This document shows, piece by piece, positions 1-64,000 of a DNA stretch of 64,000 nt. Location: contig PUDQ02000035.1 in NCBI GenBank assembly GCA_002964805.2, positions 1 through 64,000 on the forward strand. Reading direction: 5' to 3'. The notes below the pieces were generated by a model. It did no database searches and was not told the origin of the DNA. It worked only from the letters and a program-made list of their open reading frames with translations. This DNA is from Trametes villosa (taxonomy: Eukaryota > Basidiomycota > Agaricomycetes > Polyporales > Polyporaceae). The stretch's first letter is position 1. Every line of letters starts with the position of its first letter. The position numbers and the translations under genes are program-made.

Positions 1-822
1 ACCGTCTTCACGGACGAGCTCGACATCAAGCTCGAGCACGCGACGGCGGACATGCTCGGCTCGACCGGCGCGATCACGCTCACGAAGGAGGACACGATCG
101 TGCTCAACGGCGCGGGCGCAAAGGACGCGATTCAGGCACGCTGCGAGCAGATCCGCGCGCTCATCGAGGACCGCACGACGAGCGAGTACGACCGCACGAA
201 GCTCCAGGAGCGCCTCGCGAAGCTCTCGGGCGGCGTCGCCGTCATCAAGGTCGGCGGCGCGAGCGAGGTCGAGGTCGGCGAGAAGAAGGACCGGTACGAC
301 GACGCGCTCAACGCGACGCGCGCGGCGGTCGAGGAGGGCATCCTGCCCGGCGGCGGCGTCGCGCTCCTGAAGGCCTCGCTCGCGCTCACGTCTGCGTCGC
401 AGGCGGGCCAGCCGACGACGCCCGCGTCGCCCGACGCGAAGCCGATTCCCACCGCGAACTTCGACCAGGACCTGGGCGTGTCGATCATCAAGCGCGCGCT
501 CACGCAGCCGTCGCGCACGATCCTGAAGAACGCGGGCGAGGAGGCGTCGGTGATCGTCGGCACCCTACTGGGCTCGTATGGCGCGCAGGACAAGTTCGCG
601 TGGGGGTACGACGCGAGCAAGGGCCGGTACGTGGACATGATCGAGGCGGGGATCGTCGACCCGCTCAAGGTCGTGCGGACCGCGCTCGTCGACGCCGCGG
701 GCGTCGCGTCGCTGCTGACGACGAGCGAGGCGTGCGTCGTCGAGGCGGACGAGCCGAAGCCCGCGGGCGGCGCGCCCGGCGGGATGGGCGGAATGGGGGG
801 CATGGGCGGGATGGGCTTTTGA
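1..822 (+). CDS. hsp60: Mitochondrial chaperonin HSP60, C-terminal part (5' end outside window)
   Basis: This is the C-terminal half of a group I chaperonin (GroEL/Cpn60 family), the ATP-driven folding chamber of the mitochondrial matrix. The frame is open from base 1, so the 5' end lies left of the window; the first ATG (52) is internal. Visible are the family block ending [21 protein letters not shown], then [19 protein letters not shown] (the ATP-binding equatorial return) and VKVVRTAL-like [20 protein letters not shown]. The tail is the GGM repeat typical of GroEL/HSP60, ending in GMGF. Family members are about 570 to 590 aa; about 273 codons are present. An Ala/Pro/Thr-rich insert near codons 125-150 is longer than usual. 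No intron is needed in this part. Identification is secure. Confidence 0.95.
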
Positions 823-3800
823 GCGGGCATTGAGTCGCTCGTGCTGCTGAAAAGTATCGTTCCGTCTTCGGTGTTGTGTGCTTGCTGCTGCTATTTTAGA
901 TCCCGTACATATTTGTACTATTCGCCGCCACTAGTGTACTCGCTCTGGTCCTCTCGCACTCGGTACTCGTCTTGCATTGCAATGGCATCACTCCCCACTC
1001 TTGTCTACTCGTCGGTGTGAGGGCGTGAGATGTGGACTTGTGGTGGACGTTGGAACTTACGGATGGGGTACTTGTGTGGTGCCGGTGAGTGTATGGTTGG
1101 GCGAGCTCGGACACTGCTGAACACCCCTTTGGTTCAGAACGTAGACCGTGTATCGACGCTCGTCCGTCAGGCGGGCGGCGTCGTTCGGGTGCGGAATTTC
1201 GTCCCACTCCTCTTCGCGCGCGGCTGTTCTAGACACCAGGCAGTGTATGCCGACGACCGATAAACATCCCAGTTGCAAGACATCCACGATGCACCAGTTC
1301 GCTGGATCGGCGACGACAAGAGCGCGCTTCGCCGAGGGCTGGCCACGGACGCGCCGGCTCTGCTCGACTTGAAGAGCACCGTGAGCGGTATGTGCGGGCG
1401 TGGCCTTGGTCGCTGCCTCGGCCCTAGTACTGTTCGTTTGCATCGTCCATCCGCCCCTTGAGACAGGTCCTCCGCAAACGGCGCGTTCGACTCGGGCCTC
1501 GCTCTGTTCTAACCTCTCCCGTGCAGACTCCTGCCCAAACCCTCCTGGCTGGCGCGCCGTGTCCACCGCCCCGACTCCGACGCCATGCCGCAGGTCGTCG
1601 TCCCGGCGAGTCCGCTGCACGACGCCGTGGACTCCTTTGGCGTGGCTCGTAACTCGGGCGCCTTTGGCCTGTCTCGCCCGCATTCTGGCTTCGATGCGCT
1701 CGTGCTTCAGTCTCCCGCCGAGGCACCGTGCCCCGCCGCCCCCAGTCTCCCGAAAATACACGCAAAGCTGGCCTGTAGGGTGGGTCTCTCTCAAGCTTGG
1801 CTGGCTTGAACGACTCACGCTGTCTTCGGCGCAGGAACGACCTCCGTTCTTCGGAGAGACGTAGCGTCCCAGACGATATTCGAATGCGCACACTCTCCTG
1901 TCTCGGCGCGTCGGAGACGGCTTCAAGGGCATGTGCGAACACCCGCATTTGCGGCCTTGGAGGGTGCGCACCCGGCGCAGTCGCGGACGACGCGCTCAAA
2001 CCGCCCGCGTAGGCCTGCGCCGAGCAGCTGCGGCCGTGCACATCCAAGGCGGGTACCCCGCTGCGCTTAGAACTGCTTCGTGAACGGCAGACGGGAGGTC
2101 GCGGAAACGACCCCATGTGTTAGCGGTCGAGCTGGTGCAGAGCGTCGGTGAGCTCGTGTCGACCCGGACCGCGTCCTAGTTGTGCTGATTGTATTTGACG
2201 CACTGTAGCACCCCGAGGCGGCTGGTGGTATACCGACCCCCGAACACGAAGTCTGCCCGAGCACCGTCGACGCGGAGAGCGAGTAGAGCTGGATGGCGTA
2301 TGAAGGTGGTGTGGGAGCCCTGCACGCGTCTCTGCGAGGGTGCGCGTGTATGGCGATCGGTGAGTCTACTATCCCCTTTGAGGCCGCATCGAGGGCTTAC
2401 TGACACTGTCGCGTTCATGGCTTCTCTCACATGTTCAAGGATTCTGCTTTCGCCTCGGACATCGTGTCTGCTGGGGCGGAACATGACTCGTTTCTCGCAC
2501 ATCCGCTTCGCTCGCACATGGGGCGATACACTTGACACGCCCGCAATACTCGCGTCAAAAGCGGCCCCTCTGTTCGCACACCTGCGACGACATGACACGC
2601 GGGTTCCGCGCGCGGCGGCGAAGCGTCCCGTCCCTGAGGACGCGCGCAGATGAACGCCGTGGACGCGCATCCGCGAGCCGTCTCCGCGCCCATCACACCT
2701 ATAAACGACACCGAGGAGTCGAGAACAACGAACGCTGAACACCAGGGGCGCGCGATCTGTAGTTCCCGGGCCACTCATACTCCCTACGACGCCCGGCTCT
2801 CCTCATAGCAGCCTCGACGCCGCGTCTCGCATCTCAAACCCTACGCGCGCAAACTCGCATTCTCATGCCGCGGCGTTGGTCGGCTGCCACAGCGGTAACC
2901 AGCGAGGACCGCTGCGTGCGCCCACAAGCACGCACTTCACGCTTCCCAACTCTCCGCCCATTGGGATCGGCGATGACGCCTCAGGAACAGAAAGGCCGCG
3001 TTCCTGCGCGCGAAGCAGTCCGCGGCTTCTGCATGCTTGTTGCGTGCAGAACCAGCCCCTGGGTGACCGGAGCCGCGCACGAGTGGCGGACGCCGCCTCG
3101 GACGTGGTGTTTGCGGCTCTGCGCTTCTCGCTGCATTTGTGCGACGAGCGTGCGCTCCTCGGGAAAGTGGCGGGGACCGCGCCGCCGGGCGATATGTCTC
3201 CGCGTCTCTCCTAGCCTTCCGGGCCTGCGCCTTCTTGTTCAGTTTCGAGTACCGACGACGCACCCTATCTCGCCTCCCCGCTGGCCATAACCTCGCACCA
3301 GTACGGTAAAGTGTCGGGCCCGTAGGTGGCATGGACGGCATGGATTTCTGCGTGGCCTGTAGTAGGCTGGGACTTCATCCGGTCGGGCCTCGCAAGAGTA
3401 CTGACTTGTACTGGACGCTCTACGCGTCTTTCAACATCGTCGGGCAGTTGGAAGTTAGCTTTGGCCAAGCGGTGTGACATACGTGCCGTTGTTCTACTAC
3501 ATCCCGGTGTATATATCGTACTGTTCGCCCCATTAGCAGAGTTCTCGCGCTCTGTGCTCCTGAAAACTCTCGCTCACGTACCATGTATTTTGATGACACG
3601 ATTTCCACACTCCCATATATCTTGTGGTGTGTTGCGAGCGAGACTGAGGGGAAGACAAGACGACGAGGGGGTGGCGGAAGGGTGAGGCGAGCGTTTCCGA
3701 CAAATTCGGAGTCGGGATTATCGACGCGCGCGCGGCGCATGTCGTTCGACCCGCGTCCATCGATCGTCTCGTCCCATCCTCCCATATATCCTCCTCCCTC

Positions 3801-3864
3801 GCGCCCCTTCTCTTCGTCTCTCTCCTCTCTCCGCATCTCACCCCACCACCACCACCCGAACACG
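823..3864. other. Intergenic, no supported gene; FPP synthase promoter at its right end
   Basis: About 3 kb between HSP60 and the FPP synthase gene. Open frames on both strands (for example 1057-1971 -, 2176-2778 -, 2865-3290 +) are arginine/serine-rich, mutually overlapping and without any domain pattern, as expected of GC-rich noncoding DNA. The last 100 bases before the ATG at 3865 are strongly pyrimidine-rich (CTCCTCCCTCGCGCC, CTTCTCTTCGTCTCTCTCC) with CATATATC near 3781. That is the usual look of a fungal core promoter and 5' UTR, so the right edge is probably the promoter of the FPP synthase gene. A long noncoding RNA or a poorly conserved intron-rich gene cannot be excluded. Confidence 0.5.
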
Positions 3865-5256
3865 ATGGCCGACGCAAAAGCGCAGAAGCGGGCAAAGTTC
3901 GAGAGTGTCTTCGCCGTCCTCCGCGACGAGCTCCTCGCCTACCTCCGCCAGGAGGGCATGCCCCAGGACGCCGTCGACTGGTACCGCCGCGTACGTCCTC
4001 TATCTCTCTCCTCTGTCAGCGCGAGAGTGGTACTAACGCGCGCGGGATGGATACAGAACTTGGAGTACAACGTGCCGGGCGGGAAGCTCAACCGCGGCCT
4101 GTCCGTCGTGGACTCAGTCGAGATCCTGCAACAGCGCGCGCTGAGCGAGGACGAGTACTTCAAGGCCGCGCTGCTTGGGTGGTGCATTGAGCTCGTGAGT
4201 TGTATCCTCTTTCGCGATCGCCGTCGCGCGCGGGGCTCGTATCGTATCCTCCCCGGTGACCCTCGCGCGCCTCGGTAGCCCACGCGCGCCGACGTACGTT
4301 CGCTTACCTCTGCGTACAGCTGCAAGCGTTCTTCCTCGTCTCGGACGACATGATGGACCAGTCCGTCACGCGCCGCGGCCAACCCTGTTGGTACCGCGTC
4401 GAGGGCGTCAGCTACATCGCGATCAATGACTCGTTCATGCTCGAGGGCGCCATCTACTTCCTCCTCAAGAAGCACTTCCGCACCGAGCCGTACTACGTCC
4501 ACCTCCTCGAGCTCTTCCACGACGTGAGTCCTTGCTTTTGTGTCTTGGGAGGGAATGGGTGCTGACAGCGCGCGCAGACGACGTTCCAGACAGAGCTGGG
4601 GCAGCTGATCGACTTGATCACCGCGCCGGAGGACCATGTCGACTTGAGCAAGTTCTCGCTCGCGAAGTACGTCCCGCCCCGCTCTCGCGCGTCCGCGCTC
4701 ACCGCTAACCCCGCGTCGCTCCCGCAGGCACCAGAAGATCGTGATCTACAAGACGGCATACTACTCCTTCTACCTCCCCGTTGCGCTCTCCATGTACATG
4801 ACCGGCATCCCGCACGCCTCCGACCCGGCGGCGGACCCGTACGCGCTCGCGCAGTCGATCCTCATCCCGCTCGGCGAGTACTTCCAGGTGCAGGACGACT
4901 TCCTCGACTTCGCGCAGCCGCCCGAGGTGCTCGGCAAGGTCGGCACGGACATCGTCGACAACAAGTGCTCGTGGTGCGTGAACACCGCGCTCGCGCTCGC
5001 GAACCCCGCGCAGCGCAAGGTGCTGGACGACAACTACGGCCGCAAGGACGCGGCGGCGGAGGCGCGCGTCAAGGCGCTGTACGAGGAGCTCGGCATCCGC
5101 GCGAAGTACGCGGAGTACGAGGAGGCGGCGTACAAGCGCATCTTGGGGCTCATCGAGACGATCCCCGAGCGGCCGCAGGCGAAGGCGGGCGAGGTCGTGC
5201 TCCGGCGCGAGGTGTTCAAGGTCTTCCTCGACAAGATCTACAAGCGCCAGAAGTGA
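3865..5256 (+). CDS. ERG20: Farnesyl diphosphate synthase, five exons
   Basis: Condenses IPP with DMAPP and then geranyl-PP to give farnesyl-PP for sterols, prenylation, ubiquinone and sesquiterpenes; cytosolic. Exons 3865-3990, 4057-4194, 4320-4523, 4578-4666 and 4728-5256 join without frame error to 361 aa, the normal family size. Introns are GT...AG; the first has a perfect TACTAAC branch site (4031). The first aspartate-rich motif is DDMMD (D97, D98, D101), preceded by FFLVS; the two aromatic residues at -5 and -4 mark the chain-length pocket of a C15 synthase rather than a GGPP synthase. The second is DDFLD (D242-D246) after [15 protein letters not shown] and the basic C-terminus IYKRQK are also present. 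The gene appears intact and follows HSP60 on the same strand. Confidence 0.95.
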
Positions 5257-7110
5257 GCGGAGAGGCGAGGATGCGGATCTCTGGTGTATATAGATGTATG
5301 CTGTACGTTGACGAGCTTTGATTTCACTCGCGCGCATCGGTATGACGCCTCGGCGAGTACGAGCACCCGGTGGATGAACATGGCACCGATTCAGTCGACG
5401 CCATCGGCTTGTCCGCTGTGTCCTGCACGTCTGGGAGATGGTCCACGACAAACACAAAGCCACAATGCAGGCGCGTGGGCCGCGAGGAGGGCGCGCACAA
5501 CATCCGAGTACGTGCGCGCGAACTTCACGACGACTAACAACCGCCTTGCCGCGCTCCTCCGGAGGGAGGCAGCCGGTGTACTTGAAAGTTGAGCGAGACG
5601 TGCGCGCCGTCCTGGGCTGTGAACGCGGTGGGATTAGGGCTAGCTAGATAAGATTAGACGTGTTTCCTTTTTGGTACATTATATCGCTCGTCTCGAAGTC
5701 GTTCATCTGCTCTGTAGACTCATCTCTGTCTCGCGCCCACTACTGGCCATGGCAGACCTCTGCGCCCTCGCCGCGCTTTTTGGCTGCGATTGCGCGAGGC
5801 AGCGTGCAATTTGTAGCCATACCTGCCATCATGAGCCTCTAACTGCGCGATCCTACTACCGTCCTGATCAGGCCTTGCGTCTCTCCTTCCGTCCCCGTAA
5901 GTACTCGCCGTCCTCGCTCGACCACTCTTTATGAGCACAATCATCAACACCGACCACAGAACCAAGACGAATCCCTCCTGATAGACACAGGATACACCCT
6001 GCGACCGCGCATCAACAAGCTGTAAGTGGGCCATCAGTAAAAGATGTCTATTTCTTACGGCACTAAAACCTCTATGGTAGTGCTCGGAGACAATTTAGTG
6101 TTGAACTTCCGTGTCTACGGCTGTGCCGGACCGGGAGTGGCAGTGCTAGTGGCCGTGCGTCTACGATACGCCGGCATGGACTTTCCTACTTACCGTATAC
6201 GTACATTCTTTTGTTCTGTACATACTCGGCATCCTGCCATCCCTACCTATGCTTCTGGTACGTTCTACGATGCTCCTGACTATTCTAGACCTGTCTGGAG
6301 CTTAGTGTTACTCAGCCATGGACATCACATGCCTCGTTCTTACTCATCGTCCTACCTTCGCTCAGTCAGCGTCCCTCCTCGCTCAGTCAGCGTCCTCTGG
6401 ACGGTCATATGATCTCTTCTCTATGCTTATTCATTGTCCTCCCTCAGTAGTATATAAGGAGGACTCTGCAGGCCTCTGCTCTTCAGTCATTCTCTCACAG
6501 ACTGAAGGGTTAGGGAGGAGGAGCACACCGAGCGAAGCGAGGTGTGCGACGATGACGACGAGTGGTAGTCGAACTAGGACGACAGGGGATGGAGATCATT
6601 CCATCCCGCCCTGTTTCGACTTTATAGGGTCTCATCAGGTCCTGTATAGTTCATCCGATAGAGTTCACCCGGCATCACGGCCGGAACTACGGCCTCTGTG
6701 ATGCGTGATAACGCTTACATGAAGTATCCGGCATCTTTGATGCCGGTCCGATGGCAACGGAAACTTTCCCATTGACATAGGTCTGATTACTAAAGCTCGG
6801 CCCGTCGTCACACACCTCGGCCCGGCGAGGTAATACGTATGACGATGCACTACTTATGTAAGCAATCACTTGATCGCTCACATGATCCCTTGTACCCAAA
6901 GAAGGAGGTACGCGAACGGTTCCCCTTCTGGGCTATGCCCCATACGGGCAGGCGCGTCTAATTAAAGAGACGCCTGGACTTAGGGCGCTTCTTGGTGTTC
7001 ACACGGTTTGCATAGACCGTGCTAAAGAAGCGCCTATCTATATAATACCGGACACTGACGTCAGTGGCGGATGCCCGGTGGATGCCCGGTGGATGCCCAC
7101 CACTTGTTAG
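5257..7110. other. Gene-free transition into subtelomere-like DNA
   Basis: No open frame here looks like protein. A TATATAAGG box at about 6451, followed by CTCTGCTCTTCAGTCATTC-like pyrimidine-rich sequence, resembles the promoter part of an LTR, but no partner LTR or TG...CA ends could be identified, so it is at most a remnant. An 18-bp direct repeat (core CGCTCAGTCAGCGTCC) lies at about 6358-6400. From about 7060 GGATGCCC-rich sequence begins and grades into the 176-bp tandem repeat. Confidence 0.4.
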
Positions 7111-7640
7111 GCCTGTATCTCGGCAACCACTATGGATGCCACTGGGCATCCGGGGGTTTTTGGATAGCTACAGATCAGGGCTACATGATGCAACAAAAAT
7201 CGTGCTCTTATGACCTCTGGTTATGGAGATATTGAGCGGCATCCGTTGAATGCCGGCGTAACTAAATGCCCTAGCCACGGATGCCCGGCCTGTAGTGAGT
7301 GCAAAACCATGGATGCCACTGGGCATCCAGGTGGTTTATGGTAGCTTAGAAGCATGGCTATAAGATGCAACAAAAATCGTGCTCATATCAACTCTGGCTA
7401 TGAAGATATTAAGCAAGCATTGCTGGATGCCGGTGTAAGTAGGGCCACTGCTCATGGATGCCGGCCTATACTGGGTCAGAAACCATGGATGCCATATGAT
7501 ATTAGAGTGTAGTTAGATAGATTAGAAGCATACCTACCATGTGCCAAAAAATCGTGCTTATAGCTTGTGTTGTTGTAAAGATATTAGGTGGCCTCCACTG
7601 AATGTCAACCTTATCTGAGGGAGTGGTCACAAGTCATGTG
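7111..7640. repeat. Subtelomeric tandem repeat, unit about 176 bp, three copies plus partial
   Basis: Copies begin with ATGGATGCC at 7132, 7309 and 7485 (spacing 177 and 176 bp). Each holds GATGCAACAAAAATCGTGCT (third copy diverged), then GATATT, GATGCC(G) motifs, and ends with CCTGTA/CCTATA...AACCA. The stretch before 7132 ends like a further copy. Copies are diverged, the third most. Repeats of this size next to a telomere array suggest a subtelomeric satellite. Confidence 0.75.
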
Positions 7641-7664
7641 CTACCAGTCACAAGGGGTGACGGT

Positions 7665-7777
7665 CCACAAGAATCTTGTGGAGCGTCACACAGATGTGAC
7701 AACCGATGTGACTGACTCCTCCTGCCTGCCAGGAAAGATGTGTCACAATAAAGTGACATTCCACAAGAATCTTGTGG
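7665..7777. repeat. Pair of 17-bp palindromes 96 bp apart
   Basis: CCACAAGAATCTTGTGG occurs at 7665-7681 and again at 7761-7777. Each is a perfect inverted repeat with 8-bp arms and one central base. GTGAC/GTCAC words are dense between and beside them (GTCACA, TGTGAC, GTGACA), so the whole block is a nested inverted-repeat array. Function is unknown; a protein-binding site or a hairpin is possible. Confidence 0.75.
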
Positions 7778-7799
7778 ACCGTCACTGTTGTGTGACCGG

Positions 7800-8466
7800 C
7801 AAGCAAGTGAAGTGTAAGGGTTACTTGTGTGGGTTAGTGTGAGTAGTAGTTGGACTAGATGTGCTTGTAAGGGGTACTACTAAGTGTACTACTAATGGGT
7901 AAGCAGGTTAAGCGTAAGAGTTACTTGAGTCGGTGTAAGTGACTAGCAGCTGGACTACACCTGTGTGTAAGTGGTACTACTAACTGGTAAGGAAGTGTAG
8001 TGCAAGGGTTACTGGAGTGAGTGTAAGGGACTATTACCTGAGGTAAGGGAGTGTGTAAGGGGCACTACTACTAAGCTTAGGGTGTAAGGTAAGTAGGGCT
8101 AAAGTGTAGGGTGAGTAGGTAGACTACTAAAGTGTAAGGGGGGTGGAGTTGAGGTGTAAGCTAGAGTGTTATGGGCGAGTTTTTGAGTGTTTTAAGGTAA
8201 AGTGAGGTAAGCTAAGGAGGTGAAGGTGAGTTAGGAGTTGTGAGTTAAGGGGTAAAGTGTTTTAAGGAGTGTTAAGGGAGTAAGCTAAGGAGTGTTAAGG
8301 GGGTTAGGGAGTGGAAGTAAAGGGGTAAGCTAAGGGGTTTAAGTGTGTTAAGGGAGTTAGGGAGTGTTAAGAAGGAGTAAGCTAAGGAGTTTAGGGTGTG
8401 TTTAAAGGGTTAAGTGTTTAAAAGGAGTTAAAGTTAAGGAAGGAGCGAAGTGAACGAGTTAGAGGG
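7800..8466. repeat. C-poor, telomere-like degenerate subtelomeric DNA
   Basis: The + strand is rich in G, T and A and very poor in C, with many GTAAGGG, GTTAAGG, TTAGGGAG and GTGTTAAGG words. A loose repeat beginning GTAAGGGTTACT / GTAAGAGTTACTT recurs at about 90 to 100 bp (about 7813, 7912, 8003). The strand bias has the same sense as the TTAGGG array that follows, as if the stretch derived from decayed telomeric or telomere-associated repeats. No gene is seen. Confidence 0.65.
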
Positions 8467-8591
8467 TTAGGGTTAGGGTTAGGGTTAGGGTTAGGGTTAG
8501 GGTTAGGGTTAGGGTTAGGGTTAGGGTTAGGGTTAGGGTTAGGGTTAGGGTTAGGGTTAGGGTTAGGGTTAGGGTTAGGGTTAGGGTTAGG
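8467..8591 (+). repeat. Interstitial telomere array (TTAGGG), about 21 units
   Basis: Twenty perfect TTAGGG units (8467-8586) and a partial TTAGG (8587-8591), preceded by AGAGGG. The G-rich strand reads left to right, as at the right-hand end of a chromosome whose last unique DNA is 1-8466. About 125 bp is the length of a complete telomere in many filamentous fungi. It does not end the sequence: unique coding-like DNA continues at 8592. Confidence 0.97.
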
Positions 8592-9218
8592 AGTTGGCTA
8601 TCGCGAGTCGCACGGGAAACGTTTTGGGAGAAGCGCACCTTCAATCCAACGGCTGCACCCACGGTCAGTGCGCTACCGGCAAGGTTGGCGGGCGACTCAG
8701 AAGCGTGCGCACTCTCCGAAGTGTCGGCAGCTGCCATGCCGTCTGCGCCGACGGCTGACGGGGAGCTCACTAGCGCTGTGGAAGGGGCAAACGGGCTCGG
8801 CCGTGCGCGCGCCGACGCGATGGCAGGATCCGCTTCCGGGACCGTGGTATCGTTCGAACACGACACTGCGCCGACGTCCTGCTGTGGCTCGCCTACGCGC
8901 GAGCTGGTGTCGCTAGAACCCGGGGTGCCCTGCGCTTCATATTTATCTACAAACCTGCGAGTGCGAGAAGCGGGGCGATGTCGCGAGAAGAGGTCTTCAA
9001 TCTGTATAACACCAGCCGTCTGTAAGACATTGATCATCGGTTCTAACAACGCGGACTTACCCACGAATAAGTGGAGCGCTCTGAAATTGAAGGTGGACGC
9101 ATAATATCTGAAGAGACGGAGGAATCCATCTCCGAGGCGCCGTCCTCCTCCGAGGTGTCCTCCTCCTCCGAGGTGCCAGTGTCCTCCTCCGCCGAGGCGT
9201 CCTCCTCCGAGGCTTCCT
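8592..9218 (-). pseudogene. 3' segment of the HET-domain gene, cut by the telomere array and by the DIRS-like element
   Basis: On the - strand this reads as acidic repeats (SEEDASAEEDTGTSEEED-type), then a Ser-rich stretch, an intron of about 41 bp (GTAAGT...TTACAG, about 9021-9061) and a second exon beginning TAGVIQIEDLFSRHRP. The frame then stays open until it runs into CCCTAA repeats and encodes LTLTLT. There is no stop before the telomere, so the true 3' end is missing. The acidic EEED/APEEEDT repeats match the C-terminal repeats of the HET protein at 46912-47030, and the DIRS-like element lies exactly between. I infer one gene split by insertion. If it is instead a separate gene with a similar low-complexity repeat, it is still truncated. 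Confidence 0.55.
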
Positions 9219-9650
9219 AATAGCGTGCTACCTAGACGGAGAGTGGTCAATGAAAAGGATGACAACACGAGTTCCGTGTGGTCCGGGGTTCGAACACTCG
9301 TGTTGCATCCTAGTTTCGTGGTGCGGGGGGAGACGGGGTTCCGTCGCCCGGGTCACGTGACCGGAAAGGCACGTGCCCAGACGCGTCGCGTCGCGTCCGT
9401 GGATGCGCTCCTCGAGGCTGTGGCGGGCGAACTCTCCGCGCTGCGTGAGCGTCTCGCGAGGTCCACAAGCCTGGATGCGCGTCGCCTCGGACATGCAACT
9501 GCTGACGGAAACCCCGCTCGAGCGCGAGAAGACGAGAACGACTCGCCCCCAAGAGCGAAGCACTACAGTCGGGCTCGCAGCTCGCGCCCTCCGTGCGCTA
9601 GCGCGCCCGACTCCCCCACACAGCGTAGCTCGTAAATTTCGAAATTTGTA
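9219..9650. other. 3' untranslated end of the DIRS-like element
   Basis: Between the recombinase stop and the host HET repeats. An open frame on the + strand (9225-9635) and one on the - strand have no recognisable domain. GTAAATTTCGAAATTTGTA (about 9636) is a near-palindrome just outside the recombinase stop. Terminal repeats of a DIRS element should lie here but were not identified. Confidence 0.4.
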
Positions 9651-11015
9651 TTACTGTAGGTTATGCCTGCGTCTGAAATCGTCCATGGTGTTCGACAATA
9701 ACTGGGCCCGAGACTGACTGAAAGAGTCCAAAATGAACAACGGCAAGATCTGCTCGATCTTCCTCCAATACTCTAAGAACGCTTTCGACTTCCACCCCCC
9801 TTGGGTGGCCACAATGTCCGGATGCGTACCTCGTAACAATAGTTCCGTAGCCCCTCCGATTCGGAAACAGTGACCGGACAACTTCTCTAGTCCGTTAGCC
9901 TCCCAGACTTCGTTGCACCGATCCAGAAACCAGTCCCTTGTCATGGGAGCCCACGCGCTCCCGCTCCCTGCCGACTCGAACGCGAATAACGGGGCTTCGG
10001 ATGGCAGTCCCGAGTTGATCGATCTGTGATTCGCCAAGGCTTTGACGGGATCCGTTGGGTCCGCGTTCGCTGTGAGTATGATGTCTGCGCCCGCGGTTTT
10101 GGTTGTCTTGGTCCACGGGATGTGAAAGATCGAATAACGAACCCCGCTGGGTAGGGCTCTAGTCCCGACATTCGTCGACACGCCTGCATGCCTCGTAGCG
10201 TCGAACGCTCCTCGGGAGGGGATCGTTAGCTCGCCCAGCCTGTGAACGACGGTCAGCGATCACGCGTACAGCGTCCGATCACCACGGCGTCTTTTAACCG
10301 ACGCTTACCGTCTACACCCCCAAAATGCGCAGCTCGCAACAGCGAAGACCACCGCGTCGAATGTGTCCGCCAGGTTCAGCCCCGTGAATAGGGCGTGCAT
10401 ATGCTCTAGGGTTACCGGGGGACGCTTCGGCAGCGCGGGAGGCTCGATTTTCCGCGCGCCCTTCTTGACGTAGGAGAGCATCTTGCTCCCATCCCACTGC
10501 GCGCCGTTCATCGCGTGCCAAGCCGCTAGGCCTGAAAGCCACCCCATGATTGTGTCGTGTCTGATGGACCCGGCGTAGTGGGCTACGAAAGCCGCCACCA
10601 CTGGTTCCGGCGCCGGCATGCGCGCGTCCTCTGGTATCCCCATTTGGTCGCAGAACTGTGTGAAGCGGAGGAGGCCGGCGCCGTAATTTTTCCGTGTTCT
10701 GGGCTCGAGCCCGTTCAAGATGAGTTGGAAGATTCTCGAAGAGGCGGAGGAAGGGATGAGAGATGAGAGATTCTGTTTGTACTGATTGCCGTGGGGGGTA
10801 GACCAGGCCTGGAGTCGCTCGTCTGCGAGGACGAAGGGTCTCAGAGGCGAAGGGGCCACGACGTTTTGGGGGAGAGGTCTTCTGGGCTTTCGTCTAGCCG
10901 AGGTACGCGGCGAGCTCGAGGAAGGGGTCCCGGTGACCAAACCGAGTCCTCCCCTGACTCCCTCGGAAGACGCGTTCACACTTGCGGACGCTTGCGCCGT
11001 GTTCGAACTAGACAT
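9651..11015 (-). CDS. Tyrosine recombinase of the DIRS-like element, with one intron
   Basis: Integrates the element cDNA by YR chemistry. Exons 11015-10309 and 10239-9651 join to exactly 431 aa across a 69-bp GTAAGC...CACAG intron, which lies inside the codon of the arginine in CRR/LGEL. The N-terminal part (about residues 60-235) is the helical core-binding domain (LILNGLEPRTRKNYGAGLLR, FTQFCDQMG). The catalytic set is complete: Arg at CRRLGEL (235/236), HxxR (H359, R362 in GHCFRIGG), W385 in QGGWKS and the nucleophile Y393 in FLEYWRK. The start ATG (11015) overlaps the stop of the RT/RNase H frame in ATGTCTAG. An intron in a retroelement gene is unusual. The gene looks intact. Confidence 0.85.
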
Positions 11016-11400
11016 GTTCAAGGAATGGCGCGAGCTCCTGCGGGAGCGCGAAGATCGAGCGGAACCTATGAAGTTCGGGCCCCGGTGTGCCGCGAGACAC
11101 GGGGTCTGCCCTGTTGATGGCGGTGTTGACGTAGGTAGGCGACAGCCCGAGGTTGGCCGCCGCGCATAGGGTTTCTGTTCGCCGAATCGATAAGTTAACT
11201 TGGAAGTTTCTGCTCCGACCGCGCGTCCACGCCCCGATGACCCCGATGTTGTCACCTCGGATGAGCAACGTCGCGTTCGTCTCCCCGAGTTCCTCGAGTC
11301 TACGGGCCGCCAACTCAATGGCCACCATTTCGGCCCAACCTATGTCCCTGCACTCGGTGTGCCATTCCTCGAACGGGACCCGCCAGCGCCACGCGTCCCA
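11008..11400 (-). CDS. DIRS-like pol, 3' part: RNase H domain after the Copia insertion
   Basis: Continues the RT/RNase H frame that breaks at 43701. The join runs from ADAWD on the far side into AWRWRVPFEEWH here, in frame once Copia and one TCCCA are removed. RNase H features are WAEMVAIELAARRL, LLIRGDNIGVIGAW (the GDN acidic position) and YVNTAINRADPVSRG, an RNase H C-terminal block typical of DIRS elements. It ends at TAG (11008-11010), overlapping the recombinase start. It cannot be expressed with its 5' half because 32 kb now separate them. Confidence 0.8.
   Translation of the reverse strand, partial: WDAWRWRVPFEEWHTECRDIGWAEMVAIELAARRLEELGETNATLLIRGDNIGVIGAWTRGRSRNFQVNLSIRRTETLCAAANLGLSPTYVNTAINRADPVSRGTPGPELHRFRSIFALPQELAPFLEHV
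11396..11400. repeat. Target-site duplication of Copia, left copy (TCCCA)
   Basis: TCCCA directly precedes the left LTR and recurs at 43701-43705 directly after the right LTR. Five bases is the normal Copia duplication. Confidence 0.9.
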
Positions 11401-11693
11401 TGTCGGAATCTGTAAGGGAGACGCGCTCAGCCGTCTGTAAGAGGAACGACTCGATCTATTATCTGTACCTGTAAGGGAGACGCGCTACATACATGTGTGA
11501 GCTATCTGAAAGGTACAGTAGACAAATGAATGACATACCTCAGCCGTCTGTAAGAGGAACGACTGAGGAAAGGAAAGAGAGGAGGCCAGCGCGGTATGCG
11601 CTGGCTGGTGGCTGTGCTCAGATTATCTAACAAGTCCTGATATAGTAGGTATCTTATCTACGGCGCTTGTCCATTGCTCAGTGCATTCCAACA
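11401..11693 (-). repeat. Copia LTR (3' LTR in element orientation)
   Basis: 293 bp, bounded by TG...CA on the - strand. It contains two internally duplicated words, CAGCCGTCTGTAAGAGGAAC and CTGTAAGGGAGACGCGCT, each present twice. A purine-rich tract (GAGTGGGAG on the - strand, about 11694-11702) abuts it, where plus-strand priming is expected. The RT/RNase H frame ends 16 bases inside the LTR. Confidence 0.93.
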
Positions 11694-13699
11694 CTCCCAC
11701 TCGAGCGCAGCCTAAGACCCATAGCGCGGACGAACTTCCAGTGCTTCTCATGCGGGAGAGCTTTGGTAAGAATGTCCGCCACCATGTCATCCGTCCGAAC
11801 CCAGCGAACCTCCGCCTGACCCTTCGCGACCAAGTCATCGCGCACGAAATGGTACTTGCGCTGAATGTGCATGGTGCGAGCGCGGTACTGCGGGTCCTTG
11901 CTCAGGATGATGGCCGCCATGTTGTCGCACGCGAGAATGGAGGATTCACCCGGTGGGTGGCCAATCTCAGAGAAGAACGTGCGCAACCAAGCGAGGTGTT
12001 GGCCAGCGTTGCTGAGGCCGATGTACTCGGACTCCGTGGAGGAGAGGGCAACCAAAGACTGACGCTTGCTTGACCACCCGATGGCACCCCGGTTGCTGAT
12101 GAAGACAAAACCGGAGGTGGACCGGGAGGTGTCGCGATCGCCAGACCAGTCAGCGTCCGAGTAGCCGTGGAAGTCCATGTCTCCGGCAACATCAGAGCCG
12201 TCAAAGCGCAACTCCATGTCACGGGTCGCCTTGAGGTACCGCAGGCCACGCTTTGCCATCTCCCAGTGGCACCGCTTGGGGTTGGCAGAGTACCGACCGA
12301 GGACTCCAACCAGATACGCAATGTCAGGCCGAGTGCCCATCATCGCGTACATCATAGACCCAATGACGCTAGCGTAGGACACTGAGCGACCTTCGATCTC
12401 GATGGAATGGCGAGTGGTGTTGTCCTCGGGGTCGTCAGCAGAAGGCTTGACACTGGTAGCCATGGGTGTGTACTGAGGCTTGCAGTCCTTCATCCCGTAC
12501 CGATCAAGGACGGTGTCGATGTACTGCCGCTGGGAGAGGTAGACGGTGCGCGCTGGACGGTCGCGTCGGATGGCAATGCCAAGGATGTAGGAGGCCGCTC
12601 CGAGGTCTCGCATCTTGAACTGCGCAGTGAGCTTGCGCTTCACCTCATCCATAAAGGCACGAGAGGTGGCAGCGAGCAGCAGGTCGTCGACGTAGACAAC
12701 GAGGAAGCAGAGCTGGCCCTGGTTGTTGTGGAAGACGTAGAGGCACGTCTCAGAGTCGAGGCGGGTGAAACCAAGTCCGGTGAGCTTCCGGTCCAAGGTC
12801 TTGTTCCACGTGCGGCCAGCCTGCTTGAGACCGTAGAGGGACCGCTTGAGACGCCAGCAGTGACCGGGTTCAATGGCCACACCCTCTGGGGGCATGAGGT
12901 ACAGCTCCTCGTCAAGCTCGCCATTGAGGTAGGCGGCTGAGACATCCATCTGGTCCAGTTCGAGGTCGTACCGCGCAGCGAGGGCAAGGATGATGCGCAC
13001 GGACTCAAGGTTGGCGACAGGGGCAAAGACATCCTGGTAGTCAATGCCGGCCTTCTGAGTGAATCCTCGAGCCACGATACGGATCTTGAACCGCTCAATC
13101 CCGCCGTTCTTGTCGAACTTAACGCGGAGGACGGGTTTGGACGTGATGGGCCGTACACCCGATGGAATGGGCACTGTCTCGTAGACGCAGTTGTCCCGCA
13201 GGTTCTGAAGCTCCTCCTCGAGAGCAGCCCGCCAGTGTTCGCCTTCAGGAGTGCTGAACGCTTCCCTCAGCGTGGAGGGGAGTTCATGGTTCCTGGGGCC
13301 CGTGCTCGAGATACCGGCAAAGAAGACCTCATCAGCATCCATCTCTGGGAGATCTGGGAGCTCGATGTCCGGGATGTGTTCTGGAGGTGCGTTCTGCGGT
13401 AGCGGCTGGAGATCAGGGCTAGGCGGTGCTGGAGGAGGAGGTGCTGCTGCTGGTGCCTGCGCTGGAGGGACCTGCGCACGTCGTTGTTGACGTTGCTGCT
13501 CTTCCTCCTGGAGGGTGCGCTCGTACTCGCGGTTTCTGTTTGCTACGTGCCGCTCTCTCCCGGATCGCCGGACTGGGGCAGGTGCCTGAGGAGGTGCAGA
13601 GACACGCCGCTGCTGGAGCCGTGCTGGCTGCGGTAAGGCTGGCCACCGGCTCCGGGTCCGTGACCGGTTCGAACCGTCCAAACCTGGAGCCGCACCCAT
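11678..13699 (-). CDS. Copia pol, RT-RNase H part
   Basis: The frame of 673 codons covers the second half of a Copia polyprotein. A Pro/Gln-rich linker (about residues 20-110) is followed by the Copia RT start (HWRAALEEELQNLRDNCVYE), QMDVSAAYLNGELDEELYL (catalytic D), the active site YVDDLLLAA, RNase H with DADWSGDRDTSRSTSGF, then SSTESEYIGLS and the tRNA-like-end block HIQRKYHFVRDDL. Catalytic residues are intact. The ATG at 13699 lies in the repeated flank of the large insertion and is not a natural start; in the uninterrupted element this frame is preceded by the integrase now at about 40400. Expression as a normal polyprotein is no longer possible. Confidence 0.9.
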   Translation of the reverse strand: MGAAPGLDGSNRSRTRSRWPALPQPARLQQRRVSAPPQAPAPVRRSGRERHVANRNREYERTLQEEEQQRQQRRAQVPPAQAPAAAPPPPAPPSPDLQPLPQNAPPEHIPDIELPDLPEMDADEVFFAGISSTGPRNHELPSTLREAFSTPEGEHWRAALEEELQNLRDNCVYETVPIPSGVRPITSKPVLRVKFDKNGGIERFKIRIVARGFTQKAGIDYQDVFAPVANLESVRIILALAARYDLELDQMDVSAAYLNGELDEELYLMPPEGVAIEPGHCWRLKRSLYGLKQAGRTWNKTLDRKLTGLGFTRLDSETCLYVFHNNQGQLCFLVVYVDDLLLAATSRAFMDEVKRKLTAQFKMRDLGAASYILGIAIRRDRPARTVYLSQRQYIDTVLDRYGMKDCKPQYTPMATSVKPSADDPEDNTTRHSIEIEGRSVSYASVIGSMMYAMMGTRPDIAYLVGVLGRYSANPKRCHWEMAKRGLRYLKATRDMELRFDGSDVAGDMDFHGYSDADWSGDRDTSRSTSGFVFISNRGAIGWSSKRQSLVALSSTESEYIGLSNAGQHLAWLRTFFSEIGHPPGESSILACDNMAAIILSKDPQYRARTMHIQRKYHFVRDDLVAKGQAEVRWVRTDDMVADILTKALPHEKHWKFVRAMGLRLRSSGSVGMH

Positions 13700-13703
13700 A
13701 GGT
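13694..13703. repeat. Putative target duplication of the large insertion, left copy
   Basis: ACCCATAGGT here, ACCCGTAGGT at 40381-40390, nine of ten bases equal. The 8-bp core CCATAGGT / CCGTAGGT fits the nnnTAnnn pattern of Buster-type hAT duplications. Caution: similar CCTATAGGT and CCTACAGGT words occur inside the right end (about 40265, 40357), so the repeat could be part of a terminal motif family. Confidence 0.55.
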
Positions 13704-13976
13704 CCGGGTGGCGCGGATCCGGTTCACCCGGACGCCCGGATAAGCGCGGGTCTGGGTGCAGCCTTGGGATCTGTGGGGATCCGGCTCGGGTTAGGGGTTC
13801 GGGAACCAAAACATGCAGTGTAAAACTGGTCATAACGTAGGCACACGGGTGTCAGACATGAGGAGAAAAAGAGTCTAAGATTGTTAAGCACTTCAAGCAG
13901 GTCTACAAGATGTTTGGACGGAGCGGTAGTACTAGGTCTAGGTACTGTGTCTATGCCACCCTCAGTCTAGTCGGCA

Positions 13977-15164
13977 TCAGTCGCTAAGGTCGCTATCTTC
14001 ATCAGTAGTGTACTCCTCGGGGTCTTCGGACTCAGAGATCGTCACCAGCGAAGGAACCGACTCGTTATCGGAGTCGCGGGCGGGATCCTCCTCGGTGGAG
14101 GACGGCGGTGAGGCCGCGGGCGATGGGGTACCATCCGCGGCATGAGGAGCGCGCGCGCGGCTGTGTTCGCCGCGACGCCGGATGATGGTGCGATCGCGCA
14201 AGCTCGTGGCCCTGTCGACAATGCGCGCTACGGCATGTTAGTCTAGGTTGCACAAATTCATAGTAGAGGTGCTCGCACCTGCGCGCGCGCGCGTCCTTGG
14301 TGCTCGTAGCTTCGCGCGCGGAGCCTGTGGCGAGCTCACTATCGCCGGTGTCAGCATGCCCGCGCGCGCCGATGTCGACGCTCGCGCGAGCCTGAGCGGT
14401 GGGGCGCGCAGTGTTGTCCTCGTTCTGGCCCGGGGCAGTGGGGTGAGGGATGGTTGGCGTGGTGACTGTCAAGTCGCGCCGGGCGTTGTCGAGGGAAAGA
14501 CGGCGCAGCGCGCGCATCACCGCATTCGGAATGGTGAAGGGCGCGATCGGAGTGCCGTGGACCTGTTGAGCGGTGTTGGCGTAGTCCATGCGAAGCTCGG
14601 GACAGTCGTAGATGTCCTAGAACATAGAGATAATGAGCAAATAGACCTTCGTCGAGAGGAAGAGCCGGAAATGCGCTTACCGCGGGCATGTTCACGTGGA
14701 GCCACCCCACGAGCTCCTGGATCTCGTCATCGGCCCCCTCGAGAGGGTGGAGGTCGAGCGCCGCTTGGATCAGACGGTCCGTGAACGCGACGAAGTCGTT
14801 GAGCTTGAGATCGGCGTGGTGCGTGGCGAACGCGCGGTACGTGAGGGCGATGTCCATCAGCGCCTCGAATTGCTCTTCGGAGGCCTCGCACTGGCTCCGC
14901 AGAGGCCCGTGGAAGAGCGATATCCAAGCGTTGACGTGCTCGAGACGGAGGTCTTGAAGGTCGTCCGTCGGAAGCAGGACCTGTGATGCAATCAGCGCGA
15001 TCGTACACCGAGTCAATCGCAACACTTGCCGTGAGCGCATACGTCGGCCCATAGACGAGGAGAGTGATCGCGGGCATCAGTTCGTCCTGCAACAGGTAGC
15101 GGGAGACGCGCGACGTGTCGACCATGAGGTGGATGTCGGCGCCATCGAACGAAATGTTCATCAT
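13977..15164 (-). CDS. Unknown protein with acidic Ser-rich tail, multi-exon
   Basis: I do not recognise this gene. A TATA box lies at 15248-15255 (- strand TATATAGA), 84 bp upstream of the ATG (15164). Well supported exons: second exon 14980-14681, third 14616-14279, fourth 14211-13977; introns 14680-14617 (64 bp, GTAAGC...CTAG) and 14278-14212 (67 bp) keep frame. The first intron (between about 15056 and 14981) has a good acceptor (CATCACAG) but no donor that is both canonical and in frame, so the N-terminal join is uncertain. The N-terminal half reads as a folded helical domain (LRLEHVNAWISLFHG, EEQFEALMDIALTYRAFA). The C-terminus is disordered, acidic and serine-rich, ending TTDEDSDLSD. 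No zinc cluster or signal peptide is visible. About 400 aa are expected. Confidence 0.6.
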
Positions 15165-15247
15165 GGTGGAACGCGTGCGGATGCTGACTGTGGAGGGCGG
15201 GAGATTGGCCGGTCACGGTTGCAGGAGCTCGGGGTGAATCCTACCCG

Positions 15248-15255
15248 TCTATATA
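15248..15255 (-). promoter_or_regulatory. TATA box of the 13977-15164 gene
   Basis: - strand TATATAGA, 84 bp before the ATG at 15164; spacing is normal for fungal genes. Confidence 0.55.
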
Positions 15256-15259
15256 GCGC

Positions 15260-16310
15260 GTACACCGGTGAAGGCCCTCGAACCGCCAGGTGTGCGTGCG
15301 CGAGGGCGCCGGGTGTGCGTGTGCGAGGGCACCGCGAGTCGCGGTCCAGTCAGTGTAGTGGGGCTTGCGCAATCTGGCCGGTGTTGGAGAAACAGGTCCT
15401 CGTGTTCTGTTATCGGCCCAATCCGTACTCGCCGTGCTGTCGTGCGCGCCCTCAGCGGATGGTCGTCGGGATGCGGGCGAGGGCTCACCGGCCTTGAGGC
15501 GGGTGCGTGGCTTTGTGCGGACTCGCAGAAAGAACATCAGAGGCCCAGTCGACTAGCCAGACTAGGCAGTACAGTAGTATCGATGAGAGCTCGCAGGCGG
15601 CGCACCGCCGTCGCGCGGCGCAGTCCGCACGACGACGCAGTTCAGCAAGAGCAAACGCGACGCCGTATGAGCGCCCCTCTGGGGGTCTGTGCGTGGGGAG
15701 CGTATACGAGTATGGTGTGTGGGAGTACCGGATGTAGTTGAACCACGCGCGGCGCAGGCGCACGTCCAGCTACCGGCTCACGCTCTCTGCCACGTCTCCA
15801 CCCTCCTCCTCCTCCCCCATCGATACGCTATCCCTGGTACGGTTGTGTCTCTCCGTTGTGCCCAGGCCACACTGATAACTGACAAAACTCGTCCAGGACG
15901 AGCCTTAGGTCCCTCGTGTGCTACAGCCTCGGCTTTCTGATCGCCCTCCCCGCTGCTCCTGTCCTCCGCGCGGCGACGTCGAAGCCACCGCCGCATGCAC
16001 ACCTCCAAGAGGCCCTCGACGGACCCCGGTCGCCCGGTGAGCCTCGTCGGATTTTTTTTGGCCGCTACCTGGTTGGCTGATCCTGCCTATCTAGACCACC
16101 GCCTCGATGGGCGTGCTGCTCGCCTTGCGGCTGCTCATGCTTACTGTACGTGCTCTGGAGCTCCTCGGCACCATGTGCACCAGCTGAACGTGCATGGTGA
16201 GCTGCCTCAATCGCCATCTGGCCTCAGTATGTTGACTAATTGTTCATTCCAGCGTTGACAATCACGGGGCGTCCACAGAGGCCAAGTCCCTCGGCTGGCA
16301 CGCCCCGCTC
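15260..16310. other. Divergent intergenic region between the acidic gene and hAT transposase
   Basis: About 1 kb separating two genes that point away from each other. No open frame looks coding; frames overlap on both strands and are arginine-rich. A run of eight T lies near 16051. No inverted repeat suggesting a hAT terminus was found here, which argues against a small stand-alone hAT element starting in this interval. Confidence 0.4.
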
Positions 16311-16315
16311 TATCA

Positions 16316-16322
16316 TATAAAG
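16316..16322 (+). promoter_or_regulatory. TATA box of the hAT transposase gene
   Basis: TATAAAG, 109 bp upstream of the ATG at 16431. Confidence 0.6.
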
Positions 16323-16430
16323 GTGCGGCTCGTGCGCCGCTCCTCCTCAGAGTGATACTCGGTCACTGCTCTGTCGCCCCCACGCCCCTCGCCCTGACCT
16401 GTCACCTCCAGCTCCAACCTCTCTGCACCG

Positions 16431-19400
16431 ATGTCCGACGCGCCCCCGCCCAAGCGTTCTCGTGATGCCGACTCCGGCCCTCTTCGAGCGACCGTCAGCG
16501 GACGTGCTCCGCGCCAGTCCGACGTCCGCAGTCCGCCGAAGAAACATCTCAAGGACGCTTCTGCCACCGATGCGACGTCTCCGTCAGCCAGCGGGCGCGA
16601 CGAGAGCCCCCCTCGCTCTCCGACTGCTCGCTCCGACGTCGCGGTCCCTCCTCCCGCCTCCCAGCGCACCGCAGATGCAGACGCTAGCGACGAGGGTGCC
16701 GACGCGACAGATGGCGGCGTCGCGGCCGTCGCAGCGCGCGCGTCTCGTGCTCGTCGCACGGTCCTCTCCGCGGTGACGAAGCGAGAGCGGTTTCAAGAGC
16801 GCTACCGTGGCATGAAGCCCGAAGACGTTCTCGGTAAGCTCTCCTCGACGCTCGCGAGACCGCGATCTTACGCGATCTGCAGCTGTCGTTTCCAAAGGGT
16901 GGAGGTCCAGTGTTTATAAACACTTCCACCCTCCGACCATCGTCGCCGGCCCGCAAGGAAGCTCTGTGTACCGCTTCGTGTGCAAGAAGTAAGTCGGTTC
17001 ATCTTGTATGAGCGAACAGGTTGCTGACCGGCAGCACGCTCTTGCCATAGACATCCCTCCAGGCACGTGGACCGTACCGACTACGAGGACTCGACCGGTA
17101 ACCTCAAACGCCACGTCGACGGCTGTGAACCGGACGACACCCCGGAGGCCGAGCTCCTCACGGCTTACGCCAGCGGTGTCAAGTACTCGCCGGCTCGTCT
17201 TCGCGTCCTCCTGGCCCTTTGGTGTGCGCGCCGCCACTGCCCGTACGCCATCGTGGAGGATCCGGAGTTCGCGCAGATCCTCCGCATGTTGTACGGCAAG
17301 GTCAAGCTGCCATCGCGCAAGACGGTGTCCCGCGATGTGCGCGCGATCTTCAAACACGCGCAGACCAACCTCAAGACACTTCTGGCGGTTAGTAACTACT
17401 CGTGCTATCTCGTCGTCTGCACTCGTAAGCTGACAGCTTTGCAGAGTCTTCCTGGGAAGATCCACATTTGCGTGGATGGCTGGACATCTCCGAACGTCTT
17501 GGCCTTTCTAGGAGTCACCGCCCACTGGCACGATCAGGGGGAAATCCAACATGTGATCCTCGACTTCGTGAGGTCAGTCCAACCCGTCGCATCGATCATG
17601 CACCGGAGTACTGATCTAATCTTGTACAGGTTGACGAAAGCTCACACAGGCGCGTACCTCGCGGAGGCCTTAGTCGAATGTCTCCAAGAATACGGGATCA
17701 CTGACAAGGTGCGCCCGCACTACTTATAACACTGATCCGTTCCGTCGCTCACGCCGGTGCGGCACTTTGCAGGTCCACGTTCTCACTTGCGACAATGCTG
17801 AGAACAACATGGTCATGCTCAAGCGCATGATGGATCTCATGCCGGGGTATCGAGGAACAGCCCTGCGCGTTAGGTGCTTCGGTCACGTATTGAACCTTGT
17901 AGTGAAGGTTCGTATACTCTCTATATTGCTCTTCATGCAGTACACTGACAGGCGGCGGCTCTGTAGGCGATCTTATCTCAGTTTGGGCGTCGCAGGCGTG
18001 CCTCGGACGAGGAGTCCGAAGATGCGGGCGCCGGAAGCGACGACCTTCCGCAGGCCGTGGCAGACCTGAACGATGGCGACGTCGATGACGAGGAGGTCCA
18101 AGCCGAGCAGGAGGCCGATGAAGACCGCGAAGCGGCAGATCGGGAGCTCCTCGACAACCTCGACGAGGAGCTCCCCGAGCTCGTCCTGACCCGCGACGAG
18201 ATCACCGCGGGACAGCTGGCGCTCGAGAAAGTGAGTTTCTGTGCGCCGTTCTGCGTAGAGCAGTGTGCTTATGATGCTTCCATAGATCATGAAGCTCTCG
18301 CGCAAGGTCTGGAACAGTCCGACTGTTCGCGCGGAGCTCGCGAAGCTCGCGGCGGAGGCCGGCTTGAACAGCTCCGTCCTCGTGCGCTCTGTGAAGACAC
18401 GGTGGAATACGGTCACGGAGGTTATACAGCGGGCCCTCGAGATGCGCCCGGTGCTCACGGAACTGTGCGACAAGGCACAGTTCAACAAGAAGGGAGGTGT
18501 CCGCCTCCGCCGCTTCATCATTGCGGACGAGGAATGGACCCTCTTGGACCATCTGTCGGAGCTTCTTGACGTGAGTCGGCCGTTCTACTGTGCTAGTATC
18601 CTGATGATGCTGATGACATGTTCCTCGCAGCCATTCCTTTTCGCCACAAACCAGATCTCCACCAGCTCTCGTGCCCTCGTCCACGAGATCATCCCCTACA
18701 TCGACGTCTTGACGCGCCACGTCGACGAATTCGCGAACAACGACAAGCTGGAGCCGTGCGTGCGCGCCGCCGCCAAGCGCGGCCGCGCGATTCTGGATAA
18801 ATACTATCAGCTTACTGACGAATCGATCGTGTATCGCATTGCTATGAGTAAGTGCATCCTTGTAGCTATGATACATTGTTTGTGCTGATGTGCTCGATCC
18901 CTATAGTCCTCCACCCGGCATACAAGACTGAGTACTTCGTCAAACAGGAATGGCCGAAAGAGTGGATTGATGAGGCCCTCGACATCGTCAAGACGGAGTG
19001 GCGTGAGTGCTACAAGCCCGAGGCCCCGCCCGCCTCCGAGCCGGCTGCCGCACGCCGCGCGGACAGCGACACCGCCGGTACGTGTTGCTGCGCACCGTGT
19101 ATAGATGACCACTGACAGGATCGCATATACACACAGACAGCGCCTCGTCCAGCGGAGTGCCGCGTCCGCGCCCGGTGAACAAAGGAAAACAGCGCGCGGA
19201 CGCTGGCCAGTCCTCCGGCACGGGGCCTGGACGCCTCAGTGTGCAGGCCGCGTCGACGCGCGTGCGTATATTCTCCTCGCGCCTGTGGTATTCATGATGT
19301 ACTGACGGTTCGAACAGGGCAAGAACACGCGCGAGCTGTTCTCGTCCATCGCGAAGAAGAACAAGTCCGCCGCCGACGCGCTACAGACATACCTCGAGAC

Positions 19401-19829
19401 ACCGCCACTCACGACCGTCGAGGATCCCCTCAAGTATTGGGACCTTATTCTGAAGAACACCAGCCCCCTTGCGCTGTCCGAGCGCGCGCTCGCGCAGATG
19501 GCCCTCGACTATCTTTCGGCTCCCGGTATGTATCTCGTTATATTGCTAATGTAACCGACTCTAACGTGGCTGTCTTAGGGTCCTCCACCGATGCGGAGCG
19601 CGCCTTCTCGCGCGGCCATCTCACGGTCTTGCGGCTGCGTCACTCCCTGAGTGACGAGTCTGTTCGCTCGGGAACAGTCGTCGGATCGTGGGCGCGTATC
19701 CCCGATGTCGTCGACGAGGACGCCCTGGAGGGTGTTCTTGGCAAGCCCCACGCCGGACGGAAGCGAGCGAGCGAGCGCGCGGCGCCGCAGGGCGGAGAGG
19801 GGGAAGAGGAGGTCATAGAACTCGAGTAG
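16431..19829 (+). CDS. hAT-family transposase, 13 exons, intact
   Basis: DDE-type transposase of the hAT superfamily. Exons 16431-16833, 16883-16988, 17051-17387, 17445-17572, 17630-17708, 17773-17907, 17967-18230, 18286-18570, 18631-18847, 18907-19077, 19119-19261, 19318-19525 and 19579-19829 join to 908 aa with every junction in frame. A disordered N-terminus (1-130) is followed by a BED-like finger (C168, H191, C195 in YRFVCKK...NLKRHVDGC). The catalytic residues are D293 (CVDGWTS), D358 (TCDNAENN) and E832 (STDAERAFSRG). An acidic insert (about residues 410-460) and the dimerisation block (LSAPGSSTDAERAFS) are present. The many introns suit a basidiomycete hAT. Since nothing is broken, it may be active and is the best candidate mobilising enzyme of the large insertion. 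Confidence 0.9.
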
Positions 19830-20700
19830 TACGCGCGGTATCCTCAACACGTCACCGCCGCGCGGTGACGCGAAGAATTCGACTCTGATTTGTATGTCTG
19901 TTACCCCGCGGCTCCCCCACTGCCTCTACCTTCGCGCGCAATGTGCGCGAAGCCGTGCGCGCGATGCGCGAAGCCGTGCGCGCGATGCGCGAGGGCATGC
20001 GAGCTGCTGACCTTGCATCAATCCTCAGGCTGGTTAGACCCCCGCTCCGTGCTCGTTGCCTCCTGCTTCGTCGCCCCTCATGTATCAAGACGCTCCACGC
20101 TCGTTGTGTCTGCGCTCGCGGGGATGATGCACCTGCAGTTGCCCCGGCTTTGACTCCTGCCACTTGTGACCCTTCTGCGCCCGGCAGCTGGCTTCCTACC
20201 GTCCGCGCGCTCGCTCAGCCGTCCGCGCGCACACAGTACACATTGACAGCATCGCGCACGCGCGCGCGCGAGCCGCTGGCAGACCATACGCACGACGACT
20301 ATGTGCGCGCACGACTGCGAGTGTTCACCTGTGGCCTTGTGCGCAGTCTTTCTTTCAGGTACACTCGTTGTCGGCCCGTAGTCTGATACGGTTGCGCGCG
20401 CTCATAGTCACACCCGGAGGCGCCGTGGAGGTACATTCCCCGTTCTGTTGCACCCTCGCGCACGCCACGCGGTGGTGTATTCTGCCCAAACGGGTGGTGT
20501 TGATGTTCGGTACCTATGGGCGCTAATTTGAGCGCAGTGGTCTTCCTTTGCCTCCCCCTCCTGTATGGCAGGTCGGATATCGCTCAAAACTGTCCATACA
20601 TGTAGCATAGACATATAAGTGTACCCGGTATGAAAAATGCGCGAATATAACCGTTGGTTACTGCTGTGTAGACGTCAAAGAGTCAGTACTGCCTAAAATG
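19830..20700. other. Intergenic after hAT, with a 21-bp tandem repeat
   Basis: No gene is supported. A 21-bp GC-rich unit (core GCGCGAAGCCGTGCGCGCGA) is repeated twice plus a partial copy at 19945-19993. The remaining open frames are low-complexity. Confidence 0.5.
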
Positions 20701-20760
20701 CCACTGCCCCCGCTGCCCCCAACGACCCCCCGGCAAGCGCCGATATATAGGCGCCCGTAG
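20701..20760 (+). promoter_or_regulatory. Promoter block shared with the CxC5/CxC6 gene, copy 1
   Basis: Order of sub-blocks: CTGCCCCC twice, CGACCCCCC, GCAAGCGCC, then TATATAG (20744-20750) and GGCGCCCG. The same sub-blocks in the same order occur on the - strand at 40003-40066, upstream of the CxC5/CxC6 gene. The TATA lies 169 bp before the ATG at 20919. Identity over about 60 bp with small gaps is far above what base composition would give. Confidence 0.7.
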
Positions 20761-20918
20761 GACGACAGCGGTGCAAGCGGGCCGGTCCCATGCCAGGTGC
20801 CTCCTCCTCCCTACCGAGTAGAACCCTGTAGCTCGTCAATGTCATGTTCGTTTGTGATCATAAACACACTGTCTGCCCGCTTGCCCTCCTACCACACTCT
20901 GTGTAGTACCCCACCCCC

Positions 20919-22956
20919 ATGGACAACACGACCATGCCCACACCGCCCTCGACACAAGTCCCGGGTCCGCCTCAGCCACCCCGGCAATACGAGTTCATCC
21001 CTGCGCCCAACTCCACGCCATTGGCGGGCGGAGCAACTGCCTCACAAAACAGGACCTGTAAGGCACCGGGATGTCGGTCTGCGCAGAAGCCCGCCGGCGG
21101 CTGCGCCCATCAGCGGTGTAAGAAGCACTGTCTTGACCTACCCACGCCGTGCAGCTTCAAAGCCCACGATCAGGAGCGGAAACTCCTTGCGAATCCTCCC
21201 CCAGCACCGCCGACAGACATGTTCAGTCTGTCACGGCCTGAACCGCACTCCAGCATGGCCATGCCGCCCTCCGAGGATACCGAACGCCTTCATCGCACCG
21301 TCATGCCTGAGGCGATGAAAGCTGACTGGGACACGGGTATGCAGAAGCGTGTGCTGAAGAGTCAGGCGGAGGCGGAACGGCGAGAGAACCTGGTGATGGT
21401 TGGACGAACATTCTTTCTGGATGCCTGGACAACGGTACGGTTCTCAGCTTGATATCGCATAGAATAGGCTAACATCGCCCCAGGATGGCCATGCCGTCAC
21501 TGAGACCCAGATTCAAGGCACATCAACGTGGCCGACCATCGAGCTTGCGAAACTAACCGAAGCCATGCAAGATCTCGGTCTGCAGAACGAACAAGCCGTT
21601 CAGCGTTACAACCTGGCTACGCGCTCCTGGGTCACGATGCAGCTCAGCCACAAGATCATCGTACACCCCAAGGAGCATGTGCTGATCAGGCGCATAGGAG
21701 TCAAACACTGCCCGGATATCGACGATATATGCGCTCGTATCACCGGGCTTCGCGGACGCATGAAAGGGTTAGGTGATCCGCAGCGCGTAGGCAAGAAACT
21801 CACCCCGTTGTTGCCACCTCCGTCTCTCCCTATGCCGGTCCAGATGCCGCTGTTCTCCCCTACGCCAGGCATGCCCGTTCACCTACCATACGTCACTCCG
21901 TTCCACCCCTTCCCGTACCCTACTGGCGGTGCATTCTGCCCACCGCCCGGCCCCGGGTGGCCCGTCCATGCCCAGCCCCCAAACGCGCCGCCGCTCGGGT
22001 GGCCCGTCCCCGCCCAGCCTCTGAACCCACCCAGCCCAGCAGCAGTACCGCATGCTGACTCGATGATGTCCATCCTTGAATCAGCTACCTCAAGCATGTC
22101 CTTGGATGCTGACGACTTCGGCTCGTCTCGCTTAGAGCCGTCTCACTCAGGTCTATCGTCTCACTCGGGGCTGTCATCTGACTCGGGGCTATCGTCTCAC
22201 CTGGGGCTTAGGTCATCTGACTCGGGGCTATCAGCTATGTCAACAACTTCTGACAGCGCCCTGGCAGGTGGCTTGACTGCTGGTACGATTGGGCCGGCAC
22301 GCACCCTGCCCCCCGGGGCGCCTCAGGCTTCGCCTCTGCCAACCCAGTGGCCCGCACAGTCGCTCCCTCCTAGTACCCAGACGACGAGCATAGGCATGTT
22401 CCCCGCCCCGTTCTACACACATGTCTACCCCGTACAGCCGCCCAACCAAACACCCAGTCAATCGGTCACAACTGGGCGATTGCGGCGCCCCGTCCTACCC
22501 TCACTCGCCATCAAGGATCTCGATCAGCTGTGGGATCTGAAGCTTGTCTACGCCCCACCAACCAAGCGAGCGTGGCCTGCTGCCTTCTACGCTCGCGATG
22601 TGGCCCGTGCATTCGCATTCATTGGGGATGAGAGCATGGACGTCGGGGACGCCAACACAGACGAGAAGTCTTCGCTCCGCCAGCGGTTCGAGTACGTATT
22701 CGGACGTCCATTCAAATCCTCAACCTATCAACGTGCACGTCGCACCTGGGTCAACTCTCCACAACTTCAGCGCGATCGGATTCTCAATCTTCCACGCACG
22801 AAGAAGAACGTGTGGACGGCGGTGCGTAAGGAACTTGCTGGTTCAGCTCGGGAGCGCAGCCACAAACGCGGGCAGGGAAAACACGCAGCAGAGGATGAAG
22901 GTGAGGAGGAAGGCGAGGGCGAGGATGGATATGAAGAAGGAGACGATTCGGAGTAG
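20919..22956 (+). CDS. Cysteine-cluster protein, 662 aa, function unknown
   Basis: Two exons, 20919-21434 and 21484-22956, joined in frame; the 49-bp intron is GTACGG...CCCCAG with a CTAAC branch. I do not recognise the gene beyond its Cys/His cluster (C47, C52, C62, C67, H70, C71, C78, H83), which resembles zinc-binding CxC modules seen with fungal KDZ transposases and has a relative in the next gene. After it comes a helical region (about 130-250), a long Pro-rich stretch, a short Ser/Gly/Leu repeat (SGLSSHSGLSSDSGLSS, about 22141-22235), then a compact C-terminal domain (about 505-625, YARDVARAFAFIGD, RFEYVFGRPF, STYQRARRTW) and an acidic tail. The C-terminal domain could bind DNA, but that is a guess. 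Nothing is broken. Confidence 0.75.
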
Positions 22957-23157
22957 ACGGCTTCTCGGAGTAGACGGCTTCACTTGTTTTGTTACTGGTT
23001 CCTATTGCACCTCACGGTGTTTTCTGATATGTGCACCCTCTTCTCTCTGCAATTGGCCTGGTGTCTCGCCCAACTAGGGTGAGTGCTATACGTTCCAGAC
23101 GCCCTCTCGATTGTCACCCAACGGCTTCGGTGACGGCATGCGAGGGCTCTGCTGCTT

Positions 23158-23165
23158 TATATAAA
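23158..23165 (+). promoter_or_regulatory. TATA box of the UIM/SUMO-motif gene
   Basis: TATATAAA, 132 bp upstream of the ATG at 23297, followed by a pyrimidine-rich leader. Confidence 0.65.
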
Positions 23166-23296
23166 CCCGCAAGGTGAACGTCGACGCCATTCCATTCCTT
23201 CCTCCTTCCCTCCATCTGCGCCTCTGCGATCCCTCCTCTCGTCTATCCACCTGCTCCCGTCACTTCCGCCTCTATTACCCACAGCCACCCGACATC

Positions 23297-25109
23297 ATGT
23301 CTGACAACCTGGACAACACCGACCTCCCTGAGCTCGACGAGGAGGAGTGGCATTGGGGTCCGCTTAGCAGGCTCAACTGGCGATGCCGTCATTGTCATCG
23401 TCGGCTGGACATCCTCCAATGCCGCACAGGACAAAGCTACGTTATTGTAAGCCTACAACCTGCCACTGACTGTGCTAGAACTACTTACCTACACCGCATA
23501 TAGTGCGATGCACGCCGGCCCGATGGTACACCCGCGCATGAGCTGTACTATCGCTGGTGCAATTCCCGCGTTCTCGGCCCTCCTCCACGTTCTGCAAGCC
23601 TACCAGCCCCTGCCAGCGGTCAGGCTACGGGGACGAGGCAGGTGCACCGTGCAGCCAGTGCCCCACCGCCCAATCAAGGGGCATACAAACACGATGTACG
23701 TTCTCATACATGACATCCTATCTAGACATGACTAACACATCGTCAGAAACAGGAGCAGCGACCGAGCAAGGAGCAAGCCAATCAACGATGGTGCCAGATA
23801 TGCGGAACCAGCCGTGTAGCAGGCAAGTGCGCACGCTCGTGCTGCCAGAAACACTGCGAAGTAGCTGGCGGCTGCGGTGTCCACCGTGCACTTAGTCGGC
23901 GCGACCTTGACAAGCTTGGTGTTCGGTCATCGGCACCCTCATTGCGGTAAGCTCTCTCTGCATTTAAGTGGCATGCAACCGGCTGAGCTGATCAACCAAT
24001 TCAGCTCTACGCCGGAGGCCACATCACGAGCCCAGATGAAGCGTCCGGCGCGTTCCAACGACACCGAGCGTTCTGACCCTTCTGATCATGACACCGACTC
24101 CGAGCGCCCATTGAAGACTCGCCGGCGTACACCCTCTCAAGCAGCATATGAAGAAGACCTGCGCACAGCCATCAATGCGTCCCTCGTCTCACAGTCTACC
24201 TCTTCGCCGTCCCTCGTCTCACAGTCTACCTCTTCGCAATCCATGTCCTCCTATGGTTCCTGGTCTGCCGGTCCCCCGTCTTCGGAGGCCTCCTCCTCCC
24301 GCGCCTCCTGGTCCGCCGGCCCCCCATCCACGCACGCTTCGTCCTCGTCCCTGTCCCAGCCTCTCCCTCCCCCTCGCACCCTGCCATCCACGTCCGCCGA
24401 ACCTCTCTCGGAGACGTCCAACGATGAAGATCTACAGACCGCAATCCGTGCTTCTCTGGCTGACCTGAACAAAGACAAGGACAACGCCTATCTGGGAACT
24501 CTTGCATCATCTCGGGCCCCTTCTCCCGTAACTGCTGGCACTGTAGCGCCTGATGTGGCTGGTACCCCTGGGAGTCCCACCTGGAGCAGCGTGTCGGACA
24601 GCGGTACTGCAGAGTACGAAGCGTTGCGTGCCTCCGTTCTAGCCCACCTGGCGGAACTCGATGCGGTGTACCGCCGCTCTCCCTCCTCCGTGTCTGAGGG
24701 GAGCCCCTTCCTCAACACCTTCGACCGGGATATGCTCGCCGCCGTCCGTGCCTCGATTGAGCAGATGCGCTCCGAATCTCCCGAGAGCCAGCCTGACGCG
24801 GATGACATACGTCCAGCCGAGTCGACTGCTATCCCCGACCTCACATTCAGTTCGAGCGGCTCGTATGCCTCACAGCTCGGGGCCATCGACACCGCGCTGC
24901 ACGCACCACCTCCGCTCGCCACACCCACGCTCGGCCGAAGGCCCCGGATCAAGATCGAGCATGTCGATATTGATCTCACCATCGACGACTCTGACGACGA
25001 CACCACGACAACAGTTAAGCTCGAGCGCAAGCCTCCAATCAAGGTTGAGCGGGTGGATATTGACCTGACCCTCGATGACTCCGATGGTGAAGGGGGTATG
25101 GAGGTCTAG
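23297..25109 (+). CDS. Cysteine-cluster protein with ubiquitin- and SUMO-related motifs, 548 aa
   Basis: Exons 23297-23446, 23504-23695, 23747-23946 and 24005-25109 join to exactly 548 aa. An N-terminal CxxC set (C30, C33, C42, C51) is followed by a second cluster (C130, C133, C142, C146, C147, H150, C151, C157, H160) that parallels the cluster of the preceding gene. The C-terminal two thirds is disordered. It carries three helices fitting the ubiquitin-interacting motif pattern (acidic, Leu/Met, x2, Ala, x3, Ser): EEDLRTAINASL (about 230), DEDLQTAIRASL (about 321) and DRDMLAAVRASI (about 421). The last 60 residues hold three psi-K-x-E sumoylation sites (IKIE, VKLE, IKVE) and two SUMO-interaction-like cores (IDLTIDDSDDD, IDLTLDDSDGE). 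Motif calls are by eye; function is not known. The gene looks intact. Confidence 0.75.
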
Positions 25110-26838
25110 ACGACCATGAACTCACACATCCTACTGCGCACGAGCCTCTTTACCCTTTGTTATGTTAACCCAATGTGTTTTGTACGATGTACAGTCCAAT
25201 AGCGTAATCGATCCACACTGCTACACATCCTGCGCACACCTGAACTCGACATTGCAGAGCAAGCCCCGTCGCTAGCAACGCGCAGAGCAAGCCCCGTCGC
25301 TAGCGACCAAGCGGCTGGTGCTCGAGTTTCCTGGCGCGCTGTTGAGAGCGAGCGGGGGGCGGGGCATATGATGTAGCACGCGGGTGCGCGTGCAGAGCTG
25401 GTCCGTAGTGTTGAGGATGAGGGCAAGCCGAGCCGTTTGCGGGCCCGTGCGGATGCCGACGGCGCCGGGGAGGCGTCCCCGCGCGAGGGAGCGTGCACAA
25501 TGGCGGGCCGGGTACTGGCGTTCCCCAACGTCCTGGGCAGTGATTCGTAGCGCAGGAGAGTGGCTCGAGCTCGCGAGAAGCCCGAGCGCGGTGGCCATCG
25601 GGGGCAGCCCGCGGGTGTTGTGCACAGGCGATCGCGGCAGCGGCCGGTTCGCTGCGGGACAGGGGTCGCGCTCGCGGGAGTTGCGGAGTCGTCCCGAGCG
25701 AGCTGTGCATGGACGAGCCTGTTAGATGCAATGGGGGGGGCGAAGACTAGCAGGGCGCACCTGCGGGAGTGACCCACCCACTCTGCCCAGCCTGCAGTTC
25801 TCCACGCCGCAACACAGCGGTACGGCGGTACGTCGACGTTTCCACGCCGCAACACAGCGGTACGGCGGTACGTCGACGTTTCCACGGTGCGCGAGGGGGT
25901 GGGACGAGGGGATGGGAATAGGCAATCTCGCGGGTCGGCGCTGCATGAACCAGGGGTGGTGAGCGCGAATCGCGTCCAGAGGAGCTGTGAGCGCACCTGC
26001 AAAGCGCATAGAGCCTCCTCCGAGTCTCTGCACCCATCCCGCACGCCGGTCAATCCTGCAGCGGCCGAGGTTGAGGTTGAGGGGTGTGCGCCCGTGGCCG
26101 TGCGGCGGGGATGCCGCTCGGACAGCGTGTGCAGCAGAGCAGACGCGATGGCAGCATGTTGTAGGTTGTATTGACGTGCCTTGCGCTTGTGGAAGCAGCC
26201 GTGGAGGTGCGCGATGGGAGGAGAGAGGGCTGCTGTGGAAGCGGGCGTGGAGGTGCGCGACGGGAGGAGAGAGGGCTGGAGGGGCGCGAGATGAAAGCCA
26301 ACTGTTGATTGGTGTGTCTGACTCGGCGGCTAAATTGTATAATGAACGCCCATGTCATGTAACTTAAATATCTCAGCGGCCTGGGGCCCGCAGTACAATT
26401 TTGAAGCGGAAAACAGTAGCTTTGGTCAGTATGCAGCTGAATGTGTAGTCAGAATTCCTTGCTAATTTATGCCTCGAGCTGCACAGGCAGATTGGTGCTG
26501 GACATCATATGGGCGCCAAATTTGCCATGCTGATCGACGCACCAATCAATGTCTGCACCAATCAATGTCTGCACCAATCAACTTGAACACCCCTCAAGTG
26601 TTATCATTGAGACTGGCACGATCTTATAATTGAGGCCGGTATGGGCTGGCAAAGCAAGACTGGCAATCAAGTCGTCCGTAGCACATCAAGGTGAGGTTAC
26701 CGTGTTCACTGGACACCGATTCCGTCACATCCCGCCCGTCAAGAGGAGGGTGACGGGAGGAGATCAACCTTGCCCTTAAACCTCTTACTCCCACTCGCCC
26801 TCGTGCAGCATAACCTCCTAGTTGTAGCCTCTGTCAGT
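25110..26838. other. Intergenic with several short tandem duplications
   Basis: No supported gene; the 297-codon frame at 25160-26053 (-) is arginine/serine-rich without domains. Duplications seen: about 28 bp twice at 25253-25310 (GCAGAGCAAGCCCCGTCGCT), 40 bp twice at 25801-25880 (containing GCAACACAGCGGTACGGCGG and the palindrome ACGTCGACGT), about 44 bp twice at 26190-26282 (GTGGAGGTGCGCGA), and GCACCAATCAATGTCT-type words about 26528-26580. Such duplications could be subterminal or regulatory repeats of the large insertion. Confidence 0.55.
25801..25880. repeat. 40-bp perfect tandem duplication
   Basis: Two identical 40-bp units (25801-25840, 25841-25880). Each carries CGGTACGGCGGTACG and the palindrome ACGTCGACGT. 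Function unknown. Confidence 0.9.
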
Positions 26839-27374
26839 ATGACTCCTGTTGAAGATAAGGTGAGCAGTTCTTCCTTCCTAGAGGAAAGGAACTGGCGGTG
26901 TGCTAATACATTTGCCTTTAGCCCAGATCCACCTTTCACCTCTCGCGTATCCTGGCCTGCGTGGATCCTGCACACCCCGGCTGCAACGATTGCCTATCGG
27001 ACAGCGAAGACGAACGCAAATGGGCTGCGGCGAGAAAACGAGCACACACCCGGAAGCGTGCATGGAAGGCCCTGGAGAGGAGTGCAGCAGAGCGCCGTTT
27101 GAAGGAGCTGGCCGAAGAGATGACGCAGCGTGAGCTTCTGCTCATGGACGCCCGCATAGCAGCACGCCTGGCTGCCCGGAACGAGGGAGGTGCTCGCGCA
27201 GGCGCAAACACTCGCCTCCACACGGTCGGAGAGGCATCCCACCTGCAAGGCCCAGTCACCGCCGTCCACCACCTCGTCACACAGTCCACCAATCCCGCTG
27301 CGGTCGACGAGTCAGCGGGCGGAACAGAACAGCCCGTCGTGGGTTTCAAGCACGGTATGGGCCCGATGGGCGAT
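26839..27374 (+). pseudogene. Small coiled-coil gene, 5' part, broken by Gypsy
   Basis: Exon 1 (26839-26859) encodes only MTPVEDK. A 62-bp intron (26860-26921, GTGAGC...TTTAG) leads to exon 2 from 26922. It reads a Cys-containing start (CVDPAHPGCNDCLSDSEDE) and a charged helix (about residues 45-90). At 27374 the frame runs into the Gypsy LTR. Behind Gypsy the same frame resumes at 37529 and stops at 37613, so the intact gene would encode about 186 aa. In its present state a hybrid tail from the LTR is read until 27497. Family unknown. Confidence 0.6.
27370..27374. repeat. Target-site duplication of Gypsy, left copy (GCGAT)
   Basis: GCGAT immediately before the left LTR; the same five bases follow the right LTR at 37524-37528. 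Confidence 0.95.
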
Positions 27375-27572
27375 TGTAACGCGGGGACGGTTGGGTCACG
27401 TGCGTTACGCAATAGGCGCCCGCGTGCGCGGTGGCTGGTACTGTACAGTAGCACGGTTGACCGCGCCCGACAGGCGTTCGTTGTACTCATCGCTTAACTA
27501 CACACTGGACTAATCTACTGCTTGAATCAGTTCTATCCTGGTGTGCTCTAGGCGACATCTGTCACTGTTACA
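27375..27572 (+). repeat. Gypsy 5' LTR
   Basis: 198 bp beginning TGTAACGCGG and ending CACTGTTACA (6-bp inverted ends). Identical by eye to 37326-37523. No clear tRNA primer site follows (27573 starts TTTTTTTGAACTC), so priming may be of the self-primed kind known in some chromoviruses; that is inference. Confidence 0.95.
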
Positions 27573-27634
27573 TTTTTTTGAACTCTCTGAGGGTACTAGT
27601 CCAGACCAACAGGGCGAAGACTTGAACCATCAAA

Positions 27635-29230
27635 ATGGAAGGTGGATTACGTCAAGATGAGACATCCTCATCAAGACCTCGAGGCTACGCGGGAGAAGCA
27701 AGCTCAGCCGGAAGATCGCGAACTGGGATCTCCGCGCGAGCGTCTTCCAAACAACCTGCGCGCTCTCCAAATCCGCCGACCTCCTGGCATGACGCTCCGG
27801 CACCAGGCCGATCACGACATGCCCAACCTGACGCGCCAAGTTTCCAAACCGCGCCGTCATCCGCCCACGAACACAGTACCGGACAGCCGGCTACGGGCGG
27901 ACACCAGACTTCGGGAGACCAGGGCAACACCCCGCGTCACCCCGGAGTCGAAGAACAACCCTCGCGACACCACGAGGGGGCCCCGAGATCTACCTCTAAC
28001 CGAGGGTTCGAGGGGTCAAGAGCGGGTTCAAGCACGAGTTCGTGGACCACGCGCAGCGACCCGCTACCATTCCAACAAGGTTATTCACCGGCAACAGGGC
28101 GCGGTAGGGGCAACACCTCACCGCTACCCGCTCCTCGTCCAAGACACGCAAATGCATTCGAATTCTTTGGACCGGGACTGCCGACGTCTACTCCTACAGG
28201 CCAAGGAACGTCCTCCCGGCGAGAATCCAGCCGAGCGGACACGGCGTCCGCCATTCGCGAAGCAAGAGCACTGCTCGAGCACCAGCAAGCGTTACAATAT
28301 CAGGCTAACGAGCGGCAAAGGCAACTAGCCGAAAACGCTAAGGATCTCAACGCACTAGCGCAGCGAGGCCAGACGTTCGTTCGCGATTACATCAATGAAG
28401 TCCAAGCCATGCAATCGCGACTAGACCGAGTACTGGTAGAGAACGCGCGCACGGTGGACGAAATCCACCAAGAGCTGGAGTCGACCAAGCTGAGGATCGA
28501 AGCACCTGAGCACAGTCGTGGTCCCTCAGCCGCGACCGACGAAACCGAGCGCGATCGCGCGAACGCAACCGCCAATAGTGGTCAACATCCACATCGCGCG
28601 CCACGAACAGATCGTCAACAACGCCAGCGTGACGTGCCTCCGCATCAACCACAACCGCGAACTAGCGGCCCGTACGGCGAACGAGTAATATCCCCGCGAT
28701 ATGAAGACGAGGACCTCGACGCATACAACGAGCGCGTACGGATGGGACTAGACCGACACTCAAGGGTACGGTCCGCAATGAAGCCCAATCCCGAGGATCG
28801 CGTTCGGTTCGAAGATCCTGAATCGGAAAGACCTTCCCCGGAGGCGCGACGAAATGTCGACGGGTATATCCCCGCACACTTCGTCGTGCCAGAAACCCCT
28901 CCGACCGCGTACAGCATGTCTGGGGCAGGGAAGTCTATCTCAACGGCATTTCAACGTCCCCCTATGCTCGACCCGCGCCGCCCTCTCCCGGCCTCTACCT
29001 ACGGTATCGCGGGAATCGCGGATGACGCCGCGGGGATACCGTCAGCCGTAAACAGCGTCGCCGTAGGCACGCTGAGGTATCACGATGCCATGCTAGTACA
29101 ACTATGCGATAATATACGTCACAAGGTTGGAACCCTCCGGCCTAAACTGCCGGACGGCGTGAAGCAACCTAAGGTCGAAAACGCTAGCAAGTACAGCGGG
29201 GAAAACGATCACAAGGTTTTCTACGCGTAG
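27635..29230 (+). CDS. Gypsy Gag, N-terminal part up to an in-frame TAG
   Basis: ATG at 27635 (TCAAAATGG). 531 codons of a Gag precursor: a low-complexity arginine/serine/glycine-rich N-terminus (1-200), a coiled coil (about 205-290, ALLEHQQALQYQANERQRQL), a further basic linker and the start of the capsid-like domain. The frame stops at TAG (29228-29230) in the middle of that domain. The same frame continues beyond the stop through the rest of Gag and protease without other stops to 30779. Related capsid domains have an aromatic residue at such a place, so a nonsense mutation is likely. Confidence 0.85.
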   Translation: MEGGLRQDETSSSRPRGYAGEASSAGRSRTGISARASSKQPARSPNPPTSWHDAPAPGRSRHAQPDAPSFQTAPSSAHEHSTGQPATGGHQTSGDQGNTPRHPGVEEQPSRHHEGAPRSTSNRGFEGSRAGSSTSSWTTRSDPLPFQQGYSPATGRGRGNTSPLPAPRPRHANAFEFFGPGLPTSTPTGQGTSSRRESSRADTASAIREARALLEHQQALQYQANERQRQLAENAKDLNALAQRGQTFVRDYINEVQAMQSRLDRVLVENARTVDEIHQELESTKLRIEAPEHSRGPSAATDETERDRANATANSGQHPHRAPRTDRQQRQRDVPPHQPQPRTSGPYGERVISPRYEDEDLDAYNERVRMGLDRHSRVRSAMKPNPEDRVRFEDPESERPSPEARRNVDGYIPAHFVVPETPPTAYSMSGAGKSISTAFQRPPMLDPRRPLPASTYGIAGIADDAAGIPSAVNSVAVGTLRYHDAMLVQLCDNIRHKVGTLRPKLPDGVKQPKVENASKYSGENDHKVFYA

Positions 29231-30781
29231 CTTGACAACTATCTAAGCTGGCTTCGCGCGTACAACATCTGTGGGGAAGACACCGATGAAGAACGCGTCC
29301 GACTACTCCGAACTGTGATCGCGGGACCCGCCGAGGACTGGTTCAGTCAGGAAGTGGATCATCCGTCCATTTCTTACAGACCGTCGTTCGAGCAAGCTAT
29401 CTGCGCTCTTCATCGCCGATTTGTCCATGCGACGTCAGCCGCGAAGGCTACGCAAGACTACGAGAACGTACGATACCACTCAGCCGAAGGGGTCGACGGG
29501 TTTGCCGCGAGCCTCAAACAGGCGGCTCAGCTCATGGTCGTCCCTCCAAACCACTATGAAATGGCCAGGCGGTTCTTGGATGGTCTGCCTACGGACATCT
29601 ACAACATCGTCGTCATCCACCGAAGTGTACGGCCCGAGTTCTGCACCATGCAGGAAATATTGGAGCACGCTCGGCAGGCTGAAGAAGCGCGACGGATGGT
29701 GCGAACGCGGGAGCGACTGGAACCGAAACCGGTCGCGGTCACGGCGACCAAGAAGGACGATCGTCCACGACTGGGTAGCAGACGAGATGGCAAACCACGA
29801 CGTGACGAACCTCGGCCTGCAGTGAAGCCTGCACCGAAGGACGATCGCGTCGCGGCGGTGATATCTGAGACTCCCGACCGGCAACGTGCCCCTGCTCATG
29901 GCGGGACATGTTATACGTGCGGAAAGCCGGGCCACTTCGCAAACGACCCGGCCTGCCCGGAGTATCACAAGCGAGAACAGCGGCCGCCGCGACCGCGAGC
30001 ACGACTGCATGCTCAGAGAGTCGAGCTCGACGGCGATGAGGCGGACGTGTCGGACACCAACGATGATGAAGATGACGACCATCAGGACAACTGGGGAGGA
30101 TCGCAATACGATCCGGAATCGGATGGCGATGACTCAGAAGTCGAACGGGCGCACGCCATGCGAATGCTCGACACGGACGACACCGTGGAACGCGTACACG
30201 CCATGCGTGTGGGCTCGGACAGCGAAGAGCCAAGCCGGCTCAATGCTAGTCATGCCGTACCGATCGCGCCGCGCATGGCGCATTCAGCCAACGTACGAAG
30301 GAAGGACGGTTCCGACCAGCCGGTGCGGAACCGAATGGCGACGTCCACCATGACCGCACTCGTCACGATCAATGGAACGCAGGCATACACTCTATTCGAC
30401 ACGGGCAGCACCACTGACTCGTTGTCTCCGGAATTCGCTTTCGTGACGAAAGCGAAACGCATCCCACTCGAACGCCAGATCGTACTGCAGCTCGGGTGCT
30501 CGGGAAGTCGGTCGAAGATCAACTACGGCACCAGGGTCCCCATAGACGTGTGCGGAATTCAAGGCACCCACTACTTCGACATAGTCAACCTGGACCGTTA
30601 CGATTGTATCGTAGGTACACCCTTCCTCAACACTCATGGGGTCGTGCTGGACTTCAAGACGCGGACTATCCGTGTGGGTGATCGGGCATTCCAGCCGTTC
30701 TCCTATGAAGAGGACTGCGACTACCGGTCGCACAAAACCGACCACCACGAACCAAAGGCGGTGGTGGAGGACGACAGCTGA
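29231..30781 (+). CDS. Gypsy Gag (C-terminal part), zinc knuckle and aspartic protease
   Basis: Same frame as the preceding segment, directly after the TAG; first ATG-like start about 29315. Capsid block AGPAEDWFSQEVD, then a zinc knuckle in CYTCGKPGHFANDPAC (spacing C-x2-C-x4-H-x6-C, longer than the usual x4), an acidic stretch with a repeated HAMRM/HAMRV motif, and a retropepsin-like domain with catalytic LFDTGSTTDSLS and IVGTPFL. It ends at TGA 30779-30781, followed by CGG. The frame after this stop is again the same and leads into pol. Confidence 0.88.
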   Translation, partial: LDNYLSWLRAYNICGEDTDEERVRLLRTVIAGPAEDWFSQEVDHPSISYRPSFEQAICALHRRFVHATSAAKATQDYENVRYHSAEGVDGFAASLKQAAQLMVVPPNHYEMARRFLDGLPTDIYNIVVIHRSVRPEFCTMQEILEHARQAEEARRMVRTRERLEPKPVAVTATKKDDRPRLGSRRDGKPRRDEPRPAVKPAPKDDRVAAVISETPDRQRAPAHGGTCYTCGKPGHFANDPACPEYHKREQRPPRPRARLHAQRVELDGDEADVSDTNDDEDDDHQDNWGGSQYDPESDGDDSEVERAHAMRMLDTDDTVERVHAMRVGSDSEEPSRLNASHAVPIAPRMAHSANVRRKDGSDQPVRNRMATSTMTALVTINGTQAYTLFDTGSTTDSLSPEFAFVTKAKRIPLERQIVLQLGCSGSRSKINYGTRVPIDVCGIQGTHYFDIVNLDRYDCIVGTPFLNTHGVVLDFKTRTIRVGDRAFQPFSYEEDCDYRSHKTDHHEPKAVVEDDS

Positions 30782-30784
30782 CGG
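30779..30784 (+). promoter_or_regulatory. Candidate stop-codon readthrough site between Gag-Pro and Pol (TGA CGG)
   Basis: Gag-Pro and Pol are in one frame separated only by this TGA; the codons 30782-30823 and onward are open. TGA followed by CGG is one of the known leaky contexts used by RNA viruses for readthrough. Reinitiation is the alternative. Not proven here. Confidence 0.5.
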
Positions 30785-33700
30785 CGAGACGTCCACTCGT
30801 CACGCGTACCTCCGCGACCGCGGGTGGACGTCGAGGGGGAGGAGGAAGGGGCGATGGCCGAGACGCATCCCAACAGGAAACTCCCGGGGCATCTGCCTTA
30901 TGTAGTAGAGGAGATTATTAGTGAGAAAACCGCCAAAAAAGAGAAATCGGACGCAGCATGGAGCACCACTCCACAGCCGCCCGATAGCGAGACGGGTACA
31001 GCCCCGACCGGAACGGCAGAGCCGACCGGCGCGACTCAAGAACCACGCCCAAGCAAGGCGACGGAACCGATCGGTGGGCACCAGGATTCGCTCAAGGCAG
31101 CTCGGACAGTCGAGTTCGTATTTCCGGCGGACCCAGAGGCCCCGCGGCGGTACAAACACAAGTTTTGGCCTGATCCTCGTAACCCGAGTGACATGCCCGA
31201 AATTGCTGACCGAGAGCGCGTGGGTCTCCATTCATCTCAAGGGGTGAAGCGTGACAAATACGGCCACGTCGACCGGTATGGCATGAACGAAGTACTTCAA
31301 ACCGAAGCACTGGCATACCTACGTGAATTGCCCGAACGGGAGACGATGGTGCCACCACGATCGGACCGCATCCCCGCACTACGGGAGAGATGGTTCCAGC
31401 AGTGTGAGGACTTACTCGGCCCTATACCGCTGGAATTGCCCCCGATGCGGGAAATCAATCACAAAATACCGCTCATAGACGAAGCAAAACGGTACAATTA
31501 TCACCATCCCCGGTGTCCGGACGCGGTTCGCGACGAACTAAGGGAGAAGATGGGCCGCTACATCAAGGCCGGATGGTGGGAGATGAAGCCGGCTAATCAA
31601 GCCGCTCCTCTACTATGCATCCTCAAGAAGAGCGGCAAGTTACGTACCGTAGTCGACGCCAGGCAAAGGAATGAGAACACACATAAAGACGTGACGCCAT
31701 TCCCTGACCAGGACAACATCCGGCAGGACGTGGCGCGCGCGAAGTACCGCTCGAAGATCGATATGTCCGACGCGTATGAACAAATACGTATCGAAGTCGA
31801 AGACGTCTGGAAGACGGCGTTCTCTACAATATTCGGCACGGCGGTCTCCCGAGTCATGCAGCAGGGAGACTGCAATGCACCGAGTACGTTTCAACGTCTA
31901 ATGACGTGGATATTCCGCGACTTCATTGGAGTGTTCGTACACGTGTATCTCGACGACATATTTGTGTTTTCGCGTACGATCGAGGAACATGAAGAACACC
32001 TCAAACTCGTATTCGACAGGCTTCGGGAACAGCGCTTGTATCTCAGCCGGGCAAAGCTTGACCTATACTCCGAACGGATGGACTGCTTAGGGCACATGAT
32101 TGACGATCATGGACTCCATGCGGACACGGACAAGATGTCTGTCATTCGAGACTGGCGGACCCCGCGATCCCAGCTGGAAGTACAGCGGTTCCTGGGGCTC
32201 GTGCAGTATCTCGCTCACTTCTTGCCCGACGTCTCGGCGTATACCTCGCCTTTGGAGACCATCTGTCGAAACGGCGCCGCGTTCCACTGGAGGCCAATCC
32301 ACCAAGCTTGCCTAGACCACATAAAGGCACTAGCCTGCAAGGCTCCGGTGCTCAAACCTATCGACCCAAACTCTCCCGACCCGGTGTGGGTGATCACGGA
32401 TGGGTCGATGGTCGGTGTCGGGGCAGTCTACGGTCAAGGTCCCGACTGGCGCAGTTGTCGACCCGCGGGATTTATGTCGAAGAAGTTCACCGCCGCGCAG
32501 CGATCGTATCCCACCTACGAACAAGAAGCGCTTGGTATCCTAGAGGCACTCATGAAGTGGGAGGACCGGCTCATGGGCCGGCCCATCCGCATCGCCACCG
32601 ACCACAAGTCGCTCACGACGTGGAAGACGGTCATGAGGGATACTCGCACCAACCGCCTAATACGTTGGGACGATTACATGTCACGATTCGACTTTGATAT
32701 CGAGCATGTCGAAGGGGCAGAGAACAAAGTTGCGGACTGCCTCTCCCGGTATTACGAGAACGACAAGCCCGATGAACTCCAACCGTCGCATGTCTACGTG
32801 AATGCCGACGTGCGCCTGAACCCGGAGATGGACGAGCTCACCAAAACCCGTCGCGAAGAACTGGAGGAGCAGCTGTCATTACACGCTCTCCGCGAGGTTA
32901 CCGAGGACCGCACCCGAGAAGCGGACGCTCTCCAGGCCACGGCTGAGAGGCGCGACGGCACTGATGAAGACGACACACCAAGTGTCACGTTAAGAGAGGC
33001 ATTCCAAGATGGGGCCCCTCTCGACGGGGTAGTGGGTAGCATAGCGGGGTACTGGGATATGGTCAAAACGGCTTATCCCAGCGACCCTACGTTCGGAAAG
33101 GTGGTGGCCAACGTGAAAGCGTACCCCACCTTCGCCATTAAGAACGGACTGCTCACGGTACGCACTAGACTGGGATTCGACTGCGTATGCATTCCGAACG
33201 GGAAACTGGGATCGAGATCGTTAGTCGAACTAGCCATTGACCACGCGCACAAGACCCTTGGGCATTTAGGGGTCCAAAAGACCTCTGAATATTTGAGACG
33301 CTGGTTCTGGTGGCCGCGATTTCACAAGGACGTCGAACGATTCTGCACATCCTGCGGGGTGTGCCAGACCACGAAGTCCAGCAACGCGCCGCCGGCAGGA
33401 CTACTACACACGATGCCTATCCCGCTCTACCCTTGGCAGTCTATGGGGATGGACTATGTCGGTCCCTTCCCTGAATCCGCGGGATTCAACTACCTACTCG
33501 TCGTCATCTGCCGCCTGACAAGCATGGTTCATCTGATACCTTGCCGGGTAACAGATACAGCTGCCACCATCGCATCGTACTATATCAGGGACGTCGTACG
33601 TCTTCACGGGTTGCCCGAGTCCATCGTTTCAGACCGTGATTCAAAATTTACGTCGGCGTTCTGGCGAGAGGTACATTGGGTATTGGGCACGAAATTGCTC

Positions 33701-34555
33701 ATGTCAACCGCATTCCACCCTCAAACCGATGGTGCATCCGAACGCGCTATTCGCAATGTCGCCCAGATACTACGTGCCGTGGTGACTCCCGATCAAACCG
33801 ATTGGGTTGACCGCGTGCCCATGGTTGAGTTCGCACTTAACTCAAGCACGAGTGCGACGACGGGCTACGCACCGTTCGAACTCAACTACGGACATATGCC
33901 ACGCATGGCGCGGTTCGAATCCACACCGTCACCGTACCCGGGAGTACACGCGTTCGCGGACAGAGCTCGCATCAATCTGGAGCACGCGCACGACGCCATC
34001 CTCCAAGCTCGCATCCGGCAAACCCATAACGCTAACCAACATCGCACGGATGAAGCCACTCCGTATGAAGTAGGCGACCTGGTCTACCTCTCCACGAAGA
34101 ATCTTCAGCTCCCTAAGAACCGAGCGCGCAAGCTCGCTCCCAAATTTATTGGGCCATACCGAGTATCGCGCGCGAACGCGGCTACGTCGACGTTCACGTT
34201 GGATCTACCGGAGGAACTAGTGAAACGGAAGTTACACCCTACGTTCCACAGTTCGCTACTACGACCTCATGAACCCAACGACGATACCGCGTTCCCGGGC
34301 CGCGAAGCCAACAAGTTCTATGACTTCGGCACCCCGGACGAGCAGGAGTGGATGGTAGACGAGATATCGGGGCATCGCTGGAAGGGGAGGAAAATCGAAT
34401 TCCTTGTACATTGGACACTCGGTGACCATACATGGGAACCACTGTCTAACTGTGACGAGCTGCGCGCGCTCGACGACTACCTCACCCTCATGGGGGTGCA
34501 GTCGTGGAGAGCCCTGCCGCGCAAGGAACGGACCGGCCGCACACGCGACGCTTGA
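30782..34555 (+). CDS. Gypsy Pol: RT, RNase H, integrase, chromodomain
   Basis: Open from the codon after TGA to 34555 (about 1257 codons; the first GTG is at 30824). RT begins near residue 250 (KAGWWEMKPANQAAPLLCILKK) with SKIDMSDAYEQIRIE and active site YLDDIFVFS. RNase H shows VWVITDGSMVGVGAVYGQ, YPTYEQEALGILEAL and ATDHKSLTTW. Integrase has the HHCC finger (HKTLGHLG...CTSCGVC) and D-D-E (MDYVGPF, SDRDSKFTSAFW, DGASERAIR). The C-terminus ends with a chromodomain (EWMVDEISGHRWKGRKIEF, LVHWTLGDHTWEPLSN), which directs chromoviruses to heterochromatin. All catalytic residues are present. The long N-terminal extension (about 200 aa) is low-complexity. Confidence 0.93.
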   Translation, partial: RRDVHSSRVPPRPRVDVEGEEEGAMAETHPNRKLPGHLPYVVEEIISEKTAKKEKSDAAWSTTPQPPDSETGTAPTGTAEPTGATQEPRPSKATEPIGGHQDSLKAARTVEFVFPADPEAPRRYKHKFWPDPRNPSDMPEIADRERVGLHSSQGVKRDKYGHVDRYGMNEVLQTEALAYLRELPERETMVPPRSDRIPALRERWFQQCEDLLGPIPLELPPMREINHKIPLIDEAKRYNYHHPRCPDAVRDELREKMGRYIKAGWWEMKPANQAAPLLCILKKSGKLRTVVDARQRNENTHKDVTPFPDQDNIRQDVARAKYRSKIDMSDAYEQIRIEVEDVWKTAFSTIFGTAVSRVMQQGDCNAPSTFQRLMTWIFRDFIGVFVHVYLDDIFVFSRTIEEHEEHLKLVFDRLREQRLYLSRAKLDLYSERMDCLGHMIDDHGLHADTDKMSVIRDWRTPRSQLEVQRFLGLVQYLAHFLPDVSAYTSPLETICRNGAAFHWRPIHQACLDHIKALACKAPVLKPIDPNSPDPVWVITDGSMVGVGAVYGQGPDWRSCRPAGFMSKKFTAAQRSYPTYEQEALGILEALMKWEDRLMGRPIRIATDHKSLTTWKTVMRDTRTNRLIRWDDYMSRFDFDIEHVEGAENKVADCLSRYYENDKPDELQPSHVYVNADVRLNPEMDELTKTRREELEEQLSLHALREVTEDRTREADALQATAERRDGTDEDDTPSVTLREAFQDGAPLDGVVGSIAGYWDMVKTAYPSDPTFGKVVANVKAYPTFAIKNGLLTVRTRLGFDCVCIPNGKLGSRSLVELAIDHAHKTLGHLGVQKTSEYLRRWFWWPRFHKDVERFCTSCGVCQTTKSSNAPPAGLLHTMPIPLYPWQSMGMDYVGPFPESAGFNYLLVVICRLTSMVHLIPCRVTDTAATIASYYIRDVVRLHGLPESIVSDRDSKFTSAFWREVHWVLGTKLLMSTAFHPQTDGASERAIRNVAQILRAVVTPDQTDWVDRVPMVEFALNSSTSATTGYAPFELNYGHMPRMARFESTPSPYPGVHAFADRARINLEHAHDAILQARIRQTHNANQHRTDEATPYEVGDLVYLSTKNLQLPKNRARKLAPKFIGPYRVSRANAATSTFTLDLPEELVKRKLHPTFHSSLLRPHEPNDDTAFPGREANKFYDFGTPDEQEWMVDEISGHRWKGRKIEFLVHWTLGDHTWEPLSNCDELRALDDYLTLMGVQSWRALPRKERTGRTRDA

Positions 34556-34726
34556 CGCGTCGCGAGTTGGCGCCCACGATCACGGGACCGTGTTGGCGCC
34601 GAAGTGGCTGAGCTGTACAGTTCGAGCGGCGGAGTTCGAACTTAGACGCTTAGCCAGGTCGCGCTTCCGAGGACTCGGGTCCAAGTACCCTTCTCAATAC
34701 TCGCGTGCGAACACCACTCGCTAGAA
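34556..34726 (+). other. Spacer between Pol and the extra ORF
   Basis: 171 bases in the same frame register but closed by a second stop (TAG at about 34643). No TATA box or intron signals were recognised. How the downstream ORF is translated (separate mRNA, splicing, reinitiation) is open. Confidence 0.5.
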
Positions 34727-37297
34727 ATGGACCGCCGATCCTCAACCAACGCGCCCTCCGACCACCACTACGCGTCTCCGGACCGACGCAGCGACGGATG
34801 GCAGTCGCCACCGAACGCGCGGCAACACCGCGCGGACGGGAACGTGTACGACGCGTCCAGGGGGGGAGGGTATACGGGACCGTCGTCTAGTATGGGCAAC
34901 ACCCAGTACTATTCGTCGGCCCCGATGGGACCGTTTAACGGCCCGGGACCTGTATACCCAGGCCCGGGTTCGGCGGGGCCCTATCAGCAATACAACGACT
35001 ACGACGCACCGCCGCCGCCACCGCGAGACGACACCATTGCTGCCATAGTGCGGCTATCCTCGGAGAATGGCGCCCTGAGCCAGCGCCTCTCAGACAGTCG
35101 GCTGGAACTCGCGAACAGCCAGCACGCCCAACAGCAGCTGAAGCGCGACCTCGCGGATGCTCGTGGTCAGATCACACGACTGCAGGAGGACAATCGGGTG
35201 CTCAAGAACGAGATCGAGCGGCTCAAACGGGAGTTAACGCAAGACGAAGCAGGACGCCCTCACAAGCGACGGGACAATCGAGACGATCGACCACCGTCTC
35301 CATCCCGAAGCGACCGCGGACGACAAGAGGACCGGTTCGACCGCCGTGATTACGGTCACGGCGGGTCGCACTACTCTCCGCGTAGGCGCGAGCGATCCCC
35401 TCCACCTCGCAATCGGTCTCCCCTTCGGCACGGTCAAGTACGGGGCGGTGCCCCGCCACCCCGGCCACCGCTGCAAGAGCGCATTCGCGAACCCTCGCCG
35501 GCGGCACCACCGCTACACGAGAGGATCCAGAAGATCGCTCCCCGACCGCTGAAAGAGCGCATAGAGGCGCCCGCGACCAAGTCCACGCGCGCGACTGAGG
35601 AACCCCGCACCACGACGAGCGATCGCGCACAGGCGGACCGGCGAGCACCAAAGAAGCCCGTCAACAAGGACGTCACGATGGCAGAGGCCACACCGCCCCC
35701 TGTGCCCGCCATGCCCACACAGCAGTCGACGCCGCAAGTGGCCTTCGTGCTCCCCGTTACACGCGGGATGACGAACGACGAGGTCGAGGCCGCGGCGAAC
35801 CAACCCGACGAGCAACTAGAAGCATCGGGCCAGCCACAATCGCCGTGGTACGTGCGATGGAAGAGTCGCTTGTCCACCGCGGAGGAATACGAGGACATCG
35901 ACATGGACGCACCGTCGGACAGTGACGAGGACGAGGAGGGCGAAACCATCCCGAACGAGCCGCACTCGCCGTTCCCTGACCCGCTCGCCCTCCGCATCAA
36001 GGACCTCTTACCCGACGGCGAGGCTAATGAGGTCTATCGTCTCTCTAGAGTGCAGGGGAAAGCCTCGTCTTCCGTCAAGGCCGGAGCCACCGGGGCCATC
36101 GAGGAGTTCCGTAAAACGACTTCTACCCTGGGCAAGTGGGCGCAGACTACGATCGCCAGCGTTGTCCAAGCGCATAACCTGCGCTGGATGGCGGTGGTTG
36201 AGTTCGACGCGCGTGCCATGGCGTACTACAAGGCGATCATCCGGTTGTACAACCACCCCACCATTCGGCGATCCGCGGGTGCCCGGTATCTACTCCAGGT
36301 TTACCCCAAGGACGTGGTGGACATGAACCGTGGATTCCGACTCGACATGCCCGCCACGCGACCCCGTCTCGCTACTGGGGCGTTCCCGCCTCAGCACGCC
36401 GGAGTAAAAGAGGTCGTCGCCTACTACCGCAACGTGCCGACATCACACTGGGGCATGGGCATGCGAAAGGCAGACGGCACACTGCCGGAGGTCAATGGGA
36501 CCACGTTCGGGGTCCCTCACCAAAAGGATGCCTTCGCGGCGTTCGTCCTGAAGCACGCGGTCACGGTCCCTCATGGTGTACGGCGCCCCGATCTCAAGTC
36601 GCACCCCGCTCAAGTGAAGGCGGGGCTGGTTACTCTGTTCTCTGTGGACGGGATGTACGAGGCCATCGTCGAGAAGGGCGGGTACAAGGCGGTAAAGCCC
36701 GCTTGGCCCGCCCCTTACTTCTTCTCCGTGTCGCCGCCCAATGTTGTGTGCATGGCGGCCTGGATGTGCGCCCATGGCATCGGCACGAAGACGGAGTTGA
36801 TCTCTTACCTCCGACGGTGGGCACGCATCGCTCGCAACCGCGGACTACACCGAGTCGACAACGATGCGACGGACTGGCCGGACTTCCCGCGTACCGCGGA
36901 GGACTTCCTGAACTCGCCCGCCGCCGCCGACATCGTCGAATATCGCGCGTTGCCCTGGGGCACACCGGCGTTCGCGAGCGAGGACTTTGCGGTGCCCCCA
37001 AAGCCGGCTCCGAAGTCGTGTACCATCCCCCCACAACGTCAACCGGTGCCCGCCGTTGCGTCCACGAGCTCGACGACCGGTCGACGTCATCACTCACCAC
37101 CTCGTGGTGTCGATATCGTGCGGCCCGCTACATCGTCGCCTCGGATCGCGAAGCAAGCCGCGCCTAGCTCGATCAACACTGGGGGCGGTCGTGAGGACGA
37201 GGAACTCGTCGATTACGATGACGAATTCGGATCGTCTCTACCCGTCGTCGGACAGGCTCTATTCGGCGACACCGAAGAGGAGCCCCCGTCGGCTTAG
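34727..37297 (+). CDS. Additional 3' ORF of the Gypsy element, 856 aa, not envelope-like
   Basis: Sense-orientation ORF in the position where envelope genes lie in retroviruses. It has no signal peptide and no hydrophobic segment long enough for a membrane anchor, so it is not an envelope. Seen in order: Gly/Pro/Tyr-rich N-terminus (1-100), a strong coiled coil (about 105-170, NGALSQRLSDSRLELANSQH), an Arg/Ser/Asp-rich part with RRRERSPPPRNRSP (about 175-250), PPLxERI repeats (LQERIREP, LHERIQK, LKERIEA), an acidic stretch, and a globular C-terminal region (about 450-760; TLGKWAQTTIASVVQAHNLRW, YYKAIIRLYNHPTIRRSAGA). It ends acidic. Intact over 2.6 kb in a very young copy, so likely needed by the element. 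An RNA-binding or second nucleocapsid role is a guess. Confidence 0.8.
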   Translation: MDRRSSTNAPSDHHYASPDRRSDGWQSPPNARQHRADGNVYDASRGGGYTGPSSSMGNTQYYSSAPMGPFNGPGPVYPGPGSAGPYQQYNDYDAPPPPPRDDTIAAIVRLSSENGALSQRLSDSRLELANSQHAQQQLKRDLADARGQITRLQEDNRVLKNEIERLKRELTQDEAGRPHKRRDNRDDRPPSPSRSDRGRQEDRFDRRDYGHGGSHYSPRRRERSPPPRNRSPLRHGQVRGGAPPPRPPLQERIREPSPAAPPLHERIQKIAPRPLKERIEAPATKSTRATEEPRTTTSDRAQADRRAPKKPVNKDVTMAEATPPPVPAMPTQQSTPQVAFVLPVTRGMTNDEVEAAANQPDEQLEASGQPQSPWYVRWKSRLSTAEEYEDIDMDAPSDSDEDEEGETIPNEPHSPFPDPLALRIKDLLPDGEANEVYRLSRVQGKASSSVKAGATGAIEEFRKTTSTLGKWAQTTIASVVQAHNLRWMAVVEFDARAMAYYKAIIRLYNHPTIRRSAGARYLLQVYPKDVVDMNRGFRLDMPATRPRLATGAFPPQHAGVKEVVAYYRNVPTSHWGMGMRKADGTLPEVNGTTFGVPHQKDAFAAFVLKHAVTVPHGVRRPDLKSHPAQVKAGLVTLFSVDGMYEAIVEKGGYKAVKPAWPAPYFFSVSPPNVVCMAAWMCAHGIGTKTELISYLRRWARIARNRGLHRVDNDATDWPDFPRTAEDFLNSPAAADIVEYRALPWGTPAFASEDFAVPPKPAPKSCTIPPQRQPVPAVASTSSTTGRRHHSPPRGVDIVRPATSSPRIAKQAAPSSINTGGGREDEELVDYDDEFGSSLPVVGQALFGDTEEEPPSA

Positions 37298-37307
37298 ACC
37301 GTGTACT

Positions 37308-37325
37308 CGGTCTAGAGGGGGAGGG
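37308..37325 (+). promoter_or_regulatory. Polypurine tract of Gypsy
   Basis: AGAGGGGGAGGG directly before the TGTAAC start of the right LTR, the expected plus-strand primer. Confidence 0.85.
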
Positions 37326-37523
37326 TGTAACGCGGGGACGGTTGGGTCACGTGCGTTACGCAATAGGCGCCCGCGTGCGCGGTGGCTGGTACTGTACAGT
37401 AGCACGGTTGACCGCGCCCGACAGGCGTTCGTTGTACTCATCGCTTAACTACACACTGGACTAATCTACTGCTTGAATCAGTTCTATCCTGGTGTGCTCT
37501 AGGCGACATCTGTCACTGTTACA
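37326..37523 (+). repeat. Gypsy 3' LTR
   Basis: 198 bp, identical by eye to 27375-27572, TGTAAC...GTTACA. Confidence 0.95.
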
Positions 37524-37528
37524 GCGAT
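37524..37528. repeat. Target-site duplication of Gypsy, right copy (GCGAT)
   Basis: Matches 27370-27374 exactly. Confidence 0.95.
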
Positions 37529-37615
37529 GGAGCTGTGTGCGAGCGGGAGCAGGTCATACGGGAGGATCGGCACTGCATCCACGTCCCCCGGGAGCGTCAG
37601 GTATCTGGGCATTAG
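37529..37615 (+). pseudogene. 3' part of the small gene broken by Gypsy
   Basis: In-frame continuation of exon 2 (26922-27374) once Gypsy and one GCGAT are removed: 28 codons (GAVCEREQVIREDRHCI...) then TAG at 37613-37615. An alternative intron donor (GTATCT at about 37601) would change the last residues. Confidence 0.5.
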
Positions 37616-37813
37616 TTCTGACAGTGAGCGTATTGTGCCATTCCGTTCCCCATACCTACACTCTATACAATGTCCCGCACTCCTTTGTATCATGTACTAT
37701 GCAGGGCGTTCCTGCCTAGCCAATTGACTCCTGTGAGAAAACCGGTCAAGGGTGACAGCGCCATTCATTGCCATCGGTGTTCGGGGTGAATGGCATCATA
37801 CATAATAACACAT
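37616..37813. other. Short convergent intergenic region
   Basis: About 200 bases between the broken small gene and the end of the CxC5/CxC6 gene. Probably 3' untranslated sequence of both. No other feature seen. Confidence 0.4.
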
Positions 37814-39948
37814 CTACTGTGATACATCCTCTCGCGCAAAACGTAAGTCACGGCGGTAACTAGGAATACATCCGTCCGCCTCGAGCTTCGCCCGAGTAAG
37901 CCGATTCTTCTGCAAGATCATCTCGTCCAAGAAAAACTCGTACTTCGCGGCGCCCATCTCCCGTACAATGGCATGATAACCTCCAAACCACACATTAGTT
38001 TGCTCAGCCCGAGATGAATTGAAAAACCAGCCTTGCTCGTCCGTGAGCAGCTCCGGGAACATGTAGGGATTGCAGTGGAAGGAGCATTCGACGTCGGTCT
38101 TCTTATGCTTACACTTCCAGTGGAAGACGTCGACGGGCAAGCCGATCTTGACGTGGAGGTCCTCGCCCGGCTGTGCAGCACAGAACTTGTAGACACCGCA
38201 GTTGTTATCGTGCCAGATGTACGACGGCATCGAGTTTGGTATGAGGTGTTTCTTCTTCATCATGTCCTGGAGCGTATATCAGAACATGCTCGACAGCGCA
38301 AATGATACAGATCGTACGACAACTTGCGGAATGCTCTCCGAGCCGTAGAATGTCTCCCGTGCCGTGATGATTCCGCAGGGGCGTACAAAGAGTTGCTCGT
38401 TGTGCGTACGCCGCCGGCCAAATCGCGCGTGCACGCGGTGATTGCCCTCGCCGCTCTTCTCCGGGCACGGTCCCGGAAGCTCTGTTTCGATGTCCTCGTC
38501 GATCGGCGCGAGAGGGTCGACAGCATCCGTCGGGTGTGCGACTTGGGCACGCTGAAGGCGGGCACGGAGGGTGAACATGGCCTTGCCTGTCGCCGCATAG
38601 TGCTCTTTGACCGCGGCATGGAGCGCGCATGTACGGCAACCAAGGCGATGAGGAACACGGCATCCGTCCACAACGCAGAGCAGCTCCATCCGCTTGTGTA
38701 GGGAACACCACCGCTCCTGCGTTGATCGAAGATCCCTCGTGCAGTTGTGGACGCCGCAACATGGGCGCCCGATGTTGATACTGTCGGTGATGACACAGTC
38801 GACGTAGCCTGAAATGGTGTCAGCAAACGGCTGCGCATCACCAAGGTCACTCACGTGTCGTTCCGTCCGCGTCGTCAAAGCGACGCACGCACTTGGTGCA
38901 CCAATGTGCGTACTCAGGCTGCCCTGAGCGCCGAATGCGATCCGTGCGCGCGCGCATAGCCTTCGTGAAACGATCCTTCTGGTGCCCTGTGTGCGGCACC
39001 TCCAGAACGCCGCCGTGGTCCTTCACATCACGAAGGAGTGCCAGAATAATGAAGCCGTCCCAAGTGTGCGGCGCATGGAGACGGAAGCGGGAGTCTTCAG
39101 GGAGAGTACCGTTGACATGGGCCATAGACTGGTGATAGATGTGTGCAGCGTTTGTCGCCGAGGTCCAGGAGAGCACAGACAGGGCGGTGAAGTGTTCCAG
39201 TACAGCAAGCTCAATGTACTTCTCGGCAGAGACCTGAACATAGCCAGGGATGTCGGGGTAATACTGCCTGATGTCCTGGCGTACAACGTAGTTTGGGTAG
39301 TAGATTGCCTCGCATTCTGCGATCCGATGAGGAGCTCAGGCTGCTGTACTGACAAGCCGTAAAGAGTACATACTGGTGCATGTGAGGTGAACAGCGTGCG
39401 CGTCGTAGGCACCGCGCGTCATGGTGAAAACTTGGACAGGCCGGGGAGGAGCGTAAAGCCGAAGTAGTTGACCGTACCTAGCACAGGCAGGATCGGTACA
39501 GACCCGTGTTTCTGGGTACAGCATATGGTTCGCTGAGCATCAATTCTCATCAGTATCGATAGTGCCTGCCACCGGACGCGTTAAACATACATAAGAACGC
39601 GTCCATGACCTCCGTATCCCACTCATCCGTGGACCCGCCTTCGTCTCCCTCCCAATCGCCTAGGATGGAGGTCCCGGACTCCCAGATGGCGCACCCTAGG
39701 ACGGTCCACATCTGCTGACAGCATTCCTGCGAGGTCCCTAGGCGACAGCTGATGAACTCAAGAATGTACGGAGGTAGGTCTGCGGGCGTGTCCTTCGGGC
39801 TCCAGCCAGCCGGTGAACGGTGTAGCATCACAGGCTGAAGCCGTGCAGCCAGACGGATAAACCTAACCAGAGTACCCAGAGTGGAATTGAGTGCTTGAGG
39901 CGCGCGAGATAACGCGTATACAAGAGATGCGAGGGGAACCATGACCAT
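37814..39948 (-). CDS. CxC5/CxC6 cysteine-cluster protein associated with KDZ transposases, 640 aa
   Basis: Exons 39948-39591, 39532-39374, 39316-38855, 38808-38318 and 38266-37814 join to exactly 640 aa; introns of 46 to 58 bp are GT...AG. After a helical N-terminus (to about 120) comes a CxC5-like module (CTDPACARYGQLLRLY, then HLTCTKCEAIYYPNYVV), a domain with VLSWTSATNAAHIYH, then a CxC6-like module (RPCCGVHNC, RWCSLHKRMELLC, DGCRVPHRLGCRTCALH). The C-terminal half has SYIWHDNNC, DVFHWKCKHKKTD, NSSRAEQTNVWFGGYHAIVREM and FFLDEM. Its H/C and E-rich layout recalls the KDZ transposase core, so it may be a degenerate or specialised KDZ relative; the first KDZ aspartate (DGNF-type) is not evident. 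Such proteins are strongly expanded in Agaricomycetes. Here it accompanies a hAT transposase. Confidence 0.85.
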
Positions 39949-40066
39949 GCGAGAGAAGAGAGAACATGAACCGCCTACACTAAGCTAACCCGACTGGCGC
40001 GGAATGCGGGCGCCTATATTACGGGCGCTTGCGGGGGGGGGTCGTGGGGGCAGTGGGGGCAGCGGC
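39949..40066 (-). promoter_or_regulatory. Promoter block shared with the 20919 gene, copy 2
   Basis: Read on the - strand, 40066-40003 gives CTGCCCCC twice, CGACCCCCCCCC, GCAAGCGCCC, AATATAGG and GCGCCCG, parallel to 20701-20760. The TATA-like box (about 40013-40020) is about 70 bp before the ATG at 39948. Confidence 0.7.
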
Positions 40067-40259
40067 AGTTCCCGCCGTGCGTACGTTCTCGTAGACGTGT
40101 GCCTCTCCTCCTCCTTCGGCCACAGTATTCTGCTCATACCGTCACCACCTCCCGTCGGATCTTTTCGTCCTTTGGAGACGTACTTTGCGTTGGTAATTCG
40201 TACATGCTCACGGAGTTTTAGGTCAAACGAACCAGTTTCTATCTTGCGGATCCATTTCC

Positions 40260-40390
40260 AGGTTACCTATAGGTTCCGGGTCCGGGTCCCCCGGGTCCGG
40301 GTCATCCGGGGTCCGGGTCATGCCCGGGTCTGGGTGGGACCCCCTGAACCGGGCAATACCTACAGGTCCGGGTCCGGATAACCCGTAGGT
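40260..40390. repeat. TCCGGGT-rich right end of the large insertion and right duplication copy
   Basis: TCCGGGT occurs five times between 40270 and 40375, mixed with CCCGGGT. CCTATAGGT and CCTACAGGT precede two of the runs. ACCCGTAGGT (40381-40390) is the right partner of 13694-13703. Dense short subterminal repeats are typical of hAT-type termini, where transposase binds; the precise end base is uncertain. Confidence 0.55.
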
Positions 40391-42989
40391 AGATCCGAGG
40401 CCAGCCTTAGGCTGCGGTGTCCTAACCGGAGAGGGTTGAGCAGGAGGAGGTTGAGCCGGTGGTGCCTGAGGAGGCTGCACGACTTGCGAGACACGGCGCG
40501 GGATGCGCGACGGCGTGCCATCACGAGGAGGGAGAGGTGGAGCTCCCACTGGCCCCGCAGCGGGTGGGGGAGGTGCTCCCAACTGGCTCTGCAGCGTCTG
40601 GGGGAGGCACTGGAGCTCCCACTGGCCCGACGAAGACTGGTTCATCGTAGCGTACCGGAGCAGGCCGGCGAGGACGGAGGATGTCATTGTACTTGTTGTT
40701 CCCAGCTGGCTCAGGGCCGAGTTCATTGAGGAATTCAGCAGGGGGGCCGCCGTTCTCGTTGAACTGGACATGTCGGCTGGAGAACACCTGACGTGTGGTG
40801 ACGTCCATGAGCTTGTATGCTTGCTTCCCGTACTCGTACCCAAGGAGGATGCACTTCCTCCCCTTCGGCGCGAATTTGCCCTTCCGCTTGTCTTTGGGGA
40901 TGAGCGCGTAGGCCGGGCAGCCAAATGGATGGAAGAACGTGGGGTCGATCTTGCGCTGCTCGCCGAGGAGGGCCTGGTATGGGGTTCTGCCCTTGAGACC
41001 CTTGGCGGGGCTGCGGCAGATGACGTACGCGGCAGTTTGCATTGCGTCAGCCCAGAAGGACTTGGGCAGGCGGGACTCAATGAGCATGGCGACGGTGAGG
41101 TTGACGAGGGTCTGGTTGACGCGCTCTGCCATACCGTTCTGCTCTGGAGTGTCGGCCGCTGTGGTCTCGTGAAGGACACCCTCCTTGCGCAGTTGCGCCT
41201 CGAATGCCTTGCTTGTGTACTCGCCGCCGTTGTCCGTTCGAAGGAACTGGACGAAGTTGGGAGAGAGAGCGATGTCTCCCACTTCTTCCCGGAGGGCTGC
41301 CTGGACGTCCGCTTTCCACCGGTTGTAGGTGTCCTGAGCTTCACTCTTGTGCTTCATGAAGAGGACCCACAGGAACCGGTTGTACTCGTCGAGGAAGGTG
41401 ATCCAGTAGCGGAAGCCTTGGCGCGAGGCGTCGACCATGCCGCCGACATCCGAGTGTATGTACTGGAGTGGCCGGGTCGCGCGGTTTCCGGTGCGGGGCT
41501 TGAACGGAAGCTTGTGCATCTTCCCCATGGCGCACGGCTCGCAGAACTGGGGCTCGCCCGTGAGGGTGTCGATGCCCTTGAGCTGCCGCTTGGAGACCAT
41601 ATGTTTGAGGCGGTCCATGGAGATGTGCGCGAAGCGGCGATGGAGGACGTTGATGTCCACAGCGAGCATGGCTTGGTCCTTGCGAGGGAGCGGATCGACC
41701 TCGAGGTGGTAAAGCCCACGCTTGGGGGTTGCGTGCATGATGCGCGTGCCGTTGCTGAGACGTACACGGCCGCCGTGCTCCACGAAGAGTACGTTGAGTC
41801 CGCGAGCGCAGAGTCGCTGGACCGAGACGAGGGCAACCGCGAACGAGGGGATGAGGAGGACATTTGAGAGGATGGTTTCGTACTCCTTGCCGTCCACCTT
41901 GCTGAGGAGCGTGATGGACCCCTTTCCAACCGCGTGCACATTTGAGTTGTCGCCAAAGCTGACCCGACGAGGTGTGGCAAACGACTCGTAGCTGCCAGGG
42001 ACGAACCAACTGCGTTCCGGCACCATGTGTGCGGAGGCGCCAGAGTCGACGAGGATGGGGATGGACTTGCGGTTGGTGTCAGACGCGAGGTAGGCCTGAA
42101 TGCGCTTGCGGAGAGACTTCGAGATATGTACATGATGCGCCTGAGCGCTGGTATCTGAGTCTACGCTGGCCGAGTCCGAGTCCGAGTCCTCCACCACCTT
42201 ATGTGCATCCGCCCGCTTCTTCTTCTTCTTGCGCTTCCCGTCTGCGTTGCCCTGCTTGGACTTCAGCACGCGGCACTCGTCTGTGGCGTGCGAGTCGTTG
42301 AAGCCGTGGTGTGAGCAGTGCTTCTTGCCGCTCGGCTTCGGTGTGGAACCGGAGGCCTTGAGGGCAGACTCGGGCGCGGAGGAGGCGGTGCGGGCGACCT
42401 CTGCGTGGATGCGGGCATCGACATCACTGAAGGACAGTGACTGGCCGAGGGGGATGGCACTGAGGATGGTGGTGCGGAAGGTGTCCCATCGCGTGTCCGA
42501 GGGGAGCGAGTTGAGGAGCGCGTAGGCGAGGAACTCGTCGTCCATCGGCTTCTTCAAGCCGGCGAGCTTGCGGTGGTCAGAGAGTAGACGACCAATGTGG
42601 TCGTCGATGCTGCTCGTCCCGTCCCAGCGCGCGTTGACCAGGTTCATCCAGGTGTAGAAGGAGAGGACCGTGGTGTTGGTCTGCTCGTACTCCTTCGTGA
42701 TGGCCTGGAAGAGGTCGCGCGCGGTCGCGCAGTCGGCGAACTTGAGGGCGATGGCGTCCGAGATGTGCTCGACAAGGATGCCGTGCGCCTTCTCAGCCCG
42801 GATGTCCCAGGAGTCCGTGGCGTTGGGGCCGTACGTCGGGGGATAGACTGTAGTAGTCTGAGGAGGGCGGACCTCCTCCCCAGCAACGATACGGCCTGCC
42901 CCCACAGCGCGGAACTTAGCCAAGACGCGGATTTTCCACATCTGGTAGTTGTCGGCGCCAGTGAGCACCAGGGTGGTGTCGTCACCCAT
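40391..42989 (-). CDS. Copia Gag-protease-integrase part
   Basis: ATG 42989. Gag domain (NYQMWKIRVLAKF, about 1-200) with a His-rich knuckle variant (HCSHHGFNDSHATDEC) and a Lys-rich stretch; protease with ILVDSGASAHMV (about 315); integrase finger (VLHRRFAHISMDRL, FCEPCAMGKMHKL) and D-D-E (YIHSDVGG, RTDNGGEY, MAERVNQT), ending with the FHPFGCPAYALIP block. The main frame closes at 40521 in a Pro-rich linker, but an overlapping frame carries the linker on (PPLPPRDGTPSRIPRRVSQ) to the insertion point. At least one indel therefore separates integrase and RT. Together with 11678-13699 it makes a full Copia polyprotein. Confidence 0.9.
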
Positions 42990-43388
42990 GGCTGTGGCCT
43001 AGGCACTGGACAGGCGCTGGGCAGACGCCGGTGGCTGAGGCGCTGGGCAGGCGCTGGTGGCTGAGGCGCTGGGCAGGCGCTGGTGGGTGTTTCCTAATTT
43101 GGGGGTGCGGCACGTCGCACTACCTAATTAGGAAGTGCACCGGTGGCCACTGAGGAGTGGGCAAAGGAGGGGAACCGCGCGCTCAGTGATTATATCACGA
43201 GCGTCAGCGGAGGTCTTCGCAGTGGTATAGACCAAAGCGGATAGGGTGTGGGATGGAAAGGAATGGGAAGGGGGGAGCGCCTACTGAGGAGATAACCCCA
43301 GCAGGTGTGGATTGGGAAGGAGTGGACGTCTTCCTGGTCTTGCAGGAAGGCTGGGCGTCTTGATAGATTCGGGGGCTCTCTGGATCTA
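42990..43388 (-). other. Copia 5' leader
   Basis: Untranslated region between the primer site and Gag. It contains a Gly/Ala-like 26-bp repeated word (GGCTGAGGCGCTGGGCAGGCGCTGG type, 43000-43085, about three copies). No gene. Confidence 0.5.
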
Positions 43389-43407
43389 GAGCACAGGGCT
43401 CATAACC
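43389..43407 (-). promoter_or_regulatory. Copia primer-binding site, half-tRNA initiator-Met type
   Basis: On the - strand GGTTATGAGCCCTGTGCTC directly follows the LTR end CCGACA. It is complementary to the anticodon arm of initiator tRNA-Met (GGGCTCATAACC with CAT anticodon) rather than to a tRNA 3' end, as in Drosophila copia, which is primed by a cleaved tRNA. Confidence 0.7.
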
Positions 43408-43700
43408 TGTCGGAATCTGTAAGGGAGACGCGCTCAGCCGTCTGTAAGAGGAACGACTCGATCTATTATCTGTACCTGTAAGGAAGACGCGCTACATACA
43501 TGTGTGAGCTATCTGAAAGGTACAGTAGACAAATGAATGACATACCTCAGCCGTCTGTAAGAGGAACGACTGAGGAAAGGAAAGAGAGGAGGCCAGCGCG
43601 GTATGCGCTGGCTGGTGGCTGTGCTCAGATTATCTAACAAGTCCTGATATAGTAGGTATCTTATCTACGGCGCTTGTCCATTGCTCAGTGCATTCCAACA
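43408..43700 (-). repeat. Copia LTR (5' LTR in element orientation)
   Basis: 293 bp, one base different by eye from 11401-11693. Confidence 0.93.
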
Positions 43701-43705
43701 TCCCA
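43701..43705. repeat. Target-site duplication of Copia, right copy (TCCCA)
   Basis: Matches 11396-11400. Confidence 0.9.
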
Positions 43706-45677
43706 TGCGTCTGCTATTACCAGCCCTATACCCCAGTCTGACGAGGCGTCCACCCAAACGTCCGGGTCTCGCATGGGCCCCCGCGGCACAAGCGAACGCT
43801 TGATGCTCGGCTGCGCCAGCGTTGCCCGCCACCACTTCAGATCGGTGATCACCGATTTCGGCGGGAATCTCGGAGCGTGCTCGTTCGGGAAGGACACGAC
43901 GAACGTGCACAAGCTCGACAAGAAGGTCCGCCCTCTCACGTAAACGAAAGTGCAGTGAGAGAGCGTACCATTAAGCTTCTGGACCGTCTTGAGGTCGATC
44001 CTCCGTTTCCCCTCTTGCGCGCGCTCGAGGGCGTCCTCGACGCGGAGGAGATACTTGGCGCGCTTTTTCTCCGGCAACGCTACCGTTCGTCCGGGGATGT
44101 CCCACGCGAAGCCCGCGTATTCCCCCGTGTACGCGTGCGGACTCCACTTCACGGCGTGGAACGGCATTCCCAGCCGTTCGCCCAGCGCGAATATGTCTCC
44201 GATGTCGTGCGCGTAGACCCAAGTCCCCGGTCCCCCGCCTATCGGGAAACGGAAGTTGTTCAAGTCGTCCACCCACTTTTTGTTGGGGCCCCAGTTACGT
44301 GCGTCCAGGAGAGCGACGAAAGGATCCATGACGGCGCCACAGAGGCCGCAACCGGTGCCGATTCTGAACGGACAGACGTGGTCGATAAAGAAGATGCCGG
44401 TGCGAGTTTGTATGACGAGGAAGGCTTTGTGTGCTGGGATGATGGGAATGCGTCTAAACGCTGCGTCTACGTCGAGGGTGGCCATCTGTGCCCCCGGCGG
44501 TGCGTTCGCGATCTGTTGGGCGGTTAGCTATATTCAAAACGCGACACGGCGACGGCGCGGTGTGGTGACCGTGGGAAGCGCTCCGATGCTCTATGCTCGT
44601 ACGCTTGCGCGCGCGCGTACAGGCCTACGACCGGTGCTCCTGCGCTACGCGCTCAACCTGTGCACTCCGGCACTAATAAGACCGGGCCCCAAGGCCTATT
44701 CTGTGACGTCTGTCACTTAAGAGACAACCCGCGCAGCGCAGCGCGCTCGCTCACGGTTCGGCGCTTCCCAGTGTCATCACAGACACGCGCTATTCGGTGC
44801 TGCAGCACTAAATTGAAGGACTCACAATCTCGGCGACCTCCGCGGCCGTGCCCCACTCCGTCGGGTAGTCATCGGAATCGACCATGTCGTTTACCGAGAC
44901 CCCGTGTCCGTCTGGGAACGAACAGTTTTGTATCAGGCGCCATTTCCCGGCCGACCCTGCCTTTTCCACCACCGATAGCGGCGACGACCTGAAAGGTGTG
45001 CCTAGGAGTCTCTCAACGTCCTCCTTCGCGTATGGGCCCGTCATGTGCCCCGCCTTGACCTGTTCCTCCACGTAGCTCTCCACGAAGTCCATGTGCTCCA
45101 ACGCGCCTTTGTGGTTTTCTGGTGTGAATGTTTCCGTGAGTGGTTCCATATCTCCAATCGGGAAGCCGTAGCGCAGCCTCGCCGGCAACGCGCTGTAGTC
45201 CTCCCACAGACCCCATGCCCGCAACTCCGCCTCCCACGCGTCCGCGCGGTACGTCGTGATGACGCGATCTCTAATGCTCCAAGCATTGCTTACTACCGGC
45301 GTGATGACCGGAGGACCCGCAGAAGGAGCAGGCGTGTGTGGTCGAGTCTTTGGGGCAGTGGAAGTACTTGCACCTTCCTCCGGTGTTCCACGAGGTGCAG
45401 ATCTCGGCTCCTCCGTTGACTGCGAAGAGCTTTCGGTTGGCCGCGATGACGAAGGCTGGTCGATCGTTGACTTGCTTGGTGCGTGTGCAGCTATCGGCGC
45501 GATGCCCGCTCCCGGCGCAGACGAGGCAGAGAGGCGCGGCGGACGTGTGCGACCTGCCCCCTTGAAAGGGACCGCCGCCTCGGTTGTTGCGCTGCTGGTA
45601 GCCGTTGTCGTGCTGCTGATAGCCGTTGTCGCGGTTGGCGTCGCGATCGTTCTTGGCGTGGCGCTCGTTACGATCAT
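43701..45677 (-). CDS. DIRS-like pol, 5' part: reverse transcriptase and start of RNase H
   Basis: Reads on the - strand. The frame opens at 45677 and overlaps Gag by about 400 bases; the recognisable RT starts about 45300 (RVITTYRADAWEAELRAWG). Blocks: FRSSPLSVVEKAGSAGKWRLIQNCSFPDG, then a 313-bp GTGAGT...CAACAG interruption (44825-44513), then ATLDVDAAFRRIP (catalytic D), RIGTGCGLCG, WVDDLNNFRF (the VDD box) and a thumb-like part, then DPDVWVDASSDWGIGLVIA, the first RNase H strand. The exon join is in frame (AEI/IANAPPG). Copia interrupts at 43700. Pol is in the +1 frame relative to Gag, so frameshifting, splicing or reinitiation is needed. Confidence 0.85.
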
Positions 45678-46719
45678 TCTTGTTGTACGGCTGGAAGCGT
45701 GGCTGGTTGCCCTGCGGGGCTGGCCTCTCGGCCTGGACGTCGTCGCGGATCTGGGAGAACTCCTCGAGATAGGCTGGGCCGCCGACGTGGAAAGGGGAGC
45801 ACCGTCTTCCCCAGAAATAGCGGTGTCGGATCGCGATGTCGAACCTCAAGATCGCTGCGTAGCGAACCGAGAAGTTGGACTGGCCCTGAAGGTACTCGAA
45901 GTGCTTGCGGAAGCGTTCTACGCCCGCCGGGGCCACTATGCCGGGTAGAGCCTTCAGGAAGTTCGCCCACGCGTCCTTCCATTCCTCCGAGGTAAGCTCC
46001 GTCTCCCTGCCCCATCCGATGTTCGGGTCCACCACCGTGACCTTCGCGTTCTTCGCGTCGGTCTGCTGCTTGCATACGAGCAACGCCGGGTTGCCCAGGA
46101 CGGCTTCCATCGCGTAGTTCGTGCAGAGAGTCAAGGGGAGATGGAACCCTAACTTCACGAGCGTGATCAGACGGCAGTCGAGTTGACGGTTTCCACTCGC
46201 CAGGTCATCGGGGATCTCAGGTCCCTCCTCCAAGAGGTCTGAATCAGAGTCCTTCCCGGACCCTTTTCCCTTCTCCTCCGCCGCCCCGCCGTTCCCGCAC
46301 AACATCCTCAAGGTCTCCAGCGCCCTCTCCCTCTCCGGGCCTTCGGCTTGCATTGCCAACTGGAAGGCCTTCATCTTCTCTACCTCCGCGTTCGTCTGGA
46401 CCCTAGGCACCTGCGCCGGTGGTACCGAAGGTCTGCCGCTAGAGTTCGTGCTCAGAGTGTTCGACTGGGTCTCCTCCTGCAACAGCGCGAGCTCCAGCAT
46501 CTCTTCATCCTCCTCGACGTCCTCCTCTCCAGCTTCTCTTCTACCAGCGCAATCCTGGTTCCTGATTGTGCGTGCCTCGTTCTCGGCCACGCGACCCTCG
46601 GTGGTAGATAGATCTGGCTCGGTAGAGTTTGACGCCGGCCCATTCGGGTGACTATATGCGCTTTGTTCTGGCCGGAAAATGCTTCCCGGCCTTCCGTTGT
46701 TGTTGCCTGAGGCGCTCAT
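45271..46719 (-). CDS. DIRS-like Gag, 482 aa
   Basis: ATG 46719. A Ser/Asn/Pro-rich start with an acidic Glu block (EEDVEEDEEMLELALLQEE), a helical capsid-like middle (VEKMKAFQLAMQAEG; LTSEEWKDAWANFLKALPG), a basic Asn/Arg/Asp/Gln-rich linker, a canonical zinc knuckle (CLVCAGSGHRADSC, C-x2-C-x4-H-x4-C) and a CCCH-like segment ending CSFCGSSGHHAGSKQC. This is the usual Gag of fungal DIRS-like elements. Stop at 45271, inside the overlapping pol frame. Confidence 0.85.
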   Translation of the reverse strand: MSASGNNNGRPGSIFRPEQSAYSHPNGPASNSTEPDLSTTEGRVAENEARTIRNQDCAGRREAGEEDVEEDEEMLELALLQEETQSNTLSTNSSGRPSVPPAQVPRVQTNAEVEKMKAFQLAMQAEGPERERALETLRMLCGNGGAAEEKGKGSGKDSDSDLLEEGPEIPDDLASGNRQLDCRLITLVKLGFHLPLTLCTNYAMEAVLGNPALLVCKQQTDAKNAKVTVVDPNIGWGRETELTSEEWKDAWANFLKALPGIVAPAGVERFRKHFEYLQGQSNFSVRYAAILRFDIAIRHRYFWGRRCSPFHVGGPAYLEEFSQIRDDVQAERPAPQGNQPRFQPYNKNDRNERHAKNDRDANRDNGYQQHDNGYQQRNNRGGGPFQGGRSHTSAAPLCLVCAGSGHRADSCTRTKQVNDRPAFVIAANRKLFAVNGGAEICTSWNTGGRCKYFHCPKDSTTHACSFCGSSGHHAGSKQCLEH

Positions 46720-46911
46720 GACAAAGCTAGAGATAAATAGGCACCTAGTGCTATTTTACAGCAAAAGACGAAGCGTGCACGGAGGGCAGCGAGCGGGAAG
46801 AGAGCGAAGCACGCAGGCACCCAGCGCCAGATTCGCTCTCTTCCTGATTCGTTCGCCCGCTTAGTAAGCACGCGTTAGTCCCCTCGCTCGTGCCTCGCTC
46901 AGGTCCTAACA
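46720..46911. other. 5' end of the DIRS-like element
   Basis: Leader between the HET-gene repeats and Gag. Terminal repeats not resolved. No gene. Confidence 0.4.
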
Positions 46912-49281
46912 TCACGTGTCCTCCTCCTCCGGGGCGTCCTCCTCCTCCAGGGTCACGGTGTCCTCCTCCTCCGGGGCGTCCTTCTCCTCCGGGGCGTCCT
47001 TCTCCTCCGGGGCGTTGCGCTCGTCCCGGAGCATTGAATATATCATCCAAACGCCCTCCGACGGCTCGATAAATGGAAAGACTTTACGCATTGAAAGATC
47101 CGATATCCTCGAATAGTCCCATCCGGGGTCAATCGTGGCGGGGCCGTCCTCCTGTGTGTCCGTGTCGTCGGTATTATCCAGATTGCTTTGGGCTTTGGGA
47201 ACTTCAACGTGACTAAACTCTGCACTGATCTCAACAGAAATCTCCATTTTCACTGACGAGCCGCCAACACAGGGTAGACGGTTTTCAAGGGTGACTCGCA
47301 AGACTCGATGATGTTGTGGATCTGCTGAATCGGAAGGGATGAGAAAGTTGGCACAGGCAAGCCTCCCGAGAGCACCCCGGGCCGGGTCCGGGTCCACCTT
47401 CACGACATCCTTGTGAGGTAGAAGGGGGTCGAGGGCGCAACGTAAACGAAACTCGACCACGGTGCCAGCGCGAGTGCCCAGTCTGAGTAGATAAACCGGC
47501 GACGTGTACCACTGTTTCGCAGATATGTTTATCTGAATGGACCGGTACACGGACATGAGGCGGTCTGGAAGAGCCAGGGTGATCTCAATGGAGTACACCT
47601 GCATGTCTTGTACAAACCGCGGAGGAGACGCCGTGCAGTCCAGCTGGCCTAGGTATCTGATGCTGCGAGCTGTGAGCTTGGGGACACCATCTTCGGGCGG
47701 GACGCAGGTAGTTTGGAAACTTGATAGCAGAGGGAGGTACGCTTCCTGATCACTGCGCCTGGGTAACGGGGGATCCGAGAAGCGACGCAAGACGGAGACC
47801 TCGGCTACCTCCGGCTTGGTGCGCTCCAAGAGCTTCGTGAGCGCCTCCGGAGTCAAGCGAACGGTGTGGAAGGGCGGGCGTCCAAATTGGCACTTGCAAG
47901 GGTGATAAGAGACGTGGCTGCCGACGGGGAGTCCGCGCCCACGCCCCACGGCAGAGGTCGACGGGTGGAGAGGGAGCGCCATGAGCCTTCCCTCGGCGTC
48001 TTCGCATTGTAGCAGAGCAAGTCTGTCTGGCCCGCCGCGCCGCCTACAGTCTTCGCACAGTCTGGAAGCCTTCCCCTGTCTCCCTAGCTGTCGGATTCGG
48101 AAGGAGCGAAATAGCTTCGGCACATTGAGGCATAGGAGCTGCAAGCGGACACCCTGGGGCGTGAATACGCAGTGCAAAGGCGGCACGTCCTTGATCCCTG
48201 TGAGGTTGAGCAGCGACGAGAACTCTGCGGGTGCTAATGGCCTTGTAGCGGAAGTGGTGTGAGGGTCGAATGCAGCGGGGCTGGACGCCAGTAGAGCCGG
48301 AGAATATGACGATGGGGCATTTGACGCCAGCTTTCGAGGGCACCATCTAAGCTTACGATCCAAAGAGCATTCATTCCCCCAGGCGAAAACACTTTGATCC
48401 GGGACGAGCCTGATAACTTCCTCCTGGAGACGGAGGAACGCGTTCTCGCCCTCGCCGTAGATGGGGGACATGTGGACGTCGAAGAGACCCAGCAAGCAGT
48501 ATGCCCGGTCCTCGATCCGCGTCGTCTGCCGGTCCGCGGCCCACGACATCCTCTGTGAGACGCTAGCCGAGTCGATGGGATTCAGGCCGGTGAGGATGTT
48601 GACGTCGATCCGGGTTCTGCGAGCTAGCACGTCCACAAGCCCCAGCTTAGTCCCGATGAACCTCCAGGCCTTCGTCAGGAACTCGATGCGCTCCGGTGCG
48701 AGAAGTTCCTGCAGCGTCCACCCGCGCCCGTGCCATTTGCTTCGCCGGAAGCGAGAACGCTTTCGGCGTGGGTCATCTCCATCGGGGACGTCCGCGAGGT
48801 AGACGTAACACATGTACGAGAGCCGATACAGCTCGTACATCGAGTTGATCGCCTCCGCTTGCTCCGCGCTATCCTCCTTGTTGATGCAGCATGTGTCGAT
48901 CCAGATGAGATCTAAACCGGCCTCGCGCGCGACCCTGCAGACGCTCTTGATCTTGTCTGAGAGACGAGAGTTGGGCCCAAAGATCTCACCAACTCCATCC
49001 GCAATGGACGTGTTTAGGTTGTACCCGAGTGAGGAGGCGTCAGAGAATATGGTGTTGACATCGTGAGGAAAGGGCGTGTCCGATGTGTCGAAAGGGTACA
49101 ATCCACGAAGCTTCTCCCGCGGTGCTTTCAAATCCTCTTGTATCTTCCGGACGTCGTGGAACGTTTGCTCGCCGCCCTCCTCGGCCGGCCTCCAGACGTG
49201 CGACAGGATGGCGTACCGGACCTCCCCCGGATCGATGTGCCATTCGAACTCGCCTGTCGAGGTGTTCAAGAATCGCGGCAT
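46912..49281 (-). CDS. HET-domain (heterokaryon incompatibility) protein, 5' part of gene
   Basis: HET proteins trigger cell death on recognition of non-self or act in NLR-like immunity. The start is taken as ATG 49281 (MPRFLNTSTGEFEW), because family members begin close to YAILSHVW; the frame is open to 49350, and CTAG just before the ATG could be an acceptor. HET blocks: YAILSHVW, GLDLIWIDTCCINKEDSAEQAEAINSMYELYR, WHGRGWTLQELLAP, GLFDVHMSPIYGEGENAFLRLQEE. A long C-terminal region of unknown fold contains CEDCRRRGGPDRLALLQC. It ends in acidic repeats APEEKDAPEEKDAPEEED. The TGA at 46912 appears to lie at or beyond the DIRS insertion point; the acidic repeats continue at 9218 on the other side, so the natural C-terminus is lost. 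Confidence 0.85.
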   Translation of the reverse strand: MPRFLNTSTGEFEWHIDPGEVRYAILSHVWRPAEEGGEQTFHDVRKIQEDLKAPREKLRGLYPFDTSDTPFPHDVNTIFSDASSLGYNLNTSIADGVGEIFGPNSRLSDKIKSVCRVAREAGLDLIWIDTCCINKEDSAEQAEAINSMYELYRLSYMCYVYLADVPDGDDPRRKRSRFRRSKWHGRGWTLQELLAPERIEFLTKAWRFIGTKLGLVDVLARRTRIDVNILTGLNPIDSASVSQRMSWAADRQTTRIEDRAYCLLGLFDVHMSPIYGEGENAFLRLQEEVIRLVPDQSVFAWGNECSLDRKLRWCPRKLASNAPSSYSPALLASSPAAFDPHTTSATRPLAPAEFSSLLNLTGIKDVPPLHCVFTPQGVRLQLLCLNVPKLFRSFRIRQLGRQGKASRLCEDCRRRGGPDRLALLQCEDAEGRLMALPLHPSTSAVGRGRGLPVGSHVSYHPCKCQFGRPPFHTVRLTPEALTKLLERTKPEVAEVSVLRRFSDPPLPRRSDQEAYLPLLSSFQTTCVPPEDGVPKLTARSIRYLGQLDCTASPPRFVQDMQVYSIEITLALPDRLMSVYRSIQINISAKQWYTSPVYLLRLGTRAGTVVEFRLRCALDPLLPHKDVVKVDPDPARGALGRLACANFLIPSDSADPQHHRVLRVTLENRLPCVGGSSVKMEISVEISAEFSHVEVPKAQSNLDNTDDTDTQEDGPATIDPGWDYSRISDLSMRKVFPFIEPSEGVWMIYSMLRDERNAPEEKDAPEEKDAPEEEDTVTLEEEDAPEEEDT

Positions 49282-51544
49282 GCTAGAAACAATGCCAAAG
49301 GATCGGCAGCGACTTATCCAACTAGACGAAGCGATCATTAATGCGCTCACCTCGTCAAGTTCCGATGCAGAGAGCGTAGTCCGCTGAGCAGAGAGAGATG
49401 CAGAGTGGGGAGGAAGGGCTGACAGCGTGCCCGATACGCGTGTACGGCTGGCATGAACAAGGCAGGACGTCTATATACACGCGCGCCAGCCTGTGCGCTC
49501 GTACCACAGCCCCGACCAGCCCGACGTGCGTGACGGTCCACTGGATTGGTTCTGCCATACATCATACATAGTTCTGTCAGAAGGCCATCGTCTGGGAAGC
49601 TCACAGCAGGCGAGGCTACTGTCACGCCCCGACATCTGACTTCCGTCGGCGCATGTGAGCTCACCAATCGCCCATGCGGGCGGGCGTAACGATAGCCACG
49701 GCGGTGTGTGCCATTCAACACTTTTGCTCAGGAGGGGCGTGTCCGTGCGGACGGGCGATGGCCACCGAGTCAGCCTCACACCGCAAGCTGTACCTCTCCT
49801 TCTATGCGGGATGTATGCAGTTGTCCATGTGGTTCTTCCATCTATCATTGTCTGACAGCTTCTGCGTCTCCCTGAAGCCCCTTACCCACGCGCATCGCAC
49901 TCTCCACTTTCTGAGGCACCCGTCCTCGAATTCCCAGGAGCCGCTGCAGTGCGCAAGGGCGCCGGGCACAGGCGTACGCACCGCTCATCCGGCCAGCGGG
50001 TGTCTCCTTCCTCGCCGTTCCTCTGCATTAACGAGCGTAACTTGGTGTAGGCATGGTCAGGGCCACGAACCTGAGCGCTCTTAGAGCACACGAGGTGCGT
50101 AGCGGCATACGCCGTACATTACCGCTCATTCAGATAGCAGCGGTATACTATCGAAGCGCCAGTTGTGACGCGGGACTAATATACAAGGCGAATGACAGAA
50201 AACGAGGTGCGACGTACCTGTCGCAGAACATCGTAGCACTCGACGGCGCTGGCGAATCGGGATGCGCGGGGCTCGGGTACTTCGCTCATGTCGCTATACG
50301 GCGACGCACGGTATACCGTGTAGAGCGACACCGCAGCGCAGGCATCGACGTGGTAGACGAGGGCGGTGTCTATAGTATCGCTGATCTTTGAGACCGTGCC
50401 TCTCTGCGACGCTTCCCGTTGCAGTGCCGGGGCGTTGCGTTTTCAGTCGCATTGGAGCGCTGGCAGTAGAACCGGCTAGGGATACTAATCAGTGCGCCCC
50501 GAGCCAACCGCCACGCCGTACGCACCATGCTCAGATTCAATGTCAAATACATATCCGAGCTTTTCTTCCCTATCACGTACGAATTGGGCCGCACGCCCGC
50601 CGGCATTTTCGCCCTGGGGCCCGTGTAAGACGTGCACGCTAGCCTCGCCAGCGTCGTCATCCATCCTGCTTCAACAGCGTGCAGACGGATGCCTCCGAAG
50701 GCTCGTGGAAAGAACGCTCGGTTGAAGCGGAGGGGGGCTTGGACGCATGCGCGACTGGCCCTGCAAAGTGATTGAGCGAAGAGGAGGCGGATGAGTACCC
50801 ACCCAGACGCCACCCAGGCAGGCTGCCACGCCGCAGGCGTCGACCGGTTTCCAGGGTCGGATACGCGCATACAGCGCCTGCGATAGGTAGAGAGCCCGAG
50901 GGCGGCACGAGAAACGTACCTGGCGAAGCGTCGTCTGCACAATGGGGATCGAGGTGCTTGCTGGCTGCCGCGGTTCGGCGCTGGACGATGCCCGTCAAGT
51001 AGGCAGTGAGGGTGCCTATGAAAAGACCGCGAGCGCTGTGAGTGCATGAGCGCGCGAGGCGTCGGTGACGCACATTTTATGGAACTCCGCTAATAAATGC
51101 AGGAGCGATAACGATACGGACAACCTGGCCTCTATGCTCGGAGGCGTCGAAACAGACGGTGCGCGCTCTAAACGCGCCATATGTCGAAGTCTTGCTCAGC
51201 GATGCGGCTGCAAAGAATATTCGAGGGGACTCACACCGGGAACGTACGTGCGCAGTGTTGACGACGCGAGCCGTCCCAAGTTTCTTGCTGTACCATGCTG
51301 GCGGTAGCGGAAGTGTGGCGGGGCTGCTTTATCGCATGCGCGCGGGTGTTGATGGTGCGCTCGCACGTACCCTTGGCTGCTGAGCGTGTGGATTGCGCGT
51401 CTGTAGGTATGCGTGCATGCTACAGCCGTTTGTAGCGCCGTGCATGGTCTTGAAATTTTTCGGGAAGGATCGCGCGGGTGGGCGAAGATGTACGCCGCTT
51501 TAGATGCGCGATGAGGGACGCGCGCGAGGAGCATGTGAGGCTGC
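49282..51544. other. Region without recognisable gene
   Basis: Open frames on both strands (for example 50370-51047 -) are arginine- and cysteine-rich, overlapping and domain-free. A 50-codon frame on the - strand near 50660-50510 (MDDDAGEASVHVLHGPQGE...) has more protein-like composition and might be an exon. The promoter of the HET gene must lie in the left part. Otherwise nothing seen. Confidence 0.4.
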
Positions 51545-52270
51545 TTACCGTTCAGCGATGTGGCGGGGATGGTCGTCCGACGATAGATGTACTAGACGTA
51601 CCGGGTCCCTAGCACTGTGTTTTGCCGGCGCACGCAATGTTAGCTCCCACCTACCGTCCACGTAGCGGACAGGCACCGTGGGCAACCGAACGATGTCGCT
51701 GACCGTCCTGTACGGATAGACCTGCGCCGGGTCGTCGCGTGTAGAGTACCGTCTCGTCCGCGCAGAGTTCTCCGAGACGATGAGAAACCATGGCCCGGTG
51801 GCTTCAAAGCGCGTCGCTCTCGAAAAACTGCGAGGTGGGATCGATGTCGAGCTCCCCTCCACAAGGGGACGCATACCAGGTATGATACTTCTAGAGTTCG
51901 CCAAGAACTCCTCGTCTGTGCAGTTCCCATAACTCGCGGTTGATGTTGAGCCGCCGAACGGTAGTTGTATTCGGGGGCATGGGTGCAATGCACTTGATAT
52001 GCTGAAGAGGAAGGAGATACGCATTAGCACTCGACTCGCGAACCACTCCCGAGGCAGTATCTGCGGCGTCACAGTCAAGCCGCCCCCGTACACCAGCCGT
52101 GTCCAAAGCCCACGATTTACTGTGGTAGAACGACAACACCACCAAATCACAGAACGAAGCTGCAAGCCTCGGTCGGCGCGCATGTAATGACCAGGCCAGA
52201 CGGCATGTATGCGGACGACCTCTCGATAAGGAGCCGCGTAGTACTTACGTAGGTGCCTATTTGAACTCAT
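51545..52270 (-). CDS. Doubtful hypothetical ORF, 241 codons
   Basis: Open frame on the - strand; the C-terminal 120 residues (FEATGPWFLIVSENSARTRR, DIVRLPTVPVRYVDGRWEL) have protein-like composition, the N-terminal part less so. No domain recognised, no clear promoter. It could be one exon of a larger gene or chance. Confidence 0.25.
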   Translation of the reverse strand: MSSNRHLRKYYAAPYREVVRIHAVWPGHYMRADRGLQLRSVIWWCCRSTTVNRGLWTRLVYGGGLTVTPQILPREWFASRVLMRISFLFSISSALHPCPRIQLPFGGSTSTASYGNCTDEEFLANSRSIIPGMRPLVEGSSTSIPPRSFSRATRFEATGPWFLIVSENSARTRRYSTRDDPAQVYPYRTVSDIVRLPTVPVRYVDGRWELTLRAPAKHSARDPVRLVHLSSDDHPRHIAER

Positions 52271-55147
52271 GGTTATCCAGGCTGCTTTTTTCGACTTCGA
52301 TCGTCGCCGGGCGAAGCGAGTGTTATTGAGACTGAGACTCGAGTGCGTCGTGCGAGAGCCGAGATAGGACTGACGAGACTAGACGGATGCATAACCAGAT
52401 ACAAGTAGTAAAATTAAAGACCCAGATCTGGCTTTGCAGAAGAGGCATGCACGATAGAGCAGCAGAGGCGGGCGACTGATTCTCAGCAAGGTCGAAGGAG
52501 GAGGAAAAGAGCAACAGGCGCCCGGCGAGGCCCTTGGGAGGCGCTAGCATCGCTGGCCGAACCTTAGCGCTTAATAGTCCAAGTAGTATACTGCTCTCTT
52601 GCTCTTCCGCCACGATGTCATGTACCCAGGGCCCAGCGAATCTTTCGTCTTTATGCTGGGAGGCAATTATTATTCTTTACTTGATGTGCTCTAAGTAGAG
52701 GTATGAGTTCGTAATACGACTCCATCGTCCGTCTAACCGTCTAACCGCGACACGAGGCCACAGCGCACGATCACCATATGGTACCTACAGGATGCTTGAC
52801 CATAGCCGCGCGAAGGAGGCATCTCAGCCTGGTCATCTCCCCGGGCACTAGGACTGGGAACGACTGGGTTGCGCTTGCCCGTGACTTCTGAAATCTGAAG
52901 AAATCGCTTCCGTATCCAGGGGCAGGCTCTGAGTGACAATTTCGACCAACGGCAAGCGTGAAGCACTCAGTGAGTCGTACAATGCCTGAGTTATTAATGT
53001 ACGCTTATCTATCTCAGTAGAGTCTCACGTTACACAATGGGCTCGTGAGTCCTCGGCGCATCCGCAGCCCTTCAAGCGTTGCGGAACGGGACTTCGGCGC
53101 GTTCAAGTAAGTCCACCTTCTCGCAATCCGAGCGACGGTTTGACTCAACCCGCGTCGCCTAGGGCGACTGCCATCGCTGGAAGTGGCATGGCTTGTCAAG
53201 AGCGGCCGGAAGACACCAACTCGCAACTCGGATCGTGGGGGGACCCGTCGAGACAAACCCTGCTCCTTTTCACCGCGGACACCCTGACCGCCGGTAACGC
53301 CATGCGTGCCCACGCGCTAGATACCCGCATGATTGAGGAGAGGATGGAGATGTTGTGCCGTAGGGCTTAATGGCGCGGGAGGCGTCTGCGTGTTCAGGCG
53401 GTGGCGTGGTATGTGTCACCGCTCGGCGGGCTGACGGAGAGGCGATCCTCGCCTGTGGGTTGACGCACCCTCGACAATTCGATAATATAGGCGCAGTTGC
53501 TCTCTGGTAAGCTCGCGCATATATCCATTGACCTCGTGATGTATTCTGATAGCGGAAAGACACTTCACGTTCAGCACCGTTGTGCATCACACGAATGCCT
53601 ACCGGCATCGAACCGCCAGAAATGGCGAATTTTGTACAGCGCCGATAACGAAGCTGAGCTTAAGACACGAAGGAGCGCAATCTCCGCTTTCGCCCCTCGC
53701 CCTCAAGCTGCATTGGCGGGGATGATGTCACGAGGTGGTGGCGACTACCAGGCTTGCACACCACGCTTCGCATGGATGTGCGACGACGCCCGTAGATCAG
53801 GTGTTACCTTCCTCAAATCTTTCAGGTGAGCGTTTGACGCAGCGACGAACGGCAGCATTCGACGTATGCTAAGACATGCGCGCAGCTCCTTTGCAGTCGT
53901 GGCGCAGATAGCACACCGAGGACTAGGGAAAATCAAACCCGCGATCTACCCCTCCGCAGGCACCAAGTGCGTCGGATGTGCGATCCCGCGTCTCAACCTC
54001 GACCGCATGTTCAACAAAACGTCGCCGCCTCGCAGGTTCCTCACCTTCGCTCCTGCGCTCGCGTTGTAGATGTGCTATGCAGTGCGTCTGCAGAGACTTT
54101 CTATCGGATACATCCAGGTTCCCGAGGATCAGAGCGTACCCCCGCTGAACGCCGCGCTGAGCGAACCGCAGCTTCGACACCGCGATGGTGCGTTTTCCCG
54201 TGCGGCCAAGGCCGCAGTGGGTATTGTTGACGCCTCTAACATGTCGGCCGCAGATTCCTCTGGGTATGGACAACCCGAGGAAGATGGCGTATCACGCAGG
54301 GCAACAGGTTTGTGGCATTGCATGCGTCCGCACGACGCCCGGGCGCGTGGGCGATGTAGAAGACGTCACAGGCTCGTGGAAGCTGCTCGACGCTCGTTCC
54401 TTCAAGCGTACGTCGGATGCATAACCGTAGTCAGTCTCCGGCTGACGCATCTTTATTGCCATAGAGCTCTATCACTTCCAGTGCAACCCCGACGAGGAGC
54501 CGTCGTCGGTAGTCGCTTTGCCCGGTGCAGTTGTTGGAGGGCGACATCGAGGCGGAGCGCATTACGCTGCCGCTTGCGACCGTGAAGGACGTGCTTGTCT
54601 AGATGCAAAGTTTCCTTTGATCTGTGCTCGGCTGATACTAAGTGCTGTATGGAGAAGTAGACCTGTTGTAAGATCACCTTTTGTCGCCGGATTGTATTCA
54701 TAACGTTTGTTTAATGTATCACGGAGTGCACCGTTCCCCGGCCCAGTTGCCACACCAATGCGTGCTGTTCGCTAGCAGCCCGCCGTTGATGGAGGAACGC
54801 CCTGGTAGATCCTCGCAAGTATGATTCAGGCTAGAATATGCTGGACAGTACTGCAGTACCTCTCGCGTATGCCCGTTACACGTTGTAAGGATACAGGTTG
54901 TTGCCAGAACTGGTGAGTCTACTTGAGCTTGCCTGATGACAGTGGCGGTACCCGAAGATGATCAGCAGCGATGCATGCACGTACCCCTTCGTGCTCAAGA
55001 TCCACAACGTAAGCCTCGCGCGCATGAGATGAAGTCGCGGTGTTTGCGAAGCAGGCCGTCCAGGTGTCCGAGATCACTACCCTGCAGACGGTATACAGAA
55101 CGTCGCGCTGCTTGTATTGAATATCACACGAAGAAGAACTAGTACGT
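52271..55147. other. Region without recognisable gene
   Basis: AT content is higher than in the flanks. Frames of 60 to 170 codons on both strands lack domain patterns and overlap each other. No repeat with clear ends was found. Possibly decayed sequence. Confidence 0.4.
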
Positions 55148-55285
55148 TTAGCGACGAGATGTGGAGAGCGATCCCAAGAGATTGTGAAACAGAGTCGTAA
55201 GTGTAGTAAGCTGACCTCTGACGGCGGAGAGCTGGTCCTCAACGGCGGAAAGCCGCTGGTCCGTGTTTCGAACCGCTTCCGTCTT
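55148..55285 (-). pseudogene. Coiled-coil tail beyond an in-frame TAA of the EF-hand/ZZ gene
   Basis: Directly after TAA (55288-55286) the same frame reads a heptad-type helix (TDQRLSAVEDQLSAVRGQL, then TTLTTLFHNLLGSL) to a second stop at 55150-55148. Relatives of the upstream gene, as I recall them, end with such a helix, so the TAA may be a premature stop removing it. An unseen intron spanning the TAA is the alternative. Confidence 0.45.
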
Positions 55286-58200
55286 TTACTTGCAAAGGGC
55301 GAGGTTATGCGTGGTTTGGTGCATCCCTGTCATACGCTCTACCCGGGCCTGCTCGCAATCTTGGCAGATGAAAGCGTTTGATTCGGCTACGGTCATTCGT
55401 CGTGAATGTTCCGATGTAATGAAGTTGTAGAGAGCGTACCTGGACACTCGACGCAGTACCAACAGGGGTACGACAACTCGGAGTAACACGAAATGCACCT
55501 CGGACGAGTGATGTAGTTCCCATTCGAGGAATGTGCTTCCGGATCCGGCTTTGCTGCGGCAGTCTTGATGGTCTTCATTCCTTCGACGCCCTCGAAATAG
55601 TTCGCCCCTGAAACCTGCTCCTCCCCCTCAATGCTGCTCTGGCTCATCAGCCTCCTCGCGCGCTCGAAGCCAGCGTGCGCCATCTGGAAAACGTTGCCCA
55701 TCTCGCGGTGCTGATGGAAGCTTCTCCGCACCTTGAGGAAGTCGTGCGACGGCAGGTGAGGCTCATCGAGATCGTCGCGTATCTTCACAGCGTCTCTACA
55801 AGTCGGCGTGTCGCAGAAGTCGACAGACGACGTGACGCCACATTGCATGCACATCAAGCGGGACCCGAAGATGTAGTCCCCGCACGCGTCGCATTCGATG
55901 CTGGTAGGGTAAGAGCATTTGTTTAGTACGGCAGTTGAGCGTCGGGTGAGGTGCGCGACACTCACTCATGTGCGGCGACGGGTGGTGGCCGGTAGCTCTG
56001 GAGTACCCCGAAGTACCGCATATCTTCATAGGTAGAGGTGCGAAATATGACGGAGAGCCGCTCGCCAACCTCGCCACGGGATAGGCCGTCGGTGTCCCCT
56101 CTCGACAGCTCGAGGTACTCTGTTCGGATGTTGCGACGCTCCCTGATGTACGACCAGGAGATCGTCTTCCTCCTGACCTCGTCGTGCGCCGCCGTCAAGG
56201 CATACTTCCACAACGCACGTGTCCTGTTCTCCTTGAACTCGGCGGGCGGCGGCCGAGCCGCCAAGGTCTCCGCAGGGATGCTCTTCAAAAGGAACGGGTG
56301 CAACATTCCGCCGTCCTCCGGATATCCCCAGTGTCCAGAAAGGGTCTTGCCGTCGTCGGACAGAGTGCCTACGTAGTGAGCCGTCCTTCCGTGCAATGTA
56401 TCGCTGAAGGTGTATTTGATAGCACCATATTCTCCCTTCTCGTATCCACCGGTCATGGTGAATGTCATCCCGTACGCGTTCATGTCGCTCGCCACGTACG
56501 AGGATCGGCTTTCCGGGGAGACGCGAAAGCGAAGCGACACCATCGGAGAGGTCGGCCAGCGCATGGCGCACTGACGGGAAATGAAGCCGTTCCACCTACG
56601 CAGACTGGACCGAGACAGCCAAGTAAGCCCCTTACGAAGTAATACATATGCGCGAAGGGAACCTACATTGCCTTCACATGCTCGTCTGCTTCAGCGTCAA
56701 TCCCAGTATCGACAACTTCGGCATCAACGTAGAGGGTGTGCCCCGCGGAAGGGTAGTTTAGGAGCTTTGCAGCGCCCTCTATCTTCTCCTCGTCCTCGTC
56801 GACGTTAGTGAGCTCCTCATACACGCGCTTGCGCATCTGCTTGAGAGACCAGAACTTCGAACCGTCATGCCAGTAGTCGAACTGGGAGATGTTGGTCCGG
56901 CGTGCTACGGTGAATGGTGCTTGTGGAATTAGAACGTACCAACTCCTTTGCATGCACCTTGAATTGCTGCCCAGCGTCCAGATGCTGTTGTTTGAAGAAC
57001 ACTGCAATACGGTGTACAATATATCACAAACGTCCGGTAGAGGAAGCTTATGACTCACTCTCAAGCTCGTCATGGCGAAGATCCACTGCGCGAAACAGTA
57101 CCCTGAGGGTGTGAGCAGAATCTCGCAACTCGTCCCTGTGGATGACCATTTTGTGACACAGACGGAAAATCCCGTAGTCACGCTTCAAGAGCAGGTAGAG
57201 GAGCGGGAACAGACACTGAAGGGCTTTGAGCGGTAGTGTCAATGCTATGGATAGAGCTTAATACTTACCTTCTCAATCCTTCCGGGGCCTGTGACGAGCT
57301 TGAGTGTGTCCATTGCATCGATGTTGTACCGCAAGGTCTCAAGGACCGTTCGAAGGCGTTTCTCCTCGGCCTCTTCGTAGTCCTTGAAACGAGCCTGGAG
57401 TGCTTCGGATTCATCGGCGCAGACGGTGGAGCTTGTGAGCGTACAGACGTGCCGATAGACCTTTCCGAGGTACTTCTGGATGGCCTGAGTGTTCGCGGGG
57501 AGAATGAGACGCTGCACCGCAAACATCTTCTCCAAGAGATCCATGATCCTGTGGAGGTAGTATGTTGCGGACATTTGCCACCCTGTTCCGCCTAAGTTCA
57601 GCATCACCGATGCAGCTGTTACAAGAAGAGCATGGATTGACCTATTGCCCAGTATGCGAGCCAGTGGGGCAAGCTGGTATTTGGACAGTTCAAATTCGGC
57701 TAAGAGACCTCACTAGGTTGCCTCGCTACTCACCTCCACCCCTGCGGACGCGCCGCGGTAAACTGGTTGACCTCCGCGATGGTGATGAAACCGGACGCAT
57801 CGACATCGAACGCCTCAGCAATCGATTGCAGTCTGTTGACGTCGATCCACTGCAGAGCCCAACGGTCATCGGCACCGATCGCAACGACATTGGCCTCTCC
57901 TTGTAGCACTTCCGGCCTAGCTTCACTCTGTTGACTATAGTAGTCCCGCAGGGCGAGAACAAACTGCCGCGCTTCGACTCCTCCGTATCTTGGCCATTTC
58001 TTGCTGCAGTATTCAGACCGACTGTCTCGCGGTAGGTGCATGAACACTGACCATCTCCTTCCATATCTTGTTAATATCCTGTTTCAGGTGTTAGCAAGGC
58101 AGTGTGCAGAGTTGAGACCGGCTTGGCGCACCGGATCGGCGATTCGGTAATGCCAACTCTGCTTCAACTCGATCTCGGACATGAACACCACCCTGTTTCT

Positions 58201-59617
58201 CTGGATAGCACTCTCGACACTATCCGCCAGCTGCTGCTTGAGCGCATTGACATCGAATTCCTCCTTGTAGTCATCGTGTTCTGGGCCGCCACTCTGTGCG
58301 GCGTGCTTCGGTGCTGGGGCGGAGCTGAGCAACTTGTGCTGCAGCAGCTGGTTGAGCACCTTGGGATTGCCCCGCACCGCGTCCGGCCCGCCCTGCTTCT
58401 CAGCCAGGTTCGTGAGGTCCCTGGACTCCGGGGTTGTCGCGTTCATGAGCAAATCGACTAGAACGTCGATCTTTAATGTGAGGGACTCGAGGTTCAGGTT
58501 CGCACGGTCGACGGCTGCGCCAGTATGGATGGAGAGCGCGAAGACGAACTCGTTCCGGCGGTTGGCAAAGAGGTCGAGGAAGTGTTTGAGCCTGTCTTCC
58601 AACTGTGAGCTCTGGAAGACCTTGGCTAAGATGTGTTTCTTCGCGTATGCGTCGCACACATTGCCGCAAGAGGTGATGTCGTCCGCCGTGCGCTTGATGA
58701 GGTTCTGCATCCGCGCCTTGATGGTCATGCCTTCGAGGTCTACGCTTTCACTGTCCTTGATGGTACGTAGCCTGAGAGAATATAGCAGGCTGAAACGATC
58801 TGGATGACACATGCCGACGTACTGCAGTAGAGCCTCCATCATGTCCCCCATTTGGAACAATAGCTCCTCGATTTTCTTGTCGTTGTTCCGGCGCTTCAAA
58901 TTCAGTTCAACGACGATTTGGAAGGCCTTGACAGCAACTGAGCAGCGGTCAACAGCAAAGCAATGGTCGATAACATTGAGGGTGCTCACTTTCGATGAAC
59001 GGATGCACCTTCGCTATCTCTGCCAAAGTTCTTGCAAGGGTAGGGAGGCTGTGTGCTAGGGTATTCACGCCATCGCATATGATCTTCGTGGTGTCGCTCT
59101 TGCATGCATACCCGCTTGACATACGAGAAAGACACAGATGAACGATGAATGCTCACCTTCGCCGCCCCTTGGAGTCTTTCGACTACGTCCCCTGGGAATG
59201 GCATCGCGTTGGATTGATAAGCCATCGTTCAGACATCATGCTGTCGTATCTGAGAGGGAGGACTTGCTCACCCGACGTATTAAGCACTTTGACGGCAGTC
59301 GAGCCCTGGGATGTACCGTAGCTTTTCTGAGCACGGCTTACGACTTCGGACGCACTGCCCAGGCATCTCTTGATGTTGTCCTCTTCTTCGTACATAGATT
59401 CCGGTAGTCTTTTGGTTGATGCTCCCTGGGAATTGACGACACCGGCTCGAGGATCTTGGGTAGCGGCGCCATCGATAGGAGGTACTTGGAGATTGGTTGA
59501 ATGCACCCGAGCCAGTCTGGAATGCTCCTCTATCGCCGTCACGTCGCGACGCTGGGCGAGGTCAGAGCGTCTGTAAATGGGCTTTGAGAGCGGATTCATC
59601 GCGGTGGTGAGGCTCAA
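55286..59617 (-). CDS. EF-hand and ZZ zinc-finger protein, multi-exon
   Basis: Large Agaricomycete protein of unknown function, probably about 1000 aa. First exons: 59617-59272, 59191-59157, from 59098; these join in frame (LNTSG/DVVERLQGAAK/SDTTKIICDGVN). Then come AVKAFQIVVELNLKRRNNDKK with MKxxxL-type helices (58940-58150), an EF-hand loop DVDASGFITIAE (about 57800) in a domain with ARQFVLALRDYY and RWALQWIDVNRL, GPGRIEK / CLFPLLYLLLKRDYGIFRLC (57600-57100), a beta-rich domain (GGYEKGEYGAIKYTFSD, 56560-55990), and a ZZ finger (CDACGDYIFGSRLMCMQC, 55890) with CISCYSELSYPCWYCVEC and FICQDCE at the end. A coiled coil should follow but is cut by TAA. Internal exon edges are approximate. Confidence 0.75.
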
Positions 59618-61251
59618 ACCGGGGACGTGGGGGATACCAAGCTATCTACGTTCACTGGTATTTAACGAACACCACATGAGGAATCCGCATGGTGCTTCAT
59701 TTCGGGCGAAGCACGCCAGTTCTGATTCTACTTTAAAGTTTGAGTAGACTCGAAACCAGTCGATCGGGACGCACGTGGAAGCCGCCTTTTGTTGGTACGC
59801 TCGCCACCGCGCGCTTTGTCCTTGTTTGTTCCTCCTTCCCGTTACGGTACGCGGCCGCCCGCTCCCCGACGACTCGCCTCGAACTCCTCCTGTGGCCCTC
59901 CCCGACTCATAGATACGCTCGTCGAGCTCCTGTACGACTACTCAGAACCCCCGAAACACCTCTTGGCACTCATCGCGGCCCCGAACGTCTTGTTTACTTA
60001 TCGTGACTCCCGAGGACTGAGACACTCGATTCTCTGTGTATTTAACGAGCCTCGAGACGACCGAATACACCAGATCTCCGCTCCCTCCTCACGTCCGCCG
60101 GTTCGAACTCCGAAAGGACGGAGCGACGTTGTGGTAGGGCGGAATGTAGTCGTAAGTCGGAGGGGTTCTGTACAGGTCGCCTCGGCCGTAGGTAGCTCAC
60201 ATGAAGCGAGCGCTGTACTAGACTCGTGTTAGCGAAGAGATGAGGGTGGATACTCACGAATATAATTCGTTTCGCGATGCGAGCGCGCGGCGAGCGACGG
60301 ATGCGAGACGTATCGAGACGCGAGACGAGAGAGGCGAAGACCGTCGACGCACGCGAATGTGAATCGAGGGAGGGGGAAAAACCTGGATCCATTTGAAGAC
60401 GGGACCTCGCCTACAAGTACAGAACGCGCGGCTCCACGACCGTTCTCCTGGCCTGGGCCCTATGCGCTTCTCGCTAACGTACAGTCACGTTCGTATGTCC
60501 GATTCACAGCCAAAAGTAGACCTGATAGAAAGAGAAACGTACCCGGGACGCCACCGCGCGCGCGACACGTCAATCTCGGAGGAATTGCTCGGCGCGACGT
60601 CGATCCCGACGACGCGTCTCCTATTTGCGTGCGCTCGTCGTCCCGCCCCGACAGCGGGAGATCGCGTCGACGACGTCTGCAGCCTACCGTCTCCGAGATC
60701 TTCATGCCTTGCTTGCGAGCGCCGCCGGTATGCTGTAGGGATGGGAGCTATGGTGGAATACGAGACATTTCAGTCCGTGGAGTCTGAGAGACAGATGACG
60801 AGAGATAGAAAGTAAGAGAACGAGTCGAGAAGATAACCGAGTTTGCGTGTATGTCTGGAGCTGTCAAGATAGAGGCATTCGTAGCACAATGCACGTCGTG
60901 CCCGGTATCCGCGCCACCGATCCATCGACGCATCGCGTGTATGACGCGCTTCTCAAGCCCTCGTGATCACGTTCTTGCCATTTTGAGAGCGCTCTCGACT
61001 TGGCGAGCGCGTCGTAGTCCTACAACCGTCAGCCTCGCTACACCTCCACAACACCACACTTGATCAAGTGTGGGGTTTTGCTAGTCTAACCTCATACTCG
61101 ACTCGAGACAGGACTCTCGCCGAACACTGCTTGACATCCTTACCGCTCTCGACATCCAACTCTCAAGTTTGACGTCGCCGACCCCTCGCGCTCCGTGGTA
61201 CGCCGTTCATAGCGCTATCATTAACCGTACCTAAGCGCACCGACACCCTTC
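59618..61251. other. Region without recognisable gene, probable retroelement leader at right
   Basis: Upstream of the EF-hand/ZZ gene start on the left (its promoter is expected here) and of a Gag fragment on the right. The inverted repeat CCACACTTGATCAAGTGTGG at about 61049-61068 is a perfect 20-bp palindrome. No coding frame is convincing and no LTR could be delimited. Confidence 0.4.
61049..61068. repeat. 20-bp perfect palindrome
   Basis: CCACACTTGATCAAGTGTGG, self-complementary over its full length, about 185 bp before the Gag fragment. It may form a hairpin or be a dimeric binding site in the leader or LTR of the old Gypsy element. Confidence 0.75.
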
Positions 61252-61624
61252 ATGGATACAGACGCCAATCCTCTCGCGGCCTTGGCCGCGCACCTCCCGC
61301 CCGACGCGTACAACACGCTCGAGGCTATCCTTCGCAATGTCGACCAGCGCCTTGCAACACAGGCGCAGCCGGCCCCGCAACCCGCAGGACTCACTGCCGA
61401 TCAGCTACGCACCTCACTCAAACAGGCATTCGCCTCTGCGAACTTCGTCGTTCAACAACCCGCGCCTACACACACGACCCCTGCGGCACCTCGACCAGGC
61501 AACATCAAGGTCGAGCCGCCGCACTTCCACGGCAAGGAAACAGAGGACGTTAGTGCCTGGATACTCATCATCGAGGACCACTTACGAGGTCAACACGTAG
61601 CCGAAGCTGACTGGCCCTTGCAGG
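61252..61624 (+). pseudogene. Gypsy Gag fragment, N-terminal 124 codons
   Basis: MDTDANPLAALAAHLPPDAY start, a helical part, then KVEPPHFHGKETEDVSAWILIIEDHLRGQ, which is the typical beginning of a Ty3/Gypsy capsid domain. The frame is broken at 61625 by another LTR. No pol remains in the window. Confidence 0.7.
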
Positions 61625-62278
61625 TGTTACATCCCGTGCGCCACCTCCGAAGGTTCGGACCTCATGTCCGCCCAGGTCCGCTCGTGTCCGCCCATGTCCG
61701 CCGTACGTCCGCTCTAGTCCGCTACATACTTACCATGTCCGCCATGTCCGCCATATCCGCTCATGTCCGCTCATGTCCAATACTTACTCCGCTCCTTATC
61801 TACGGTATTGACTCGGAAGGACGAAGACAATAGCTTATTGTATTCGGACTTCCCCCTTTCGGACTTCCTTCCTTTTACGTCGCTCCTTATTGTTTTGCCA
61901 GAACAATTAGATTACTTCTATAAATACTCGCCTGGATGTAGACTATTCCTCAGTTTGTATATCTCGTTGTAAAGCGTCTTATCCGCACTCAATCTACTTC
62001 CTCTGCCCTTCCTCCCTCTCGTCCGATCTCCTCCGCTCGTCCGCTCGTCCGACCCCCGACCTCCGACCTCCGCCCGTACCCTTGTCCGAAGTCAAGGACC
62101 CGACTTAGACTCGAGGCGTTGCTAATAGCCTCGCCAAAGTCCTTACCTTGTGCGTTCGTCCCGAGTCCAGGTCCGACCCGATCCCCGACTCCGACCTCCG
62201 ATCCCCGACCTCCGACCTCCGAGGTCCGACCCCGAAGTCCGACCCCGACTCGGTCCCCCGATCCGCACGGTCGTAACA
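61625..62278 (+). repeat. LTR of a second Gypsy-like element, about 654 bp
   Basis: Begins TGTTACATCCC and ends GGTCGTAACA, giving inverted TGTTAC...GTAACA. A TATA box (TATAAATACTC, about 61919) lies in the middle. Two zones of TCCGC/TCCGACC repeats (61680-61780 and 62040-62245) fill it. It interrupts the Gag fragment at 61624. The right LTR is absent, so no duplication can be checked. Confidence 0.65.
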
Positions 62279-62308
62279 GTATATACGAACTCACCTCGAG
62301 TCTTCGTC

Positions 62309-62842
62309 ATGGACGCCAACCCGGACGATACCTTTCGGGGTTTCTCGAATCGACGCATCCGCGTTCCGATTCGGAACCCCACTACCCCGCTGCAGGGCGA
62401 CTTTGTTTTGGACCCCCAGTTCTCCCAAACTCAGTTGCCGGGGCTGTTCTCCAACGGGTCTCCGACCAACCCCTTCCGCCCCGTCGACAATACAAGACCG
62501 GCCCAAGTCATCCAGACAGCTCCGCCGTTCATGGAGCAAGCCCTGGCCCCCGAACCACAAGGCGTTGAGCCGGCGGCGCAACCTCCGACTGAGAATGCGG
62601 CTCCCCGCACTCCCCGCGGTGGTGCACCTCCGCCGCCTCCGCCTCCGTCGTCCGATCCGTCTACCCCGCCGGGTGGCGGACCTGGTGGCGGACCTCCTCC
62701 CGGGCCAGGCCGCTCCCCCAATAACCCTTTCCAACCTCAACCGTTCCAACCCGCTCCGCAGGACACCAACACCATGCTCGCCGGGGCCATCGCTATGCTC
62801 TCCCAGACCCTTCCACTTGTGGTTGCCCCCATTATTTTATAA
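62309..62842 (+). pseudogene. Gag-like fragment of the second Gypsy-like element
   Basis: Starts 30 bases after the LTR: MDANPDDTFRGFSNRRIRVP, then a Pro/Gly-rich stretch (PPGGGPGGGPPPGPGRSPNNPF) and a helix (MLAGAIAMLSQTLPLVVAP). It stops at 62842, before any capsid or pol domain, so the element is truncated or internally deleted. Confidence 0.55.
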
Positions 62843-62993
62843 TTCCCCACCTACCTGGTAGGAACAATGTGTATTCTGTGGTCACTCATTATATTTCTTT
62901 ATTCCCTGCACCACCATTATATTAAATCATTGTATAGGGAACCAGACCAGCTCTGTTAATCATTATAAATGGGTGGGGGCCTCTTAAGCTGGG

Positions 62994-63530
62994 TTGTACA
63001 ATCACGTATTTGATCAGGGCGCATATTTGGCAGGTTTGTACAATCACGTATTTGACCGGGGGAGCTTCTAGCACATTTGTACAATCACGTATTTGACCAG
63101 GGGAGCTTCTAGCACATTTGTACAATCACGTATTTGATCAGGGCGCATATTTGGCAGGTTTGTACAATCACGTATTTGACCGGGGGAGCTTCTAGCACAT
63201 TTGTACAATCACGTATTTGACCAGGGGAGCTTCTAGCACATTTGTACAATCACGTATTTGATCAAGCTTCTAGCACATTTGTACAATCACGTATTTGATC
63301 AGGGCGCATATTTGGCTGGTTTGTATAATCACGTATTTGCTCAGGGCAGCCCGTAGCACGTTTGTACAATCACGTATTTGATCAGGGCACATATTTGGCT
63401 GGTTTGTACAATCACGTATTTGATCAGGGCGCATATTTGGCTGGTTTGTACAATCACATATTTGATCAGGGGAGCTTGTAGCCCTTTTGTACAGCCATGT
63501 ATTTGATTGGGGCCAAAGTTTCCCTATATG
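62994..63530. repeat. 41/42-bp minisatellite, about 13 units of two types
   Basis: Every unit starts TTTGTACAATCACGTATTTG. Type A continues with GGGGAGCTTCTAGCACA, type B with AGGGCGCATATTTGGC. The order begins B-A-A-B-A-A, a 124-bp higher-order unit whose two copies are almost identical, then becomes irregular and degenerate toward 63530. It lies in AT-richer noncoding DNA. Confidence 0.9.
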
Positions 63531-63774
63531 GAAGGACTACTCAACGCCAGGCTTATTCTAGCCGTCTTGACGGAAAGCTGGTGATGGCGTGCACAGCTGC
63601 TTCTGCATCAGCACTGCTTCATCCGCCGAGCGAAGCCGAAGTCCTGATAGGCGGTCATGCAGGCGTCGAGCTCGAGCATCACAAGTCCTAATGTAAGATT
63701 GTAACAAATGTAACACACAACGCAGCGCAAACTTGTGCTCATTCGATTAACGGGACATTGTAAACAAGACAAAT
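63531..63774. other. Intergenic, 3' flank of the right-edge gene
   Basis: No gene supported; a 64-codon + strand frame (63497-63691) starts in minisatellite sequence and has no domain. Confidence 0.4.
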
Positions 63775-64000
63775 CTACGAGAGGCGCATCCGCTTGGTGG
63801 GGCGTTCTTCTCCATCGGGCTCACTTTCAACACACGTGCGCATGTACACTATAGCCGCCCGACATACCCAGGCCACATCATCAACGGCCTCGAGCGCATC
63901 CGCCATGTCCTCGGCACTCTTAGCGTGCGAAGCCCAAAGCCACCATGCGAGAGTGAGAACAACGAGGAAGAAACCGTTGCACCCACCCCGTGCAACGGTT
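63775..64000 (-). CDS. C-terminal part of an unknown protein running in from the right edge
   Basis: On the - strand the frame is open from the window edge to TAG (63777-63775): NGFFLVVLTLAWWLWASHAK (one hydrophobic stretch), an acidic helix (AEDMADALEAVDDVAWVCRAA) and a basic end (EERPTKRMRLS). Such tails, with NGFF/VLVLLxLxWW, are common at the end of unnamed Agaricomycete proteins, often near mobile elements. The start and function are outside the window. The hairpin at the edge (AACCGTTGCAC...GTGCAACGGTT) is within this frame. Confidence 0.55.
   Translation of the reverse strand, partial: TVARGGCNGFFLVVLTLAWWLWASHAKSAEDMADALEAVDDVAWVCRAAIVYMRTCVESEPDGEERPTKRMRLS

What the first reader, a model, noticed from the sequence alone, without database searches (positions are those of the whole stretch)
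13704..40380. Multi-gene DNA insertion that may be an undescribed large transposon carrying a hAT transposase with CxC cargo
The interval lies cleanly between two halves of a young Copia element. Without its Gypsy insert it is about 16.5 kb and holds six genes with own TATA boxes and introns. Five are unbroken or have no visible defect: a complete hAT transposase, a CxC5/CxC6 protein, two further cysteine-cluster proteins and an acidic unknown. The flanks show ACCCATAGGT / ACCCGTAGGT, whose 8-bp core fits a Buster-like hAT duplication, and both ends are rich in CCGGGT words. Ordinary hAT elements are 3 to 5 kb with one gene. Weakness: no clear terminal inverted repeats, and the duplicate-like word resembles motifs inside the right end.
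Basis: partly seen in the sequence, partly recalled or inferred. Interest (0 to 1): 0.88.

Follow-up and report, generated by a model that had tools for sequence, protein, structure and literature searches.

The report
Four-deep nest of fungal transposons
A stretch of fungal DNA that looked like one giant jumping gene is four different ones inserted into each other, and the inner DNA element belongs to a little-studied multi-gene family whose CxC5/CxC6 protein is predicted to be the enzyme that moves it, which would likely explain the insertion that makes a commercial oyster mushroom sporeless.

Summary
The insert in the Copia is real but is not one transposon. Its true ends are 13634 and 40409: an 11-bp inverted repeat flanked by the 8-bp duplication GGCTGCGG. 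The outer element is a hAT with two genes, a 902-aa transposase and an acidic companion. Three same-ended elements (6.9-7.5 kb) elsewhere in the genome carry both genes and no detected CxC genes. The 'CxC cargo' is a second DNA transposon, 20676-40090, with its own ends and duplication (GTAGACGT). Two separate copies (8.6 and 8.7 kb) have such ends, exact 8-bp duplications and the same kind of genes: Cys-cluster gene A, Cys/UIM/SIM-like gene B (weakly matched) and CxC5/CxC6. A Gypsy (27375-37523) sits inside it. The CxC5/CxC6 protein is predicted to be an RNase H-fold DDE transposase; none of 18 CxC5 loci lies within 10 kb of a KDZ match. This revises the Pfam label 'associated with KDZ' and gives a testable explanation for a CxC5/CxC6 insertion in Pleurotus MSH4.

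The parts
11401..43700 (-). Layer 1: Copia retrotransposon split by the insert; LTRs 11401-11693 and 43408-43700; duplication TCCCA at 11396-11400 and 43701-43705
13626..13633 (.). Left target-site duplication of the hAT element, GGCTGCGG
40410..40417 (.). Right target-site duplication of the hAT element, GGCTGCGG
13634..40409 (+). Layer 2: hAT-type DNA transposon (7,353 bp once the inner element and one copy of its duplication are not counted)
13634..13644 (+). hAT left terminal inverted repeat TAAGGCTGGCC
40399..40409 (-). hAT right terminal inverted repeat
13977..15164 (-). hAT companion gene (predicted 4 exons, one GC-AG intron, 335 aa, acidic tail, no Pfam match)
16431..19829 (+). hAT transposase gene (predicted 13 exons, 902 aa)
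20668..20675 (.). Left duplication of the inner element, GTAGACGT
40091..40098 (.). Right duplication of the inner element, GTAGACGT
20676..40090 (-). Layer 3: CxC5/CxC6 DNA transposon (9,261 bp without the Gypsy); strand given is that of its predicted transposase
20696..20757 (+). C5-rich inverted repeat with a TATA-like motif, beside the left end (putative promoter of Cys-cluster gene A)
40007..40070 (-). Partner of that inverted repeat (85%), putative promoter of the CxC5/CxC6 gene
20919..22956 (+). Cys-cluster companion gene A (predicted, at least one intron)
23297..25109 (+). Companion gene B with three UIM-like and two SIM-like motifs (UIM below the Pfam cut-off; exon structure only partly predicted; match to gene B of other copies covers 36-41 aa)
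37814..39948 (-). CxC5/CxC6 gene, predicted DDE transposase (5 exons, 640 aa)
27375..37523 (+). Layer 4: Gypsy retrotransposon, duplication GCGAT at 27370-27374 and 37524-37528
25302..26231 (.). Further repeat matter inside the inner element: 25302-25726 is 86% like C118:5383-5833; 25721-26231 is 65-66% like three other dispersed repeats

Best explanation
The interval is not one transposon but a hAT-type element (13634-40409) holding a second DNA transposon (20676-40090) that holds a Gypsy retrotransposon, all inside a Copia, and each DNA element was likely moved by cut and paste by its own transposase: the hAT protein for the outer one and, as predicted from its fold, the CxC5/CxC6 protein for the inner one. 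Shown here: the four sets of target-site duplications, the empty Copia site, the same-ended copies of both DNA elements, and the gene sets of those copies. Inferred: the order Copia, then hAT, then CxC element, then Gypsy follows from the nesting; cut-and-paste follows from inverted ends and 8-bp duplications. Predicted: the CxC5/CxC6 protein folds as an RNase H-like DDE enzyme with Asp328, Asp507 and Glu576 (numbering of the Lentinus tigrinus relative) as the catalytic triad, and the Pfam CxC6 zinc cluster is an insertion just behind the first aspartate. Untested: companion proteins A and B may help end binding; the UIM- and SIM-like motifs of B suggest recruitment to ubiquitin- or SUMO-marked chromatin or repair sites.
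Against: Foldseek itself gave no PDB match at E 0.001 or better (44 weak ones, best 1.4); the fold rests on the model and on the second-look aligner. No sequence profile links the CxC5/CxC6 protein to a transposase: Pfam finds CxC5 and CxC6 in 46 of 46 relatives and otherwise only sporadic weak hits, none to a transposase family. The window copy has Ser where 46 of 46 relatives have Gly next to the first predicted catalytic Asp, so this copy may be impaired. A genome search with the UIM/SIM part of the window's gene B found only the window; its link to gene B of other copies rests on 36-41 aligned residues (44-47% identity) and on similar motifs. A blind search for inner inverted repeat plus duplication did not pick out the inner ends, because their outermost bases match poorly; they were found through the promoter-like repeat and confirmed with other copies. 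The inner empty site cannot be aligned at base level, as the three sibling hAT elements are too diverged there; length (7,353 bp against 6.9-7.5 kb) and gene content carry that step. The left end of the C1:9014k copy was not found in the stretch read.
Confidence: 0.9

Rival explanations
1. One large hAT transposon that captured CxC genes as cargo.
For: All genes lie between one pair of hAT ends with one 8-bp duplication.
Against: The CxC block has its own ends and duplication; two separate copies carry the same kind of ends and genes; the searches found no CxC genes in three sibling hAT elements.
Confidence: 0.03
2. The inner element is non-autonomous: a KDZ transposase acts in trans and CxC5/CxC6 is only a DNA-binding helper.
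For: Pfam names CxC5 and CxC6 'associated with KDZ transposases'; this genome has many KDZ genes (116 matches); Zisupton makes 8-bp duplications (PMC12730594, passages).
Against: 0 of 18 CxC5 loci lie within 10 kb of a KDZ match, the nearest being about 18 kb away; the Pleurotus authors also found none near theirs (PMC7641404, sections 15-16 read); the protein has its own predicted DDE core with a conserved triad.
Confidence: 0.12
3. The CxC5/CxC6 protein is itself a compact, far-diverged KDZ transposase, so the element is a branch of KDZ and not a new lineage.
For: Both AlphaFold models have a similar order after the second Asp (10-residue helix, 4-residue helix, a helix with Phe-His, a helix with Cys followed by Pro, then the Glu helix; KDZ has one extra strand); shared short motifs DG, YDxxC, FH, E[RQ]; both match integrase cores.
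Against: Profile comparison gives 1.8% probability and aligns another region (1.3% with a single KDZ frame); on the catalytic tails alone the local score 19.4 lies inside 60 shuffled (max 24.4) and reversed (22.5) controls; Pfam KDZ matches 0 of 46. The same test also misses hAT versus KDZ, so it cannot exclude kinship.
Confidence: 0.4
4. Assembly error joined unrelated pieces.
For: The contig is only 69 kb long.
Against: Each of the four layers has exact duplications (5, 8, 8 and 5 bases), and the outer join restores a Copia stretch seen uninterrupted in the four copies read.
Confidence: 0.02

Closest known systems
hAT superfamily, fungal branch (PF05699; Trametes and Ganoderma relatives)
   Different: Carries a second conserved, divergently transcribed gene; 7.3 kb; terminal 150-180 bases far better conserved than silent sites
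KDZ transposons (Kyakuja, Dileera, Zisupton)
   Same: 8-bp duplications reported for Zisupton; RNase H-like core with DG, YDxxC and E motifs
   Different: No profile similarity, no KDZ Pfam match, no long helical C-terminal part, no KDZ match within 10 kb of the CxC5 loci
CxC5/CxC6 'insert' in poMSH4 of sporeless Pleurotus ostreatus (PMC7641404; passages and sections 15-16 read)
   Same: Multi-kilobase unit (6,792 bp) with one CxC5/CxC6 gene, several full copies, a cluster of C5-containing repeats (BC5NWY) like the C5-rich ends here
IS256/ISCth4 and retroviral integrase cores (family name IS256 recalled)
   Different: No detectable sequence similarity; CxC6 zinc cluster inserted behind the first Asp

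Membership tests
hAT superfamily (outer element) | hAT transposase with C-terminal dimerisation domain | tested here: met
   PF05699, 30 bits against cut-off 21.4
hAT superfamily (outer element) | 8-bp target-site duplication | tested here: met
   GGCTGCGG with empty site; also C69 and, with one terminal change, C10; not C32
hAT superfamily (outer element) | Short terminal inverted repeats | tested here: met
   11 of 11 bases
hAT superfamily (outer element) | Transposition activity | not testable with these tools
   needs an excision assay
KDZ (inner element) | KDZ transposase domain PF18758 in the element's transposase | tested here: not met
   0 of 46 relatives match; 0 of 18 CxC5 loci within 10 kb of a KDZ match
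KDZ (inner element) | 8-bp target-site duplication | tested here: met
   3 of 3 copies with both ends read
KDZ (inner element) | Homology of the catalytic core | tested here: inconclusive
   profile score inside controls; similar order of helices and motifs in the two models
DDE cut-and-paste transposons (inner element) | RNase H-like core with conserved D, D, E | tested here: met
   by predicted model and conservation only; Foldseek alone gave no significant match
DDE cut-and-paste transposons (inner element) | Inverted ends and fixed-length duplication | tested here: met
   separate ends, duplications and copies

The most novel reading that the evidence does not exclude
CxC5/CxC6 elements are an undescribed lineage of cut-and-paste DNA transposons of mushroom-forming fungi: a compact DDE transposase whose Pfam CxC6 'cysteine cluster' is a zinc insertion inside the RNase H core, two dedicated companion proteins, one of them reading ubiquitin and SUMO, promoters built into C5-rich inverted ends, and 8-bp duplications. 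They, and not Copia or KDZ, made the sporeless Pleurotus mutation.
Probability: 0.38. Interest if true: 0.75.

Novelty: new variant of a known kind. Interest (0 to 1): 0.55.

Why it matters
CxC5 and CxC6 are annotated in mushroom genomes as clusters 'associated with' KDZ transposases. If the protein is the transposase of its own element, many such genes can be reassigned (18 CxC5 loci here; 44 to nearly 60 regions in Pleurotus according to PMC7641404), a commercially important sporeless mutation gets a likely cause, and the reported link of CxC genes with Copia may be no more than nested insertion. A DNA transposon with a companion protein that carries ubiquitin- and SUMO-binding-like motifs would also be unusual and can be tested. 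The case warns that genes found between one pair of transposon ends need not be cargo.
Full report
Setting. The window is contig C35 (first 64,000 of 69,288 bases) of an unnamed 46.7-Mb genome in 140 contigs. Nearest protein relatives of its transposons are from Polyporales such as Trametes, Lentinus and Ganoderma, so the host is very probably a wood-decay mushroom relative (inference).

Outer boundaries. Four of the Copia places were cut out (C117, C16, C14, C59), and all four run through the site with one GGCTGCGG. In the window GGCTGCGG stands at 13626-13633 and again at 40410-40417, and between them the insert begins TAAGGCTGGCC and ends GGCCAGCCTTA.

The outer element is a hAT with two genes. 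A 13-exon model with GT-AG introns gives a 902-aa protein with the hAT dimerisation domain. Three other elements share both ends in the same arrangement: 6.9, 7.4 and 7.5 kb. They are not recent copies: silent sites are close to saturated (dS about 1.75), yet the protein is 77-80% identical and dN/dS is 0.07-0.09, while the terminal 150-180 bases stay 81-90% alike. A second, divergently transcribed gene encodes a predicted 335-aa protein with an acidic tail and no Pfam match; it is present in all four elements with dN/dS 0.17-0.27, and relatives of it lie within 2.4 kb of a transposase of this lineage at 8 of 9 loci, the exception being C11 (52 kb); in the transposase search only 51 of 142 candidates were scored, so that exception may be a gap of the search. 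Two of the three siblings show an 8-bp duplication, one of them only if a terminal base change is allowed; C32 shows none.

The CxC genes are not cargo of the hAT. Counting the inner block out leaves 7,353 bp, the size of the siblings. The block is bounded by an 85% inverted repeat with TATA-like motifs (20696-20757 and 40007-40070); 20 bases further out on each side the element ends and GTAGACGT stands (20668-20675 and 40091-40098). Independent support comes from relatives: at C1:6032974-6041611 and C105:6379-15076 the same kind of ends (CAAAAAGTCCG... on one side, GAGGTTATCCG... or GAGATCGTCCG... on the other) are flanked by CTCGTTCC twice and CCCGGAGC twice. So 3 of 3 copies with both ends read have exact 8-bp duplications. 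Further right-hand ends of this type are visible at C20, C49 and C1:9014k; their left ends were not read (C20, C49) or not found in the stretch read (C1:9014k).

Gene content of the inner element. C1 and C105 each carry a Cys-cluster gene A, a gene B with a Cys cluster, UIM-like and SIM-like motifs, and CxC5/CxC6; the partial copy at C1:9014k carries B and CxC5/CxC6 near an A relative. The window copy has A and CxC5/CxC6 and a gene with the same motifs as B, but its aligned match to B of the other copies covers only 36-41 residues (44-47% identity), and a genome search with its UIM/SIM part found only itself. Relative to CxC5/CxC6, gene B is on opposite strands in different copies. All seven gene-A loci found outside the window lie within 7 kb of a CxC5 locus; a gene-A relative was found at 8 of the 18 CxC5 loci, the window included. 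The UIM match is below Pfam's cut-off, and the SIM-like words are motif matches of my own. The CxC5/CxC6 gene has a five-exon model of 640 aa and dN/dS of 0.09 and 0.13 in the two of four comparisons where silent sites are not saturated.

Relation to KDZ. Pfam's KDZ profile matches none of 46 relatives. The genome has 116 KDZ matches, but none of 18 CxC5 loci lies within 10 kb of one; the nearest is about 18 kb away (the tool calls its repeat counts lower bounds). Profile comparison finds no similarity, and on the catalytic tails the score lies inside shuffled and reversed controls; the same test also fails to link hAT with KDZ, so it is weak evidence of separation. A KDZ model (pLDDT 79.7) shows a similar order of helices after the second Asp and also matches integrase cores. 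A distant KDZ kinship therefore remains open.

Link to published work. In sporeless Pleurotus ostreatus a 6,792-bp 'insert' with a CxC5/CxC6 gene interrupts poMSH4; the authors found no KDZ transposon within the expected distance, noted C5-containing repeats (BC5NWY) and suspected Copia (PMC7641404; passages and sections 15-16 read). The present element offers a simpler reading: a DNA transposon of this kind, with Copia as a frequent neighbour or nest partner. This was not tested on the Pleurotus sequence. A 2025 survey of TET/JBP-carrying fungal transposons describes hAT, KDZ and Plavaka families with that extra gene (PMC12730594; outline and passages); the term CxC does not occur in its main text.

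Verdict. Four layers with four duplications: Copia (TCCCA), hAT (GGCTGCGG), CxC element (GTAGACGT), Gypsy (GCGAT). The finding's headline falls, but the inner element is worth more than the headline.

Noticed in passing
window 8463-8590: Interstitial telomere-type array (TTAGGG repeats) 8.4 kb from the contig start.
   Followed up: no
window 62994-63527: Tandem-like repeat family with about 41-base spacing near the right end of the window.
   Followed up: no
G000:C1:6032974-6041611 (L060, L063, L053): This CxC element also holds a stretch encoding a Ferritin_2 domain (PF13668, E 3.4e-25), possibly a captured host gene.
   Followed up: partly
L038, L039 (G000:C96:58303-59395 and 61933-63025): Two 1.1-kb stretches 3.6 kb apart bounded by hAT-like ends (right 74%, left 69% like those in the window), probably non-autonomous relatives, with a KDZ match between them.
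   Followed up: partly
window 20696-20757 and 40007-40070: Gene A and the CxC5/CxC6 gene share nearly the same C5-rich, TATA-bearing start region; a similar one (75-76%) precedes the CxC gene at C20 and C49.
   Followed up: partly
window 13634-13801 and 40229-40409: hAT ends are 81-90% conserved between elements whose silent coding sites are close to saturated, a sign of strong constraint or exchange between ends.
   Followed up: partly
window 38780-38785: CxC5/CxC6 gene: Ser codon (38780-38782) in place of a Gly that is invariant in 46 of 46 relatives, next to the first predicted catalytic Asp.
   Followed up: no
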